In this document: piece by piece, positions 1 through 64,000 of the stretch
Numbering within the stretch: the first letter of the stretch is position 1
Layout: each line of letters begins with the position of its first letter
Origin: Serendipita indica DSM 11827
Lineage: Eukaryota > Basidiomycota > Agaricomycetes > Sebacinales > Serendipitaceae
Assembly (NCBI GenBank): GCA_910890315.1
Contig: CAJVGD010000005.1
Span: 1-64,000 of the forward strand
Direction: 5' to 3'
Length of the DNA: 64,000 nt
Position numbers and translations under genes: made by a program
The notes under the pieces: model-generated
The model's input: only the letters and a program-made list of their open reading frames with translations
What the model was told of the DNA's origin: nothing
The model's database searches: none

Positions 1-349
1 GGTGGATAGCTCGATATTGCGTTGGATGAGATCACGCTCACGATTGGTCTTCAATATTGCTATTTCCAGGAAGGCTAACTATTTACAGAATCTTGTCAAG
101 ACAAGCGGAGATGAGCCGAACTGCTTTTACCCAAGATCGTCATTACATTACATCGCAGAGTGCCTAATTAAATCATTCTACATTTCCGCTTCTTTCACGA
201 TACTTTTTTCTTGTTTGGATGGAATAGCTGCTACCGCTGCATAAAACCCATCTGTTTTACTCTCACTCTCCGCATCCTCTCTTTTAACCTATTATCAGAC
301 CATACTAGAAGTCTAAACTACCAACCAATTGTCACTATCACTCGCAGAT
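1..349. other. No gene recognised; left edge
   Basis: A short open frame covers the first 240 bases, but it shows no domain, no good context and no splice structure, so I do not call it. The only supported signal is an ATAAAA-type box at about 239-247, placed about 110 bp before the pheromone-like relic that follows. That is the same spacing seen at the intact pheromone genes of the window. Confidence 0.5.
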
Positions 350-466
350 ATGGAATTTCTTCACCACTCTCAAATTTTTCGCGTTGACTGCCACCGAAGA
401 GCCAAAGGACCCTGAGGATGAGACGAGCCTGGTACGGGCTGGAATTATTATTGTGTCGTTGCATAA
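350..466 (+). pseudogene. Broken mating-pheromone precursor copy
   Basis: This relic belongs to the small lipopeptide pheromone-precursor family found at 10891, 12352, 14353, 18442, 39639 and 42668. The ATG at 350 and the final codons for CVVA plus TAA (452-466) are in the same frame over 117 nt, and the DNA between them aligns with the intact copies. The family block (MEFF, TTLKFF, ATEEPKDPEDE) lies in a shifted frame, however, and the ATG frame hits a stop after about 21 codons. Two compensating one-base shifts are needed, so it probably makes no pheromone. The TATA-like box at 239-247 sits at the normal distance. It is a host gene relic and not a mobile element. Confidence 0.7.
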
Positions 467-1149
467 GCAACACAAACGTGTGTGAATTTGAACATCGCTC
501 CTCAGTCACTGTTCTGACAAATATTGATTCGAAGTCTTACTCGGTAGAATAGAACGCGTCTCTATCCCTGAGTCACAAGGCATGGGATGACCTATTCGGC
601 CTACATCATTGAATATGCGCCATTGCATACAACTTTGGCTCCATACTTCATTCTCGCTATCTAGTCAAAGACCATTCGAAGTTGGCACTGTCTTTCGTCA
701 ATAAATCAATCTTTTCTCTGAAAGCATTTGATTGAACCTCACTGCGCAACGTCTTACTCTCATGTACCAAACATTACAATCATAGGATAGAAAGCCCTTT
801 ACGGAAATTGTCACCTATTGTAACGCGATCCCACCTTCATGTCACGAGCGAGCCAGTCTCTGAACGATGGGGTCGTTTTTAGTATTCTACACTTTAAAAA
901 GTGGTAAATAAATGCTCAGCGGCCTCTTTTTGTCATATCTTCCGCTTTCATGATTCACTTCATGCTTTCTGCATTTCTTCTCGCGCTCTCGCGCATAGAT
1001 AACGAGCACAACAATCGCTAATCGTGCACATAATGAGATTTATAGTCAATATCTACCGATTACGCGTTAGATCCTTCACTTCCTGCGGCCCTGTCGCTCG
1101 TCGGCCTTGTTCAGTCGCCTTGTTCGCCACTAGGATTCTTACTATGAAA
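467..1149. other. Intergenic; partly an old copy of the 6.6 kb region
   Basis: No coding gene is seen. At about 840-875 the words GTCTCTGAACGATG and their surroundings match the stretch at 6590-6620, just downstream of the intact bicupin gene. The ancient duplication described for 1150-2165 therefore probably begins near here. Confidence 0.4.
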
Positions 1150-1745
1150 GATTATGGACCCTCGAAGCAAAGCCATCAAAGGTCCGTATCAGACATACGA
1201 TCCTATCCGGCCGGTCCGCCACGCGACGACATCTCCAGCAAGTTGCGTCACCTCTGCCTCCTCTCCGTGGCCCCGCTATCTTGCCCTTACTGCCATGACG
1301 ACGACAAATTTAGTCCCGTTTAGAATGTGTGTGCGGAAGGCTGTCTGTTTTCGAAACGTGACGTAAAGTTTCATATAGGGCATGGGAGGTCGAATGGGCT
1401 TTACAGTCTTCTTGATGACTGCCCCGGAGCCAGACCAGGTCATAACTTCGTACGAGAATATGGTTGTTAGGCTTTCTGTTCAAGATGGATACTAATCGAG
1501 GTTGAGGATAGTTCTCTGAGGAGATCAACAGAAGTACGATATTTCCCTCATTCACATTCAAGCTATCACCTAGAAGCAATACCCTTCCTTTTTGCCCACT
1601 CGTGCGTATGACTGCTTGCCAACTTTCTCTCTGTTTGCCTTGACAAGTGCTTTGGCGTAACAACCTCGTTACTCCAAGTCGGTTACCCAGTTTCTTGGTG
1701 GGAAAATGGTGCGTATCGTCGTAGTCTTTGTCTGGTCGACGACCC
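1150..1745 (-). pseudogene. Bicupin pseudogene (decayed copy of 6673-7810)
   Basis: The minus strand carries recognisable but scrambled pieces of the intact bicupin gene. One frame reads GDSLNVNEGN and then NRKPNNHILVRSYDLVWL; the intact locus read in the matching frame gives NDSLNVNKGD and ARKPNNRVLVRSHDLVWL. Another piece (AHSTSHALYETL, 1320-1420) matches the coding DNA around the HAHSTEDELVI cupin motif. The N-terminal cupin half is largely lost and no continuous frame remains. It stands head to head with a CAF1 relic, as at the intact locus, so the two genes were duplicated together. The role in the parent is unknown beyond the cupin fold. Confidence 0.75.
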
Positions 1746-1812
1746 AAGGTGGCGAGGACCAACGACCGCGGGCAAACAAAGTCAACTTGTCTCCTCGACG
1801 ACATTGGCCATA

Positions 1813-2165
1813 ATGCCGGCCCTACCTGTTCTGTATAGGAAACTTGTGTGGAGTCTTGAGTAGAGACATAGAATATAGCAATGCTGGATCTACGCTGTCT
1901 CGTCAACGCGTGTAATCCTTTCGTGCCAATGTACTCAGCCCAATTCTAAACCAACGGAGTCGCCTTGACATATTTGTCGCGTTATGATACGAGTCTCTCG
2001 TTGAAATCACCCAGGGCTGTGAATTCCTAGCAGTCGTGTCGTGTCCAGGCGGCAGTTCGAGACTTTGACTGGCTATCACTTACCAGAGAAACTGCAGAAA
2101 CATAGAAATTATCAACTTTATTGCACTCGGCGTCACGTTGGTCAACACAAACGGACATTTGTTAT
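1813..2165 (+). pseudogene. CAF1 pseudogene (5' part only)
   Basis: From ATG 1813 the DNA follows exon 1 of the intact CAF1 gene at 7915 (ATGCCG start, then a stretch like GATGCAATGCGGGATC), then intron 1, then exon 2 (GAATTCC for the D-x-E-F-P region and CTCGGCGTCACGTTGGTCAA for LGITLV). Many substitutions and indels destroy the frame and the later exons are absent. With the bicupin relic this is a duplicate of the divergent pair at 6.67-9.64 kb, now lying on the other side of the NLR-like gene. Confidence 0.7.
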
Positions 2166-2331
2166 TCATGGTGTTATGGAGAAGGAAATGAGAAGAGGAA
2201 TAGAGTCTCGATAAGGAAAAGTACCAATTATCCATGTACTCCTGATGTTTATACAGTTGCCCCGATGAAGCGCCCACTCTCGCTACTAACCGAACTTTGA
2301 TCCCTTCCACAGAGACGCTCGCCGCTTAACA
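2166..2331. other. Upstream region of the NLR-like gene
   Basis: Short non-coding interval between the CAF1 relic and the ATG at 2332. No clear TATA box. The last 30 bases before the ATG are pyrimidine/purine mixed, as in a 5' leader. Confidence 0.3.
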
Positions 2332-5300
2332 ATGTCACAGTCCACGAACAACACAGAAGATGTACGCATCCTGAGTCTAGGTCAGTATCTTACTCTTCTG
2401 TGGACCCGCATCACTTACTCCCTGTCCTCAGATGGCGGAGATGGCCGCTGTATCTCACAGCTCTACATTTTACGAGAGTACATGCATCGTATTAGCCATG
2501 ATCTCAATCACGAAGTTTCTCCAAGCGATCATTTTCATCTCATTACAGCCGTTGGACCAGCTGGGTGCGAGGAGCGAATAGTGACTTTGGCGCCTTATCT
2601 TACCACCATCTAGTGTGATTGCAATACTTCTTGGAATTCTTAAGATGTCCGTCGACGATACTATCGCCACGTTTGCTCGTATCTGCCAGGAAGTGTACCC
2701 AGTCGAGGGCATGGACGCAGTCTCCCGGTCAGCAAAACTCCGCGGGGTACTGACTAGCATCCTCAAGGAGCATGACATCGACCCGAACGTCCTGTTGAGT
2801 CAGGTTGGAGGGACCAATATGTACGTGCTCTCTGGGCCGCAAACTCTGAACTGATTCGTCAAAGCTGTCTGGGCTATTCGTCTACCTCGAGCATGGCGAC
2901 TTGGAGGGCATTCCGCAACTATCCGAGCCGACAATACTCCTATGAACCCCCGCTCATCGATGCCATCTGCGCCTGTTGGGCTATCACGGGTCTCTTCCAA
3001 GCCATTGCAGTCGGAAGCGAGGTGGAAAAGGATGATGCAATCAGTGCGGAAGCCGCATATCCGAATCCTACGGTTCAAGCGGTCCAAGAGGCCAGTGAAA
3101 TCTATGGCGCGGACAAACATGTTGGGCTGCTTTTAAGCCTTGGGTCCGGGATGTCCTCTCGCATAGTCCCTGGAGGCGAATTCAAGCTCATTCAAACCGA
3201 GGTTACCTCTCGCGAGCTCGAACGCCGCTTCGGGACGACTGGCGTCTACTATCGTCTTAGCGTTGTGCCCAGTCTTGCCGCCGCAACCGAGATGACACAG
3301 GAGATCGTCGGTGTCATATCCGCTCACACCTCGGACTATTTACAAAATCCGGTGACGGATCGACTGCTCGATCAGGTGGCTAAAACGCGTTCTAGGGCCA
3401 GTCGCTTCACGCTAAGAAGCATGTGTAGGTCATTCTGAGGTAGTCTATCCTGGCTTCTGATTATGTTTCCAGCGGAAACGACGGCTCCACCAAAGGTTTC
3501 GATGGCCGGTCTCCCACCCCTCTCGCCTTACTTTGTCCAAAGAGAGGTGCCAATGAATCATATGGATGTGGCTCTTCTCTGTTCCGAGGAAAAAATGCGA
3601 CAACGGCTATCGATTATCACTGGAATGGGAGGCTCGGGTAAGACGCAACTCGTAGTGGCCTGGGCAAGGCTGCACGCCGAATGGTGAGAAGGCCTCAATA
3701 TCACGCGTACAAATTGAGATTACTCCGCAGTTTCCAACATATTTTATTTATCGATGCTTCGTCGGATAGGAGCATTGAGACGGATCTTGTTGCCCGGCTC
3801 AAAGCCATTGACCGCCCTTCGAAGGATCCGACCTGAGCAGTGCGCTCAAGGCTCTTTCTGAGCCAAATGAAATGATCACTACCAGATGGTGCCTCATCTT
3901 CGACAACGCGGACGACTCGGATCTGGATATAACTTCCTTCCTTCCGACATGCGACCACGGCGCTATCATTATTACAACTCGTAACGCCCAACTCGAATTT
4001 ATCTCGCCGGAGGGCCACATAGCCCTCGAAGTGATGAACAAAAGCGAGGCATGCGATGCACTTTTGGCCTCCGCACTTGGGCCGACCGAGAAGCATACTC
4101 CGCGCCAAAAAGAGCAAGCTATGGCAATTGTGAAGGAGTTCGAATACCTTCCAATCGCCGTTGTTCAAGCAGGATGTTACATTCGCAAGCACAAATGCTT
4201 GGAGACATACCTCAAGCGACTCGAGACGAGTCGTTCCGAGCTTTTGAAACAGACGACGGTTCAGCGGGACAAGCTGAGATACAAACACAGCGTCTACGCA
4301 GCATTTGACACTTCTCTGTCCTCGTTGTCCGAGCGTGCTCTTGGCCTCCTTTCGATCCTGTGCTTCTTTCATTATACCGGATTTCCTCGATCAATGATCG
4401 GCCTCGCGGCCTCGAAAAATTTTTCATATGAGGAGCACCAGCTCATGGATCGAGGCTCGGATTTCCAAGAGTCCGTCGATCTCCTTCGTCGGCTTATAGT
4501 CCCAACTGGGAGGTTTGAGGAGATTGAGCTGGACCAAATCATCGAAGAACTTCAACAGCTGTCATTAATCACACTTGTGTCACTCTACTCGGATATACGA
4601 CTGCGCTTTCACCCCCTCTTACATGCGTGGGCATATGATCGCCAAAGTGCGGAAGAGAACCGACGGAACAAGGCTGCGGCTCTACGACTGCTGACCTGTG
4701 TCGTGGATCAGAATGATGCCGTAGACATCGAGCCAGAGCTCTACCCACATGCGCGTCGTTTTGTTTCCGAGATCGACACACCCTGTGAATGACAGGGCAG
4801 CACTGGTTGAACTATCTGATCCATCTACGCTCTTAGAAGCTAAGCTCAGAACCTGGGAGCAAATTTATGAAATAGTACGCACTGCCCATGGGGATGAGGA
4901 TCTCCGAACCAGCGATGCACTTATTGGTTTTGCTTTGGGACTTGAGGCTATCCCCGATTACCCCAAGATGGAGCGGCTTCTACGTGGAGTCCTGGAATTG
5001 CGAAGATCGATTAGTGGGCCAAAGACTGCCCTCACCGCTGAGGCTATGTACTGGCTGGCAACTTGCCTTGGGAATACAAAGGACGGGCTCAAAGAATCAT
5101 TGGATTTATTGCGTGCGGCATATGATATTCAAGTTGAAGTTCTTGGGGTTGATCATATTCAAACCCAGTGGACCATGATATCCCTGACAGATGTTTTATT
5201 GAGTCGACAAGAAAACTACAGTGAAGCCCGCCCCATCTTGGAGGAGCTTCTGGACATACGGATCCGGTTGTATGGGTCTCTTCACTCACGGACCCTCGAC

Positions 5301-6512
5301 ACTGCCAAAGCTTTGGTCGAATGCTACGCTTTCATGGGGGTGAAAAAGGAAGGAAAACTCGACCATTTGCTTCAGATCTATTATGAAGGCAGCGATAAGG
5401 ACCGAAATTATGACGTTGCCGTTCTAGCTTTCCAAGGTCATATGCATGAACTACAAGGCAAATATCAGGAAGCTGAAGACGCTTATCGAGAATCGCTTGA
5501 GGCAAACAGTCGCCTCTACGGTCAGCTTTCAAGGCTCACTCTTTATGCCGTCTTGGATCTAGCCAATATTCTCTGGAAGCAAAATAGAAACACAGAGCTA
5601 GAAACACTACTCAGGCGGTATGCTAGGACTGATGAACTACAAGGAATAGGGCGACTTCCGCTCCTGAGGATACTGCAGATACTCGGCTCTTGCCTCAATT
5701 CTCAATCAAGATATGTTGAAGCACAGAAATTTCTCTCAGAGGCCCTTGACGGGATGGTTCAACTATATGGGGAAATGCACTTTGCTACGCATAGCATGCG
5801 TCGATCGCTTGCCAATTGCCACTTTAAGCAGAAGCACTATGACGAAGCAGAACTGCTCCATCGTAAGAACATGGAATGCATCAAAGAAGCACAAGGAGAG
5901 GAGCATACCAACTATATTCGTGCGCTTACATGGTTGGCACGATGTATTTATGAGCAGAAGAAGTTCGAGGAGTCGGAAAAACTCTGGAAGGACATCTACC
6001 TTCGTATGACCATACTCCTGGGGCCATACCACCCCGAGCCATGTACAGCTCTCTCCTGGCTGATCGAATGTCTACAAATGAGGGAGCTTTTCGACCAAGC
6101 GGCGTCTCATATTCCCGAAATGATGCGGGTTTACCGTATTTTGGATGGTGGAGAAAAGAGTCAGATCTTGCTCGCACATCTGAGAGTTGGGAAGGTACTG
6201 GAGAGACAAAGGATGTTCACCGAGGCAGAGGAAGTCTTTCGGGCCCATATAACGTGCGTCAAAAAGTTTCACGGAGATGCCGGGCCAGACTCCGCGCGAG
6301 CGTTGGATAACTTGGCCAGGGTGCTGTTCGACCAAGGCCGATATGACGAGTCAAAGACCATTCGCGAGGACCAAATGAGACGTTGGAGTGAGCTACAGGA
6401 CAAGAAGGAACAAGAATTTATCTCTGAAAAGCTGCAGCAGATCGAGGTGGCTTTCGTCCCCGCCCTCGGTCGATCCGTAGCTATCATCTGTGCCTTGTAC
6501 CAAAAACTATGA
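2332..6512 (+). pseudogene. NLR-like patatin/NB-ARC/TPR protein, two frame breaks
   Basis: Fungal STAND/NLR architecture, a class thought to act in non-self recognition and cell death. By-eye exons are 2332-2380, 2432-2564, 2614-2820, 2865-3424, 3473-3683, then 3731 onward. The patatin-like N-terminus begins RILSLDGGDGRC, but the usual nucleophile elbow GTSTGG reads AVGPAG, so the catalytic serine is missing. An NB-ARC follows with Walker A GMGGSGKT, kinase-2-like WCLIFDNADD and AIIITTRNA, then a winged-helix-like part and about 500 residues of TPR_10/12 repeats (LANCHFKQKHYDEAE, LARVLFDQGRYDE), ending at 6512. One-base frame breaks near 3815 and 4780 are not bridged by any GT-AG intron I can find. 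It is therefore either a recent pseudogene or carries base-call errors. It sits between the decayed and intact bicupin/CAF1 pairs. Confidence 0.8.
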
Positions 6513-6672
6513 CAATCATGTGTTTCTTATATCTGGCTACCTTTTACGGATGGTATTAGTGTAGTTGGATCTAGATCCCACCAAGTTCATATTACGAGAC
6601 CACCGCCTGTCTCTGAACGATGAGAATGTGATCGAGTTTGAGGACATTTAATTGTAGAACGATGTCATTGGG
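6513..6672. other. Convergent 3' region
   Basis: Short interval between the 3' end of the TPR-coding part on plus and the 3' end of the bicupin on minus. It contains the 6590-6620 stretch that is also found near 840. No further gene is seen. Confidence 0.4.
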
Positions 6673-7810
6673 TCATAATTCCATATCCTCGTCGCTCCGT
6701 ACATATTTCTTCCTAGCCTTTGTCTCCCAAGTCGGGTATTCCATGTCCTGTGTACGTGGATAATGGGGTGTATCCGACGCGCCTCCAATCGAATGCTGTG
6801 GCACGTCTTTCCACCACCAATGTTCGTGTCTGCGGTGTTTGAGTTTTGTCGGATAGAATAGCTTGTCCGTCTCTGGTTTGTTTTCGCCAATCGTCAAAAG
6901 AACGACATTCGACCCTGTAGAGAAATGACGGTCGGTGTTAGTGTAAAGTGAGAAGGCGTGAGGTCTAAACCGACCTATCGGCGGCTTACCTGAACCTCCT
7001 GGGCCATCGCCATCGTTGAGTATCGCATGGCACAGACCCGTCCCAGCCTTCCAAGCGACGACGTCTCCAGCGACCAGCGTCATCTCTGGCTCCTCACCGT
7101 CGCACCAGTATCTGGCCTTTCCCGCCAAGACGATGACGAGTTCGTCCTCGGTTGAGTGTGCGTGTGGGAAGGATGTTTGTGTTCCTGGTAAGAGGACTTC
7201 GAGCGTGGCGTTCCAGGGAAGAGGCGGTGGTGATTCTGGGTTTGGGGTGCGAGTAAAGTTTCGCAGAGGACGTGCGAGGTCGGATAGACCTGTGAGGGTA
7301 GCCTTTTTCTTCGTCTCTACACCAGAGCCAGACCAGGTCGTGACTTCGTACGAGGACACGATTGTTGGGCTTTCTGGCGGAGATGGATCCTAATCGAGAA
7401 TGGAAACGACTCTTTGAGGAAATGGAAAGACGTACGATATCTCCTTTGTTCACATTCAAGCTGTCGTTGAGGATCAATACGCCTCCTCCCTCCTTTCCGC
7501 CCACGAGAGTGTATGACCGCTCGCTATGTTTCTCTCCGTTTCCCTTGACAGGTGCATAGGCGAAACAATCCCACTGCTCCAAGTCCTTTCCTCCCGAGAG
7601 GTGGTAGATGGATCCGCTTCCATAGAGCATGAAGACGAAATGCCTGGCGAGTGGAGGGACAGTAATCTTGTACTCTTGCTTTGGTGGAAGAACGTGGAAT
7701 GTACAGTTTGCAAGATGGGTGGGCGTGTCGGAGTTGTTGAGAAAGAAATAGTCGGAGATGCTGACACTCTGGCGATTGTTGAGTGGTTTTGTAGCCTCGA
7801 AGAGATTCAT
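6673..7810 (-). CDS. Two-cupin-domain protein
   Basis: Complement of exons 7810-7436, 7389-6990 and 6914-6673 (375+400+242 nt, 338 aa). The 46-nt intron ending ATTAG and the 75-nt intron ending CTACAG keep one frame through both halves. The N-terminal half (CTFHVLPPKQEYKI, HFVFMLYGSGSIYHLSGG) is a degenerate cupin. The C-terminal half has a good cupin motif 1, FPHAHSTEDELVIVLAG (HxH then E), and motif 2, AGDVVAWKAGTGLCHAILND, so it probably binds a metal. No signal peptide. The substrate is unknown; similar bicupins occur as oxalate decarboxylase-like or uncharacterised enzymes. An in-frame ATG at 7843 would add 11 residues. It is divergent from CAF1 with about 100 bp shared promoter. The GTG that opens a shorter frame near 7359 is not needed. 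Confidence 0.8.
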
Positions 7811-7914
7811 TGTAAATGATTTTGGCGGTGGTCGTCGCATCATAATGGCAAAAGTGGCGAGGACCAACCAAGGGATGGACAAACAACTCTGACTTTGTCT
7901 CCTCCACCACGACA
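7811..7914. promoter_or_regulatory. Shared divergent promoter bicupin / CAF1
   Basis: Only 104 bp separate the two start codons (71 bp if the upstream bicupin ATG at 7843 is used). Both genes must share this interval. A related but decayed sequence precedes the CAF1 relic at about 1745-1812. No TATA box is obvious. Confidence 0.55.
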
Positions 7915-9636
7915 ATGCCGCCGCTGCCTGTGCGGGAAATCACCCGCGACGTATGGAGTAGCAATCTAGAAGATGCAATGCGGGATCTTCGCCGTCTCGT
8001 CGACGCGTATCCTTACATCGCCATTGTAAGCCGTCCAATTTCTCGCAGTTTTGGGATTCTCTAAGCGTGCTAACATTGCTACTGCTTTGAAATTGTGTAG
8101 GATTGCGAGTTTCCAGCCGTCGTGGCGCGTCCGATTGGCAAGTTCAAGACGTCGACAGACTATCATTACCAGACAATGCGCTGCAACGTGGAAATACTCA
8201 AGCTCATCCAACTCGGCATCACCCTCGTCAACGAAGACGGTCAAGTCGCCCAGGATTGTACATGGCAGTTCAACTTTTACTTTAACACCGAGTGAGCGCG
8301 GACAACCCCTTGTCCAGCCAGTCGCTCATCGTATACCGTATTCTCATCTAGTGAAGACACGTATGAACCAGCGAGTATCGACGCCCTCTCCAAAGCTGGT
8401 CTGGATTTCGCGCGACACCGCACAAATGGCATTCAGCCTGGCGACTTTGCTGAACTAATGATCACATCCGGTCTTGTCCTTTCAGACGAGACAATATGGA
8501 TATCTTATCACGGGTACGCGCTGCCCATTCGTCTTGACGCGCACTCATTCGGCACAGGGCCTACGACTTTGGATATCTACTAAGAATGCTTACCGGCGCT
8601 CCATTACCACTCACGGAAGAAGAGTTTTTCGACATTGTCAAGATTTGGTTCCCTCGCGTCTACGACATCAAGTATATGATGCGGCAGATAAAGCCTCAGC
8701 TCAAGGGCGGCCTGCTCGAAATCTCTCAAGATCTCGGTGTATCGACAGGAGTAAGTCTCCTCTTTCTTTTACATCACGGATCCTGATATTCGACAGGTGC
8801 TCGTTGGACCAAACTTTACATCCGGCTACGCCTCGTTCCTTGCCGCGACGACCTTTCATCACATTCTCAACCAATATATCGCCCCCTCTTCTAGTCGGTG
8901 GGATCTCTCCGCCTTTTTGGGCGCACTCTACGGTCTGGGGAGCACTTATGTCTCTGGTGTGCTCGACAATTCCAAGTCGACACTCACGTCTGCAGAGCGT
9001 GAACGACCCGGAACTGTTAGTCACGGTATGGGCTCTGGAGCAGCTGGACTGCACTCGTCGGCACTCGCATCACTCGCGGGCGCCGGGCTGGGTGGCGTGT
9101 TGAGCGGCGGGCAAAGTGTCATGGGCCACCAAAGTGGACAACAAGCGCAGCATCTCGGTGTGGGTGTCGGTGCACTTGGGTCGACATCTGCCCAGCATTA
9201 TCTGAACCAGGTTGCCGCTGCTGCCGCTGCGGGTGGGGGACATGGCGTTGGAGTAGGTGGGATGGGTGTGATGCCGTTACACCACCAACATGCGCTGCAT
9301 GGGCATCATCACCAGTCGCATCATCATCATCCACATGGGAGCTCGAGTTTACCTGGCCTGGGGCTCGGCTCGGCGGGCGCGCTAGGTGGGCTTGGTGTGG
9401 GACATTTGTTGAGCGGACAGCATCATCAGACTCAGCAAGGGTCTGGCTCTGGGAGTAGCCAGGGTCAGCAAGGGTCTGGTGGACAGCAAGGTCAACAAGG
9501 TCAGCAACAGGTCTATGGGATGGTACCCGGAGTCAACTCGTACGTGCCCGGGTATGGATTGGGTGGGATGGGTGTAGGATTGCCTGGGTATGGTGGTGTT
9601 CATAACATGAGCCACTTTTACACCCGCGATCGCTAG
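7915..9636 (+). CDS. CAF1: CAF1/POP2-family CCR4-NOT subunit, active site altered
   Basis: Exons 7915-8025, 8101-8291, 8352-8513, 8558-8750 and 8797-9636 (1497 nt, 498 aa). Residues 1-270 align with CAF1/CNOT7: N-terminal VWSSNLEDAMRDLR, DCEFPAVVARPIG, TWQFNF, AYDFGYLLRMLTG, FPRVYDIKYMM, LKGGLLEISQDLGV, GALYGLGSTY. CAF1 is a DEDD-type 3' exonuclease that shortens poly(A) tails. The first three acidic residues are present (D38, E40, D158). The fourth motif, GPQHQAGSD in human CNOT7, reads GPNFTSGYA, so the catalytic His becomes F226 and the last Asp A231. Nuclease activity is doubtful; yeast Pop2 is a known precedent for a diverged site. A tail of about 225 residues is rich in Gly, His and Gln, with His runs. 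Intron 1 has a CTAAC branch site. Confidence 0.88.
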
Positions 9637-10770
9637 ACAGTCGAGGGGAGTAAAAAGATCCAGCTCAGGTCCATGATGGGTATCTAGATCACGTTGATAC
9701 GTTGTAGCGTCATGTATTCTTATCGTATTTTCTCATTTTCCAGCAATCATCCGACGTCAGAGGGCGCGCCCACAAGTAGAACGCCATTTCATCCTATCTC
9801 TAGAGTCGATCAACCTCTCCTCTGTAACTGAGCCGTCGAAGATGTTGGGCGCGCGCCTCGGCACCCATTTCTGATAGGAGCTCTATTCAGACGCGTAGTC
9901 CCGACTCTTGATCCGAGTGAGAGTAGTGTCATCCCAAAAGATTGTGGATTCAGTTATCATATAGTACAACATGATCCCCTTAGAGTGGGCGCGGAGCGGA
10001 GCTATTTCGAAGACAGCGTACTCAAAATTATTCCAGAGTACAGAGTAAAGCCTTTATGCTTCGCTCAGTATCCCAGAAGATGGTTACCACGTACTGGAAG
10101 ATAGATGGACGGATAGTACATACGCTTCGTTCTATCTCGATGGAACGCAACCCAGGCGCACCACGGTACGCATTATAATGTCTAATCCTGGAAGTCATTA
10201 TTCTCAGAGAATTTCATATGAGAGCCTCTCGATCATATCAATCATGTCGAATTTATCCCTCTCACGTTATCTCTCATTCGTCGGGATGCTCATCATTGGG
10301 CCTGAATTCCCGTAAAGCAATGAGAGGGTGGGAATAGATTGGGCGCCACTGAAGAGAGTCTGGCTCACGAGTCTGTCAGAGTTTGGTCTTTGGATCGACC
10401 TGATCCTGTCCATTCTCCCGTCAAGCTTGTTATCATACTCGCGATAGCGGTATCATCGGCCCATATATCTTCATAGCTCTCCATCGTGAGTCCCCGCTTC
10501 AAAGCGGGCGCGCGTGGCAAGTGGTCCAGTTTTGGGCCAAGGGCTCAGATGAGATTGCCGAGAATTAGACAGGAAGCTGATGGTTTATTCATAAAACCAA
10601 CACCAATTCCTTTGAAGTTTCGATTAAAAATGACCTGGCTCGGCCAAGCACGCCATACACAATTGGTTGATGAAGTCACACACAGGGGAGGTTACCTTCC
10701 AGAATGACTGCCTATTCCTCCGATACGCTTTCTGGAACTGTATTATATTGCGAATCAGCAGCCGTCGAGG
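9637..10770. other. Gene-poor interval
   Basis: Downstream of CAF1. Only short shadows of open frames, no domain, no RNA gene and no long repeat. It leads into the pheromone locus at 10.9 kb. Confidence 0.5.
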
Positions 10771-10778
10771 CATAAAAG
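10771..10778 (+). promoter_or_regulatory. TATA-like box of pheromone gene 10891
   Basis: CATAAAAG followed by CCCAGC, 120 bp before the ATG. The same ATAAAA-GCC core recurs at nearly the same distance from the starts at 14353 and 18442, and a related core precedes the relic at 350. Confidence 0.55.
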
Positions 10779-10890
10779 CCCAGCACACTTCTCCCTCCCC
10801 TCTATATCGCACCTCCAACCAGTTGCGTACCCACTTACAGAGTTCATACATCCTGAGCCGTTCAAATATTTGGCCTAATCCTTTGCAACT

Positions 10891-11007
10891 ATGGAATTCT
10901 TTACCACCTTTGTTCATTTTGCTGTGCCCCGCACCGAAAAACCGAAAGACATCCAAGATAATGACGGAGGCAGTACTGGAGGCTCCAGTAGCTGTGTCGT
11001 TGCATGA
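10891..11007 (+). CDS. Mating pheromone precursor (CVVA)
   Basis: Open frame of 38 codons plus TGA. It begins MEFFTTFVHFAVP, has a charged middle (RTEKPKDIQDND), a Gly/Ser-rich end (GGSTGGSSS) and finishes with the CaaX box CVVA at the stop. Basidiomycete lipopeptide pheromone precursors have this layout: they are cut internally at a charged pair, farnesylated and carboxymethylated on the Cys, exported by an ATP-driven exporter, and sensed by STE3-type receptors. The mature peptide is probably the last 9-11 residues before the modified Cys, cut after ND (inference). The start is fixed by alignment to the sibling genes. A likely 3' UTR intron runs from GTGAGT at 11050 to CTTCAG at 11104. It is too short for routine gene callers. 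Confidence 0.82.
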   Translation: MEFFTTFVHFAVPRTEKPKDIQDNDGGSTGGSSSCVVA

Positions 11008-11049
11008 ATTATCTACACATTCCCCAATCGCCAATAGTCTCCTGCGTGG

Positions 11050-11104
11050 GTGAGTCCTTATGGCGGCATGCTCCATCAATCAACTGATGAGTATTTTGCT
11101 TCAG
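11050..11104 (+). other. Candidate 3' UTR intron of pheromone gene
   Basis: GTGAGT donor 43 nt after the stop, ACTGATGAG branch-like sequence and TTGCTTCAG acceptor. A GGTGAGT donor at about 33-43 nt after the stop also occurs at the pheromone genes at 18442, 39639 and 42668. Confidence 0.45.
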
Positions 11105-12351
11105 TCTCACTCAACTCAACTCTCCTCGTGTTCTCAAGTTTCTCATTAAGGATGCGATATTTGATGCATTCCTCTGAGAAGCTGAGGAGTAGTTACTATA
11201 CTGGTGTTCGTTACATATTCTCGAAATAAGTTGTTACTACTGCGTTCGAAGTCGAAAATTCCTCTCCGATCGAGTTGTTAGGCCTTGTTGTGTCGTGTCG
11301 TGCCCGAGCCTTCCTGTTTAGTACCCTCGCTAGTAAGTACGCGACAGGGGATTGTGGACTCTGTGTACACAATCCTAGTCATTTCAACTGTGTCATAGAT
11401 ATACTCTTGCGCCGTACCACACCCATCTGTCTAACAAAAATCGTCTCAAGACGGCGAAACCGGATTCAAGCCGACTTACGATGGTAGAAAATACTTGATG
11501 TAGATGCATAGCTATGTGCCTCCTCACCGACCTATCATACAATCTAGAGGTTACAACGGATTATCTCGTTTGACAAGGCTTAATCTTGTACATATTAATA
11601 TTTCCGAGGGCAAGGGCTGATGAATGAAGGTCCACAGATACTTTGATGGAGTACTCGGTGCAGCAATACAAGCACTGTGCCGGCATAATACGATGTTCAA
11701 CCGTGAAATTAGTCATTGTTCCTGTCGCATTTTATACAAGATTGCCTAGATCATCTCGGTCATCTCGACCCCCGCTATCTATTTAATCCTGCCACGGTAT
11801 CTTTGGTTCCTTGGGATCCTCGTCACCGCTCGGATACTGGTGAGGGAAGTGACAGAGGGGGGATAGATTGCGGCGCTACTGAAAGGAGCCTGGATGACGA
11901 GGCTGTTAGAGTTCGGTGTTTGGGTCAAACCTGATCCTGCTGATTCTTCCATATGAATATGCTTCCATAGCTATAGTTGATCCGCCGTGGGCCAATGGCT
12001 CAGAAGAGACCACTCGACGGTTGGATTGCGAGATAATCACCCTATCACAAATTGAATGCAATTAATCTAATCAATTCAAATAATGTGATATAGGTTCGAC
12101 CAAGCGAGGTAATCTACATCTGGCTGGCGCCGGCACCTGCAGACCGTGCCGCAGAGGACAACGATCACCTACTTCTTCCAGTACTTTTGTGATAACTTGT
12201 CCTCTTTCGAATGCAAGTGACTCGGCATCAACGCATGAAAACTCAGCATTCTTTGCCTATACATGCATATCTCGCACCAAGTTCAGTGCTGAATCCACTT
12301 GCGAATCTCTTAAAGCCATATCAATTCAAATAAGCCATCTTCTTTGCAATC
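11105..12351. other. Intergenic within the pheromone region
   Basis: No coding gene supported. Frames of 70-72 codons lack domains. The stretch 11800-11990 (GGGATAGATTG, ACTGAAAGGAGCCTGGATGACGAG) loosely resembles 10330-10420 (GGAATAGATTGGGCGCCACTGAAG), which suggests that promoter-side DNA was duplicated along with the pheromone loci. Confidence 0.4.
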
Positions 12352-12492
12352 ATGGAACTGTTTGCCACCCTTGGACCGCGCACTGAAGAACCAAAAGTCC
12401 CTGAGTATGCTGGAGACGGTGGCAGCGATGGGCCCTGTGTTGTTCGTGAACCATATGTGCATATTTCCGCCGTCAATAGATTTCCGTGTTAG
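12352..12492 (+). pseudogene. Pheromone-precursor copy with lost CaaX box
   Basis: It reads MELFATLGPRTEEPKVPEY, AGDGGSDGP and then CVVR, where the siblings have CVVA and a stop. The frame runs 14 codons further to TAG at 12490-12492. It is also shorter by several residues in the N-terminal block. Without a terminal CaaX, prenylation and export as a pheromone are unlikely. Upstream, TCTTTGCAATC just before the ATG matches the leaders of the sibling genes. It is either a decayed gene or one recruited to make a non-prenylated peptide; decay is more likely. Confidence 0.68.
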
Positions 12493-14237
12493 TAACTCTT
12501 TACGACAGCAGTTTTAGACATCAATCCGACGATTATTCGGCTCAATTTAACTCGATACAAAGATAATCTCCCGTTCAAATTTCTTGCCATTTGTGCCCTC
12601 ATCCTAGGCCTACTCTTGTCGATAGGTGAGGTAGGCACTGGGTGGAAGTGGCCTTGGGCGGGATGGTGGGCCCACGACTCCTGCTCTCACCTACCGAGCA
12701 TTTCCTAGGGCGCAATGTCTGGGTAGAGGATGTTTCAGTCTCTTCTTTGATGCGCCGGCTCTGCTAGTGCGCAATGTTCATCCGTCGTCGCTGTGGCGGA
12801 TCATTTCCTTTGGCTTGCCACCTGCTCTTTGCTCATCTCCTATACGTAGGCTCATTGGCTCAATAAGCGGTTATATTGTCTATCATAGGTAACGCTATCT
12901 GTCCTTCGCCTGCCTCTCCCACCAACCATGATCCGCTTGAGACGGACAATGAATGACAGGAGACGTGAATCCTGTGAAGAAACTAATTCTCAGGGACGGT
13001 ATACTAGTGCATCCATCCCTCAATGTAGACGCTGGCGTGAGATCTCCGAGAAAAGCGGAGATCACGGACAGCGGGCATGATGAAGGCGGAAGAAGGCTTC
13101 AAGGTGTCTGCAATTCCATCCTCCTATGCCCTAGCTGGACTGGTGTAGACGTGCGTACGAAATTGCCGCTCATCGCCTGTTTCCAAAAGTCAGGGAAGCG
13201 TAAAGCTCTGTATGCATATAATAATGTCGTTTAGAAGGAGATGATGAAAAAAAATGAATGAGCGTCTAAATAGATTGCGGATAGAATATCAACCCCAGTA
13301 ATGCCTCGATGCACTGAAATGTTGACGGGGGTGTCCAATGCACTGTGGAAGAATGACTGAACCTCATTGAGCTGCACGCAGTCTACAAGAATGGCGCTCA
13401 AGACTATTTTCCGTCAGTGCAAGCCCAAGGTGGTGGAGAACATAACAGGAGATATGTAAGTTTTCGAGAATTTCTCCTCTCCACGCGCGTCGAAACCGCA
13501 GCCGTGACACTCTTTGTCCATTCTATATCATTTTCACCATCCTTCTCCTCACGGCCTTCGTTGCATCTACCCTCGTAGCAACGGCATTAACACATACTTA
13601 GATTTCCAATCGCTCTTTCCGCGTTCCAACGTTTAATGATGCTATGTAAGACGATATGTACATGAATTAACTAGCAGAGCCTCCTCTACCCTCCCACGTC
13701 GATAACCTCCGTCAATAAACGGGTTTAGACTAGTGAACTCGCTCGCCCCTGCTAAGGATTACTTACTTGGTCCCGCATAGCCGTCGTACAGGTGATTTTT
13801 CACCGTGAACTTCACCAGATATCTTAAGAGGCACTACTGAAGAGGTTCAATGAGTTTGTTGCTGTGGTTAACAAAATCTGGATTCCGCGATCCCTAACTT
13901 GAGTTTTCATCTATTGTCGGGGATTATTTCCATACTCTTCATTGATTCGTTTCATCCAGATTTCAAGCGAGTGCCTAGAAATCAGTCAACTCTAAGGCGT
14001 AAGGTCAAACGAGCTGAACGAAACCGAATCTCTGCCCATTTGGTGCATTTAGTCATTTATTGCATCAATACAAGACGCTACATGGGAAAGTGGCTCGATC
14101 TTGCCAAGGAGTTGTACCTGAGGCTGATGCATGCAATCACAGCATGGCACGTCGCAGAGGTCTGCAATTGGATAACAACGCCTTGGATCTCTCATGGTTC
14201 CTTGTCCACGCTTGAATGGGGTTACATCACCGTTGCC
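12493..14237. other. Intergenic; holds one copy of a 130-bp dispersed repeat
   Basis: No gene is supported. The 93-codon frame at 12953 and the 158-codon frame at 13899 show no domain, and the latter runs across the promoter of the next pheromone gene. A repeat at about 12789-12920 recurs at 15535-15666. Confidence 0.45.
12789..12920 (+). repeat. Dispersed repeat, copy 1
   Basis: About 130 bp sharing CGCTGTGGCGGA, GGCTTGCCACCTGCTCTTT, TAACGCTATCTGTCC and CGCCTGCCTCT with 15535-15666 in the same orientation. Roughly 80-85% alike by eye. No terminal repeats or coding potential. Confidence 0.6.
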
Positions 14238-14245
14238 TATAAAAG
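14238..14245 (+). promoter_or_regulatory. TATA box of pheromone gene 14353
   Basis: TATAAAAG followed by CCC, 115 bp before the ATG. It is the best TATA match among the pheromone promoters of this window. Confidence 0.6.
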
Positions 14246-14352
14246 CCCTGTATACTTTCCATCAACATCGTTCCCTCGTCTCGAGCCCCGCATCCGATCG
14301 CAAGCTATCCAACGTTACAAAGTCTCCATTATCAGTCGTACCCCTTGCAACT

Positions 14353-14466
14353 ATGAACTTCTTCACCACCCTTGATCTTTTCTCTGTGCCGGCCACCGAG
14401 GAAACCAAAGACCTTGAGGACGCCGAGGCCGGTGGAGGAGTGAATAGTGGCTGCGTCGTCGCGTAG
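14353..14466 (+). CDS. Mating pheromone precursor (CVVA)
   Basis: Frame of 37 codons plus TAG: MNFFTTLDLFSVP, ATEETKDLEDAEA, GGGVNSG, then CVVA at the stop. Layout and processing are as for the gene at 10891. The predicted mature peptide is short and Gly-rich with a farnesylated terminal Cys (inference). The start is set by the TTGCAACT leader shared with the 10891 copy and by the TATA box 115 bp upstream. A longer in-frame extension upstream of this ATG is promoter sequence, because the sibling genes lack it. No disruption is seen, so this is one of five copies that look functional. Confidence 0.82.
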   Translation: MNFFTTLDLFSVPATEETKDLEDAEAGGGVNSGCVVA

Positions 14467-15534
14467 TGAAGCACATCGGCCACTTAGTCTCAATGATCTT
14501 CCATGCAGGCAAGCTTTATACACTCGCTCTTGACCATGTGCTGACAGGTAATTTACTTTAGTCTCACATGGCCCAGAAAGTCTTTTATCTTCAGAATTCT
14601 TACAAATAATGTGGGATCTGGTCTACTCTCTGGATATGGCTGGTGGAGAGTACAGTAAGGTCATATACGAGACCTGCTTCACACTAGACTCCATTCTCTC
14701 TATTTATAATTTTTTGTCCAAGTTGGAAATGTTCTTTATCCATAATTTCATCCCTTCTTGACGGCAATCTGTTGGACTCTGTCCCCTTTATTCTCGGTAT
14801 TGCAATCGACAAAGCCATAGTCGCCATGTGCATCTCAGTTCCTCGAATCCGAATGAGACTCAAAGAAGAGGGACTGACTTTTTTATTCGGTCTTGACATG
14901 CCAACAGTTCTGAGAGAATACTGGGACTTCTCATATGAACAGCGAGTGAGCGAGTTTTGCGCACGTTCGAGGGGGTAGAAACGCTGCAGACTGGAGTAGT
15001 GGCCTATAATGTACCTGTTCGGTGCTGCTATTTTGATACCGTATTTTAATGAAGTATCGCGCCATCACGCAATCTAGTGCTCTAAATATCTCTCAGTGCT
15101 GAGGCAGTTTACATATTTATTTTTGCGAAGTTTCCTAGACCAAAACCGCCATCTTGTTCGATTCCCTCACCGACCTATCTGTACCGACCCCTGGAGGTTG
15201 GTTTGTTGTCCGGACCAAGTCTCCGCCATAGCTTCGACATTCATAGCGAGGCCCAAGGCCTCGATCCCGACCTCCACTTCGCAACATTTAGAGTAGACAG
15301 TGTATAAAAGTGGAGAATATCGAAAGGCCAAAAGCTATTATCGAACGAATATACGGTCTAAGATCTTTCCGTCTTGTATCTGGGTTGTAATATTTCAAAG
15401 TAGCATTTTGGCAAGTCATAATGACAGACATTGTAGTCGATTCTAAGATTTCTGAACAACATCAAGTGGGAATAAAAGCAGCATGATCTGATCTCTTTGG
15501 GTACATAAGATATATTCGAACCGTGTGAGTAAAT

Positions 15535-15666
15535 CGCTGTGGCGGAGCCTTACGTTTGGCTTGCCACCTGCTCTTTTCTCGTCTCCTGTACGTAGACTCG
15601 TTGGCACAATAAACATTTCTATTGTCTATCGTGCGTAACGCTATCTGTCCTCCGCCTGCCTCTTGC
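15535..15666 (+). repeat. Dispersed repeat, copy 2
   Basis: Second copy of the repeat at 12789-12920, same strand, with substitutions and small indels spread evenly. The flanks do not match beyond this length. Confidence 0.6.
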
Positions 15667-17485
15667 AGCGCGGAGAGACCTTTGGTCTCCAACTAAGACT
15701 CAATGCAACGTTTAGCCGTGGGAAAATGGAACAAGCCGGATTAGCACCGACTTAGCCTAAGGCCACTAGACTATAGTGTCCCTCTTTCCCTCTAATGCGT
15801 TACACACCCTATGTACCCCCGTTACTCAGGTAATCCAACCTGGTTGGCCGGGTTCGGACCTGTAAGGTGAACCAATCCTTACATTTAAAGACCTCGTTGC
15901 CGTGTTTGCCACTAGTACCTGTGGTACGACAAGACAGTGAAGGTTGAGCCTGAGTTGCCTAGTTTCTTTTTTCCGCTATCCCCTGACTGAGGCGTGAGAT
16001 GCAAATACATACACCTGACGACGGCTGCCTTTAGCCGAGCCGAGCCTGGATGACCAGCTTGACGGGGTGCGGCTACTATTATAATTCTTCATCGCCGAAA
16101 TGCCAAATACGTAACCCCTATGATCCACCTCAGACGGAGGTAGCTTATTAGGACACCAATACATTGAATACTGGGCCGTATTTGTATGAGAACCAATCGA
16201 AAGGGACAATATTCATCGTGCATTCACCCCTCATAAGCGATGATCATCAGTTATGGCAAGTCCGTGTGAAGCGGAGCTCCAAGCGAGTGGCACGGAAGGA
16301 GATAAAACATTCTCTGAGGACATTAAATTTCATCTTGGTCTGATGGGTGTGCACTCACTCGGAATCACACCACCTAGTCCATCCGCATCTTTGCGACCGG
16401 AAACTCGAGCCATCATGACTGGAATCGTGGAGTAGCATGAATGTATTGTATAAAGCTCAAATTTCTCTGTAAAATCGGTATAGCATGACAGGGATGCATA
16501 ACCTCTACATGTGCGCATAGACAGCGACAGGAAATGATACAGTGTCGAATCCATTGAAACACTAAACGTGGAAGATTGCATCCGTCCGATGAACCCGTGA
16601 GAATATGTTCCTCCCCTCAATTTTAAGCCTTGCCTATCGATATGGCTCATAGGACTTGTTTGGGTAGTCCTGGTCTGCAGGGGCAATCCAGGGATTGATG
16701 GAACCGTATACTATAACTTGTCAGTTGACACACTGTTCGAATGCGGAGGGAACGATGGCTTGAATGTTCGACGGGTTGAGCAGAGTGCAAAGTCGAAGCT
16801 GGGCTTCATGAAGTCTCGTCGGGATGAAGGCGGACGCAAATACGATCGCCCGATGAGTCCTTGGGTGGCATATGGCCTCTGTCCGTGGTCGCTTTCGCTG
16901 AACGGTCAACCAGGGGAAGTGGCGAGGATAGCAGACGCATCACGATCATCACAAGTAGCGTATACAACCTTTAATGTGACATAGGTAGCGAATTATATGG
17001 ATTGGAGTACAAACGTACCTCCATTGAGAACATATGACCGCCGAGCATGAGTCGATGACAGCATGGACGACCCAGGCAATGAGAGAACTTGTTAGATATG
17101 ACGTAAAAAATTAATGAGATGATTAAAACGTGCATTTTGGCCTAATAGGAAGAAGTGGTGTAGCACTCTTACTCGTCGCGTCTATGCCTGCGCGCTGCCG
17201 ACGATATCGCCCATGGAGTAAAGTTCTATGGGCTATTAAATCAGTTTTTGTCATTAATTGGCTTCTTCAATGGCCACTTCCCTCATTCTGGTGGTCGCGC
17301 CTCAACTCGCAACTCTAGCACACTCGCAGCTTGAGTAACTCGGCCTTGAAGTACTCTGATATCATTCCTCAGATCCAAAGTGCAATTGGAGCCCCATCAA
17401 CAACCTGTAGATCGCTTGAAGGCAAATCCATGGTCTGGCAAGTGGCGGGTCACTTGTGCCCTTAGGTGGCTGGTAAACCGTTGTT

Positions 17486-17562
17486 ATATTTTCACGAATT
17501 TTCACGAAACTTGCCACGAATTGCCACGAACTGTTGCGGATTATCACGATCTTTCACGAGGT
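17486..17562 (+). repeat. Cluster of CACGAA short repeats
   Basis: TTTTCACGAATTTTCACGAA followed by ACTTGCCACGAATTGCCACG and further CACGA units gives six CACGA words in under 80 bp, spaced about 10-20 bp apart. No coding frame is involved. Confidence 0.6.
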
Positions 17563-17621
17563 TTGAGTAGGCAGCCCGAAGTGCTTGCGCTCTACCCTAC
17601 TCGTCCCAGCACCATTCACAT

Positions 17622-17705
17622 TCAGTATCCGGTTCAGTATCTCTTCAGTATCCCCGGGTACTGAAATTGACATTCAGTCATCGGTTGCTGAAATTCAGTA
17701 TCCTA
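17622..17705 (+). repeat. TTCAGTA repeats and near-palindrome
   Basis: ATTCAGTAT, GTTCAGTAT, CTTCAGTAT and later AATTCAGTAT are repeated. Around 17646-17667 a near-perfect inverted repeat (TTCAGTATCCC then CGGGTACTGAA) could form a hairpin. Confidence 0.6.
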
Positions 17706-18326
17706 CAGAGAATGGGCTTGGCCATCCGTGCTGGGCTACACTTCATACACAAAATAGCGGCAGACACGGAAGTGGTACTGTTTCGGTTAAGTCGCTACCG
17801 TCTTTCCACGCCAATGGGGCAAGGCGACCGAACGAGACCGGCGAGTCTTGACCGACATATGTTCGAGACAACAACTGCCATTAGTGGCCAAATGGATCGT
17901 ATATCCTATTTCTCTGTGAATGGGCCGATGTTTCCGCATTAAAGTCTCCAAGCGGCATAGAACTATGGGGGTGAGAGAAATGCGGTGGATAAAGGCCGTA
18001 TCCAAGCATTTGGCTCTGTTTCAAAGTAAAATGTTGGCGCTGTGGAGTTTAGAATAGAAAATGACAGATCCATGGGCTGCCTAGAGGTCGAGCGGGTCAC
18101 CCGACAGGCTGCCTAGCTAGGCTGGCCTGGGAACATCTATTTCGCCGCTACGTGTACCCAATATCATTCAAGGTTGATACAGGTGCAAGACATATACGTT
18201 CTTATCAAAGGATATCGTCTTTTCATGCATAGACTACCAATGGCATTTAAATTGAGGGGATTTCTCACACATTGTGTCCGTAATTATCACTCGTCCGAAT
18301 TTGGACTAGATCTTTTGGCCGTTCTG

Positions 18327-18334
18327 GATAAAAG
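18327..18334 (+). promoter_or_regulatory. TATA-like box of pheromone gene 18442
   Basis: GATAAAAG followed by CC, about 113 bp before the ATG, matching the element at the sibling pheromone genes. Confidence 0.5.
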
Positions 18335-18441
18335 CCTCCTCATCTCTTCCCCTCACTTACCATCACTCACCTCGAGCCCACTACGAGATCTACTTTCACA
18401 CTCCAAACACGATCAGTCCCTCTCAATCCTTCTTTTGAATC

Positions 18442-18567
18442 ATGGAACTTTTTATCCATCTCAATCCCTTCTCTGTCCAGGCGACCGAGGATGACCAAGA
18501 CCTGGGCGAAGTCACGGACAAGGGGAACAAAGGTGGCGGTCAAAACCAGTACTGTGTCGTTGCATAG
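18442..18567 (+). CDS. Mating pheromone precursor (CVVA), longest copy
   Basis: Frame of 41 codons plus TAG: MELFIHLNPFSVQATEDD, QDLGEVTDKGNK, GGGQNQY, then CVVA at the stop. It is the most divergent of the plus-strand copies and has a Lys-containing stretch (TDKGNK) before the Gly-rich end, so its mature peptide probably differs from the others (inference). A GGTGAGT donor for a candidate 3' UTR intron lies at about 18605, as at 10891, 39639 and 42668. No disruption is seen. Confidence 0.8.
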   Translation: MELFIHLNPFSVQATEDDQDLGEVTDKGNKGGGQNQYCVVA

Positions 18568-19121
18568 AACACGCCCGCTTCCTTTTGCCATCCCTTCCCG
18601 ACGGAGGTGAGTTTATGGTGATAGATCCACATGAATAAACGTATTGGCTTCCTTGGGCGTAGTCGCATTATCGTACGCATCTCCTTTTCGACGTGAGAGA
18701 CAGAGGTTCGACTAAGACTTGGTGCCTCCCGTATCTACGACCGACGCACGATGTTGAGCCGCCCTTCTTTGTATCCTTTTCTTCATTTCTGATTATCTTT
18801 ATGATCAAGATTCAGTTATCCCAGTCGTTGCTCTCCTCTTCTTCGAGTGATGCTTCGCTTCATTGGAAGGTTGGACCACGCGCTGTCGAGTCTGGCACCC
18901 GTCTCTTCCCGATGCCTTTATAGTCCTCGCTATTAACCTCTTTAATGTTTTCACGCGCCTCCTCTTCGACTCTAGTATCTAGAATGTGAGCGCCGTCGTG
19001 GTTATCGTTCCCTTGGAAAGGAGCCTAACATTCCTGCAGGTGCTCAACGAGGACTCACGCTCCGAATAAGAGCAATCAGACATCAGATAAAGCATATCCC
19101 CCATATCTCTCGCCACCAGAG
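18568..19121. other. Intergenic, upstream of the amidohydrolase
   Basis: No gene is seen. The 76-codon frame at 18693 has no domain. The last 60 bp (AGCATATCCCCCATATCTC before the ATG) look like a pyrimidine-rich 5' leader. Confidence 0.4.
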
Positions 19122-21149
19122 ATGCCTTATCCTAGCGCGATCCTGTTCCGACGAGCGAGCGTCATCGACGGCGAGGAAGAGGGAAATTCCCGTTTTAAGG
19201 CGGATGTATTCATCAAAGACGGCATCATCAGTGCAATAACTCATATAACCACGGAAACGCCCGAAGTGGACCTCCGAGGTCAGGATAGTTCTGGAGACGA
19301 TGCGATTCTCGATGTGGATGCAAGTTCTCTTGTTCTATGCCCTGGTTTCATCGACATGCACGCGCATTCCGACTTGCACCTCCTCACCCACCCATCGCAC
19401 GTCCCAAAACTCAGTCAGGGTATCACAACTGAGGTCGTCGGGCAAGACGGAATCTCTTATGCACCTCTCAGTGCTCTGGAATGTGAAGACGCACAGCAGG
19501 ATTCATGGGCGCTGGAGTACGTGCGTCGACAGATTGCCGGATGGAATGGCAACCCAGACACCGCGCCGGCGCATTGGAATGCTGAGCCGGGAACGACCCT
19601 ATTCTCGTGGCGTTCCGTGAGGGAGTATCTCGATACTCTCGACCGCCATATCCCTCCCACGAATGTCGCGTTCCTCGTCCCTCAGGGAAACCTTCGTCTC
19701 CTCACCGTGGGCGCAGATCCTGGTCAAGCGAGTAAAGAGAATGTGGAGCAGATGAAGGTTTTGCTAAAGAGGGGTTGGATGAAGGTGCAGTCGGAATGAG
19801 CAGTGGGCTCACGTACGTCCCCGGGATGTATGCGGACGAGAATGAGCTGGCGGCGCTCTGTCACGTTCTGTCGGATGCAAGCTCTAACAAGGCTTCAAAT
19901 TCATTGGGAGCTTTCACGCCTTTCTATGCTCCTCACCACCGGTCATACGGTCTTAATGTTCTAGGCGCGTACGAGGAGATGTTGAGGATTGGACTGCACA
20001 TGGGATGCCCAATCCATCTCACTCATGCTACGCTCAACTTTCCACCTAACTCTGGGATCGCTCCCTCGTTTCTTGAGTTGGTAGCACGGTGTGTACTCTA
20101 TCCTTCACAAGGGATCGTGGTATTGATTGTCAAATAGATACGAAGAGAAAGGCGTGGATGTATCGCTAGACACGTATCCATACCTTCCCGGATCCACGAC
20201 GCTCGCGGCGATGCTTCCCAGTTGGGCACTCGCTGGTGGTCCAGAGCCAACGCTTCTCCGACTGCAAGGCGTTGCACCAGAGCAGGAAGTCGTTCGTCAT
20301 GGGGCTACCCAGCGACTCTCTGGATTGCAAATCTTGGATTGTATTCGAGAGGATGTCTGCGAACGGGGGAGCGATGGATGCCACGGCTTCACTGTCGACT
20401 GGAGCACCATTGGCATTGCTGGACTCGGAACGACCCAAGGACAAAATAATGCACTTTTATCTACCTTGATCGGAAAACGCATTTCGGAGGCAGCGTCCGG
20501 AATGGATGAAGCACATTCTACTCTGCGGGATCCGTTCCACCTGTTTGTGTACATTCTTGTCGAGGATTTGCTTGCAACGACCATCTTGCAGCATGTTGGC
20601 AACGAGGACAACGTCCGGCAGATCATGCGCCATCATCGACATATGATGGGTACGGATGCTATCTTGACGCCCAAGAAGCCTCATCCTCGCGCGTGGGGAT
20701 CCACTGGACGATACCTCGGGTGGTATGGACGAGACATCTTCTCTACGTCGCCTTCAAATGGACCGGATGGAGCACCAGAAATCCCAGTGGCGGACCGGTA
20801 CCCTGCGCCATTTAGGCGTGAAGCGACACTGGAGGACGTGATCCCGCATCTTACATCCCGGCCCGCTCGACGGCTAGGACTCGTCTTCGACCCGGTCAGC
20901 TACCGTGGGGATACTCCGCGACCACGCGTCCCACGAGGGCTGATCAAGGTTGGGTATGCAGCTGACATTGTTCTCTTCCATCCGGATACCATCAGGGATA
21001 GGGCGACATTCGCAAATCCCAGTGTTCCCTGTGCTGGGATAGAATGGGTCCTGGTCAATGGCAAGGTCGCGGTGGATCGTGGAAGAGTGACGGGTGTCAG
21101 AGGTGGACGCACCATTCGGAGAGACTGCGAGACTGGCCTCGTCTGGTGA
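19122..21149 (+). CDS. N-acyl-D-amino-acid deacylase, one frame break
   Basis: Amidohydrolase-superfamily D-aminoacylase, which hydrolyses N-acyl-D-amino acids. The first frame holds the N-terminal beta domain and the metal site (CPGFIDMHAHSDL, H80 and H82). The second holds LDEGAVGMSSGLTYVPGMYA, and after an intron at 20089-20137 (LVAR joined to YEEKGVDVSLDTYPYLPGST) the third frame holds MMGTDAILTPKKPHPRAWGS and the C-terminal GYAADIVLFHP and EWVLVNGKVAVDRG, all family hallmarks. Between the first two frames, near 19760 (around CTAAAGAGGGGTTGG), one base is in excess and no intron fits. The copy is either newly broken or carries a sequence error. Total length is about 660 residues, longer than bacterial enzymes (about 480-500). 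Confidence 0.82.
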
Positions 21150-21703
21150 GCTACGACCGATGGGCGGGTGGACGTGGCAAACTAAAAGCGTGGTACCCTT
21201 TTCATGTCAAATATACAAACTATTTCAATATTCGGTAAATATGTCCAAACTCTTCGACGATCAAAAGTCTAAACGGTTGGCGACACACAACTTGAGCCTC
21301 GCCTTTACCGGCATATCGCAGCCAACCACCGCGGAAGGGCTCATCTTTCGCTCAAATCTCTAAAAATTGGAACATAGTTTCTATTCAAGCACTCTCGACG
21401 GTCCTTCCACCGCACCGCTTGGATCCAACGTTGTCTCAGTCGCCAAAGGGCCCTCAAAGGATCTAGCTGGGCGTCTATACAAGTTTCAGTCCAGCTCTAA
21501 TCACATTTCTCTTTCAATACTTGCTCGTGCGACGGCTTTCGAAGCACTCAGCGGCCCGAATCAACGGTACATCGTTTGCGGAAAAAATCCCGTAGCAGCG
21601 CCGAGCTGATTGCATACTTTGAACAACTGCACGAATCCAATTTACGTGCATTTCTTTGGTGTAGGAAATAAACCGATTTAGTCCACTCCGCGCTTGGACT
21701 CGA
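21150..21703. other. Intergenic
   Basis: No supported gene. An 80-codon frame at 21367 shows no domain. This is the promoter region of the PNUTS-like gene. Confidence 0.45.
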
Positions 21704-24700
21704 ATGGATCCATCATCATTTCTGTGGCACTCGAGCCAGCCTGAACCCAGCTCGCATACGACACAACACCCTCTGACGGGCTTACAAGGCTCAATGCCCA
21801 ATGGCGGCGCGGTCCGGATGCAGCAGGGCGGACAGAATGCATGGGGACCCGATGTTGGGTATCTCAACGGTGAGTGGGCTCGCATGACATTGCCTAGAGT
21901 GTCTGGAAGTGCTAATATCCTCTCGTTTACTCAGGTCGACTAGACCCTCAAACTCTCCAGCAAGGAATGTATGACCCATCCTGGAACTACGGCCTCTACC
22001 CCGAGTACGATGACGCGCACGCACTGGGAATAAATCCTACAAATCTACTAACCCAATCGAATCGGACCGCGAACGGCTTGTCGACTGGAGACGCACCAAC
22101 CACCGTCGAGTGAGTAATACGATGTATAAATATCGCGCTTGTTAACCATGCCATCTCCTTAGCCCCAAAATGATGAGCGTCGCGTCCTCGGCGTATCCGC
22201 AATACCTCCCTCCGACTGCGGCTCAGTTTCGCCCTTCGTCGTATCAATCCACTTCAAATCTTGCCGGCTATCCGCCAATGCTTGCACTTTCCGCAATGGA
22301 TTCGACACTAGGGGATGCCCTCGACTATGAACCGACTCCAGAGACTCTCTCTGAACAACCATCGACCCCTCCGACCGCCTCAACTCCTCCAGCACCACCC
22401 GCAAAGCCTCTCATTGACCAAGTAAAATCCCTTCTCACGCCAAAGCACCTCGACAAGGATCCGCGTGGGACGGCGGAGAAGCTGTTTAGTTTATTGATTG
22501 TTTCCGCTGACCAGGACAAGGTGTCCTTTGTCAATACAGATAAAGATACCCGTATGGAGGTTTTGACGAGAATACGAGACCACGCCCCGAAAGAGTTTTA
22601 CACTCTCTACGGCAAGAACCTTGACGCGTTGGTCCTCCTTCGAGACTGGGGTAAAGACGCTGTCAAGAAGGAGGCCTATATTGAGACAGCAATGAACTGG
22701 TTACAAGTAAGCTACCGACACCACTGAGCTACGTAGCATGCTCATAGTCTATAGGTCGTTGATAAGATTCCAATAACGGTTCCGATGCTGGTCGAGTCGG
22801 GCCTAGGCAAGATTGTAAAGTTCCTCGCTGACCGTCCGCCTACCCGAGGTGAGCCTCTGTTTCATTATCTCGAGTCTTTTCTTCGTCGTCTCTCTTTATT
22901 CGGTAGTACACCCTCTCTCCTTTCTTCGTTTGCTACCTTTGTGCGTGCTTTATCCCCTTGCCCGGCAAGAGAGGTGAGTGCCTCGACGGATATGCGTGGC
23001 GAGAGTGCAATCTCCACGGCGACCACTGTGTTCAAAGGCTGGCGCCTATGGACTCTAGTATTTTACGTTGACTCGAGAGAGAAAAAAAAAGAGAAGCAAA
23101 ATCGATTCATTCCCTCACCCTACGCGCGGACGTCATTGATCCTTGACGAAATCGAGATCCAAAAAAGAGACAATCCGAATTGTTACTCGTGAAGCGGAGA
23201 CGTACTTGTCCTGTTAGAGGGCGCGTCGCTTGCTTTGTTTCCGAAAGCAGTGCGTACGGCACAGTGGTGCCTCCGCGCTCCCGAGTCGGCATTCACGAGC
23301 GGGAATTCGGGAAAAAGGAGAAAAGGGGTCAAAAGCACGCACAGATGTACATTTCTATCGTAGATGGCTCTTACTTTCTTCGCCGGGGCTCTGTTCTTTT
23401 TTTTTGTTTCCTTTTACATTCTTCTCCTCGCTACCACTTTGGAACATAGCATACTGACTATCGCTTTTCTATTATTCTTTACATACACCAAACCACTTTC
23501 AAACTGCAATTTATTGGCTCATTCGGCTCCGGACGGCCTCCTTTCCAATACGCGTCAATATCCTCTTCCGGCACGCCCTCGGACGATATACAGCCGCCAA
23601 AGATTTAGCAGAGAAAGTTAAGACTGTATACGCTGAAATGGCAGCCGCGGCCAAGTCGGAGTCCTGTACGTCTCTGCCAGTCTCCTCATCATGTTTAGGG
23701 CGCTGATCCGAGTCCCACAAGTGAACGCAAACAAGACGACAAAGAAGCGAAAAGAGGAGCCAACACCACCAGCAAAGAATGCTTCCCTTGCGTCGACAAC
23801 ACAACCAGCTGCGAAGAAGGCGGTTATTACGACGGCGAGTGGGGCCAAGCTTGCGGTGCGTAGGGACAGCGCCGGTTCTCCGGCGTCGACACCCGCACCT
23901 TCAGCATCATCTTCTGCTACTGCTTCCACATCGACGTCGGCGTCGGCGTCGGCGTCGGGTGCTGGACCGGTCAAGGGCGCACAATCCGACTCGAGCTTTT
24001 TCTCCAAGCCAAAGGCCAAATTACCGAGTTTCCGCAAAAAGGTGCCTATTCCGACTTCCTCTACTTCCTCCACTGCGTCCAAAGACGAGTCGACACCACC
24101 TGCGACGATGGATTATACTTTTGAAGATGCGCTCAAGGCCGTGCGCAAAGGGTCGCCTGCTGTGGGTCCGAATCCGGTTTCCAGCTCGAATACGATTATT
24201 GCATCCGAGACGAGTGTGAGTGGTATTAGTGCGAAGACGGGCAAGCCGAAGAAATCTGTCCGGTTTGCGCCAGATGGCGAGTTGGAGAAGATACGGTGGA
24301 TAGAAAAGGCTATCTATGATGGTGATACTGTTCATGGATCGGTGCGTCGGTTGGTTGTCTTGGTAGCCGTTGCTGATCTCTTTGTAAAGGTTCATGCGCA
24401 GAATTATCGTGACATGGACAGAGCAGAAGGGAATCTACTTCGACATATGATAGAGCAGATTGAGTGGTACGAACCACCTCGTAAGTACTCAATCTTGGTC
24501 AAATGCCATGCTGACCCAGATCCCAGTCGTGGCCATTCCCTTGGATATTCAATCCGTAAATCGAGGCGAGCTATCAAAAGAAGCCAAGGCGCAAGAAGAA
24601 CGAGAGGCGTCGACGTTGGCTGCAGTCTACCAAGGCGCACCTCCAGATACACCCGTCGAACCTCCACATCTAGCTTCCTTACCTCTCACCCCAGACGAAT

Positions 24701-25428
24701 CGTCAACAAAGGCGATACTTTTAGGCACGGACATTGACGATCTCGTCCAAGGATCGAAACCGCCCGAGTTGGCCCAGGTAGACAGCTTGCTCAGCACCCT
24801 CGGCAGCTCGAGTACGCCAGATCCATATGCATCACTCTATCCGGCAACAGCTCAGCAAGCACCAACGACCCAGATTGTGGACCTGCTCAATATGGTTCGG
24901 GGTCTGCCGCAACCTAATGACTCGTCGACGAATCCCTATGGCGCAACGAATCAGCCCTCGACTCAGTCGTATAGCGGACCAGCTATAGGTAGCGATGCGG
25001 TCGCGTTGTTGAACGCGCTCAATGCAATCACAGGCCAGAGCAACCTGTACGCGACAACGACCAATGGTTATGGGTACGGTGCGTCTCAGGATGCAACGTA
25101 TGGCGGATCCACGACGTCTACTGGATACACTGCACCACCTCCAAACGCATTACCCCCTCCATTACATACTGCCATGCCGTCTACCGGTCGAGATGAGGAT
25201 GAGGATAGATGGAAGCGTAGCTCGAAACCCGACTCGGGAAAGGCAAACAAGAAGCATGTACCTGCCAGTCAAAACACGTGGCGGCCTCTTTGTACGTTCT
25301 TTGCTCGTGGAAGGTTAGTTGTTTCGTTTCTCTCCTTGTGATGCGTCGAACTTACTCTCTATAGATGTCGTTTTGGTGAAAATTGTGATTTCTCGCATGA
25401 CCCGGCCAAACTCCAGTCCAGCTCGTGA
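21704..25428 (+). CDS. PNUTS-like PP1-targeting protein (LW domain, RVxF, CCCH)
   Basis: Exons 21704-21869, 21935-22109, 22163-22706, 22755-22848, 23594-23665, 23722-24341, 24390-24480, 24527-25313 and 25365-25428 (2613 nt, 870 aa). Residues of roughly 195-350 form a TFIIS N-terminal/LW domain (PLIDQVKSLL, KEFYTLYGKNLDALVLLRDW, AMNWLQVVDKIPITVPMLVE, GKIVKFLADRP). A PP1-docking RVxF-type motif, KKSVRFA, lies near residue 529. The C-terminus is a CCCH zinc finger split by the last intron (CTFFARGR then CRFGENCDFSH). This order matches PPP1R10/PNUTS, which brings PP1 to the transcription termination machinery in the nucleus. Between them are Ser/Ala/Thr- and Pro-rich low-complexity parts. Intron 4 is 745 nt, over ten times the local norm. 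Confidence 0.85.
22849..23593 (+). other. Unusually long intron of the PNUTS-like gene
   Basis: GTGAGC donor, ATATACAG acceptor, inside the LW-domain coding region. Both flanking exons join in frame (PPTR then AAKDLAEKVK). It holds T-rich tracts, several short open frames and no recognised gene or transposon ends. Confidence 0.75.
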
Positions 25429-25658
25429 GGGTCTCGGCACTGGTTATCGTATTACTTCCTCGGACTATTCGCGTACTTTGCCATGTGCCCCCATTTCTTG
25501 TATCATGATCCGCTCTGTTCATTCTGCATGTGTACTGTCTCCCATTGCATGGTAAATCGCTCAATAGCATTGATTTCGACCGATCCTTTGGTTCACTGGA
25601 AGTCTCTCAATATGTAACCTGATGGAATTTTCAAGTCTCTTCTCATAATAAGCTCAAA

Positions 25659-27026
25659 TCATACATGTAACGGCGCTCGAGGCCCGTCTTCGAAAACAAG
25701 TGCTCGCAATTCTTTTGCAGCGTCACAGATGGCCGAATCTCCACCAAAATCGATCACTCGTAACGGTGTCTCGTCTATAATGGCGAAGATCTCGCTGGTG
25801 CTTGCTTGATACTGCCGGAGTCCATCCGAGAGACGCAATGTCTCGCGTCGCCTCGACTCTTTGATCAGCACCTGAGCATTATGCAACCACTCGCTCCAAC
25901 GAAGAGATAGTCGCAAGGTGAGGTTTGGCAAGACGTCGCGGTATGCAAGGAGCCGAGTGACCATCTCGTTTGAGGATGGTGTTCTGCGCAAAACGTCTAT
26001 AGTAATCGTTAGTGGTGGTATTTCCGAGGTATTTGTCAATCGTGTGCTAGCGCTCGGTGTCCAGCGGCACGACAAATTGGGCAGTGCGTCTGTAAGGGAG
26101 GTCAGGTCTGAGAGCTTGATCGCCCTCAGCCGGGTGAAGCGCGACCAGTCGGCGTTCCTTGCAAAGTGGCTTTGCTCTTCAGGTGGGAAATCGATTTCTT
26201 CCAGCGTGGAGCTGTGATTGTGAACAAATTGGAGTAGGTCTTCGGAGAGTGTAAAAGGGCTACCCCAAAGGAAGACGCTAAATAGGGCGAGTTTGGGGAA
26301 GTGCCACGCTGACAAAGTCATTCCGGGGTCCCGGACAAGGCTCTTGTGGCTCATGGCTAGCATCAAGCAGCGGAGATTGGGCAAGGTGCGCAGAACGCCT
26401 GCGTCCCGGCTCTCGAATGGATAGCGCGTGAGGATATCGAGGATCTGGATGTTGTAAAATAGAGGGTGGGCGAGAGCGTGGGGGTCTACCTGTGGGCCGA
26501 CGCCGAGAAAGTAGACGTTTGCTGGCGGGGTGTCGCGATCTATATCCGAAAGATCAAGTGTAGACGCAGCGAGTGTGGTGATTGAAGCGAATGGCATGTC
26601 GCGGGTGATTTTGATTGGTTTGGCGACTGGAGCAGGCTCTCTCGCGCCTATGCCACGCCTATAAGTGCTGAGTGGACTTTGATGAAGATAAGACGTGTAG
26701 TGGCGATACGAGATGTAGTGCGCGCTATTCTTGCTACGGTAGGGAGGCCACTCGTGCTCGTCCAAGTGGCTCACCACGATCCTATCACCCAGAGAGTCTG
26801 CTAGTTGTCTCCATGAGTGGCAGACAAGTCTAATTCGCCCTCTTTGTCGCTCAACAGCAACATATCGTTGTAGTAAAGCTACTTCGTCTTCCAGAAAAGC
26901 CTGGCATTCGCTCAATGTCGACGCAGTAATCTCCAAAAGTGATGGACCAAGGCAAAACTCGAATATTCTGCGCCATATCTCGATAGGGGTACGGTATACG
27001 GCGTCGAGAGACAATGACGATGTCAT
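25659..27026 (-). CDS. F-box/LRR-like protein
   Basis: Single-exon frame of 455 aa. The N-terminal F-box-like segment (TPIEIWRRIFEFCLGPSLL) is followed by LVCHSWRQLADSLGDRIVVSHL and leucine-rich stretches with irregular spacing (LPNLRCLMLAMSHKSL, FPKLALFSVFLWGSPF, LRAIKLSDLTSL). It ends VIDFGGDSAICDAAKELRAL. Proteins of this type are expanded in agaricomycetes and are thought to serve as SCF ubiquitin-ligase substrate adaptors. The target is unknown. It is tail to tail with the PNUTS-like gene and a paralogue of the gene at 28.2-29.5 kb (shared GPSLL, SWxxLADxLGDR, VVSHLDEHxWPP). Confidence 0.78.
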   Translation of the reverse strand: MTSSLSLDAVYRTPIEIWRRIFEFCLGPSLLEITASTLSECQAFLEDEVALLQRYVAVERQRGRIRLVCHSWRQLADSLGDRIVVSHLDEHEWPPYRSKNSAHYISYRHYTSYLHQSPLSTYRRGIGAREPAPVAKPIKITRDMPFASITTLAASTLDLSDIDRDTPPANVYFLGVGPQVDPHALAHPLFYNIQILDILTRYPFESRDAGVLRTLPNLRCLMLAMSHKSLVRDPGMTLSAWHFPKLALFSVFLWGSPFTLSEDLLQFVHNHSSTLEEIDFPPEEQSHFARNADWSRFTRLRAIKLSDLTSLTDALPNLSCRWTPSASTRLTNTSEIPPLTITIDVLRRTPSSNEMVTRLLAYRDVLPNLTLRLSLRWSEWLHNAQVLIKESRRRETLRLSDGLRQYQASTSEIFAIIDETPLRVIDFGGDSAICDAAKELRALVFEDGPRAPLHV

Positions 27027-27165
27027 GGCCAGGGATTACCAACAGAATGTTTGGTCTGAACATCGTTTCCCGTCATTATGAACGATTTCATAAACAAGCT
27101 CAAAATGATTTATTCTTTGAAAAAAATAACAGAGTATAGTTTGTTCTACTCCTCGCTATCGTAGC

Positions 27166-28042
27166 TTAGACGGCCCCCACCATGGATGGCAACTCAGCCT
27201 CCACGGATGCGTTGTGAAGATATTTGAATGGAGTGGATTTCAGTACGATCGTCCGAAGTCGACGTTCTGAAGTGGTAAATATCAGTATTTTTGGAGCGTG
27301 AATGAGTGAACATCTCTCATACGTACATGTATTGAGATGGACGATAGGAGACGAGATCCCGAAGGAGTTTCGTAGTGTCACAACTAGCTGACTGACATTT
27401 AGAGTCAACCACGGGCAACCGCATTGGCAAAACTATCGCTGTGCACGCAAATTTGTCCGATTACAACCCTCGAACAGATTCCTCCGAGCGAAATATTCAC
27501 TGTAAGGGTCAGTGGGGTGGGGATTCTAGCGTGCTCGTTCGCGTTTGACATCCGATGGGGCCACAAGGTAGGAAGAGCGACCACAAAGGAGACCGAATTG
27601 AGGAGCGTGAACGACTTGAGGTTAGGGAAGTCTCACAAATCTATGTGTTTCGTGCAGTAGGGGTTCTGGCAAGTCAATCTCCTCTAGCGTCAAACTGTGT
27701 TTTTGAGTAAAGTCGGGGAAATCTTTTGAATCCACCTGTGAGTGGCCACGAGGGGAGAAGCTGAACATGGCAAGTTTAGGAAACCATCACGCACCCAGAC
27801 CTGTAGTCGGTGTGACCAACGGCCTCCAATAGGTGGGGGAGCACGAGACAGCGAATATGAGGCAATGCTTGTTCGTTTTCTGATGCTGGCCCTGCAAAAG
27901 AATAGTATTCGTACAGATCCAGAACCTGAACATTGCGAAATAGGGGAGGTACGAGATGGTGGAAAATGTATGAACCGCGGATTATGCAGAGATTAGTGGA
28001 GATTCTATGTTGGGATCTATTTTTAAACGCTCGACTGTTCAA
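27166..28042 (-). pseudogene. F-box/LRR pseudogene fragment
   Basis: Minus-strand pieces resemble the middle of the neighbour at 28.2-29.5 kb. For example YIFHHLVPPLFRNVQVLDLYEYYSF and LPHIRCLVLP correspond to VFHHLALPLFHNVLFLDLFVIYPF and LPNLDCLLLR there. The F-box start is missing and the remaining parts lie in different frames. It is flanked on both sides by full-length paralogues, consistent with tandem duplication followed by decay. Confidence 0.7.
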
Positions 28043-28053
28043 TATAAATCAGC

Positions 28054-29456
28054 CTAGATTTCAAGGGGACTAGCATGCAGCTCTGAAAACTCAACTGTCG
28101 AGTCAAAATCCTGGTCCTGAAAAGCAAGAGCTCGTAGTGCTCTCGCGGCGTCACAGTCGGCTGTGTTTCCATCAGGGTCGACCACGTTCAGCTGAGCCTC
28201 CTCTATAACAATGAACATATCCGCACGTTTCTCCGAATATAGTAGATCCAAGCGGCGGTGTCGATGATATGACTGCGGCTCAAGATTCTGTTGATCGCCC
28301 CGTCAAATCCCATCAGTAACTGGAACCAGCTGTGCTCCATGAGAAGGACGACATTTGCGAGTAGGTCGTGATGAGGCAAAAGCCGTGCGACCAGCGCCCT
28401 TGGTGGTTCTTCCCTTAGATGTATTCTCAGTTTAATCGTAATAAATGGTGAGCGTGTACCATCTTTGTTTACTTGCGATGCTAAGTGAGGGCGTAAGGGA
28501 GGAAGAATATCTGGGAGGGAAGAAAGATTGACGAGTTCCATCGACTCGAGGCGAATATGATGCTGCCAGTCGATAAATTTCCCTTGTTGGTCCCAAACGT
28601 CGTATGGCAAGTTGATATGCTGAAGAGAGATGTGCTTTTGGACAAAGTCACCAAGGTCCTTGGATACGGCTGAAGACACCCCAGATTCATATTCTGTAGA
28701 GAATTCAAATCTTGAGAGCTTGGGAAAATACCAACCCGAGAGGGTTACACTCGGGCTGAAGGGACGGTCTTGCAACCGCACGCGCAGTAGGAGGCAGTCG
28801 AGGTTCGGTAGCATGCGCTTCATATTTGTTCCCGAATCTTTGAAAGGATAAATAACGAAGAGATCCAGAAAAAGGACGTTGTGGAAAAGGGGGAGGGCGA
28901 GATGGTGGAAAACATCTGAACGAATGCCTATGCTGAGGAATTGGACATTTGCTGGTTCCACGGTGGAATCTAGATCCGAAATATCGAACGAATGGCCGAC
29001 GAATGAAGTGTATGGAGCAAAAGGGAGATGGGGGGTGATCTTGAATGGTTGACTATTCCAGTCCTTCCACTCTTGCGCACCTACACGGGATCCATAATTA
29101 CCGACTAGCTCATATTCAAGCCAAGGAGAGTAAATGTGATAGGATATGTAATCTGCATTCTGCTTGCTGCGGCCAGGAGGCCAGTCGTGTTCGTCGAGAT
29201 GACTGACGACGAATCTGTCCCCCAGAGTGTCTGCCAGCCGCTTCCAGGAGTGACATACGAGTCTAAGTATGTTCTTCTGTCGTTCTGCGTCTATGTAGTC
29301 CTGCAATAGGGTGTTGGCCTCGTACATTTTGCGCCATCCACTCATCATCCTCTTGTCTGGATTAGCAAGGAGCGATGGACCTAGATATAACTCGAATATT
29401 CTACTCCAAATCTCGACGGGAGTGCGCTCAACGGCGCTGGCAACCGAGGCAGTCAT
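28054..29456 (-). CDS. F-box/LRR-like protein, C-terminal frame break
   Basis: The start at 29456 gives a 417-aa frame with TPVEIWSRIFELYLGPSLL, LRLVCHSWKRLADTLGDRFVVSHL and leucine-rich repeats, closing at 28203. The paralogue at 25.66 kb continues with FAIIDETPLRVIDF; here the equivalent (ADMFIVIEEAQLNVVDPDG, AARALRALAFQD) follows in another frame to a stop at 28054. A one-base shift near 28250 thus replaces about 60 C-terminal residues with a short foreign tail. Whether the truncated protein still works is unknown. It is divergent from the HMG-box gene. Confidence 0.72.
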
Positions 29457-29762
29457 GGTTATTGTTTGTTATCCGAGATAATGTTTGGGCGCAAGGCAGA
29501 TTACAACTTGGCCGTTACTTCGCCTTAGGTCTGCTTACTCGCCCTCCTTACCGACCAACCTTTGGTCAAAAAAAGATTAACATCAGGTTTGTGCGCGTCT
29601 TGCGTCTGCTTTCGCTTCCACCTCGCCACCGTCTTGGGTCGATAACAGCGTCCAAATCCTGTTATCTTTATCCCGTCGCTCAAAGACCCCGTGTTGACCA
29701 TTGGCTCAGGTCGGCGCACAACCAAAACTCGTCGTCAACAATAATAGTCGACTCTTCTTATC
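29457..29762. promoter_or_regulatory. Divergent promoter F-box / HMG-box
   Basis: About 306 bp between two divergent starts. It contains CCAAT-like CCGACCAACC and TGACCATTGGCTC (ATTGG). No TATA box is clear. Confidence 0.4.
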
Positions 29763-30902
29763 ATGTCACATACCGAGTTTGACTCGCTCAAGCGACAAGT
29801 AAGTTCAGCCCAGGTTTCACTCGGCTGTCTTGTTTCTTCCCTCTACCTATCGCCTATTTTCTTATCTCTCGCTTCGTAACGAGAGTGACTGACTGGCCCT
29901 AGTTCGCGTCCATCCTCCGGTCCACGGCAGCGGCCCAACATAGTTCGGCATATGTTTTGGAACAATATGCCGGCATGATCGAGTCTGGTTCCATTCCTTC
30001 GTCGCTGGCCATTGCTCAAATCCAAGCGCAAATGCCTCAATTTGCTCTGCCCATGGGCGCTATGGCCGCTGGTTTCACTGAAGCCGGAAAGAAAAAGAAA
30101 AAGGGAAAGGAGATCTTGACGTGATCATGTTTGAGACCATGTCTCCCACGGGTACGTCGCCCTTGCCTGACCGAGGGTTTGCCAACTAATAAGCACACCA
30201 GAGGAGGGTGACTCTAAGAAGCGCAAGAGAGCACGCAAAGAAAAGGCACCCAAGGATCCAAACGCGCCCAAGCGACCACCGAGCGCTTACCTCCTCTACC
30301 AAAACGCCATCCGAAAGGAGATCAAGGACAAGAATCCCACCATGACGTACGCTGAAGTTCTCGGCGAGATCTCCAAGATGTGGTCGGGTCTCAGTGCCGA
30401 AGAGAAAAAGGTATGCCCCTTATGGATTCGCGTCTTACTATTACTGACCATCAGCTAGCCATACCTGGACGCCACTGAGATTGCAAAGGGCGAATACGAA
30501 AAGTCCAAGGCGGCCTACGAGGCGGATCATACCGCCCTCAAATCCCCTCCGGTGGTGGCTGCTGAGGCTACTCCCGCCGACGCGCCCGCGGATTCAAGCT
30601 CTGAAGATGAATCCGATGTACCTCCTCCTCCAAAACCCTCGGTGGTCACTCCTCTCTCCAAGCCAGCTAAAGCCGACACGAGCATCGACAAGAAAAAGGG
30701 CAAGCCATCGCTCGGTGGCAAGGCCGTCGCCGTCCCTCCTCCTCCTCCGGCTAAAGTAGCAACGTCGGATGAGGATGATACGGATACGAGCGGTAGTGAT
30801 AGCGAATCTAGCGAGGAGGCACCTCCGCCGCCTAAGAAAAAGGCCAAGAAGGAGACACCCCCGCCTGTCTCGACGACCAAGAAGGACAGGAAGAAGAAGT
30901 AA
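29763..30902 (+). CDS. HMG-box protein with acidic/Pro-rich/basic tail
   Basis: Model: 29763-29798, 29903 to about 30151, 30202-30410, 30459-30902. The HMG box is clear: DPNAPKRPPSAYLLYQNAIR, EIKDKNPTMTYAEVLGEISK, MWSGLSAEEKKPYLDATEIA, so it binds and bends DNA in chromatin, as in NHP6/SSRP1 relatives. The tail has an acidic Ser stretch (SDEDDTDTSGSDSESSEE), proline runs and a Lys-rich end. The first two exons encode an A/Q-rich helix-forming part (FASILRSTAAAQHSSAYVLE) ending in KKKKKGK. There the frame stops at TGA 30121-30123, and a -1 shift in the A-rich tract at about 30083-30110 is needed to reach the HMG frame. Alternatively the HMG protein starts at ATG 30127 and the first part is a separate 84-codon frame. 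Confidence 0.75.
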
Positions 30903-31109
30903 TCGCGCTCCCACTCGTCGTTGTGTCTCGTCAAAGCTCAAACTTTTCTCTGGTCAACGCTCTGCTGGTAATACCTTGTAAATAGCGCATCCTGCATATG
31001 CCATTTTCTGTTCATTTCACCTTGGAGCATTCTGAGCTTGCTCTTACTTCCTGTACATGGTTCAAAGCCGACTGTCAATAGTTGAAAAAGAAAAGTCTTC
31101 GATAATAGA
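30903..31109. other. Convergent 3' UTR interval
   Basis: Short interval between the HMG-box stop and the stop of the minus-strand F-box gene. No further gene. Confidence 0.5.
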
Positions 31110-33092
31110 CTAATATTCGGTGTATTTTGTCAAGCTAAACAATTCCTCTACGTCGACGACTCCATGCCTCGTATTACAAACTCCGGGAGAGAGCCAGCCG
31201 GCGAGGGTGCATTGCTCGCAGGGAAGAACAATTTGGGGCCCCTCGAGGTGATTTAGTGATGCTTCGAGCTCGTCTCCGTTGAGAAGTCGCACCAGCGACC
31301 CGACTAGCCTTCTTGCGGGCCGCTTCGGGAGGCGTAGAGTCAGGACAATGGAGCTATCATTTACTTGGACCCATTCCTTGAGTATACGTTCGACTATGTT
31401 CCACACTGGAAACCAGCCGAGACCTATTGTGCGGAGTTGTGGCAAGCTGTGAAGACGAGAGTGGAGTAACTCGAGCACCATGCCGCCACTCTCTGGAGTC
31501 TGGGGGGTTGAAGTTATAAGTATGACCTCTCTCAAGGCAGGGAATGTGTAAACTGAACCCAGGAAACCCATGGCTGATTTCAATTTGCAATGGAGGCGGA
31601 ATAAAGATCCAAATATGAGGTCCTGTGAGCCTATGGCGTGTGAATTTGTCACGTTTGATTCTTCTGAGCTCATATCATCGGGCGAGGTAGGAAATGGAAG
31701 CACGATCGTCGGCTCCTTTGTGGCATGGTCTTCAATTTCCTCGAGACTGGACACCCATCCGGTAGGAATATAGAGTGATCCAAACACAGACTTGCCGATG
31801 TAAAGTCTCCGAATACATGGAAGCGTTGCTAATGGATAGTCGACCTTTCCTACCAAGGATAAGGTATCACAAGCGAACAAAGCGGACCTAACCACTGTTT
31901 GCTGCCATGATGGCTTTATAGTCTCCAAAATATCCCAAGAGGTTGGCTCGAGCTTGGTAATAGGTCTCTTCAAAACATCGAGTTCAGATAATGTGTACCA
32001 AGATAACGAGCGGAAGTATATATGGATGTACTGAACTGTCGCGACTGACAATAGTGTTTGTAACGGAGCGCAAAGAGTTTGGAGGGTTCGCCCTTGGCTC
32101 GTACTGGGAGGCATATGAACCACCACGAGTTTTCGTATAGAGTGTTCGTGACTGTGTTGCAGTCCCGGTAGGATATCCTTGTAATTGAGACGCTGTGTAG
32201 GTCTAGTGACTATTCGCGCTTCATCTAGACAAAGTCGCACAGGAAAGTTTTGAATAATGTCGCACATTGACTTACACTCCCCCTTGAGGATAAGATAGCG
32301 AAGATTGGGAGCAGTCAGGCAGCATAGAAAGTAAGTGCCGACGGTGAATGGCACTACCTCAAGATATAGTCCTCTTAGATGTGGTAAGAGGAATGGTGGC
32401 TCCTCTTGAGTCACGTAAGGTGTACCTTCGAGACTCAAGGTTTGAAGATGGCTGTTGTGAAATAGTTGCATTTGGGCCGTGTAAAGACTCGAACCTGAGA
32501 AACCTGTCACAAGGTCCGTTTGGTATATATCAGCGGTTGTGTATAGGACCGATCCAAGACGCCGTTCGTCCTGATGACTATGGAAATACGATATATCTGC
32601 ATGTCTAAGCTTTGTTGTCATATAGGGTTCATAGCGATCAATCTGCCATGAATGCTGCACAACAGATGTCATAATCGGATCAACGTCGAGCCAAAGTATC
32701 CGTTGTATTTGGTTCTCGTCACGCAGTGTCAACTCCAGGTCTTGGAATGCATAGAGAAGGGAGAAATAGGTATTATTCTTCGCGAGTACTATGATCGCTT
32801 CGACGTCATATCCGAGAAGGCGCCTTAGAGTTACCATTGCCCAATGCGAACAACCGAGCCGGATGATGAGCGATTGTCCCCGAGCCATTGAGAGGGAAAT
32901 TGCCAGTCTTGCCTCAAAATCCCCAATTTCATCCGATATCGTAATATACCTCCATAGGTTCGCCATACTGCCATGCAAAGCCAATCTTTGCCATGCGGTG
33001 CACACCGTCAGAAGTATAAATGGGCCGTCTGGGTTATATTGTGCCACAGCATGGAATATATCACGTAGTACATCCTCGTTGAGGCGATCCAT
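31110..33092 (-). CDS. F-box-like protein with C-terminal CxxC-C-H motif (A)
   Basis: Single exon, 660 aa. It begins MDRLNEDVLRDIFHAVAQ, ILLTVCTAWQRLALHGSMAN and LWRYITISDEIGDFEARLAI, an F-box-like domain followed by a region with leucine-rich stretches. Near the end come GLGWFPVWNIVERILKEWV, LTLRLPKRPARRLVGSLVRL and then C-EQ-C-TLAGWLSPGV-C-NTR-H-G and a conserved VxVEELFSLTKYTEY tail. The C-x2-C-x10-C-x3-H spacing is shared by three other family members here. It probably acts as an SCF adaptor (family inference); the ligand is unknown. It lies tandem with paralogue B upstream. Confidence 0.8.
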   Translation of the reverse strand: MDRLNEDVLRDIFHAVAQYNPDGPFILLTVCTAWQRLALHGSMANLWRYITISDEIGDFEARLAISLSMARGQSLIIRLGCSHWAMVTLRRLLGYDVEAIIVLAKNNTYFSLLYAFQDLELTLRDENQIQRILWLDVDPIMTSVVQHSWQIDRYEPYMTTKLRHADISYFHSHQDERRLGSVLYTTADIYQTDLVTGFSGSSLYTAQMQLFHNSHLQTLSLEGTPYVTQEEPPFLLPHLRGLYLEVVPFTVGTYFLCCLTAPNLRYLILKGECKSMCDIIQNFPVRLCLDEARIVTRPTQRLNYKDILPGLQHSHEHSIRKLVVVHMPPSTSQGRTLQTLCAPLQTLLSVATVQYIHIYFRSLSWYTLSELDVLKRPITKLEPTSWDILETIKPSWQQTVVRSALFACDTLSLVGKVDYPLATLPCIRRLYIGKSVFGSLYIPTGWVSSLEEIEDHATKEPTIVLPFPTSPDDMSSEESNVTNSHAIGSQDLIFGSLFRLHCKLKSAMGFLGSVYTFPALREVILITSTPQTPESGGMVLELLHSRLHSLPQLRTIGLGWFPVWNIVERILKEWVQVNDSSIVLTLRLPKRPARRLVGSLVRLLNGDELEASLNHLEGPQIVLPCEQCTLAGWLSPGVCNTRHGVVDVEELFSLTKYTEY

Positions 33093-33192
33093 TTGTTCTC
33101 GGAGTGATGGCGGAAGTCAAAATGAGGCTGAGTTGGGTTCGTAACCACCGTTTTCACTAAATATCATCTAAAAAAAAACCTCTTTCTATTCG

Positions 33193-35211
33193 CTAATACT
33201 CTGTATTCCTCGTTATATTCCACATATCGTCTACCTCGACACGCCCATGCCTAGTCTCGCAATCTCCTGGGAAGCGCCATCCAGCAAAAAAGCATTGATC
33301 GCAAATAAAGTACATATCGGAGCCAATATCATAAGGAAATGCCTCCTTTGGCTCCTTTCCATTGAACAACTGTACGAGACAGGCGACCACTCTTCTCGCT
33401 GGCCGGCTAGGAAGGCGTAAGGTTAGAATAGTCGCGTGTTCGTGTATATTCACCCATTTCAGAATAAGGGGTCCTACCGGATACCACTCTGGGAACCAGT
33501 TAATGCCAATAGTACGGAGCAGAGGCATGTCTCCCAAGCGAGCGGCGAGTAGTCGAATAACGCCGTCACTTGAACGCGCAAACTTCCCAGTTGCGTGCCA
33601 TAGTATGATTTCGCTTAAAGCGGGGAATATGCAGTACAATGGTGAAGGTCGTTTAGATGGAGACGCGCAGAGTGGGGAGAGAAGCGATTCAGCGAGCTGT
33701 GAGAAGCATACAAGCCTGGATAGTGATGTGAACGTATAAAATTCGGTCACCAACGTTCCATCCGCTTGCCGTGTATGCGACTTGTCACCTTGCGACTGCG
33801 AGCCGAAGAGAATAACGGCGGCGGGTATCATAGTGTGAATTTCGAACTCCTGTATGACGGATAACCACTCGTATGGGATAAGTAGCGGATCGAAGAATGA
33901 TTTTACGACGATCTTTCGCGCCGAGGGAACCCATTCAATTGGTCCGACTGACTCTCTGTCCAGAATGAACGTGTCGCATAAAACGCTAGCACGTGAGCCT
34001 ACGTGGGTAGACGGCGATGCCTGGCCGTCTGTAGCGGCACCGACGTCTTTGAGTAATTTGATGGTGTGTATCGGTTCCTGGAGCTCCTTAAGATGGTATA
34101 AGTAGCCATAATAGCATGAAGGCAAGCTAATATGGAGTCTATTAGCTTTAGTACTTTGTAAAAGGTGTCTAAGCGGTAGGAGGAGTCGCTGCAGCTGCAG
34201 ATTTGGGCTTTCCTTGACCGAGACCTTTGCGACTATTGTGAGTTTATCCACTGAATGGGGGATCCTCGTAGGCTTGATGGCCAGGGTATTTGAGATACCG
34301 TCGAGCCTGGACTGCTCCAATAGTAACTCGTCAAGCACAAGGCCATCGGACATGGTGCGAACAATATCGCATGTTGACTTAAATCTCCCCCTAAGCCAAA
34401 AGCGACGAAGTTTTGGAACCCGTAGCTTTGAGGTAAAGGTATGATCGGACCAACTTGTTTCAACTTCTAAGTGCAAGATTTCGAGGCCGGGTAGGTACAG
34501 CGTTGGTGCGTCTTGAGCCATGGGTGGCGAGTAGTCAAGACTGAGAGCGTAAAGATGCGTCATCGTTCCGAGGTAGGGCAAATTTTTGTAAAGATTATCC
34601 GCAGAATTTGACGAAATGCGATCAGTATCTCTCAGTTGGACGAGTGTTATCAAGTTGGTTGGTACCCTTTCAACTGTTGGAAACGGGCGCCCACAAAGGT
34701 CGTTTTGAACCAATGGTGGCAAGAATGGGAAATACCTATCAACGTCACACCATCCAAGAGCTAGACGCTGGAAGCGTACATAAAGGCGTTCATCAATGTC
34801 GGTCCATAGAATCTGTGGGACAAATCTCTCTCTAGTTGTCCTGAGCGCACCTTTGAGCAAGTCAAACGTCTCTTGTAGTGAGTCCCAGGACTGCCGATGT
34901 GCCAAAACCGTTAGACTTGCTATGTCGTAAGCTAATACTCGAAATAATGCCGGAATAATTCGAGGAGAGTAACGAAACCTGACGGCAAGTGGGCGGCCAC
35001 GGGCGAACGCGAGCGAAATTTGCAGCCTTGCGTCGAGATCTTCGGTTTGATCTGATATTGTAATGTATATCCACAAGTCTGCCATACTGACTTGGAGAGC
35101 CAATGCCTGCCACGAAGTAGACACCGTGAGCAGGATAAACGCGCCATCAGCGTGAGTTTTGGCAACGGAGCGAAATATCTCGCGTAATACATCTTCGTTG
35201 AGACGATCCAT
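33193..35211 (-). CDS. F-box-like protein with C-terminal CxxC-C-H motif (B)
   Basis: Single exon, 672 aa. A paralogue of the gene just downstream, about 100 bp away and on the same strand. It begins MDRLNEDVLREIFRSVAK, ILLTVSTSWQALALQVSMAD and LWIYITISDQTEDLDARLQI. It ends GINWFPEWYPVGPLILKWV, LTLRLPSRPARRVVACLVQL, C-DQ-C-FFAGWRFPGD-C-ETR-H-G and NITRNTEY. The middle diverges strongly between A and B, while the two ends are conserved. That is the pattern expected of adaptors with a fixed partner and a variable target (inference). Confidence 0.8.
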   Translation of the reverse strand: MDRLNEDVLREIFRSVAKTHADGAFILLTVSTSWQALALQVSMADLWIYITISDQTEDLDARLQISLAFARGRPLAVRFRYSPRIIPALFRVLAYDIASLTVLAHRQSWDSLQETFDLLKGALRTTRERFVPQILWTDIDERLYVRFQRLALGWCDVDRYFPFLPPLVQNDLCGRPFPTVERVPTNLITLVQLRDTDRISSNSADNLYKNLPYLGTMTHLYALSLDYSPPMAQDAPTLYLPGLEILHLEVETSWSDHTFTSKLRVPKLRRFWLRGRFKSTCDIVRTMSDGLVLDELLLEQSRLDGISNTLAIKPTRIPHSVDKLTIVAKVSVKESPNLQLQRLLLPLRHLLQSTKANRLHISLPSCYYGYLYHLKELQEPIHTIKLLKDVGAATDGQASPSTHVGSRASVLCDTFILDRESVGPIEWVPSARKIVVKSFFDPLLIPYEWLSVIQEFEIHTMIPAAVILFGSQSQGDKSHTRQADGTLVTEFYTFTSLSRLVCFSQLAESLLSPLCASPSKRPSPLYCIFPALSEIILWHATGKFARSSDGVIRLLAARLGDMPLLRTIGINWFPEWYPVGPLILKWVNIHEHATILTLRLPSRPARRVVACLVQLFNGKEPKEAFPYDIGSDMYFICDQCFFAGWRFPGDCETRHGRVEVDDMWNITRNTEY

Positions 35212-35654
35212 GGCTGTGGAACTCTGTCGTCAAAGTCAAAGTGTGGGTCACTCGATCTTGACTCCGACCACAATGAGCTATCGACATCAATAGCTGCAGT
35301 GAATATTGGATAGAACAACTTTTTTATTACGATTATGTGACGATATCAGGGTTATAATTCCGTGAGCCCCCATTCATCCTCGACCCGAAGATCACGCCCT
35401 CTGACTTCCGCGATATTCAGCAGCAGTGCTTAATTCTACATTCCGCCTGAAACTAGTTCCAAAGAAGCCGGCTGGTCGAAGTAATATCGCCTATGACGAT
35501 TAATCTTGCATCACTCGCCTAGGCGGTCTCGTCATGTCTCTTCTCATCGCACGCGCGGTGAACAGGCCTCTATTCTCTCTTTCCCCAGGGGCAACTCTCT
35601 GAGCGAGCATAAAATGGCCAACACGCGTTCAAGCACGCCCAATCGACACCCATC
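35212..35654. promoter_or_regulatory. Divergent promoter F-box B / Rds1-like
   Basis: About 440 bp. AGCATAAAATGGCC (TATA-like) lies near 35608-35621, about 40 bp before the secreted-protein ATG. Nothing else is recognised. Confidence 0.4.
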
Positions 35655-37111
35655 ATGTTGACCAAGCTGCTCTTTGCGCTACTCGTGACCTCCACCCTTC
35701 ATCTCTTGGTACAAGCCGCGCCGTGGGGTGTTAGATACTCCTTTTTCAAGCGCGGCAAGTTTGACGCGTTTGGATGGACACTCCCGAACGAAACCTCCAA
35801 CGACGGTAAAGGCGATGGACCAATGTTTAATCCTATCCCCAGTACATTCAATCCGAAACCCGTCTACCGTGCGGAGACAGAGTTTGATTTCGACTCCCTG
35901 GCATGTCTTTACATCGAGCGACCTTTTCAGTCCTGACCGCCTTGCAGCAAGTGGGTCTCCATCAAGAGTATATTGAGCTCGACTTGTTCAACTGGGGCCT
36001 CGTCAAGTTTTCGGAAAAGGACTTTCTAGACTATGGGCTCACCAGAGACGAGATCCATCTCATTCGCTTCTTTGCCCAACAAGAAATTGGTCATGCCGAA
36101 ATCATTTCGAATATGCTTGGAGAAAATGCAGCCAAGCCCTGCAAGTATCGTTACAACTTTAATGTACGGTCTCCCCCTTCGGTGCTCTAACCGTTGCTGA
36201 CCTGGGGTAGAATGTGGGGGAATTCTTCGACTTTTGTCAGCGCGTTACCCGCTACGGGGAGTCTGGAGTATATGGTTTTCTCCCTCTACTCGAGAATAGG
36301 GCCGTTGCTCAACTCTTACTTCAATCCATTACAACCGAGGTATTGTTTCATCTATTCTCGGCATCTCGGCTAACGTATCCGCTATAGGCTCGCCAACAAT
36401 TTGCATTCCGTCAGTTCTCTGGTCTCTTCCCTGTTACACAGTGGTTCGAGACGGGTGCGACGCAAGCGATGCAATGGACCCTCCTCTCGCAGAACATCAT
36501 CTCTTGTCCGCCTTCCAACTTTCGTAGACCTGTCGTCTTCCCCATCTTTCCGCGCCTCAACATTACCAACAATCCCAACCCCATCGATCCCAATTACAAG
36601 CCGGCGATTGCGAATAACCGGACGGCCTTGACAGCTCCTGGGAGACGTGTGAAGATGAACTGGCAGGACCTAGGTGTCCCCGCTGGGCCATATAATCAGG
36701 TCACGTCGTCGAACGCAAAAGGTGGCCCAAAGTTTGCTGCGTGGTTGAGCCAGTATGTATCCTCGCAACGACATGTTCATACACTAAACCTTGATAGGTA
36801 CAATGTCACCTACTCGCCCCTGGAGAATGTTCGAGGCCAATATGCCGAGACCGTTCAGCCAGATGGGTTGATATTCAAAGATCGTAAGTACATCCCTTAT
36901 ACTCTCTACTCATATTTAACCGCAAATTCGATAGATGGTGTCGAGGTTATCAACGGGGTGAGTGTTTTACTCTCGCCAGGGACCATCTGCTCACTTCACG
37001 TAGACAATCTTCCTCATGGTGACCGATACTGATCTTTACGTCACGCCGGCGAATCTCTCACTCATCAACGACCATATTGTAGCGGGTCCCGCTCTCTACG
37101 TCTCCGGCTAA
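35655..37111 (+). CDS. Secreted ferritin-like (Rds1/desiccation-related) protein
   Basis: Exons 35655-35900, 35948-36163, 36211-36339, 36388-36752, 36798-36883, 36935-36957 and 37004-37111 (1173 nt, 390 aa). The signal peptide is LLFALLVTSTLHLLVQAAP. The ferritin-like domain is seen in LHQEYIELDLFNWGLVKFS and FFAQQEIGHAEIISNMLG, with paired E and ExxH that could bind a di-iron site, then VGEFFDFCQRVTRYGESG and ARQQFAFRQFSGLFPVTQWFE. Fission-yeast Rds1 and fungal desiccation-related proteins belong here; the biochemical role is unclear, with a stress link from family knowledge. Intron 1 appears to use a GC donor (CTG then GCATGT) with a CTGAC branch site and TTGCAG acceptor. Exon 6 is only 23 nt. 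Confidence 0.83.
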
Positions 37112-37207
37112 AACGCTCAGCGTTGACAAGAGGAACAAAAACCTGTACATATCAACCACGTTAACGGACATTCATACTATCGCTAGTATTCCGTATTCCT
37201 TGGGATG

Positions 37208-39102
37208 CTAAAGGGCTAATGAGGGCTCGTACCAATCAGCTTGCCCGTGCGTAAGATGACAGTCAGCCCTAGCCTGCCATCCGACACGAGCACAATACTG
37301 GCACCCTACGGTAGCAGCACCTTCCGGTTCTCTCGGAAGTGGTATATCTGGTGTCGCGCCGTTAAGAAGCTGGACGATTGCGCCTAGAACTGGTCTTCCT
37401 GGTCGTTTCGGTAGCCTGAGCGTGATATTCGAGGCACTTCCATGCGTCTCGATGGAACGCTCAATGAACTCCTGAATGTATGTCCATTCAGGGAACCAAT
37501 CAAATCCGAGAATACGTAGGTGTGGTAACTTCCCCCTAGAAAGCTTGCTGTTAGATGCGCATACAGTTGAAGGAAGGAGAGAGAGCAACTCTTTCACTCA
37601 TTTTTTACTATGATTGGAGTACCATTTTACGTGCAATTCTTCCAGCACCGGAAATTGATAACCCGAGGGCAGGATATCCACAAGAAGGCGAAGGGGACAA
37701 TTGAGGCGTAGAAGGGATTTAAACACACCTTCCTTGCCTGCGGGAAGTTCTGACCAGGTTTGAGTGCGCTGAAAGAACGCGAGTGTGCTGACATTTCCGA
37801 ATGTAAGGTCGATGAGCGAGGAGTACCAGGAGTCAGGAAAGCTGTATAGAGGGTGTGGGAATCCTAGAATAATCAAGTTTCTCACATGATAAACGTCGGA
37901 AATTGACTGTGCTTCGGTGGCTAGAGTCATGACATTGCAAGAAATCTTGTCTCCAGTAGGCTCGATATGAGAAGGCCACAAATACCCACTAGAGCTCCGG
38001 TAAGGGTTCAACCGCGATACATAAGTTATTTCCAACTTTATAGCACCGAGGGATGTAACCAATGCTTGGGCGAATGAGGCAAATGAGCGTGAGGCCAAGT
38101 CCTCGCGTGTTTGTGCGATGTCTACCTCGATTTTCAGATGGTGAGTGGAGTGGCGGTACAAGGATAAATCGTATGGATGCCGATCTTCACCAATCTCAAC
38201 GGCTGGACGGGTCCACCCAGACCTTAGAGTTAGCATTGTGAGCTCGAATGAGTATTCCGAATTCGTAAAGTACTCATATAGGTCGCTCCACGGCCCTCGG
38301 AGAGCTAGCTGGCGGATATTAGGAGTCACTAGAATAGGAATCGCCGAGGTCGAGTATAGGTATGAGTGAAGGCCGTCAATATCCAAGTGCTGGAGTGATG
38401 GAAAGAATACGCGCTGGCGTACTTCGTTAGCCGTCTGGATAAAGGAATCGGGGTTGAATATCAATGACGTGAAATGAGTGAGTCTCGAGACACAAAATCG
38501 AAACGCCCCAGCTGATAGTCTAGGCGTTGAACCATGGACCAGTCTGCTCCTGGCAGACATACGTGCGTCAAACAACGACAGTAGGCAGGCAGGGTACGCT
38601 CGTAAATCGCGCTCGAACTGCTCCCTATCTCCGAGGTGTTCATGATCAAAGATCCCATTCCGAAATTCTCTTGGAACGTATGGGTGATCCCCCTTCGAAT
38701 CACGCCAGAGAACCTGGTCGATCAGGTGCGGAGGGTATTGCAGGAGTCTTGTTTGGAGAATGTCAAATTTATCGTCTTTATGCCGATTCATGCCATCGTT
38801 GATAACGATCAAGCATTTAATATGCCTCTTTATAACCTCGCGCAAAATATCAGGAGCGGAAATCGCTAGATAGGCTCTGACGACAAGCGGCATCCCTTGA
38901 GACAGACCGATTGTGTATGAACTTTTGCATTTAAATCATCCTCCTCGTCAGAAATCCGAATATATCGCCACAGACGAGGCGAACGAATCACTTGCGCTTG
39001 CCAGTTTGTGCAAACCGCGGTTAGGATGAACATACCGTCATCGAGCAGTTCGGCGATGGCGTTAAACACTTCTTAGCGGACATCTTCGTTTAGTCGGTTC
39101 AT
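37208..39102 (-). pseudogene. F-box family pseudogene, unit 1
   Basis: Same family as the genes at 31.1, 33.2 and 60.4 kb. It begins at 39102 with MNRLNEDVR and then a stop codon, followed by EVFNAIAELLDDGMFILTAV and WRYIRISDEEDDLNAKVHTQ. After a frame change the long middle part (from 38893) reads MPLVVRAYLAISAPDILREV and onward. After another near 37600 the C-terminus has FDWFPEWTYIQEFIERSIE, RLPKRPGRPVLGAIVQLLNG and C-QY-C-ARVGWQARAD-C-HLT-H-G. One nonsense codon and two frame changes make a functional product unlikely. It is the best-preserved F-box relic of a three-unit tandem array that also carries pheromone genes. Confidence 0.75.
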
Positions 39103-39519
39103 GGTTATGAAACCAGATACCATCGGGTGAGTCTGGCTTCCCCTCCAGCCTCACTACTGTTTCAATGCACTATATACAAGCGAAATATCTGCAGGACTGA
39201 CTGATAAGTCGCAGTACTATCCATGGTAAGAATGAAAGCAATAACTCAATCCAAGGAGATAGGCCAGTTTTGAGAATAGTTTATATAGAGAGCACGAATA
39301 ACTGAGACACATATAACTTACATATCCTGGTGTAATACTGATCGCAAGCCTTATAGCTAACCAACGAAGTGAACCAATTCCCGGATTATCGGCGAGAGTC
39401 TGGAAGACAAGAGGTTCTTCGCATTGAATGATGCTGAACAGAGATTCTTGTTAGGACATTCGCTGAAGGTTTTGCCCTAAGACTCACCTCCTTACAAGCT
39501 AGGTAGCGATAAACCTCGC

Positions 39520-39639
39520 CTATGCGACAATACAAAAACCCCCGCCAGCACCTTTGGTGGATGTGTCGGAATCCTCGGGACCTTGTTGCTCCTCAGTGGT
39601 CTTCGAAGCGAAGAAATCAAAAGTAGTGAAGAGTTCCAT
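39520..39639 (-). CDS. Mating pheromone precursor (CIVA), unit 1
   Basis: Frame of 39 codons plus TAG on minus: MELFTTFDFFASKTTEE, QQGPEDSDTSTKG, AGGGF, then CIVA at the stop. The layout is the same as at the plus-strand genes, but the CaaX is CIVA. Cleavage after TK would release a short Gly-rich peptide ending in farnesylated Cys (inference). A GGAGGTGAGT donor 33 nt after the stop suggests a 3' UTR intron, as at the sibling genes. It is nearly collinear with the copy at 42668, so both arose by tandem duplication together with the F-box relic. Confidence 0.82.
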   Translation of the reverse strand: MELFTTFDFFASKTTEEQQGPEDSDTSTKGAGGGFCIVA

Positions 39640-40990
39640 GGCTTTAGGTAAAAATATAGCTTTTGATAGAGCTGAGAGCTGTGAAACGGCAAACAAATGG
39701 GGGATGAGTTGATGGATGGTAAGGGCAAAAGTTGGGTGGGGTTTTACACTGAGCGACTAGCACATTTCCATCCAAATGTATCCGTGTGATACGCTTGAAA
39801 CGGAATGTGAGAAATACGCGATACGATGCATTGGCCAAGACCTGCCTACCTTGCTTAGCCGCCTTCTTTATCGCTGATGCAATTAAATCTTTAACATTTT
39901 CAAATATTTTCCAGATCTCTCACACTCGGTTGGACCAGGGTTATTGCAAGTTGGGCCTTCAGCGCCACATTGCTAGGCGAGGCATGAATTCAAAGAGATG
40001 AAGACGTTCTCTCACGGTTAGTTGGACAAGTTTCACCTTCCACTTTCGGTATTGCAACGGTCTAAGGCTGTCTCTTGGTGCCATTCCCTCCCACGATCTA
40101 CACGCACATCTATGACTTAGGTGTTCTCTTTCTCACTATATCCCATTTAAATGGAATTGAGGGATGTATTCGAAGCTCTGCCCTGCTCCACGATGCCAGT
40201 TGTCATGGCCAAAGCTTCGGAATCGGGGTGGGACAGGCAAGAAGAAGAAGGTGCGACTCCGATTGTGTCGCGCGTACATATCCACCGAACCAAGAGATAG
40301 AAAGAAACCTCATGCATCCAGGGGATCCTCTACCTCCGTACGTGACACTGGCTTGAAGCCCCGCTTGTCGCGGATTTCTTAAATAGGGCCGACCCTATGA
40401 GGGATAAATCTACGGTACATATCGTTCCTGCCAATTTGTTCCTCCATAAGCACAGCGTCGCAATCTATGTTTCCGCTGTCTTCGATGGCTCCGTCCAAAG
40501 TGGATCAATCCGGGATGTATTCTCGGCTCCGCTCACAGCGGCCTTGGCCGGGGCTATACATATAAATCTGACGCCCTATTTATTAGACAGCGGCAGGCAC
40601 GGAAATTCTCGTGTCACGTGCACCAGAGCGGAGAAAGGCGACCGAAGGAAGGTTGTCGGGTCTTGCCTGACACTCCCGCACACTTTGTGTCGCACCTCGG
40701 CCCATCAGTACAGTCAGAATACTTCCTCTTTCCACCATGTACTATGATGCGCTCGCAGAAAACAGCCAACTAGTCTCCTATCCGTACCCTCCCCAAGAGC
40801 GCAGGTGACCACTTCGTATTTTCACGTCCCGTTTATCGACTTTGTTGTGTCTAGTTCGCCCGTTACGTTTAATTTGTCCTGCGAATGAGCCGCTTTCTGC
40901 CTCTGCTGCTCGCTAATATGCGTCTGGCTAATCCCTCAGCGTAGACAAGAAGCAAAGAGAGACAAATGGTAAAATCTTTTCTATTGGATT
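39640..40990. other. Spacer of unit 1 with pheromone promoter
   Basis: No gene is supported. A TATA-like GTGTAAAAC on minus near 39741-39750 lies about 105 bp upstream of the pheromone ATG. Most of the spacer aligns with 42669-44030 (for example the CCCACGAT, GCACATCTAT and ACCAGTTGT words near 40.1 and 43.1 kb). A part near 40560-40680 also resembles 17740-17860. Confidence 0.55.
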
Positions 40991-40997
40991 GACTGTC

Positions 40998-42085
40998 TTT
41001 TGTGATACTAAGGGGCTCAACTACTGGTGAGTACCAACAAGCCTGTCCATGCCTGCTACAACAGTCGGCTCCAGCCCGCCATCCGGCGCGAGCACACCCA
41101 TGGTGTGTGCGACGTCTACTTCGATTTTCAGATGGTGAGTGGAGTGGCTGTGCGAGGATAAATTGTATGGATGCCGATCTTCACCAATCTGAAGAGCTGG
41201 ACGGGTCCAACCAGAACTTAGAGTTAGCATTTTGATCTCGAGTGGATATTCTTAGTTCGTGAAATACTCGTTTACGTTGCTCCGGGGCCTTAAGACGGCT
41301 AGCTGGCGGATATTAGGAGTTGTCAGAATCGGAATCGCCGAGGTCAAGTATACGTATGAGTGACGGAGGGTTCAGTATCCAAGGGCTGGATCAATGGCAA
41401 GAGTATACGCTGGCGTACTTCGTTTACCCCCGGATAAAGGGATCAGGGCTGGGTATCAATGACGTGAGATGGATGAGTCTCGAGACACATATGGAGCTCC
41501 TGGGCCGATAGCATGGGGGTTTGTCCGTGAAAAGGCTGCTCCTAGTGGACCTACGTGCTTCAAACAATGAAAATAGGCAGGCAGGATACCCTTGCAGCTA
41601 GCACTCGAACCGCGCCGTATCTCCGAGGTTTCCGTAGTCGAAGATTGCACTCTGGAGTGCATTAGGAACGTATGGGTGGTGCCTCGTCAAGTCATGCCAG
41701 AGAACCTGGTCGATCCGGTGCGGAAGGTATTGCAGGAGTCTTGTTCGGAGAATGTCAAACCTATCGTGATTAATACCGTCATTGACGACGATCAAGCATT
41801 CAGCATGCTTCTTTATAGCCTCGTCGTGAATCTGAGATGCGGACGTTGCCAGATGGGCCCTGATAATGAACGGCATCCCTTGAGACAAGACCAGTTGTGT
41901 TTTCAAATTACATTCAAATTATCCGAGTCGTCAGAGATTCGAATATATCGCCACAGACGAGGCTAACGAATCACTTGCGCTTGCCAATCTGTGCAAACCG
42001 CGATGAGGGTGAAGACGCTGTCCTCAAGCAGATCGGCAGTAGCGCAGAACACATAGCAACTTGCATCCTGGTTTAGTAGGTTCAT
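40998..42085 (-). pseudogene. F-box family pseudogene, unit 2 (deleted middle)
   Basis: This relic matches the unit 1 pseudogene in order. Its start region near 42085 reads MNLLNQDA and its middle MKTQLVLSQGMPFIIRAHLA and LRTRLLQYLPHRIDQVLWHD. Its 3' end at 41.0-41.1 kb matches 37.2-37.3 kb, but about 0.8 kb of the C-terminal part is missing between them. Frames are scattered. No protein is expected. Confidence 0.72.
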
Positions 42086-42548
42086 GACTGGATGAGTCTG
42101 GATTCCCCTCCAGCCTCACTGCCAATTCAATGAAGGGTTTCCGAGACCAAGAATGAATATATATACCTAGAGATATACGGAAAATTATTGTTGTATATAG
42201 CAGAATGTACAAGCGACCTCTACAGGACTGACTGGTAAGGCGCGTGGTGTCCATCGCAAGACTGTAAAATCTCAATCTGAGGAGATGCGGCCAGTTTTGA
42301 GAATAGTTTATATAGAGAGAACGAATCAAACTGTGACACACGTAGCCTGCATATACTGGTGTAATACTGATCGCAGGCCATATAGCTAGCCAACGGAGTG
42401 AACCGATTTCTGGATTATCAGCGAGACTCTGGAAGACAAGAGGTTCTTTGCATTGAATGATGCTGAACGGAGATTCTTGTTAGCCCATTCGCTGAAGGCT
42501 TTGCCATAGGACTCACCTCCTTACAAGCTAGGTAGCGATAAACCTCGT

Positions 42549-42668
42549 CTATGCGACAATGCAAAAGCTCGCACCACCACTCTTGGTGGATGTTTCGGAA
42601 TCCTCGGGACCTTGTTTCTCCTCAGTGATCTGAGAGGCGAAGAGCTCGAGGGTGAAGAAGTATTCCAT
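42549..42668 (-). CDS. Mating pheromone precursor (CIVA), unit 2
   Basis: Frame of 39 codons plus TAG on minus: MEYFFTLELFASQITEE, KQGPEDSETSTKS, GGASF, then CIVA at the stop. It is the tandem sibling of the gene at 39639, with the same length. The acidic middle (QGPEDS, TSTK) is conserved, whereas the N-terminal block and the residues next to the Cys (GAGGGF against SGGASF) differ, so the mature peptides would differ. A TATAAA box lies 125 bp upstream and a GGAGGTGAGT donor about 33 nt after the stop. Confidence 0.82.
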   Translation of the reverse strand: MEYFFTLELFASQITEEKQGPEDSETSTKSGGASFCIVA

Positions 42669-44029
42669 GACTTCAAGAAAAAGAGTAGGCTTTGATAGAG
42701 CTGGGAGCTGTTAAGTCGACAAGTGAATCTTGCTGTAGGGGCTCTGGGCTCGAGGTGAGTTGATGGATGGTGAGGGCAAAAGTTGGGCGGGCTTTATACC
42801 AAGCGACCAGCACATCTCCATCCGAATGTGGATTTCGGATCCCGATGTGAGAAATATGCTGTGCGGTGCATCAGCCAAGACTCGACTACCCTTGCTCAGC
42901 CGTCTCCTTTGTCACCGGTGCAAGTGTGCTTGGGTGGCGAGGGGTACCGCAAACAGAGCCCTGGGCGCCATATAGCTAGGCGAGGCATGAATCCAAGAAG
43001 AAGAAGACATTCTCCCAGAGTTCATTGGATGAATAAAGTGTTCCATGTGCTTATTCGAAGGCTGTATCTTGTTGCCATTGCCTCCCACGATAAACCCGCA
43101 CATCTATAGCTTATACGTCACTATTCACCGTATGTTGATTTTCTATGGTCTGAGGAATGCATTGAATGCTCTGATTTGCTCCGCGATACCAGTTGTGATG
43201 TCAGAGTTTTGCGACGCGCAACGTGACGAGAGGCGACGGTGCGAAATTCAATCATACTAGATCATAGAATGAATGAGCTTCATTCACTCGGAGAATGTTT
43301 TACCTCCTTACGTGCCATTAGCTTGGATCTCCGCTTCTCACGGACTTGCCACGGCCGACCCTTGTCGCGCATGGCCTCGTGTGCTATGTCGTGGCTGCCA
43401 TTGATAGCTTCTGCTTAAAGTGGATCGCGTTGTATGAGTATTACCATTTTTGCGATGAATAATTATCCTGATGGCTGAGTACGGTTGAGCTTGGTCACCT
43501 GGGGCTGGGCTCGGCTAAGGACGGCCCTCGTCAGGTGCTATGTTTAAATATCTCACGCGTCATTCACGAGATAGCGGGATAAATGGAAATGAGACTGTTC
43601 AATTCAAGAGTCCACTGTCTTTTTATGGCACGCGCGCTAGTGGGAAGCAGGGCGACCGAGCGAGATCGTCGAGTCTTGGCTAACTACACTCCCGCATACT
43701 TGGTATCTCGTGTTGACCTCGGATGCGGTCAGTCTGACTCTTATTCTACCAGCATACTGTAATGCGTTCGGCACGAACAATACAAGCCATTCTCTCTCCA
43801 AGAGCGCGCCTGTTGCATTTATCGCGTCTCATTTGTCGACTTTGCTACACTTAGAGCATCAGTCTTGTTTAATTTCTCTTCCAAATTAATTAACCATTTT
43901 CGCCAATTCGACTCTCTACGTCTCTGGCTAATCCCTCAGTGGGGAGCAGAGGATAAACAAGGAAGATCATATAGTATTTGTTGTGAAATTGCTTATTTAG
44001 ACTAATAATCTGTGTCTTTTGTGATCCTA
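42669..44029. other. Spacer of unit 2
   Basis: No gene. Collinear with the unit 1 spacer at moderate identity, including GGCGAGGCATGAAT and the decayed segment at 43550-43680. It ends at the start of the third F-box relic. Confidence 0.55.
42793..42798 (-). promoter_or_regulatory. TATA box of pheromone gene 42668
   Basis: TATAAA on the minus strand, followed by GCCC, 125 bp upstream of the ATG. It corresponds to the TATA-like boxes of the plus-strand siblings. Confidence 0.55.
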
Positions 44030-45117
44030 AGGGCTCAGATACTGGTGGGTACCAACTAACCTGCCCATACCTATCACGACAGTTACTTCTAGCCCGCCAT
44101 CCGGCACGAGCACAATCTCGGCACCTATGATTGAACTTGCTTCGGATTCTCCGGGAAGTGGTATCTCGAATGTCAGACCATTGAGAAGCGGGACGATTGC
44201 ACTGAGAACTGGTCTGCCTGGTCGTTTCGGTAGCTTGAGCGGGATATTTGACGCGAATCCATGCGTATCAATGGAGCTTTCAATGAAACTTTGGATATGT
44301 GTTCTCTTGGAAAGCCAATTGACTCCGAGCGTGCGGAGGTTTGGAAGCTTCCCCCGGAGAGTTGGCTGTTAGATGCGCTTACAGTTGAAGGAGGGATGGA
44401 GAGGACCTTTTTTCACCTCTCCGTCGCTGTGAAAGAGAGCCTTTCGATGTACAACTCCTCAAGTTCTGGGGATTGATGGCCCGAGGTTAGTATATCCACT
44501 AGAAGGCTAATGGGACACTTGAGATACAGGAGAGATTGAAATACATTTTTTCTGTCCAGGACCTTCTGTCTAAGCAGGAGCGTGCTCAAAGAGTGGTAAA
44601 TCCATAGCGAAAGTTCAGGGCGATCAGTGGGGAGGTCCAGGAGGTAGAAAGGTTAGATAGACGGAATAGTTATTTTTAATAGTCATGTTCTTCACGTGGT
44701 ACATGTCGGGAAGTCGTGGCGGGTCCATCGTGACTTCCGGAGTCATGACATTGCAAGGAATCTTATCCTCAGTAGGTTCCATGTAAGAAGGCCACCAATA
44801 CTCAATATTCCTGCCGCCAGAGCCCAGGGAAGGTCTCCACCACGATACATAAGTTATGTCCAGCTTTATAGCGCCGAGGGATGTAGCCAACGCTCGGGCG
44901 AACGAGGCGAATGCGCGTGAGAGTACATCTTCATAGGCGTCCGCGGTAACTAACTCAATCTCTAGATGACGGGAGGAGTGACCATATGAGGATAAATCGC
45001 ATGGATGCTGATTTCCACTCATCCGACTATTTGAGCGGCTAACTCCAGACCGTAAAATTAGCACTTCAAGCTTCGATGTGTATTCCAAGCCAGCAAGGTA
45101 GTCATATACGTCGTTCC

Positions 45118-45328
45118 TGTCGAAAGTTTACCCTTTGACTCTTAGCGCTTACTAAATAGACTTAGCCAATAGTAATAGCTCACGTCGTAACTCAATGTAT
45201 TTAGGGACGCGGGACGATGCGGCCGGACCTTACTGGTCTTGCCTCTCACCTCACGCGTCCTAGGTTTGCCACACTATATACTGGTCTTGCCTCTCACCTC
45301 ACGCGTCCTAGAATCAACGGAATCAACA
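45118..45328 (+). repeat. 5' LTR of the copia element
   Basis: 211 bp, TG...CA ends, with a 33-bp word (TACTGGTCTTGCCTCTCACC and the next 13 bases) present twice, about 15 bp apart. It matches the 3' LTR throughout by eye. Confidence 0.93.
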
Positions 45329-45405
45329 GGTTATGAGCCTCTTGTTGCACTAAAGGATCAAATTCACCAGTAATCTCGCCTCCGCGCACCCACTGCTACA
45401 CAAAC

Positions 45406-48400
45406 ATGTCTACAAAAGATTTCAGTGCGATCCCAGTCCTCACAACGGGCAACTACCTCGCATGGTCCCAAAAGATAGATGGATATTTCACACTCAACAA
45501 CCTCGATGACCTTGTCTACGGACTCGAGCTCAGCCCTGACTCAGCACCCAAAGACCCTTCCACTGGTACGGAAGGCGAGGGGAGTGAGAGTTCAACCTCT
45601 TCCAAACAATACGTTGCTGATAATGCTAACGAATGGAAACGCCGCGCAAAACAGGCCTCCGCAGCCATCACACTCACTGTCGATGAGACCAACATGAGCC
45701 AGATCCGCAAACTCAAAGGGGATCCGGTCGCAATGTGGAATAAACTCGAGTCTATTCACAATGCAAAGACATCAGCGACCCGCTTCAATGCGCTTGAGGC
45801 ATTCTTCACCAAGACGAAGGCCGAAGGAGAGCCTTTGGCGTCGATCACAGCCGCCACCAATGCCCTCGAGGAGCAATTTAAATCACTCTGGACGACAGAC
45901 TACGATGTAGACGCACTACTGAACGACCTCGCTATGATGTCAAGCCTCCGCATGATCCCGCCTGAATCAATTCACGTCCGAACTTCGCTACTCTGCCAGC
46001 CAAATCTCACCCGAGATGTAATAGATGCAGCTCTCGTCAACGAGGACAATCAGCAGCGCAGGAACTCGCAGCCAGCCATCGCACTCCGGGCAGCCACTTC
46101 CCAGCCCATTACTTATCGCAGTACACCTCCCCACTCCTCACGACCAAAGCCCACGGCCGCTGAACGCACACCAGGTGCCATATGCGATCATTGTGGCAAA
46201 CGGAACCATACAGCCGCCCAGTGCTGGTCGAAGGCTGAAGCGACTCGTCGCAAGCAAGAGGCCGCACGTGTTGCCAGCACTACAGACGGATCAACTACTG
46301 TACCAAATGCCCATGCCGCTCATGCAAGTACCCTCTCCTTACCATCCACGGCTAGATCTGACCTGAACGCCGACACAGGGGCTACTCGGACAATGATGAG
46401 TGACGAAAGTTACTTTACTATGCTCCGCCCCTTGGTCAGGTCGATCAAACTGGCCAATGGTGAAAGGATCTTCTCCACTGGAGAAGGGGACGTTGTGTTT
46501 CAGCCGTGGATAGATGGTTACTTTAGTTCTGATCTCGTTACTTTCCCTAATGTCCTCTTTGCTCCCGACTTACAATCGAATCTCGTCTCAGTTCTCTCAA
46601 TGGCACGCAAAGAAGGATATGACATTCGCATTAATCCGAAGCAAATGGAGTTCTACCTTGATGGTAAACTCCAAATGACAGCTCGTATCGATGACGACTG
46701 CGTTGCTTACCTTAATGGACGCGTTCTCACATCCGAACAAGCGCATGCTGCCAGTACACTCAAACTTGACCGAGAGCTATGGCATCGACGCCTAGGCCAC
46801 TATCATCACGATGGAGTTGACACTCTTATCCGTCATAATCTGGTTAATGGAATCAAGCTGGACTCCAATGCAAAGCCCGACCCTATATGTGCTCCATGTA
46901 TCGCAGGGAAACAGACTCGAGCCCCTCACACCACGCCCGCAACTCGAGCTACAACTCCATTAGATCGTGTCTTTATTGATCTTAAAGGCCCAATCAATGT
47001 CGAGTCCATGCCGCACCGTGCCAAGTACTGGATGGCCATGGTAGACGATGCATCTAATTTCGTCACGCTGTCACTTCTTCACTCAAAAGATGGGGCGTTC
47101 AGAGCATTCTGCGAGTTCCATAAGCTCGCTGAGAATCAGACCGGCCAGCACTTGGTACACCTGCGAGACGATAAAGGTGGCGAGTTCAGTGGGAAAGAGT
47201 TTGAACAGTACTGTATCTCTGCTGGAATTACAAGGGAACGCACCATAGTTGCCACACCAGAGCAAAATGGACGGGTTGAGCGAGCAAACCGATGGATAGC
47301 TGAAGGGACAATTGCTAAACTCACAGAAGCAAATCTTCCACCATCTTTTTGGGGTTTTGCTGCCCTTGCCACTGTCCATGAGTTCAACCGTGCCCGTGTT
47401 CACAATGGAAAGACGCCATATGAACACTGGCATGGTGAAACTCCCAGTGTCGATCATCTTCGAGTATTTGGATGTCTCGCCTATGTCTTTGTCCCAAAAT
47501 CACAGCGTGATGCTCTCGATTCGCACACTGACAAGTGTATCTTCGTTGGGTATCCATCCGACCGCCCTGGCTGGGTGTTCTGGAACCCACAGACACGAAA
47601 GATTATACACAGTGACAGTGCTGTATTCGATGAGAGAGTCTTTCCAGGCACATCACTTGCAAAGGAATCGATTCCAAACCTCTCCGACTACGTCCAGCTA
47701 CCAGATCTCGAATAAGCCACTGTATCTCCATCATCCATTCCACCTCCAAACCCCCACCCTGCTGTTCACGTTGCAGGACGACCTGTACCTACACCTATAC
47801 CACCTGAGCCTGCACACGAGCCTGTCCCTCCACCAGCACCAGCTCAAGCGCAACCTAAACCCACAGCTCCGGCGCGACTGAGTCGTGAGCTTCGAGCACT
47901 CACTGACAAAACCAATTTCGAGAAGGCTCCTACAAATCTACCAGCGCGACGACACACAGTTGCGCGTCAGCCAGGCACTTTGACTGAATCTGATTCGGAT
48001 CTCGAATTAAATGAGAGTTTCGATGAAGATAACGTTCAATTAGCCACAGAAGATGCATCCCTACCCTCGACTTCCAGCTCTTATGTGCCAACTAAAGCTC
48101 GACGCTGGAGACCCAAGCCCAACTTCGAAGCGCCTGACCATATCCTGATTCCCATTGTTGATGGTGTTGAAGCTGCTTTAAACACATCTACAATCCGCGA
48201 GCCAACAACACTGGGAGAAGCTCTGAAACGCCCTGACGGCGACAAGTATGTCCAAGCGGCTATAGAAGAGGTCAGAGCTCACCTGGAAAATGGCACGTGG
48301 AAGCTTGTGCGACTCCCACAAGGCAAAAAGGCTATCGGCTCACGTTGGGTATTCAAAATCAAACGTGATGCTGACGGGTCTATTAGCAAATACAAGGGAC

Positions 48401-49789
48401 GCATTGTGGCCAAGGGATATGCACAGCGAGAGGGAATCGACTACACAGAGACCTTTGCACCGACGGCTCGCTTTGGCGCCCTTCGCACCATCATAGCACT
48501 TGCAGCACTCGAAGACTGGGAGCTAGAGTCAGTAGACATATCCACCGCTTTTCTCAATGGCGAGATTGATGCGGAGGTCTACATGAGAAAGCCAGAAGGA
48601 GTTGAGTTCGAGGGCTATGAAGGTACAAGCTGGGTGCTTCAACTTCTAAAGGGTCTCTATGGAATCAAACAAGGTCCTCGAATCTGGTCTGTGAAGCTAC
48701 ACGCTGTCTTATCCGAAATTGGATTCAAACGTCTCGAAAGCGACCACAGTGTCTTCATCTATGAACGTGACAGTGTGAAGATCATTGTACCAGTCCATGT
48801 TGATGACTTACTGCTTGCATCAAAGTCATCCAAAGCCATCCAAACGGTAAAGGATGAGCTCAAAGCACGCTTCAAGATTCATGACCAAGGCCCTACCTCA
48901 TTCCTACTCGGTGTCAAGCTCGAGCGCAATCGCCAATCCCATACAATCTCCCTCTCTCAACCTGCGTACATCGAACAGATCCTTGAAGCCTATGAAATGA
49001 AGGACTGCAATGGCGCTGACACACCGATGGTCGAAAAGCCACTCCTTTCAGCAAAGGATTCACCGCAAACCGAGCAAGAAAGCCGAAATGCAAGCTATAC
49101 CTTATCGAGAAGCTCTTGGAAAGCTCATATACCTTGCAACGGCCACTCGCCCCGACATCTCATATGCAGTCGGAGTTCTCTGCCGGTTCAGCGAGAATCC
49201 TGGACAAGCACACTGGCTAGCTCTCAAACGAGTACTACGATATCTACGCAAAACGACTAATTACAAGCTCACCTACGGCCTCAAACCGGAATCCGACGAG
49301 CTCTTCACGACGCACAGCGACGCCGACTTGGGTGGGAATGCTGATAACACGCGTTCGACAGCCGGATTTGTCATGTCAATTGGTGGCGGCGCTGTGATGT
49401 GGAGTAGCCGACTCCAGCGCCACACGTCGCTCTCGTCGACGGAATCGGAGTATACAACAGCCTCCGCCACCGGGTGTGAGATGATCTGGATGCGCGCATT
49501 CCTTGACGAAATTGGCTATGACGTTGCGTCGACTCCATCCACTTTATACGTCGACAACGCCTCTGCTATCCAGGTCGCAAAGAACCCAGAGCACCAGTCG
49601 ACAATGAAGCATGTTCACCGGAGCTTCAACTGGATCCGCGAGCGGGTTGCCAACAATGAAATCCGCGTCGCTCACGTCCCTGGAGCTGTCAACGTTGCCG
49701 ACATCTTCACCAAACCACTAGGCCGCATCAAATTCGAACAGTTTGTCAAAATGCTTGGTATTATCCCTCATCCACATGCCCATCCATGA
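45406..49789 (+). other. copia gag-pol region (fossil)
   Basis: Parts seen in order: a gag/UBN2-like part with zinc knuckle CDHCGKRNHTAAQC, protease with ADTGA, GAG-pre-integrase HHCC region (LWHRRLGHYHHDGV), integrase core (TPEQNGRVERANRW), reverse transcriptase (GSRWVFKIKRDADGS, VDISTAFLNGEI, VHVDDLLLAS) and RNase H (STAGFVMSIGGGAVMWSSRL, ending TKPLGRIKFEQFVKM). It is treated as a broken copy, with about two breaks. The domain order is that of the Ty1/copia superfamily. Confidence 0.9.
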
Positions 49790-49822
49790 TTCACGCGCTC
49801 AAGTCATACGGTCAGGGGGTCG

Positions 49823-50033
49823 TGTCGAAAGTTTACCCTTTGACTCTTAGCGCTTACTAAATAGACTTAGCCAATAGTAATAGCTCACGTCGTAACTCAA
49901 TGTATTTAGGGACGCGGGACGATGCGGCCGGACCTTACTGGTCTTGCCTCTCACCTCACGCGTCCTAGGTTTGCCACACTATATACTGGTCTTGCCTCTC
50001 ACCTCACGCGTCCTAGAATCAACGGAATCAACA
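49823..50033 (+). repeat. 3' LTR of the copia element
   Basis: 211 bp, identical by eye to the 5' LTR, followed by the target duplication GTTCC. Confidence 0.93.
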
Positions 50034-50070
50034 GTTCCACCGCCCTCGAATGGCTAGTTGGCGGATATTC

Positions 50071-50274
50071 TGTTGAAGGTTCACCCTTTGACTCTTAGCG
50101 CTCACTAAATAGACTTAGCCAATAGTAATAGCTCACGTCGTAACTCAATGTATTTAAGGACGCGGGATGACACAGCCAGACCTTACTGGTCTTGCCTCTC
50201 ACCTCACGCGTCCTAGGTTTGTTACACCATATATACTGGTCTTGCCTCTCACCTCACGCGTCCTAGTATCAACA
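50071..50274 (+). repeat. Solo LTR of the same copia family
   Basis: 204 bp, TGTTG...AACA, with a perfect 5-bp target duplication TATTC (50066-50070 and 50275-50279). It differs from the LTRs of the complete element at many positions, so it is older or from another subfamily. It keeps both copies of the internal 33-bp word. Only 32 bp of F-box relic lie between its left target copy and the right target copy of the complete element. Confidence 0.9.
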
Positions 50275-51147
50275 TATTCGGAGTTATCAATATTGAAAAC
50301 GTCGATGTCGGGTATATGGGTGAAGGTGTCAAATAGCTAAATTATGAAGCGATGGCAAGAATACACGTCGGAGTACTTCGCTCCCTGTCTGGATAAAGGA
50401 ATTCGGGCTGAAGATTAACGACGTAAGATGGGCGAGTCTTGAGACACATAAATTAAATGCCCGAACTGATAGTCTACCTGTCTCAAGACACGAAAGTAAA
50501 CAGGCAGGATACGCTTGGAGAGTGCACTCGAAGACTTTTGTATTATCTAGGTGTCCATGATCAACCATTTCATCTTTGAGTTCGCTCGGAGCGTGTGGGT
50601 GATCCCCCGTCAAGTCACGCCAGAGAACCTGGCCGATCCGGTGCTGAGGGTATTGCACAAGTCTTGTTCGGAGAATGTCAAATAGATAGTCATTAATACC
50701 GTCGTTAACGACGATCAAGCATTCAATATACTTCTTTATAAATTCGTCGTGAATCTGAGGTGCGGAAATTGCCAGATGTGCTCTGACGACAAGCGGCATC
50801 CCTTGAGACAAGACCAGTTGTGTATGCATTCAGATCGTCTGATTCATCAGAGATCGTGATATATCGCCACAAACGAGGTAAACGCATCACATTGCGCTTG
50901 CCAATCAGTGCAGACTGCGGTGAGGATGAAGACGCCGTGAGTCACAAGCTCTGAAATCATGTAGAAGACTTCGTAGCGGACATCTTCATTTAGTCGGTTC
51001 ATGCTTGTGAGCATGATATCACCCAGTAAAATGCGCGGGTGTCGAGTGAGTTCCCCAGGACGGCCTCACTGCTGTAGACGCCGTCCCACTTTAACTCCCA
51101 CAAAGCCCACTTCCTTCTTGCCTGTGAGTAGTAAATTCTTCATAATT

Positions 51148-51720
51148 ATGAGGCTCTTCTTTTGGTCCTCTGGGATTGCTTTCTCGCTCTCGATGCTCGT
51201 AGCGAGTTCTCCCAACTCGTAGGAGGGCCCTGTGCTACAAACGCTCAAGGCAGCAGACTTTGCGAGCCCGACAGAACACGGTACATGGTAGCTAATACTT
51301 TGCTTTTGTGAAAGTTTCTTAACTGATACATCACCTAGGCATATCGAATTCACTTCGCCTGACGGTGGTTACAGCAGGAACTTTGAGCCTACAAGGGAGA
51401 AACTCGGGGAGTCTCACAAGAGCAATAGTGCGGGGATCAGCTTGGCGCTAGTAGGCTGCATCCAATCTAGAGGTAAGCTTCAATCGTCGCCGCTACTCAC
51501 GAAGACACCCTGACGTCTAAGCAGGACTTTGTAGGGATAAAATCGTCGGATGGTATTCACTCCTCCGTCTCTATCATAACAATGCAGACGGTACCGTGAC
51601 CAAGTACGAATTTAACGACGACCGTTCATTGGAGAACTTGTTAAAGTGGCTGGATAGAAACACGAGACATGGTACGTCACTGTTGGATCAAGTGGACGAG
51701 AAGCAATCAGTATAGCCCAC
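51148..51720 (+). pseudogene. Relic of a PDI-like gene (thioredoxin fold, CxxC lost)
   Basis: It starts with a signal-like MRLFFWSSGIAFSLSMLVAS, then a stop codon, then pieces collinear with the intact PDI gene at 52056: LKAADFASPTEHGTW before a GT-AG intron position, IEFTSPDGGYSRNFEPT (where the intact gene has [16 protein letters not shown]), and LRLYHNNADGTVTKYEF with DRSLENLLKWLDRN (intact: [31 protein letters not shown]). The CPHC redox pair reads DGGY here. Only the first thioredoxin-like domain remains. It is a tandem duplicate that has decayed, about 0.9 kb upstream of its parent. Confidence 0.72.
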
Positions 51721-52055
51721 TTGAGCTAGATGCGACCAGTAGTTAGCCAAAACGGCGAGTTGGGTAATCCCGGTGGCGGTGGGCCAATCTTGAAGGGACT
51801 GAACTGGCTTATATATAGTTGCAAAAACAAGTCATATTTGTACATATATATTGCTCTTCAAAGGCTCTTACAGGCTTCAAAGTGCACTTGATCACTTGGA
51901 CCCGACCATCATATCCCACTGGGCAAGGAGGACTACTATTCCAACAAGTCAACGTGCAACCACAATATCTGTTATCCATCCTCCAAACGAGTTGATCTCG
52001 ACTATATTTAATACCTAAAGGGAGGTGTCTACGGCGTGAATCTACACGAACAACG
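51721..52055. other. Promoter region of the PDI gene
   Basis: No gene. ACTATATTTAATACC at about 51998-52012 is TATA-like, about 50 bp before the ATG at 52056. Confidence 0.4.
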
Positions 52056-54393
52056 ATGTGGACGACACTCCGACCAGCTAGCATCTTTCTCTCCTCTCTT
52101 CTCCTCCTTGTTGCATCCACGCCGCTCCCTGTACAAAGCAAGGAGACGCCAGAGCTGCGCCAACTCACCGGCCAAAACTTTGAGGAATCGATAAAGACAA
52201 ACCATTGGTATGTCCTCACTCCTGTTCGAGCTCCCATGTCTTTGATTATATTCGTTGCTGACACGTACATCTCTCCCTTTACCAAACTCGTCGTGGCTTG
52301 GTCATAGGTTTGTCGAGTTCTTCTCACCATATTGCCCGCACTGTACTGCGTTCAAACCTGATTGGACCAAGATTGTTGCCGCGCGGGATGACCCACCACG
52401 CCTGAACCTCGCTCAAGTGGACTGCGTTGCCAACGGCGGTAGGTCGCTCTCCCTTTCTGTACGAAGAGAAGTTGATCTATTCTCTGTGATAACAGACCTT
52501 TGCCGAGCGCAAAATGTACCTTATTATCCGTATCTACGGCTCTACCGCAACGAAGTCAATGGCACGCAGACTCAAGACGTCTTCGGCGGGTCGCGGACTA
52601 TCGAAAACATTGAAAAATGGCTTGATGAGCGTTCACCAAAGCCAAAATCCAATTCTATACCCCAGCATAACGACCAAGTATCTATACAGCAGAAGAAGTA
52701 TAATGTGGATGGAAAGGTCCTGGTGTTGGGAGCGAACACGTTCCGCGAACAAGTCGCCAAGGAGCCTACATTTGTCAAATTCTTCGCTCCTTGGTGTGGA
52801 CATTGCCAGAAGTTGGCACCGAGTGAGTACTTGGGTGACTGCTGACGATTTGCAACGGTTCTAACGCCTCTGCAGAATGGGTCGAGCTTGCCGAAAAGCT
52901 AAAAGGCGTCATCAACGTGGCCGAAGTCAACTGCGATGCTCACGGTACCTTGTGTCGCGACCAGGAAATCGAAGGCTATCCTACTGTCACGCTGTGTGTG
53001 CTTTCGATACTTGTATAGTGTCCCTAACATGACGCAGGTATCTCAACGGGAAGAAGGTTGACTACACCGGTAGCAAATCTGTTCCCGCGATGGAGGATTT
53101 CGCCCGCAAGGTCATGTCGCCTCGCGTCGAGGCTGTCGACGAGGAGCAATTTGAGAAGAAGCTCAAGGAGCAAGAAGTGATCTTCCTCCTCTTACATTCT
53201 GGAAAGGACGAGCGACTAGTTGTACGTGCCTTGTGCGATGGTGGACCCTCTTAACGTGCCTCTAGTCCGTCGTAGCCTCTGCCGCTCAACCACTTCTTGG
53301 AAATCCACCAATCCTGACGTCGACATCCAAGGCACTCTACGCGCAATATAACCTGCAGTCTGCGTCTTCTTCGTCTGTGCCAGTCTTATTGGCGATCAAA
53401 TCGCACTCGCAGAAAAAGTATGCGGCCAAGATTGAACTCGATGGACTCGTGACGGGTTCTGGTAATGCCGAGAGATTGGAGACGTGGTTGCAACGCCATC
53501 GGTTCCCTGTCGTGAGCAAGTTGGGGATGGACAATTTTTATAGCGTCATGAAGGTGCGGTTGATTGTCATCTAAATTTGGTTTGTTCACTGACTAGTTGT
53601 CGTAGAACCCGACCAAGCCGTTTGTCGTTCTCGCTGCCATTGACTCTGGGCACGACGTCGAAGCTGGTGGCGACGAAGAAGCGGTACTTCCTAATGCGCA
53701 CCCCGAACAGCAGCTTTCGTCGGCTGCTCAAGACCATATCCAACGGTTGAGCAAGATTTCGGAAAAGTGGGCAGTCGAAAGTGAGAAAAAGGAGCGCACG
53801 CGCGAGGTTGTGTTTGTGTGGATGGATGGGAGACGGTGGGGACGGTGGTTGAAGAATATGTATGGTATCAAGGATGTGACGACGTCTGGTGGCGTTGGGC
53901 TCGTCGTTGTTGATCATGGGGTAAGTGCCCCTCTGGACGGTCGAGCCATGTCTGATGATTTGTTGCAGAGCTTGCTTTACTATGACTCTGACGATCATGG
54001 AAAGCCTCTTGTGCTTAGCGAAGAGTCGGTGTGGTCGACGTTGCGTGCGATTTATGATGGCAAGGCGAAGCCACGCCATAGCGAAAACTTGTTTGAGCGG
54101 ATAGCAAGGGTGGGTCTCTATTTCTGCTTCCCCGCTTGTATCAGTGTTCTGACGAGGTTGTAGAGTGTGAACAATCGTCTCATGGGACTGGAGACGTTTG
54201 TGAGAGAGAATGTCAAGACGACAGTCTTCCTTGGTGTCATGTTCTTTGTCTTTTTGTTCATGTCATTCCGGTATGTCTTTGTTTCTGTCGACGAGATGTC
54301 GGGAATTGACAAGACTGCAGATGGTGCATCAACTCTGACTTGCCAAACGACTATTATGATGGCGAAAAGCGCGAGGACCGACGGTTGGACTAG
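52056..54393 (+). CDS. Transmembrane protein disulfide isomerase (two thioredoxin domains)
   Basis: Exons 52056-52207, 52308-52438, 52496-52822, 52876-52993, 53038-53221, 53266-53553, 53606-53920, 53969-54109, 54164-54270 and 54321-54393 (1836 nt, 611 aa). The signal peptide is [19 protein letters not shown]. The first thioredoxin domain has [14 protein letters not shown] (C60, C63) and the second [16 protein letters not shown] (C195, C198), followed by redox-inactive thioredoxin-like regions. A single membrane segment near residue 570 ([15 protein letters not shown]) precedes a short cytosolic tail that is acidic/basic with no KDEL. The layout resembles TMX3 or yeast Eps1, so it probably acts in ER oxidative folding or quality control. 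Reading past the last donor gives a longer non-homologous tail; the spliced end [18 protein letters not shown] is preferred. Confidence 0.85.
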
Positions 54394-55049
54394 TCTGTTG
54401 TGTACTGTATTGGATTTTGTTTACCACTGTCGGTGTGAGTGGTGAGCTGATCTTGATCTCCGTCCGCATTGCAGGAAGAACGGAGGTGAGATATCGATGG
54501 GGTACCGCCCCTTTCCTGTCCTCGGGTGTCAACAATCTTGGCAAATAGGGAAATGTGGCTTGATGGTCCCAGCAATTCATTGTTATTTCCCACGGCTGCG
54601 TTTGTCCCTGCTGTGTTTGTCCCTGCTTCCTTGTACCCACGGAAACTTCGCGTCAAGCTCGCGCCGACAATATCGGTCCCGTCCACTCGCGTCCATAGCC
54701 GATGATTGGGACGGCTCGTCCGACGTTCTGGCGGGGACCAATGTCTTCGCGCAGCTCAATGTCCATTCGACGGCATGTCGGGTTGGAATATTATTGGATA
54801 CATGAGAAAGTCCTCTAGTGGGAAGATGTCTGGGATTCTTGGCTGGGGATGCTATCACGGGGATGATGGGTGGAAATACTCGTGCTATTCTCGCGCATTT
54901 CTGTCAATCGTGTCTCTATCTTCATCTCGTGCTTATAATCCTCATGTAATCGTCACTGGCTCGCGTGATATCACGTCCAAAGAGGTGCGCCCCCCTTCCT
55001 GACTCTATCGCTTAGTACGGTGCCAATTGACGGGTTTCTAGTGAAAAGA
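54394..55049. other. Intergenic
   Basis: No gene is supported. Frames of about 100 codons on both strands overlap each other and lack domains. GGGGATGATGGG and GATTCTTGGCTG near 54.8 kb show no repeat elsewhere that I can see. Confidence 0.45.
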
Positions 55050-56630
55050 ATGATGGTATTATTTGCAAGTACGCTTCTTGCGTCGTTGGCGGTGCCTCTT
55101 GTACATGCGCACGGTCAAGTACGCTGGTTCATCACCTCGACGACGACGTACCCTGCCGCAGACGCCTATGCATCCTCTCCTAATCCCAATAGTCCGATTC
55201 GCAAGTTGAATACGTATGGACCCGCGGCGCCGTTTACGGGTGCGGATATTACGTGTGGGGTGAGTGTTTCCTCGTGGGGGATGGAGAAAGAGTTGATAGG
55301 CTTTGGTTATTCTAGCCTGGTGGGAATAATCCTGCGGCGGTCATTGCGCCTGTGGTCGCTGGGAGTACGGTTACGTTTGATTGGGGGACGTGGACGTCTT
55401 CGTATGCCATTCGTCTATACGCGTAGTCTATCTCACTCTTTATAGGCATCCAGGTGAGTCATATAAGAAATAGTCGACATTCGAGGTCAGCTTTTGTAGG
55501 GTGAGTGGTCTTCCATCGAGGGAGGCAGGCGTACTAAAGCTGAACGTAGACCCGTCATGACCTATATCGCCGCATGTCCAAATGGATGTATGAACTTTAA
55601 GGGAGACACGGGAAATGTCTGGGTTAAAATGTATGTGCTTCCTCTCTTCTTCGGCCCGCATTGACCGGGTGTAGTCAACAGGACGGATGTACGTCAACCT
55701 AGAAATGGGTGGCTTTTACATTCACACTGATTGGACAAAAAAAAAGTCAATGCTGCGCGCACGCCTCAATGGGCCGAGCAGCTCATCGAGGCTGGAGGTC
55801 AAAGCGGTCACGGAACGTGGAGCGTGACGATTCCTGTACGGCATCCCTAAGACGTTTCGAGGATATTTCGGCTGACGAGGGTGTAGAGCACGTTGCCGGA
55901 TGGAGAATATATCCTCCGCCATGAAATTCTTGGTGCGGCCTTGGCTTTGCCGTCGTGAGAAGTCGCTCATGGTATACCAGGATTACATTTATCATACGAG
56001 TTGAATGGCGCACAGGTACGTGTTTTCACAAGTCATACAGGGTGTTTTGCTCATCCGTGGTTATTAGTTTTACCCGTAAGTTGGGCTGTGCTCACGGAGA
56101 CGAGGGAGACTAAAAACTTGGGCGTGTAGGAATTGCGTCCAAATCAAGATTACGGGCGGTGGAAACGTGGGCCTGCCATCGGGCGTCGCCTTTCCTGGGG
56201 CGTATCAACCGACTGACCCGGGCATCTATTTGCAGCTCTAGTAAGTCGAGTATGGTTCTAGGATGCTGCTGAGACTCGTGTCGTAGTACGGTCACTACGA
56301 CGAACCCTGCGTATACTATTCCTGGAGGACCGATTCTCTACCCACCGAATGGGACGACGACGACGTCTACAGTGGTGACGAGTACGTCTACGAGGACGAC
56401 GAGTAGGAGCACTGCGAGTACGTCATCGACGAGAACGACTTCCTCCTCTTCAAGTGCTACGACGCCTGGAGCCACACCGTATGGACAGTGTGGTGGAATG
56501 GGATGGTGAGCTGCTATTCTAGGCAATGGTTTCAAGTGTACTAACAAGACGGAATAGGAATGGGCCAACGACGTGCACGAGTGGAAAGACGTGTACGGTT
56601 CTGAATCCTTATTACAGCCAATGTTTGTAG
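55050..56630 (+). CDS. AA9 lytic polysaccharide monooxygenase with CBM1
   Basis: Exons 55050-55259, 55316-55401, 55446-55453, 55500, 55550-55630, 55675-55688, 55747-55835, 55887-55932, 55981-56015, 56068-56075, 56130-56240, 56287-56505 and 56558-56630 (981 nt, 326 aa). The signal peptide ([17 protein letters not shown]) is cut to expose the first His of AHGQVRW. The second histidine-brace His is in SSHPGPVMTYIA and the axial Tyr in QFYPNCVQIKI. A Thr/Ser-rich linker leads to a CBM1 (YGQCGGMGW then [20 protein letters not shown]). It oxidatively cleaves cellulose using copper. Exons of 1, 8, 8 and 14 nt are required to keep the frame; a single intron across 55454-55549 would shift it. The glyoxal oxidase next door makes H2O2, a cosubstrate of AA9 enzymes. 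Confidence 0.87.
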
Positions 56631-56989
56631 ATGTGAATGTAATCTGGGCCTTGCCTGCCGAGACCTGGCCGTGGCTGGCCCAAGTGTGAAACTGGCGCGG
56701 CAGAGTCAAGACTCGCCTAGACAATTGGGACAAACGGGATTTGGGCGGACCCCCTAAGAATAAACTGTGACAACGGAGAGAGAATAAAAGGCGGGAACGT
56801 TAAGAAAACTTTAGTCTTTCCACCCTCCTTTGATCGTTAATTTTCCTCCCCTATTTACCGTCGGGCCTCTTCACCTCTTGACCCCGACCGCGACCGCTCT
56901 CATACCCCGTGGACTCTGCCTGGCTACGCTATAATCACTCAAAATCTAGAGGAATCTCCCTCACGGACTCTCGTTTACACTAGATCAAC
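56631..56989. promoter_or_regulatory. Intergenic, promoter of glyoxal oxidase
   Basis: About 360 bp. AGAATAAAAGGCGGG near 56782-56796 is TATA-like, about 200 bp before the ATG. CT-rich tracts follow. Confidence 0.4.
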
Positions 56990-59408
56990 ATGGCCGCTCG
57001 TCTTGCCGTGCTCAGCCTGCTCGTTTCCTCTACGCTCGTCGCTGCGACGCTCGATTCATCCAGCCTATCGCCATCTGGACACCACCATCGTCGTCAAGAA
57101 GTCAGAAGACGTCTCCAAAAGCGCCAGGATACAGAAACAACACCGGCAGAAGAAGTAGACCCGTCGTCTACAGCCGCTGGTGCTGCATCTCCTTCTGATT
57201 CCAGCTCTGCAGAAACGGCTGCCTCGTCTGAAACGTCGACGAGCGCGGGCACGACGGTTGTCACCGCAGACGGTCAGCCCGCTCTCGTGAGTGATGACCT
57301 GATCGGTGGCTTTGCCGTTGTCGGAAATTCGGGCGTCTCTGCCCAAATGATGTTCCTCGGTGATAGCAAACAGGTCTGTTATTTTTCTTTTTTAAATTTG
57401 TTCCCAAGGCAATTTTAGCCACGGGCTGCTGCGCTCCTTGTTTCTCCGGCCGCTCGCCGGCAGTGCGCTCCCGCGCCGTTTATGTCCGTAGAGATCCATG
57501 CTGACAATATCACGCTTTAAGGTCTATATCCTGGACAAGGTCGAGAATAACCCCGTCAGGGTGGGAAACCATCCCGCTTGGGCCACCGTCTATGATCTCG
57601 AGGCGAATACAGCAGAGCCCATGGACGTCTATACCAATACTTTTTGTGCTGGAGGTGCTCCGCTCGGTACGTCCGGTCTTTTATTTTGACATGAAACAGT
57701 GGCTTACTTCGGACCTCTTTTGCATGTCTCTCGCTTATGCTCAAACTACACCTACCGTTACGTTAATAGCAAACGGAACCTGGGTCACCATTGGCGGTAA
57801 CCTCGCCGTCGACTCGCAGGGAAATACTGCAAACTGGACAGATGGCGGCCAAGCCGGTAACAATTCGTACGGCGTGCACGACGGTGGCATGGCCACTCGC
57901 ACGCTCACGCCCGGCCAAGGTGCCCAGTGGAGCGAAGACCCGCAATATTATTTGACCACGCACAGATGGTACCCGACCGTCATCACCGTCGAGGATGGAC
58001 GATTGCTCGTCATGAGTGGTTCCATTGACGGTTCCTTTGTCAACATGGACTATCTCAACAACCCGACGTATGAGCTTTGGCCAAAGGCACCTGGCGAGTC
58101 GCTCCGGAACATGACCATTCTCCAAAACGTCATTCACGAAAACTTGTACCCGGTCGCGGATATGATGCCCAATGGCGAAATCTTGTTGCACGTCGGTCGC
58201 AAGGCGCTCATGTGGGATTACAAGACGAATACGGAAACGTATTTGCCCGACGATCCCTATGCGGTCCGCAACTATCCGGCCAGCGGTAGTACCGTCATGT
58301 TGCCGATCAAGCGTGAAAAGGATGGAAGCTACAAGCCAAAGGTCATCTACTGCGGTGGCTCGAACATTGCCACCGACCAGTGGCTCCAGCCTGGTTTGGC
58401 CCTCATCGACATTGCCGCCGACAAGACGTGCATTTCGATGACCTATGGCGATAACCAGTGGGTCGATGAGGATGAGATGCCCGAGGGACGTGTCTTGGGC
58501 AACTCGATTCTCTTGCCAGACGGAACCATGTTGGTCCTCAACGGTGCCGGACGAGTAAGCTTGTTTTTTTTTTACAATGCAAAAAGTGTGATACTTAATT
58601 GATCGCTTAGGGTGTGGCTGGATACGCCGATGTCAACCAGACGGTCTGGGCCAACGGAGACTCGCTCGCAGACGACCCGATCCTCACACCGGCCATTTAC
58701 GATGACACCAAGCCCAGGGGCAAGAAATGGTCGCGTGCCGGTCTCAAGGCATCTGCCATTCCTCGCATGTACCACTCGACTGCCACGCTCTTGCCCGACG
58801 GTGCCGTCTTGGTCTCTGGTTCGAACCCGCACAAGGACTTTAACGACAACACGACGTACCCTACCGAGTACCGTGTCGAGACATTCTACCCGCTCTACTA
58901 TAACAAGCACCGACCGTTCCCATCTGGCATGCCGTCCAGGCTCAGCTATGGTGGTGATCCGTTTACGCTCAACTTTAGCAAGGAAGACTTGAACACGGGT
59001 ATGAACACGCCAGGCGCTGGGATCAAGAATGCCAAGAAAATCAAGATTGTCTTGATGCTCACCGGCTTTTCGACGCACGCGCTCAATTTCGGTCAACGCA
59101 TGCTCGAGCTCGAACGCACGTACACTGTCGACGAGGCGAGTGGAACCGCCACGGTTCACGTCAATCAGCTCCCGACGAATGCGGCCGTTTTCCCTCCGGG
59201 TAATGCGTGGATGTTTGCCGTTGTGGATGGTGTGCCGAGTGTGGGCATTCAAGTCATGATTGGGTCTGGGGAGATTGGTGAACAGCCCATGGGGACGTAT
59301 GCGACGTTGCCGAGGACAGTGGACCCGACGGGCGCTGCGCTTGGGCGTGGTGTGAGCGTTGGTGTCGTCTTTGGTGCTGTTGTTGCTGTCGCCATGGCCT
59401 TGTTCTAA
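56990..59408 (+). CDS. Glyoxal oxidase-like copper radical oxidase (AA5_1), GPI-anchored
   Basis: Exons 56990-57373, 57522-57666, 57770-58554 and 58611-59408 (2112 nt, 703 aa). Signal peptide LAVLSLLVSSTLVAATL, then a Ser/Thr/Ala-rich stretch of about 80 residues. Catalytic-core signs: NTFCAGGAPL with the Cys (about residue 170) that would form the Tyr-Cys cofactor, PRMYHSTATLLPDGAVLVSG with the copper Tyr and His, and FSTHALNFGQRMLEL with a further copper His. The C-terminus is a hydrophobic GPI-type tail (GVVFGAVVAVAMALF). Family members oxidise aldehydes such as glyoxal or methylglyoxal to acids and make H2O2 outside the cell, which supports peroxidases and LPMOs. It is co-oriented with AA9, 360 bp apart. 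Introns 1 and 2 are longer than usual (148 and 103 nt). Confidence 0.88.
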
Positions 59409-60384
59409 AGACGTTGACGTTGTTCGTCTGCGATGATCATGTCCCATGTACTCGTCATGTCCATACCTTATTCGTCCACTCCTATTTCCGGCCCTTCGCC
59501 CCTTCTTCGTCCTCCCACTACCTCGACGTCCCCTACGATATATAGCATAGCCCTGTCCTCCCCAGTCGCCTAGTCTTCGCGCAAACCCCTCGCTGTCGCA
59601 GTCGCCACCTTTGCATCATCGTCTTCTGTCCTCACCGACGGATATCGACAACACCTACCCCCCCAACTACCCCTCCCAAACGACAAACTCAAACTCTCTC
59701 CTTGGACACTCACTCTCCTTTCTCGTCGCATTCGTTTTTTATCTTTTCAAACCCAAACAACGGACGCTCTCTCCCTTTTTTAGTCTCTCCAAACCAAATC
59801 CAAAGCTCGACAATTGCAGCAAATACGCTTCTCTTCTTGGTTTCTCCGTCGACGTCGACTGGGCCGTACGACAAATTGATATCCTATTTTTTCTTCTCTC
59901 AATGGCGTTTGGCGTATCCCCCTTTTTTTTCCCCCTTTTTCCTCTTTTCTGTTTGCGCTGGGTTGGACAAGGACCCTGCGTAGTCATTGCCGCTGCGTCG
60001 TGTTCAGGGCGTTGTGGTGGTGGTGATGGAAGGATGGATGGATGGAAGGATTTGGATGGGTGCCTCTCGCGTGATTTCTTCCGCGTGTTGGGTCTGGCTA
60101 GTCGAGATTGAACACGAGGTTTGAGACGTGAAATATATGCCGTTTGATACGCTCTGCTTGTTGTGTGAGCTGAGTGCGCGTGTTGAAGAGTTCATTTAAA
60201 TGGTCGGAGATTTGGTTCTGCGCGAGCGAGATTGTGTATTGTTGGAATGTAGGCTGCTCTACACATTTGGTATTGAATGAAGATGTCCATTTTCGGCTCT
60301 TTATCGATAGTCAGTCTCCATGTCCCGAATGAGGCTGGTAAAACCAAACTCTGTCCCGACCAGAATCCTTTGACGAAAAGGACG
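59409..60384. other. Pyrimidine-rich intergenic region
   Basis: No gene is supported. The plus strand is strongly C/T-rich from 59440 to 59960, with CCCCCTTTTTTTTCCCCCTT-like runs near 59920-59945, which produces long but unconvincing frames. GGTGGTGGTGATGG and GGATGGATGGATGG microsatellite-like runs lie near 60016-60050. Confidence 0.5.
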
Positions 60385-62328
60385 ATGGAACGACTCAACG
60401 AAGACGCGAGATTTGAAGTATTTGACGCAATTGCTGAATTCATTGACGATGGTGTTTTCGTGCTGATGAGCGTATGTATGCAATGGCAGGACCAAGTATG
60501 TCGTTCACCCAGGCTTTGGCGATATATCACATTCTCGGGGATCATCGGAGACTTTGAGGCGAAATTAGATACGCAGCTCCTCATGTCGCAGGACTTGCCA
60601 CTAGTGGTTCGAGTTCATTTTCCCCTCGCCTCTATGCGGCCTCTAAGCAGTGTTCTTCACCGGAAAATCGCAGACTTGGTTATCATTAATAATTGGCCAA
60701 ACCAGTATCGTGACAATATATTTATAACCCTCTGCAAGATCCTCTCGGCATATCCTCAACATCAAATCAAGGAGGTCATGTGGCGTGATTCGGCTGGCAA
60801 CTCCCCTCATGTACCAGAACGCGCTTTCAAGCAGATTTACGATCGTCTTTGTCTCGGCGACATCGAACTTCAAAGCGTTCTGCACGTATACCCACCATTG
60901 CTACTCATAAAACTTGATATCAGCGCAAGTATGATGCCGAATACACCCGAAGATGAGACGCGGAAAATATTTCCGGAGGTATTCATCTCGTGTATCCGTC
61001 ACCTCACCCACCTTGTGTCGTTGACTGTCGACCACAACCTTTTTATGGATACAGTCGTCGGTGTACGTGATAACTTGCGACTCCCCCGACTTCAGGATAT
61101 GCAAGTCATCTTTTCCAAGTATTACAATTCGTTTCCCGCTACTTTGGTGACCCCTAATCTCCGTCGACTCACTCTCCATGGGACCTGGGAACAATCCTGT
61201 GCATATCTCTCCGTCTCAGAGTGTCGCCTTCAGCTCGAAGTACTTACTATTGATATTACTAGCGACAGTCGACGAGTCACATTCCAGCGGGACTACCAAA
61301 ATTTATCCAGGCACCGTCATACTGCTCATGATCTCACAGTTATCATGCGTCTAACCGCAACACCTATGAGCGCACGTTCAGAAAAGTTTGCATTCTTTTT
61401 AAAGCTGCTGACTTCATCCCTGGCAATCGGTCGTGTTCGCGCATCTATGCCAAGCCAGTATGCAGTCTTGTTACATGGCTTGCGCCTCAATCACCCTCTC
61501 CATACTATCCAATTGACAACTGGATCTTGGCATAGTGTGCGAGGGCTGCCTAACCTTCAAGCCTTCTGCGATACTCTGATACTGACGAGTCCAAGTGGGA
61601 AGCCGTCGCTTCATCAACTTCCTCGTCCCAAAAAATTGATTATTTCAACTCGTCAATTTTCTTTCTCCGACCTACCAGGGTCCTGGATACCTACTTTGGA
61701 AGAAGCAAGGATTGACGTCACCTCAGACCCACGTCAAAAAATATATACACCACTTCCGACCACATCGCACTCTTTTTGGAATTTTCCAATACCTTTCGCT
61801 TCCCTTCGCTGTCTCAAATGTCAGGTACACACCGCGGTGGCCCTGCTAGCCTCTGAGCATCGCCTATCTGCCCTAGAAGAGCTATGGGTTAAAAAGATGG
61901 ATTACAATATCGGCCAAGAGGTGAATCGACTCCTCGAGCTTCTCTCTATGACGATGTGCGCAGCCAACCGATACCAAGAGTTTCAGCAAGCATTACCAAT
62001 GCTGAATACACTTGGCCTCGACTGGTTTCCCGAGTGGAGCCACATACGTGACTTCATGGAGCGCTGGGTGGAGAGTCGTGGACTTTACATTACCTTGACA
62101 CTGAAGCTACCCAAGCGACCGGCCAGGCGGCTCCTCCGCGCGATTGTTCAGATGCTGAGAGGCACAACGCCCGATTTCGTTCCAACATATGCAGCTCATT
62201 CGGATTTCATGACGGAATGTCAAGATTGCGCTTGCGCTGGATGGTGGACTAAGGATGATTGCGAAGTGAGACACGGCTATGTGCCCTTAACCGAGCTATT
62301 TACCATCACAAAAAATACGTATTACTAA
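60385..62328 (+). CDS. F-box-like protein with C-terminal CxxC-C-H motif (C)
   Basis: Single exon. The family start MERLNEDARFEVFDAIAEF at 60385 gives 647 aa; a longer in-frame start at 60277 adds 36 residues that the paralogues lack. It contains FVLMSVCMQWQDQVCRSPRL and WRYITFSGIIGDFEAKLDTQ, leucine-rich stretches, LGLDWFPEWSHIRDFMERWV, LKLPKRPARRLLRAIVQML, then C-QD-C-ACAGWWTKDD-C-EVR-H-G and FTITKNTYY. It is closest to the broken unit 1 copy at 37-39 kb, so it may be the intact relative of the array members. Confidence 0.8.
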   Translation: MERLNEDARFEVFDAIAEFIDDGVFVLMSVCMQWQDQVCRSPRLWRYITFSGIIGDFEAKLDTQLLMSQDLPLVVRVHFPLASMRPLSSVLHRKIADLVIINNWPNQYRDNIFITLCKILSAYPQHQIKEVMWRDSAGNSPHVPERAFKQIYDRLCLGDIELQSVLHVYPPLLLIKLDISASMMPNTPEDETRKIFPEVFISCIRHLTHLVSLTVDHNLFMDTVVGVRDNLRLPRLQDMQVIFSKYYNSFPATLVTPNLRRLTLHGTWEQSCAYLSVSECRLQLEVLTIDITSDSRRVTFQRDYQNLSRHRHTAHDLTVIMRLTATPMSARSEKFAFFLKLLTSSLAIGRVRASMPSQYAVLLHGLRLNHPLHTIQLTTGSWHSVRGLPNLQAFCDTLILTSPSGKPSLHQLPRPKKLIISTRQFSFSDLPGSWIPTLEEARIDVTSDPRQKIYTPLPTTSHSFWNFPIPFASLRCLKCQVHTAVALLASEHRLSALEELWVKKMDYNIGQEVNRLLELLSMTMCAANRYQEFQQALPMLNTLGLDWFPEWSHIRDFMERWVESRGLYITLTLKLPKRPARRLLRAIVQMLRGTTPDFVPTYAAHSDFMTECQDCACAGWWTKDDCEVRHGYVPLTELFTITKNTYY

Positions 62329-63436
62329 TCAATGCCATTATATTTTCTCTCTTTTTCTGTAAACAATCGTCGCACTTCCACATTCCTTTGTCACCATTCT
62401 CACTCTGCCATAGCTCATCAGGTCCATCATAGCTCAGGTGAGCATTCACAGACATAAATCTTCGTCGCGATTCTCCTTTTTACATTGTCACCTCCGCACC
62501 CACACTCTCACTCTATCGCGATTCCGCCGCTCGTGGCGGCCAGCTATATAGAAGTTGACCCAGCTCACCGGGTTGACTTAATATAAGTTCATGTGAGATA
62601 AATTTGATGAAAATGCCTACGGCAGGGGCTCAGACATGAGATGCCTGTGAAACTACAGGTACTGTAGATAAAGAGGCCAAAACCCAATTGGAAGGAAGTA
62701 GCCACCTGACCTACATCCAAATACGGATAGCTAGATGTGAACAGTGTCTTCATTTGATCTCTCTAGCATACCAAGTCACTTGTCAGTGGCTACTAAGATT
62801 ATCCAAAGATTGCTGAACAACGCTAAAGTCAGCCACCGTGTTATGGACCAGCCTGCAAGGCCTAGGATCATCAGAATGACTCTAATAGGTAAGTACTAAG
62901 CCAGCGAATATGAACAAAGATACTTATCTTGCCCATGATCTGTGACGGGTCGCAAAGTGGATGGCTGCGCGGGGCTTGCTCATATCGAGAGTCATCTCCA
63001 TATATTAATGCACAACTAGGATGATAAATAGCGGTGTTGAATCGTCATCTCGTCTCTGACTTTTCTCGTTTCTCACCCGACTCCTCCAAACCTATGCCCT
63101 CCCACGCATCTTTGCTGCCTATAATGGTTCCTAAATAACTTCTAAATACTTCTAAACGCATAAAAGAGCCCATTTATCATGTAGTATTCGCTAGTCTAAC
63201 ATCTGATCCCTGTGCCACGTTAACCCACAAGCTTAATTGCGTTGATAAGTGGTTATTGTACTACAGGAAAATCAGAGCATGACTGGTAGCCAGTCGTATA
63301 GCCGGTTCCAGCCTCAGTCACCTTCCACGGCCCTCGCCCCTATCTCTTCTCTCCTATTCCCATTCGTTTCCCCTTCATTATCTGCCCAATTACCCGCTTT
63401 TTATACGTAGAAATTCCATCTGCAGCCGTCTACCGG
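62329..63436. other. Intergenic, no gene seen
   Basis: About 1.1 kb downstream of F-box C. No frame of note, no tRNA and no long repeat recognised. Confidence 0.5.
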
Positions 63437-63441
63437 GTCAC

Positions 63442-63594
63442 TGTTGATACTAGGACGCGCGAGGCGAGAGGTAAGACCAGTAAGGTCCAGCCATTGCGCC
63501 ACGCGTCCCTAAACACATTTAGTTACAAAGGGAAACGATATCATTGGCTAACTCTATTTGTAAGCGCCGAGAGCCAATGGGAAAACCTTCGACA
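63442..63594 (-). repeat. Solo LTR of the copia family, inverted, short form
   Basis: The plus strand reads TGTTGATACTAGGACGCG to CCTTCGACA, the reverse complement of the 45.1-kb LTR, with substitutions throughout. A perfect 5-bp target duplication GTCAC is present (63437-63441 and 63595-63599). It holds only one of the two 33-bp internal words and is 153 bp long. It is older than the complete element judged by divergence. Confidence 0.85.
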
Positions 63595-63599
63595 GTCAC

Positions 63600-64000
63600 C
63601 ATACTCGTTCTCCCCTACTGCTTTTCCCGCCTTTACTTGACTTTCTCGCGACCTTTTCGCGTCTCATTTTTCATGTTCAACTCATTCTTCTTCCTAATCG
63701 GCACCTCAATGGCTCATCCTCATCCGTTTCCAACTCACACCGTTTCCCCCTGTCTATTTCATTTTTCGAGACTCTCTCACGACCCCCTCCCCCTTCGTAT
63801 TTTGCACTCCAAAATCTCTTACGTCCCGCATTTTCATTGACGACCACCTATGTGAACTGCCTGTATTTTCTTTGGTAGTTTCGACATGTCTATGCCAGGT
63901 CCTTAAATATCGTCTATACGAAGTTATCCAACATTCTATTAAGTATTCCTTTATCGTCTCTACGTCTATCCCTATCCTCCTTCAATTCTTTACCTTTCCT
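63600..64000. other. Right edge, pyrimidine-rich
   Basis: C/T-rich DNA with an unconvincing frame of about 98 codons. No gene called. Confidence 0.4.

Follow-up and report, generated by a model that had tools for sequence, protein, structure and literature searches.

The 64 kb stretch of Serendipita indica DSM 11827 analysed here (contig CAJVGD010000005.1, positions 1 to 64,000; hereafter the window) raises the question of whether a series of very short reading frames ending in CaaX boxes constitutes a family of pheromone precursors and, if it does, whether that family belongs to a P/R (B) mating locus. Precursors of this kind are described as often missed by gene callers (PMC5473757). We found five intact frames of 37–41 aa, with CVVA or CIVA as the exact C-terminal end in each case; an initial annotation had called the same five frames with the same ends, and we confirmed their coordinates. 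Three lie on the plus strand and end in CVVA, at 10891–11007 (38 aa), 14353–14466 (37 aa) and 18442–18567 (41 aa), and two lie on the minus strand and end in CIVA, at 39520–39639 and 42549–42668 (39 aa each). Each precursor is referred to below by the first position of its frame, which for the minus-strand pair is 39639 and 42668. The frame at 14353 is also contained in a longer, 90 aa ORF that starts at 14194. Two relatives, both on the plus strand, are decayed. At the locus near 350 (216–491), an ATG at 350 and a CVVA-stop sequence at 452–466 share one frame, with two in-frame stops between them. At the second locus (12213–12593), comparison by eye of ORF 12352–12492 with the rest of the family indicated that part of the N-terminal half is missing and that the frame overruns the CaaX position. 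The breaks in these two loci may be sequencing errors.

Frames with a CaaX end do arise at random, and we therefore weighed the explanation that the five are chance ORFs. Among 200 dinucleotide shuffles of the window, CaaX ORFs occurred at a mean of 1.5 and a maximum of 6 per shuffle, and 0/200 shuffles gave one that also carried the N-terminal pattern of the precursors; the window itself holds five strict-CaaX ORFs with a Met 30–60 codons upstream, all five with that pattern. The N-terminal pattern, like the TATA-type box and the intron motif described below, was defined after the loci had been inspected, and leave-one-out profiles provide a check that is free of this. A DNA profile (nhmmer) was built from the five intact loci with 140 nt on either side and searched against the 64 kb. 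At E ≤ 0.1 it matched exactly seven loci, including both decayed ones, which had been left out of the model and nevertheless scored E = 2e-20 (216–491) and E = 4e-21 (12213–12593); the initial annotation had already listed both as decayed. When whole loci were withheld in turn, each of the five intact ones was found again with E no higher than 1.5e-18, and every run also picked up the two decayed loci. The individual values were 3.6e-25 for 10891, 7.1e-28 for 14353 and 1.1e-23 for 18442; the members of the tandem pair were withheld together, so that 39639 (1.5e-18) and 42668 (1.7e-23) were found with a model of the three plus-strand loci only. The sole extra match in these runs had E = 0.71, and the reversed window, used as a control, gave one match at E = 0.19. 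Leave-one-out profiles of the upstream 140 nt alone recovered three of the five loci, with 14353 reaching only E = 0.038 and 10891 and 39639 missed, and produced one unrelated match at E = 0.75; the downstream 140 nt alone also recovered three, missing 14353 and 18442. By the five-locus profile and the leave-one-out profiles, homology spans about 400 nt per locus, and on this evidence and that of the shuffles a chance origin is practically excluded.

The loci thus form a gene family and not simply a set of sequences with one motif in common: they are whole-gene paralogues that share an ME/MN-x-F start, flanking sequence on both sides and, by prediction, a small intron in the 3′ UTR (strict motif in four of the five intact loci). 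The initial annotation's reading of the frames as a family of the lipopeptide-pheromone type is upheld by the CaaX ends (5/5), the seven profile loci and the leave-one-out recovery (5/5). A scan of viral contigs for relatives of the precursors gave 141 pattern matches, none of them a relative.

Nine positions are invariant in the five precursors, among them F4, T15, E16, C35, V37 and A38 in the numbering of 10891. The ME/MN-x-F starts noted at the outset are present as ME-x-F in four precursors and MN-x-F in one. The literature gives precursors of this type a charged dipeptide, for example ER, ED or EH, some 10–15 residues from the C-terminus. In all five window frames, two neighbouring residues that are acidic, amide or basic stand 10–13 residues before the Cys. 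In three precursors the pair is ED, which is named in the literature, and it lies 11 residues before the Cys in 14353 and 13 residues before it in 39639 and 42668; the other two have DN/ND (10891, 10–11 residues before the Cys) and DK (18442, 11 residues), pairs that the papers compared here do not mention. Five different predicted mature ends are seen, in agreement with the proposal of five different mature peptides. The description of these ends as Gly-rich holds for four precursors, in each of which Gly makes up 4 of the last 10 residues ahead of the Cys, and fails for 42668, which has 2.

Smut Mfa1 also ends in CVVA. Profile comparison with known pheromone precursors, which the initial annotation had suggested as a check, backs the peptides weakly: Pfam gave weak local matches of the Ustilago Mfa1 family (PF17445) to 10891 (E = 0.01) and of the Pheromone family (PF08015) to 39639 (E = 6.8), both below the respective cut-offs, and neither family matched 14353, 18442, 42668 or the decayed frame at 12352. 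For Flammulina precursors that lie beside receptors, the values reported from the authors' own Pfam search are 0.0013, 0.45 and 0.035 (PMC3140503).

A TATA-type box precedes the ATG by 107–130 nt at 6/7 loci, namely all the intact ones and the decayed locus 350, where it is at 242; the window has one other match to the box, and the decayed locus 12352 has none. Downstream of the stop codons we found a strict intron motif of 53–55 nt, starting 32 or 42 nt past the stop, at four of the five intact loci, two of these four being the tandem pair; at random positions the same motif occurred in 0.7% of 20,000 trials. On the plus strand the predicted 3′ UTR introns are at 11050–11104 for 10891 (55 nt) and at 14509–14561 for 14353 (53 nt, GC-AG type), both with the donor 42 nt past the stop. 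On the minus strand they are at 39434–39487 for 39639 and 42463–42516 for 42668 (54 nt each, donor 32 nt past the stop). At 18442, a possible intron of 56 nt (18607–18662, plus strand) has the donor GTGAGT and the acceptor TAG and aligns by position with the others; its branch motif is off consensus, and it failed the strict test. Neither of the two decayed loci contains the strict motif.

The minus-strand precursors sit in a duplicated unit. One copy (38109–40207, minus strand) contains 39639 and a fragment of a neighbouring repeat-family gene, and the other (41103–43200, minus strand) contains 42668 and the same neighbouring sequence; the overlapping pieces aligned by blastn are 67–85% identical. 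With one duplicated unit and two decayed copies, the precursor family shows birth-and-death turnover. Two of seven copies decayed might suggest a relic array, made up of former pheromone genes that were multiplied by duplication and are now out of use, and the tandem pair lends this some further weight, since its coding part (93 of 117 positions identical, ungapped) differs more than the 130 nt that follow it, comprising 3′ UTR and intron (120/130). Against a relic stand five frames that are unbroken up to the CaaX box, the non-coding sequence that the precursors also have in common, and the dN/dS of the tandem pair, the closest in the family, at 0.39 by NG86 (0.185/0.477), 0.36 by LWL85 and 0.50 by YN00. 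The more distant pairs are uninformative in this respect because their silent sites are too diverged; dS could not be computed for 6 of the 10 pairs and is 1.6–2.0 for three. We regard a relic array as very improbable.

The initial annotation took the cluster to mark a P/R (B) locus, a placement that is not supported by the gene content of the window. Pfam scans of the whole 64 kb, in six frames and in 8 kb chunks, at the edges of which a spanning match would be cut, detected no STE3 receptor (PF02076) at E ≤ 0.01. Hydrophobic segments were used as a second route to a receptor. The densest plus-strand group is a run of five segments at 54224–54943, in differing frames; when the plus-strand frames of this region and of two others with predicted membrane segments, 12.4–13.7 kb and 22.7–23.6 kb, were searched at E ≤ 10, there was again no STE3, and the only matches were weak ones to COX7a and Med26. 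Neither means gave evidence of P/R locus membership within the 64 kb. The genes PAK, RSM19, DML1, RIC1 and SNF2, given as flanking genes of Trichaptum MATB (PMC8970355), were not recognisable among the Pfam families of the window, an absence that weighs little because flanking genes are reported to differ between orders (PMC5473757). The families listed by three scans (7, 9 and 19 of them) include CAF1, amidohydrolase, HMG box, CCCH zinc finger, F-box, copia retrotransposon domains and thioredoxin, as well as ferritin-like, AA9, CBM1, glyoxal oxidase, cupin, NB-ARC and TPR. We also considered the neighbours at 31–45 kb and 60 kb as F-box genes and rejected this, as 37601–38935, 60277–62325 and 31113–33116 had no Pfam match; 25662–27035 has an F-box score below the cut-off.

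The main alternative would be that the array forms the pheromone part of a P/R (B) locus whose receptors lie just past one end of the window, perhaps before position 1. B loci typically combine several different precursors in one region, and the precursor family extends to the left edge of the window. Published distances leave room for such an arrangement: PR subloci can be as much as 170–177 kb apart (PMC5100862, PMC3140503), and in Grifola, 10.8 and 12.5 kb separate the outer precursors from the sublocus with the receptors (PMC10607315). The 64 kb without STE3 contrast with the close spacing described in Flammulina, where precursor-to-receptor distances are 320 bp, 427 bp and 2.1 kb (PMC3140503), and with the interleaving of 6 receptors and 5 precursors across 47.8 kb described in Grifola (PMC10607315); in the accounts of Flammulina, Grifola and Trichaptum, B-locus precursors are near or among receptors (PMC3140503, PMC10607315, PMC8970355). 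The Gly-rich ends and the mutual similarity of the window precursors also recall the non-mating group (PMC8305134, PMC4101180). Weighing both sides, we consider this placement unlikely, while keeping it in view. The window cautions against taking a cluster of CaaX precursors, by itself, as the marker of a mating locus.

Compared with B-locus precursors such as those of Rhizopogon, Flammulina, Pleurotus and Schizophyllum, the window precursors likewise have a CaaX box, a residue pair before the mature end (of a published kind, ED, in three of the five) and a similar overall layout, whereas the B-locus genes sit near STE3 receptors. The CVVA end of three window precursors is also reported as a Schizophyllum end (PMC4136793), and Rhizopogon precursors are longer (48–60 aa, against 37–41 aa). 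Within the small set of seven distinct Rhizopogon B-locus ends (13 rows), Gly accounts for 1–2 of 10 residues, as against 4, 4, 4, 4 and 2 in the window, and aromatic, aliphatic or charged residues make up 4–6 of 10 in six of the seven and 2 in the last, as against 1–2 in the window. One of the seven Rhizopogon ends looks as plain as those of the window precursors. Two Flammulina mature peptides have Gly at 2 of 10 and 3 of 12 positions, so that Gly content separates the classes without a sharp line.

Pheromone-like genes away from the mating locus offer a closer parallel. According to the published description of Agaricus bisporus, four Gly-rich precursors are located on chromosomes 1 and 2 and four receptors on chromosomes 5, 12 and 13; expression is described for at least three of the precursor genes, each of these three having an intron in its 3′ UTR, and the authors conclude that none of the genes acts in mating type (PMC8305134). 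The same study notes a resemblance of three predicted mature peptides to non-mating-type peptides found in Coprinopsis cinerea and Laccaria bicolor. Our comparison with this system relies on how it is described in print and on a short consensus rather than on aligned sequences. On that basis, the A. bisporus and window precursors are alike in being short, with a CaaX end, a Gly-rich mature end, several paralogues and no adjoining receptor gene, and they share the 3′ UTR intron, which in the window is a prediction (PMC8305134). They differ in length (44–54 aa in A. bisporus, 37–41 aa in the window) and in their start, which is MDS/AF in the published motif and ME/MN-x-F here; a further difference from A. 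bisporus as described is that about 42 kb of the window contain two decayed copies as well as genes for five mature peptides that are predicted to be distinct (PMC8305134). The published sequence GGGSGN(G/N)AYC matches the window ends loosely, as judged by eye, with the end of 18442 closest (PMC8305134). A. bisporus is described as bipolar, the mating role of its PR locus having been lost, and for this reason a 3′ UTR intron need not be a hallmark of non-mating genes (PMC8305134). Elsewhere, seven potential precursors of 39–65 aa are described from Pycnoporus cinnabarinus, four of which are more alike and resemble presumed non-mating-type peptides; these precursors start MDA/DF, and their description reports no genomic array (PMC4101180). 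Two pheromone-like peptides of Pleurotus tuoliensis are placed on scaffolds other than that of matB (PMC5755439), and the Flammulina authors expect more precursors away from receptors that are unlikely to act in mating type (PMC3140503).

We conclude that the window genes are pheromone-type precursors and, with a probability of roughly 0.7, belong to the known non-mating-type, pheromone-like kind as a new member of it. The non-mating kind is favoured because the Gly-rich ends, the lack of an adjoining receptor and the predicted 3′ UTR intron match those of A. bisporus (PMC8305134). Against it, the window may end just short of a receptor, one family member being at the left edge; B loci likewise carry several precursors; and the charged pair named in the literature, ED, is found in only three of the five frames. 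Under the non-mating reading, a TATA-type promoter would drive a short transcript, which would lose the small intron in its 3′ UTR. The resulting precursor of 37–41 aa would be farnesylated at the Cys of CVVA or CIVA, the last three residues would be removed and the Cys would be methylated. Cleavage near the charged pair, 10–13 residues upstream, would release a small, mostly Gly-rich lipopeptide for secretion; it may be sensed by STE3-type receptors encoded elsewhere, and would probably take no part in setting mating specificity.

Several mushrooms are reported to have pheromone-like genes outside the mating locus, and whether their peptides meet non-mating receptors is treated as an open question in the same account (PMC8305134), which also cites a suggested role in self-recognition for non-mating receptors of Schizophyllum. 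It is a long shot, but the window might contain an array without receptors that grows through duplication and maintains, per haploid genome, at least five distinct farnesylated peptides as a code for non-mating signalling; its genes would share a promoter of their own, and a conserved, spliced 3′ UTR would control dosage. Hyphal growth and self-recognition could be examples of such signalling, and if this were true, the window peptides would supply the missing half of self-recognition of the Schizophyllum type. These genes, some intact and some decayed, form a compact family with upstream sequence in common and an intron predicted in the 3′ UTR, and so make a clean test set for expression, processing and receptor. 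When the two copies of the duplicated unit are compared in 60-column blocks, they are most alike over the roughly 180 bases that immediately follow the coding part, and identity is high again at the unit's far end; the higher identity downstream of the tandem-pair coding part would fit constraint acting on the 3′ UTR as well as gene conversion confined to this part.

The two minus-strand pheromone-type precursors at 39639 and 42668, each of which lies within one copy of a duplicated unit (38109-40207 and 41103-43200), were compared in sequence across their 3′ UTRs and the introns predicted there (39331-39510 and 42360-42539). The 3′ UTR with its predicted intron is identical at 120 of 130 positions, as against 93 of 117 in the coding sequence, and this closer likeness outside the reading frame suggests that the 3′ UTR is under constraint or that gene conversion has acted locally. 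An inverted repeat (73% across 139 bp and 89% across 65 bp) has one arm at 15967-16318, upstream of the plus-strand precursor at 18442, and the other at 43287-43583, upstream of 42668. Given this placement, an inverted duplication may connect the plus-strand with the minus-strand precursor sub-cluster; alternatively, a remnant of the same mobile element may be present in each. A direct repeat of 130 bp with 86% identity (12788-12917 and 15534-15663) lies amid the plus-strand precursor loci.

Related large genes and their fragments recur across the window (31113-35229, 37211-45127, 50274-51065 and 60277-62325), and none of the three members tested had a Pfam match. One fragment of this family is also present in the duplicated unit that holds precursors 39639 and 42668.

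Strong Pfam matches to TPR fall somewhere within 1-8000 or 56001-64000, which were scanned together. An NB-ARC match at 3812-4789, below Pfam's cut-off, possibly marks an NLR-like gene; on either side of this region lie diverged copies of one stretch (1219-2157 and 7051-8243), approximately 65-76% identical by piece. Pheromone genes are regulated by HMG-box proteins in some basidiomycetes. An HMG-box match (E = 1e-11) falls somewhere within 8001-32000; the ORF at 30459-30899 was suspected as its source, but gave no match to Pfam.

A copia-type retrotransposon occupies 45115-50034, and its terminal repeats (45115-45329 and 49820-50034) are 99.5% identical across 215 bp, so that its insertion was probably recent. 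An additional repeat copy, with 92.6% identity, is located at 50070-50273, and a fragment lies in inverted orientation near 63443-63595.
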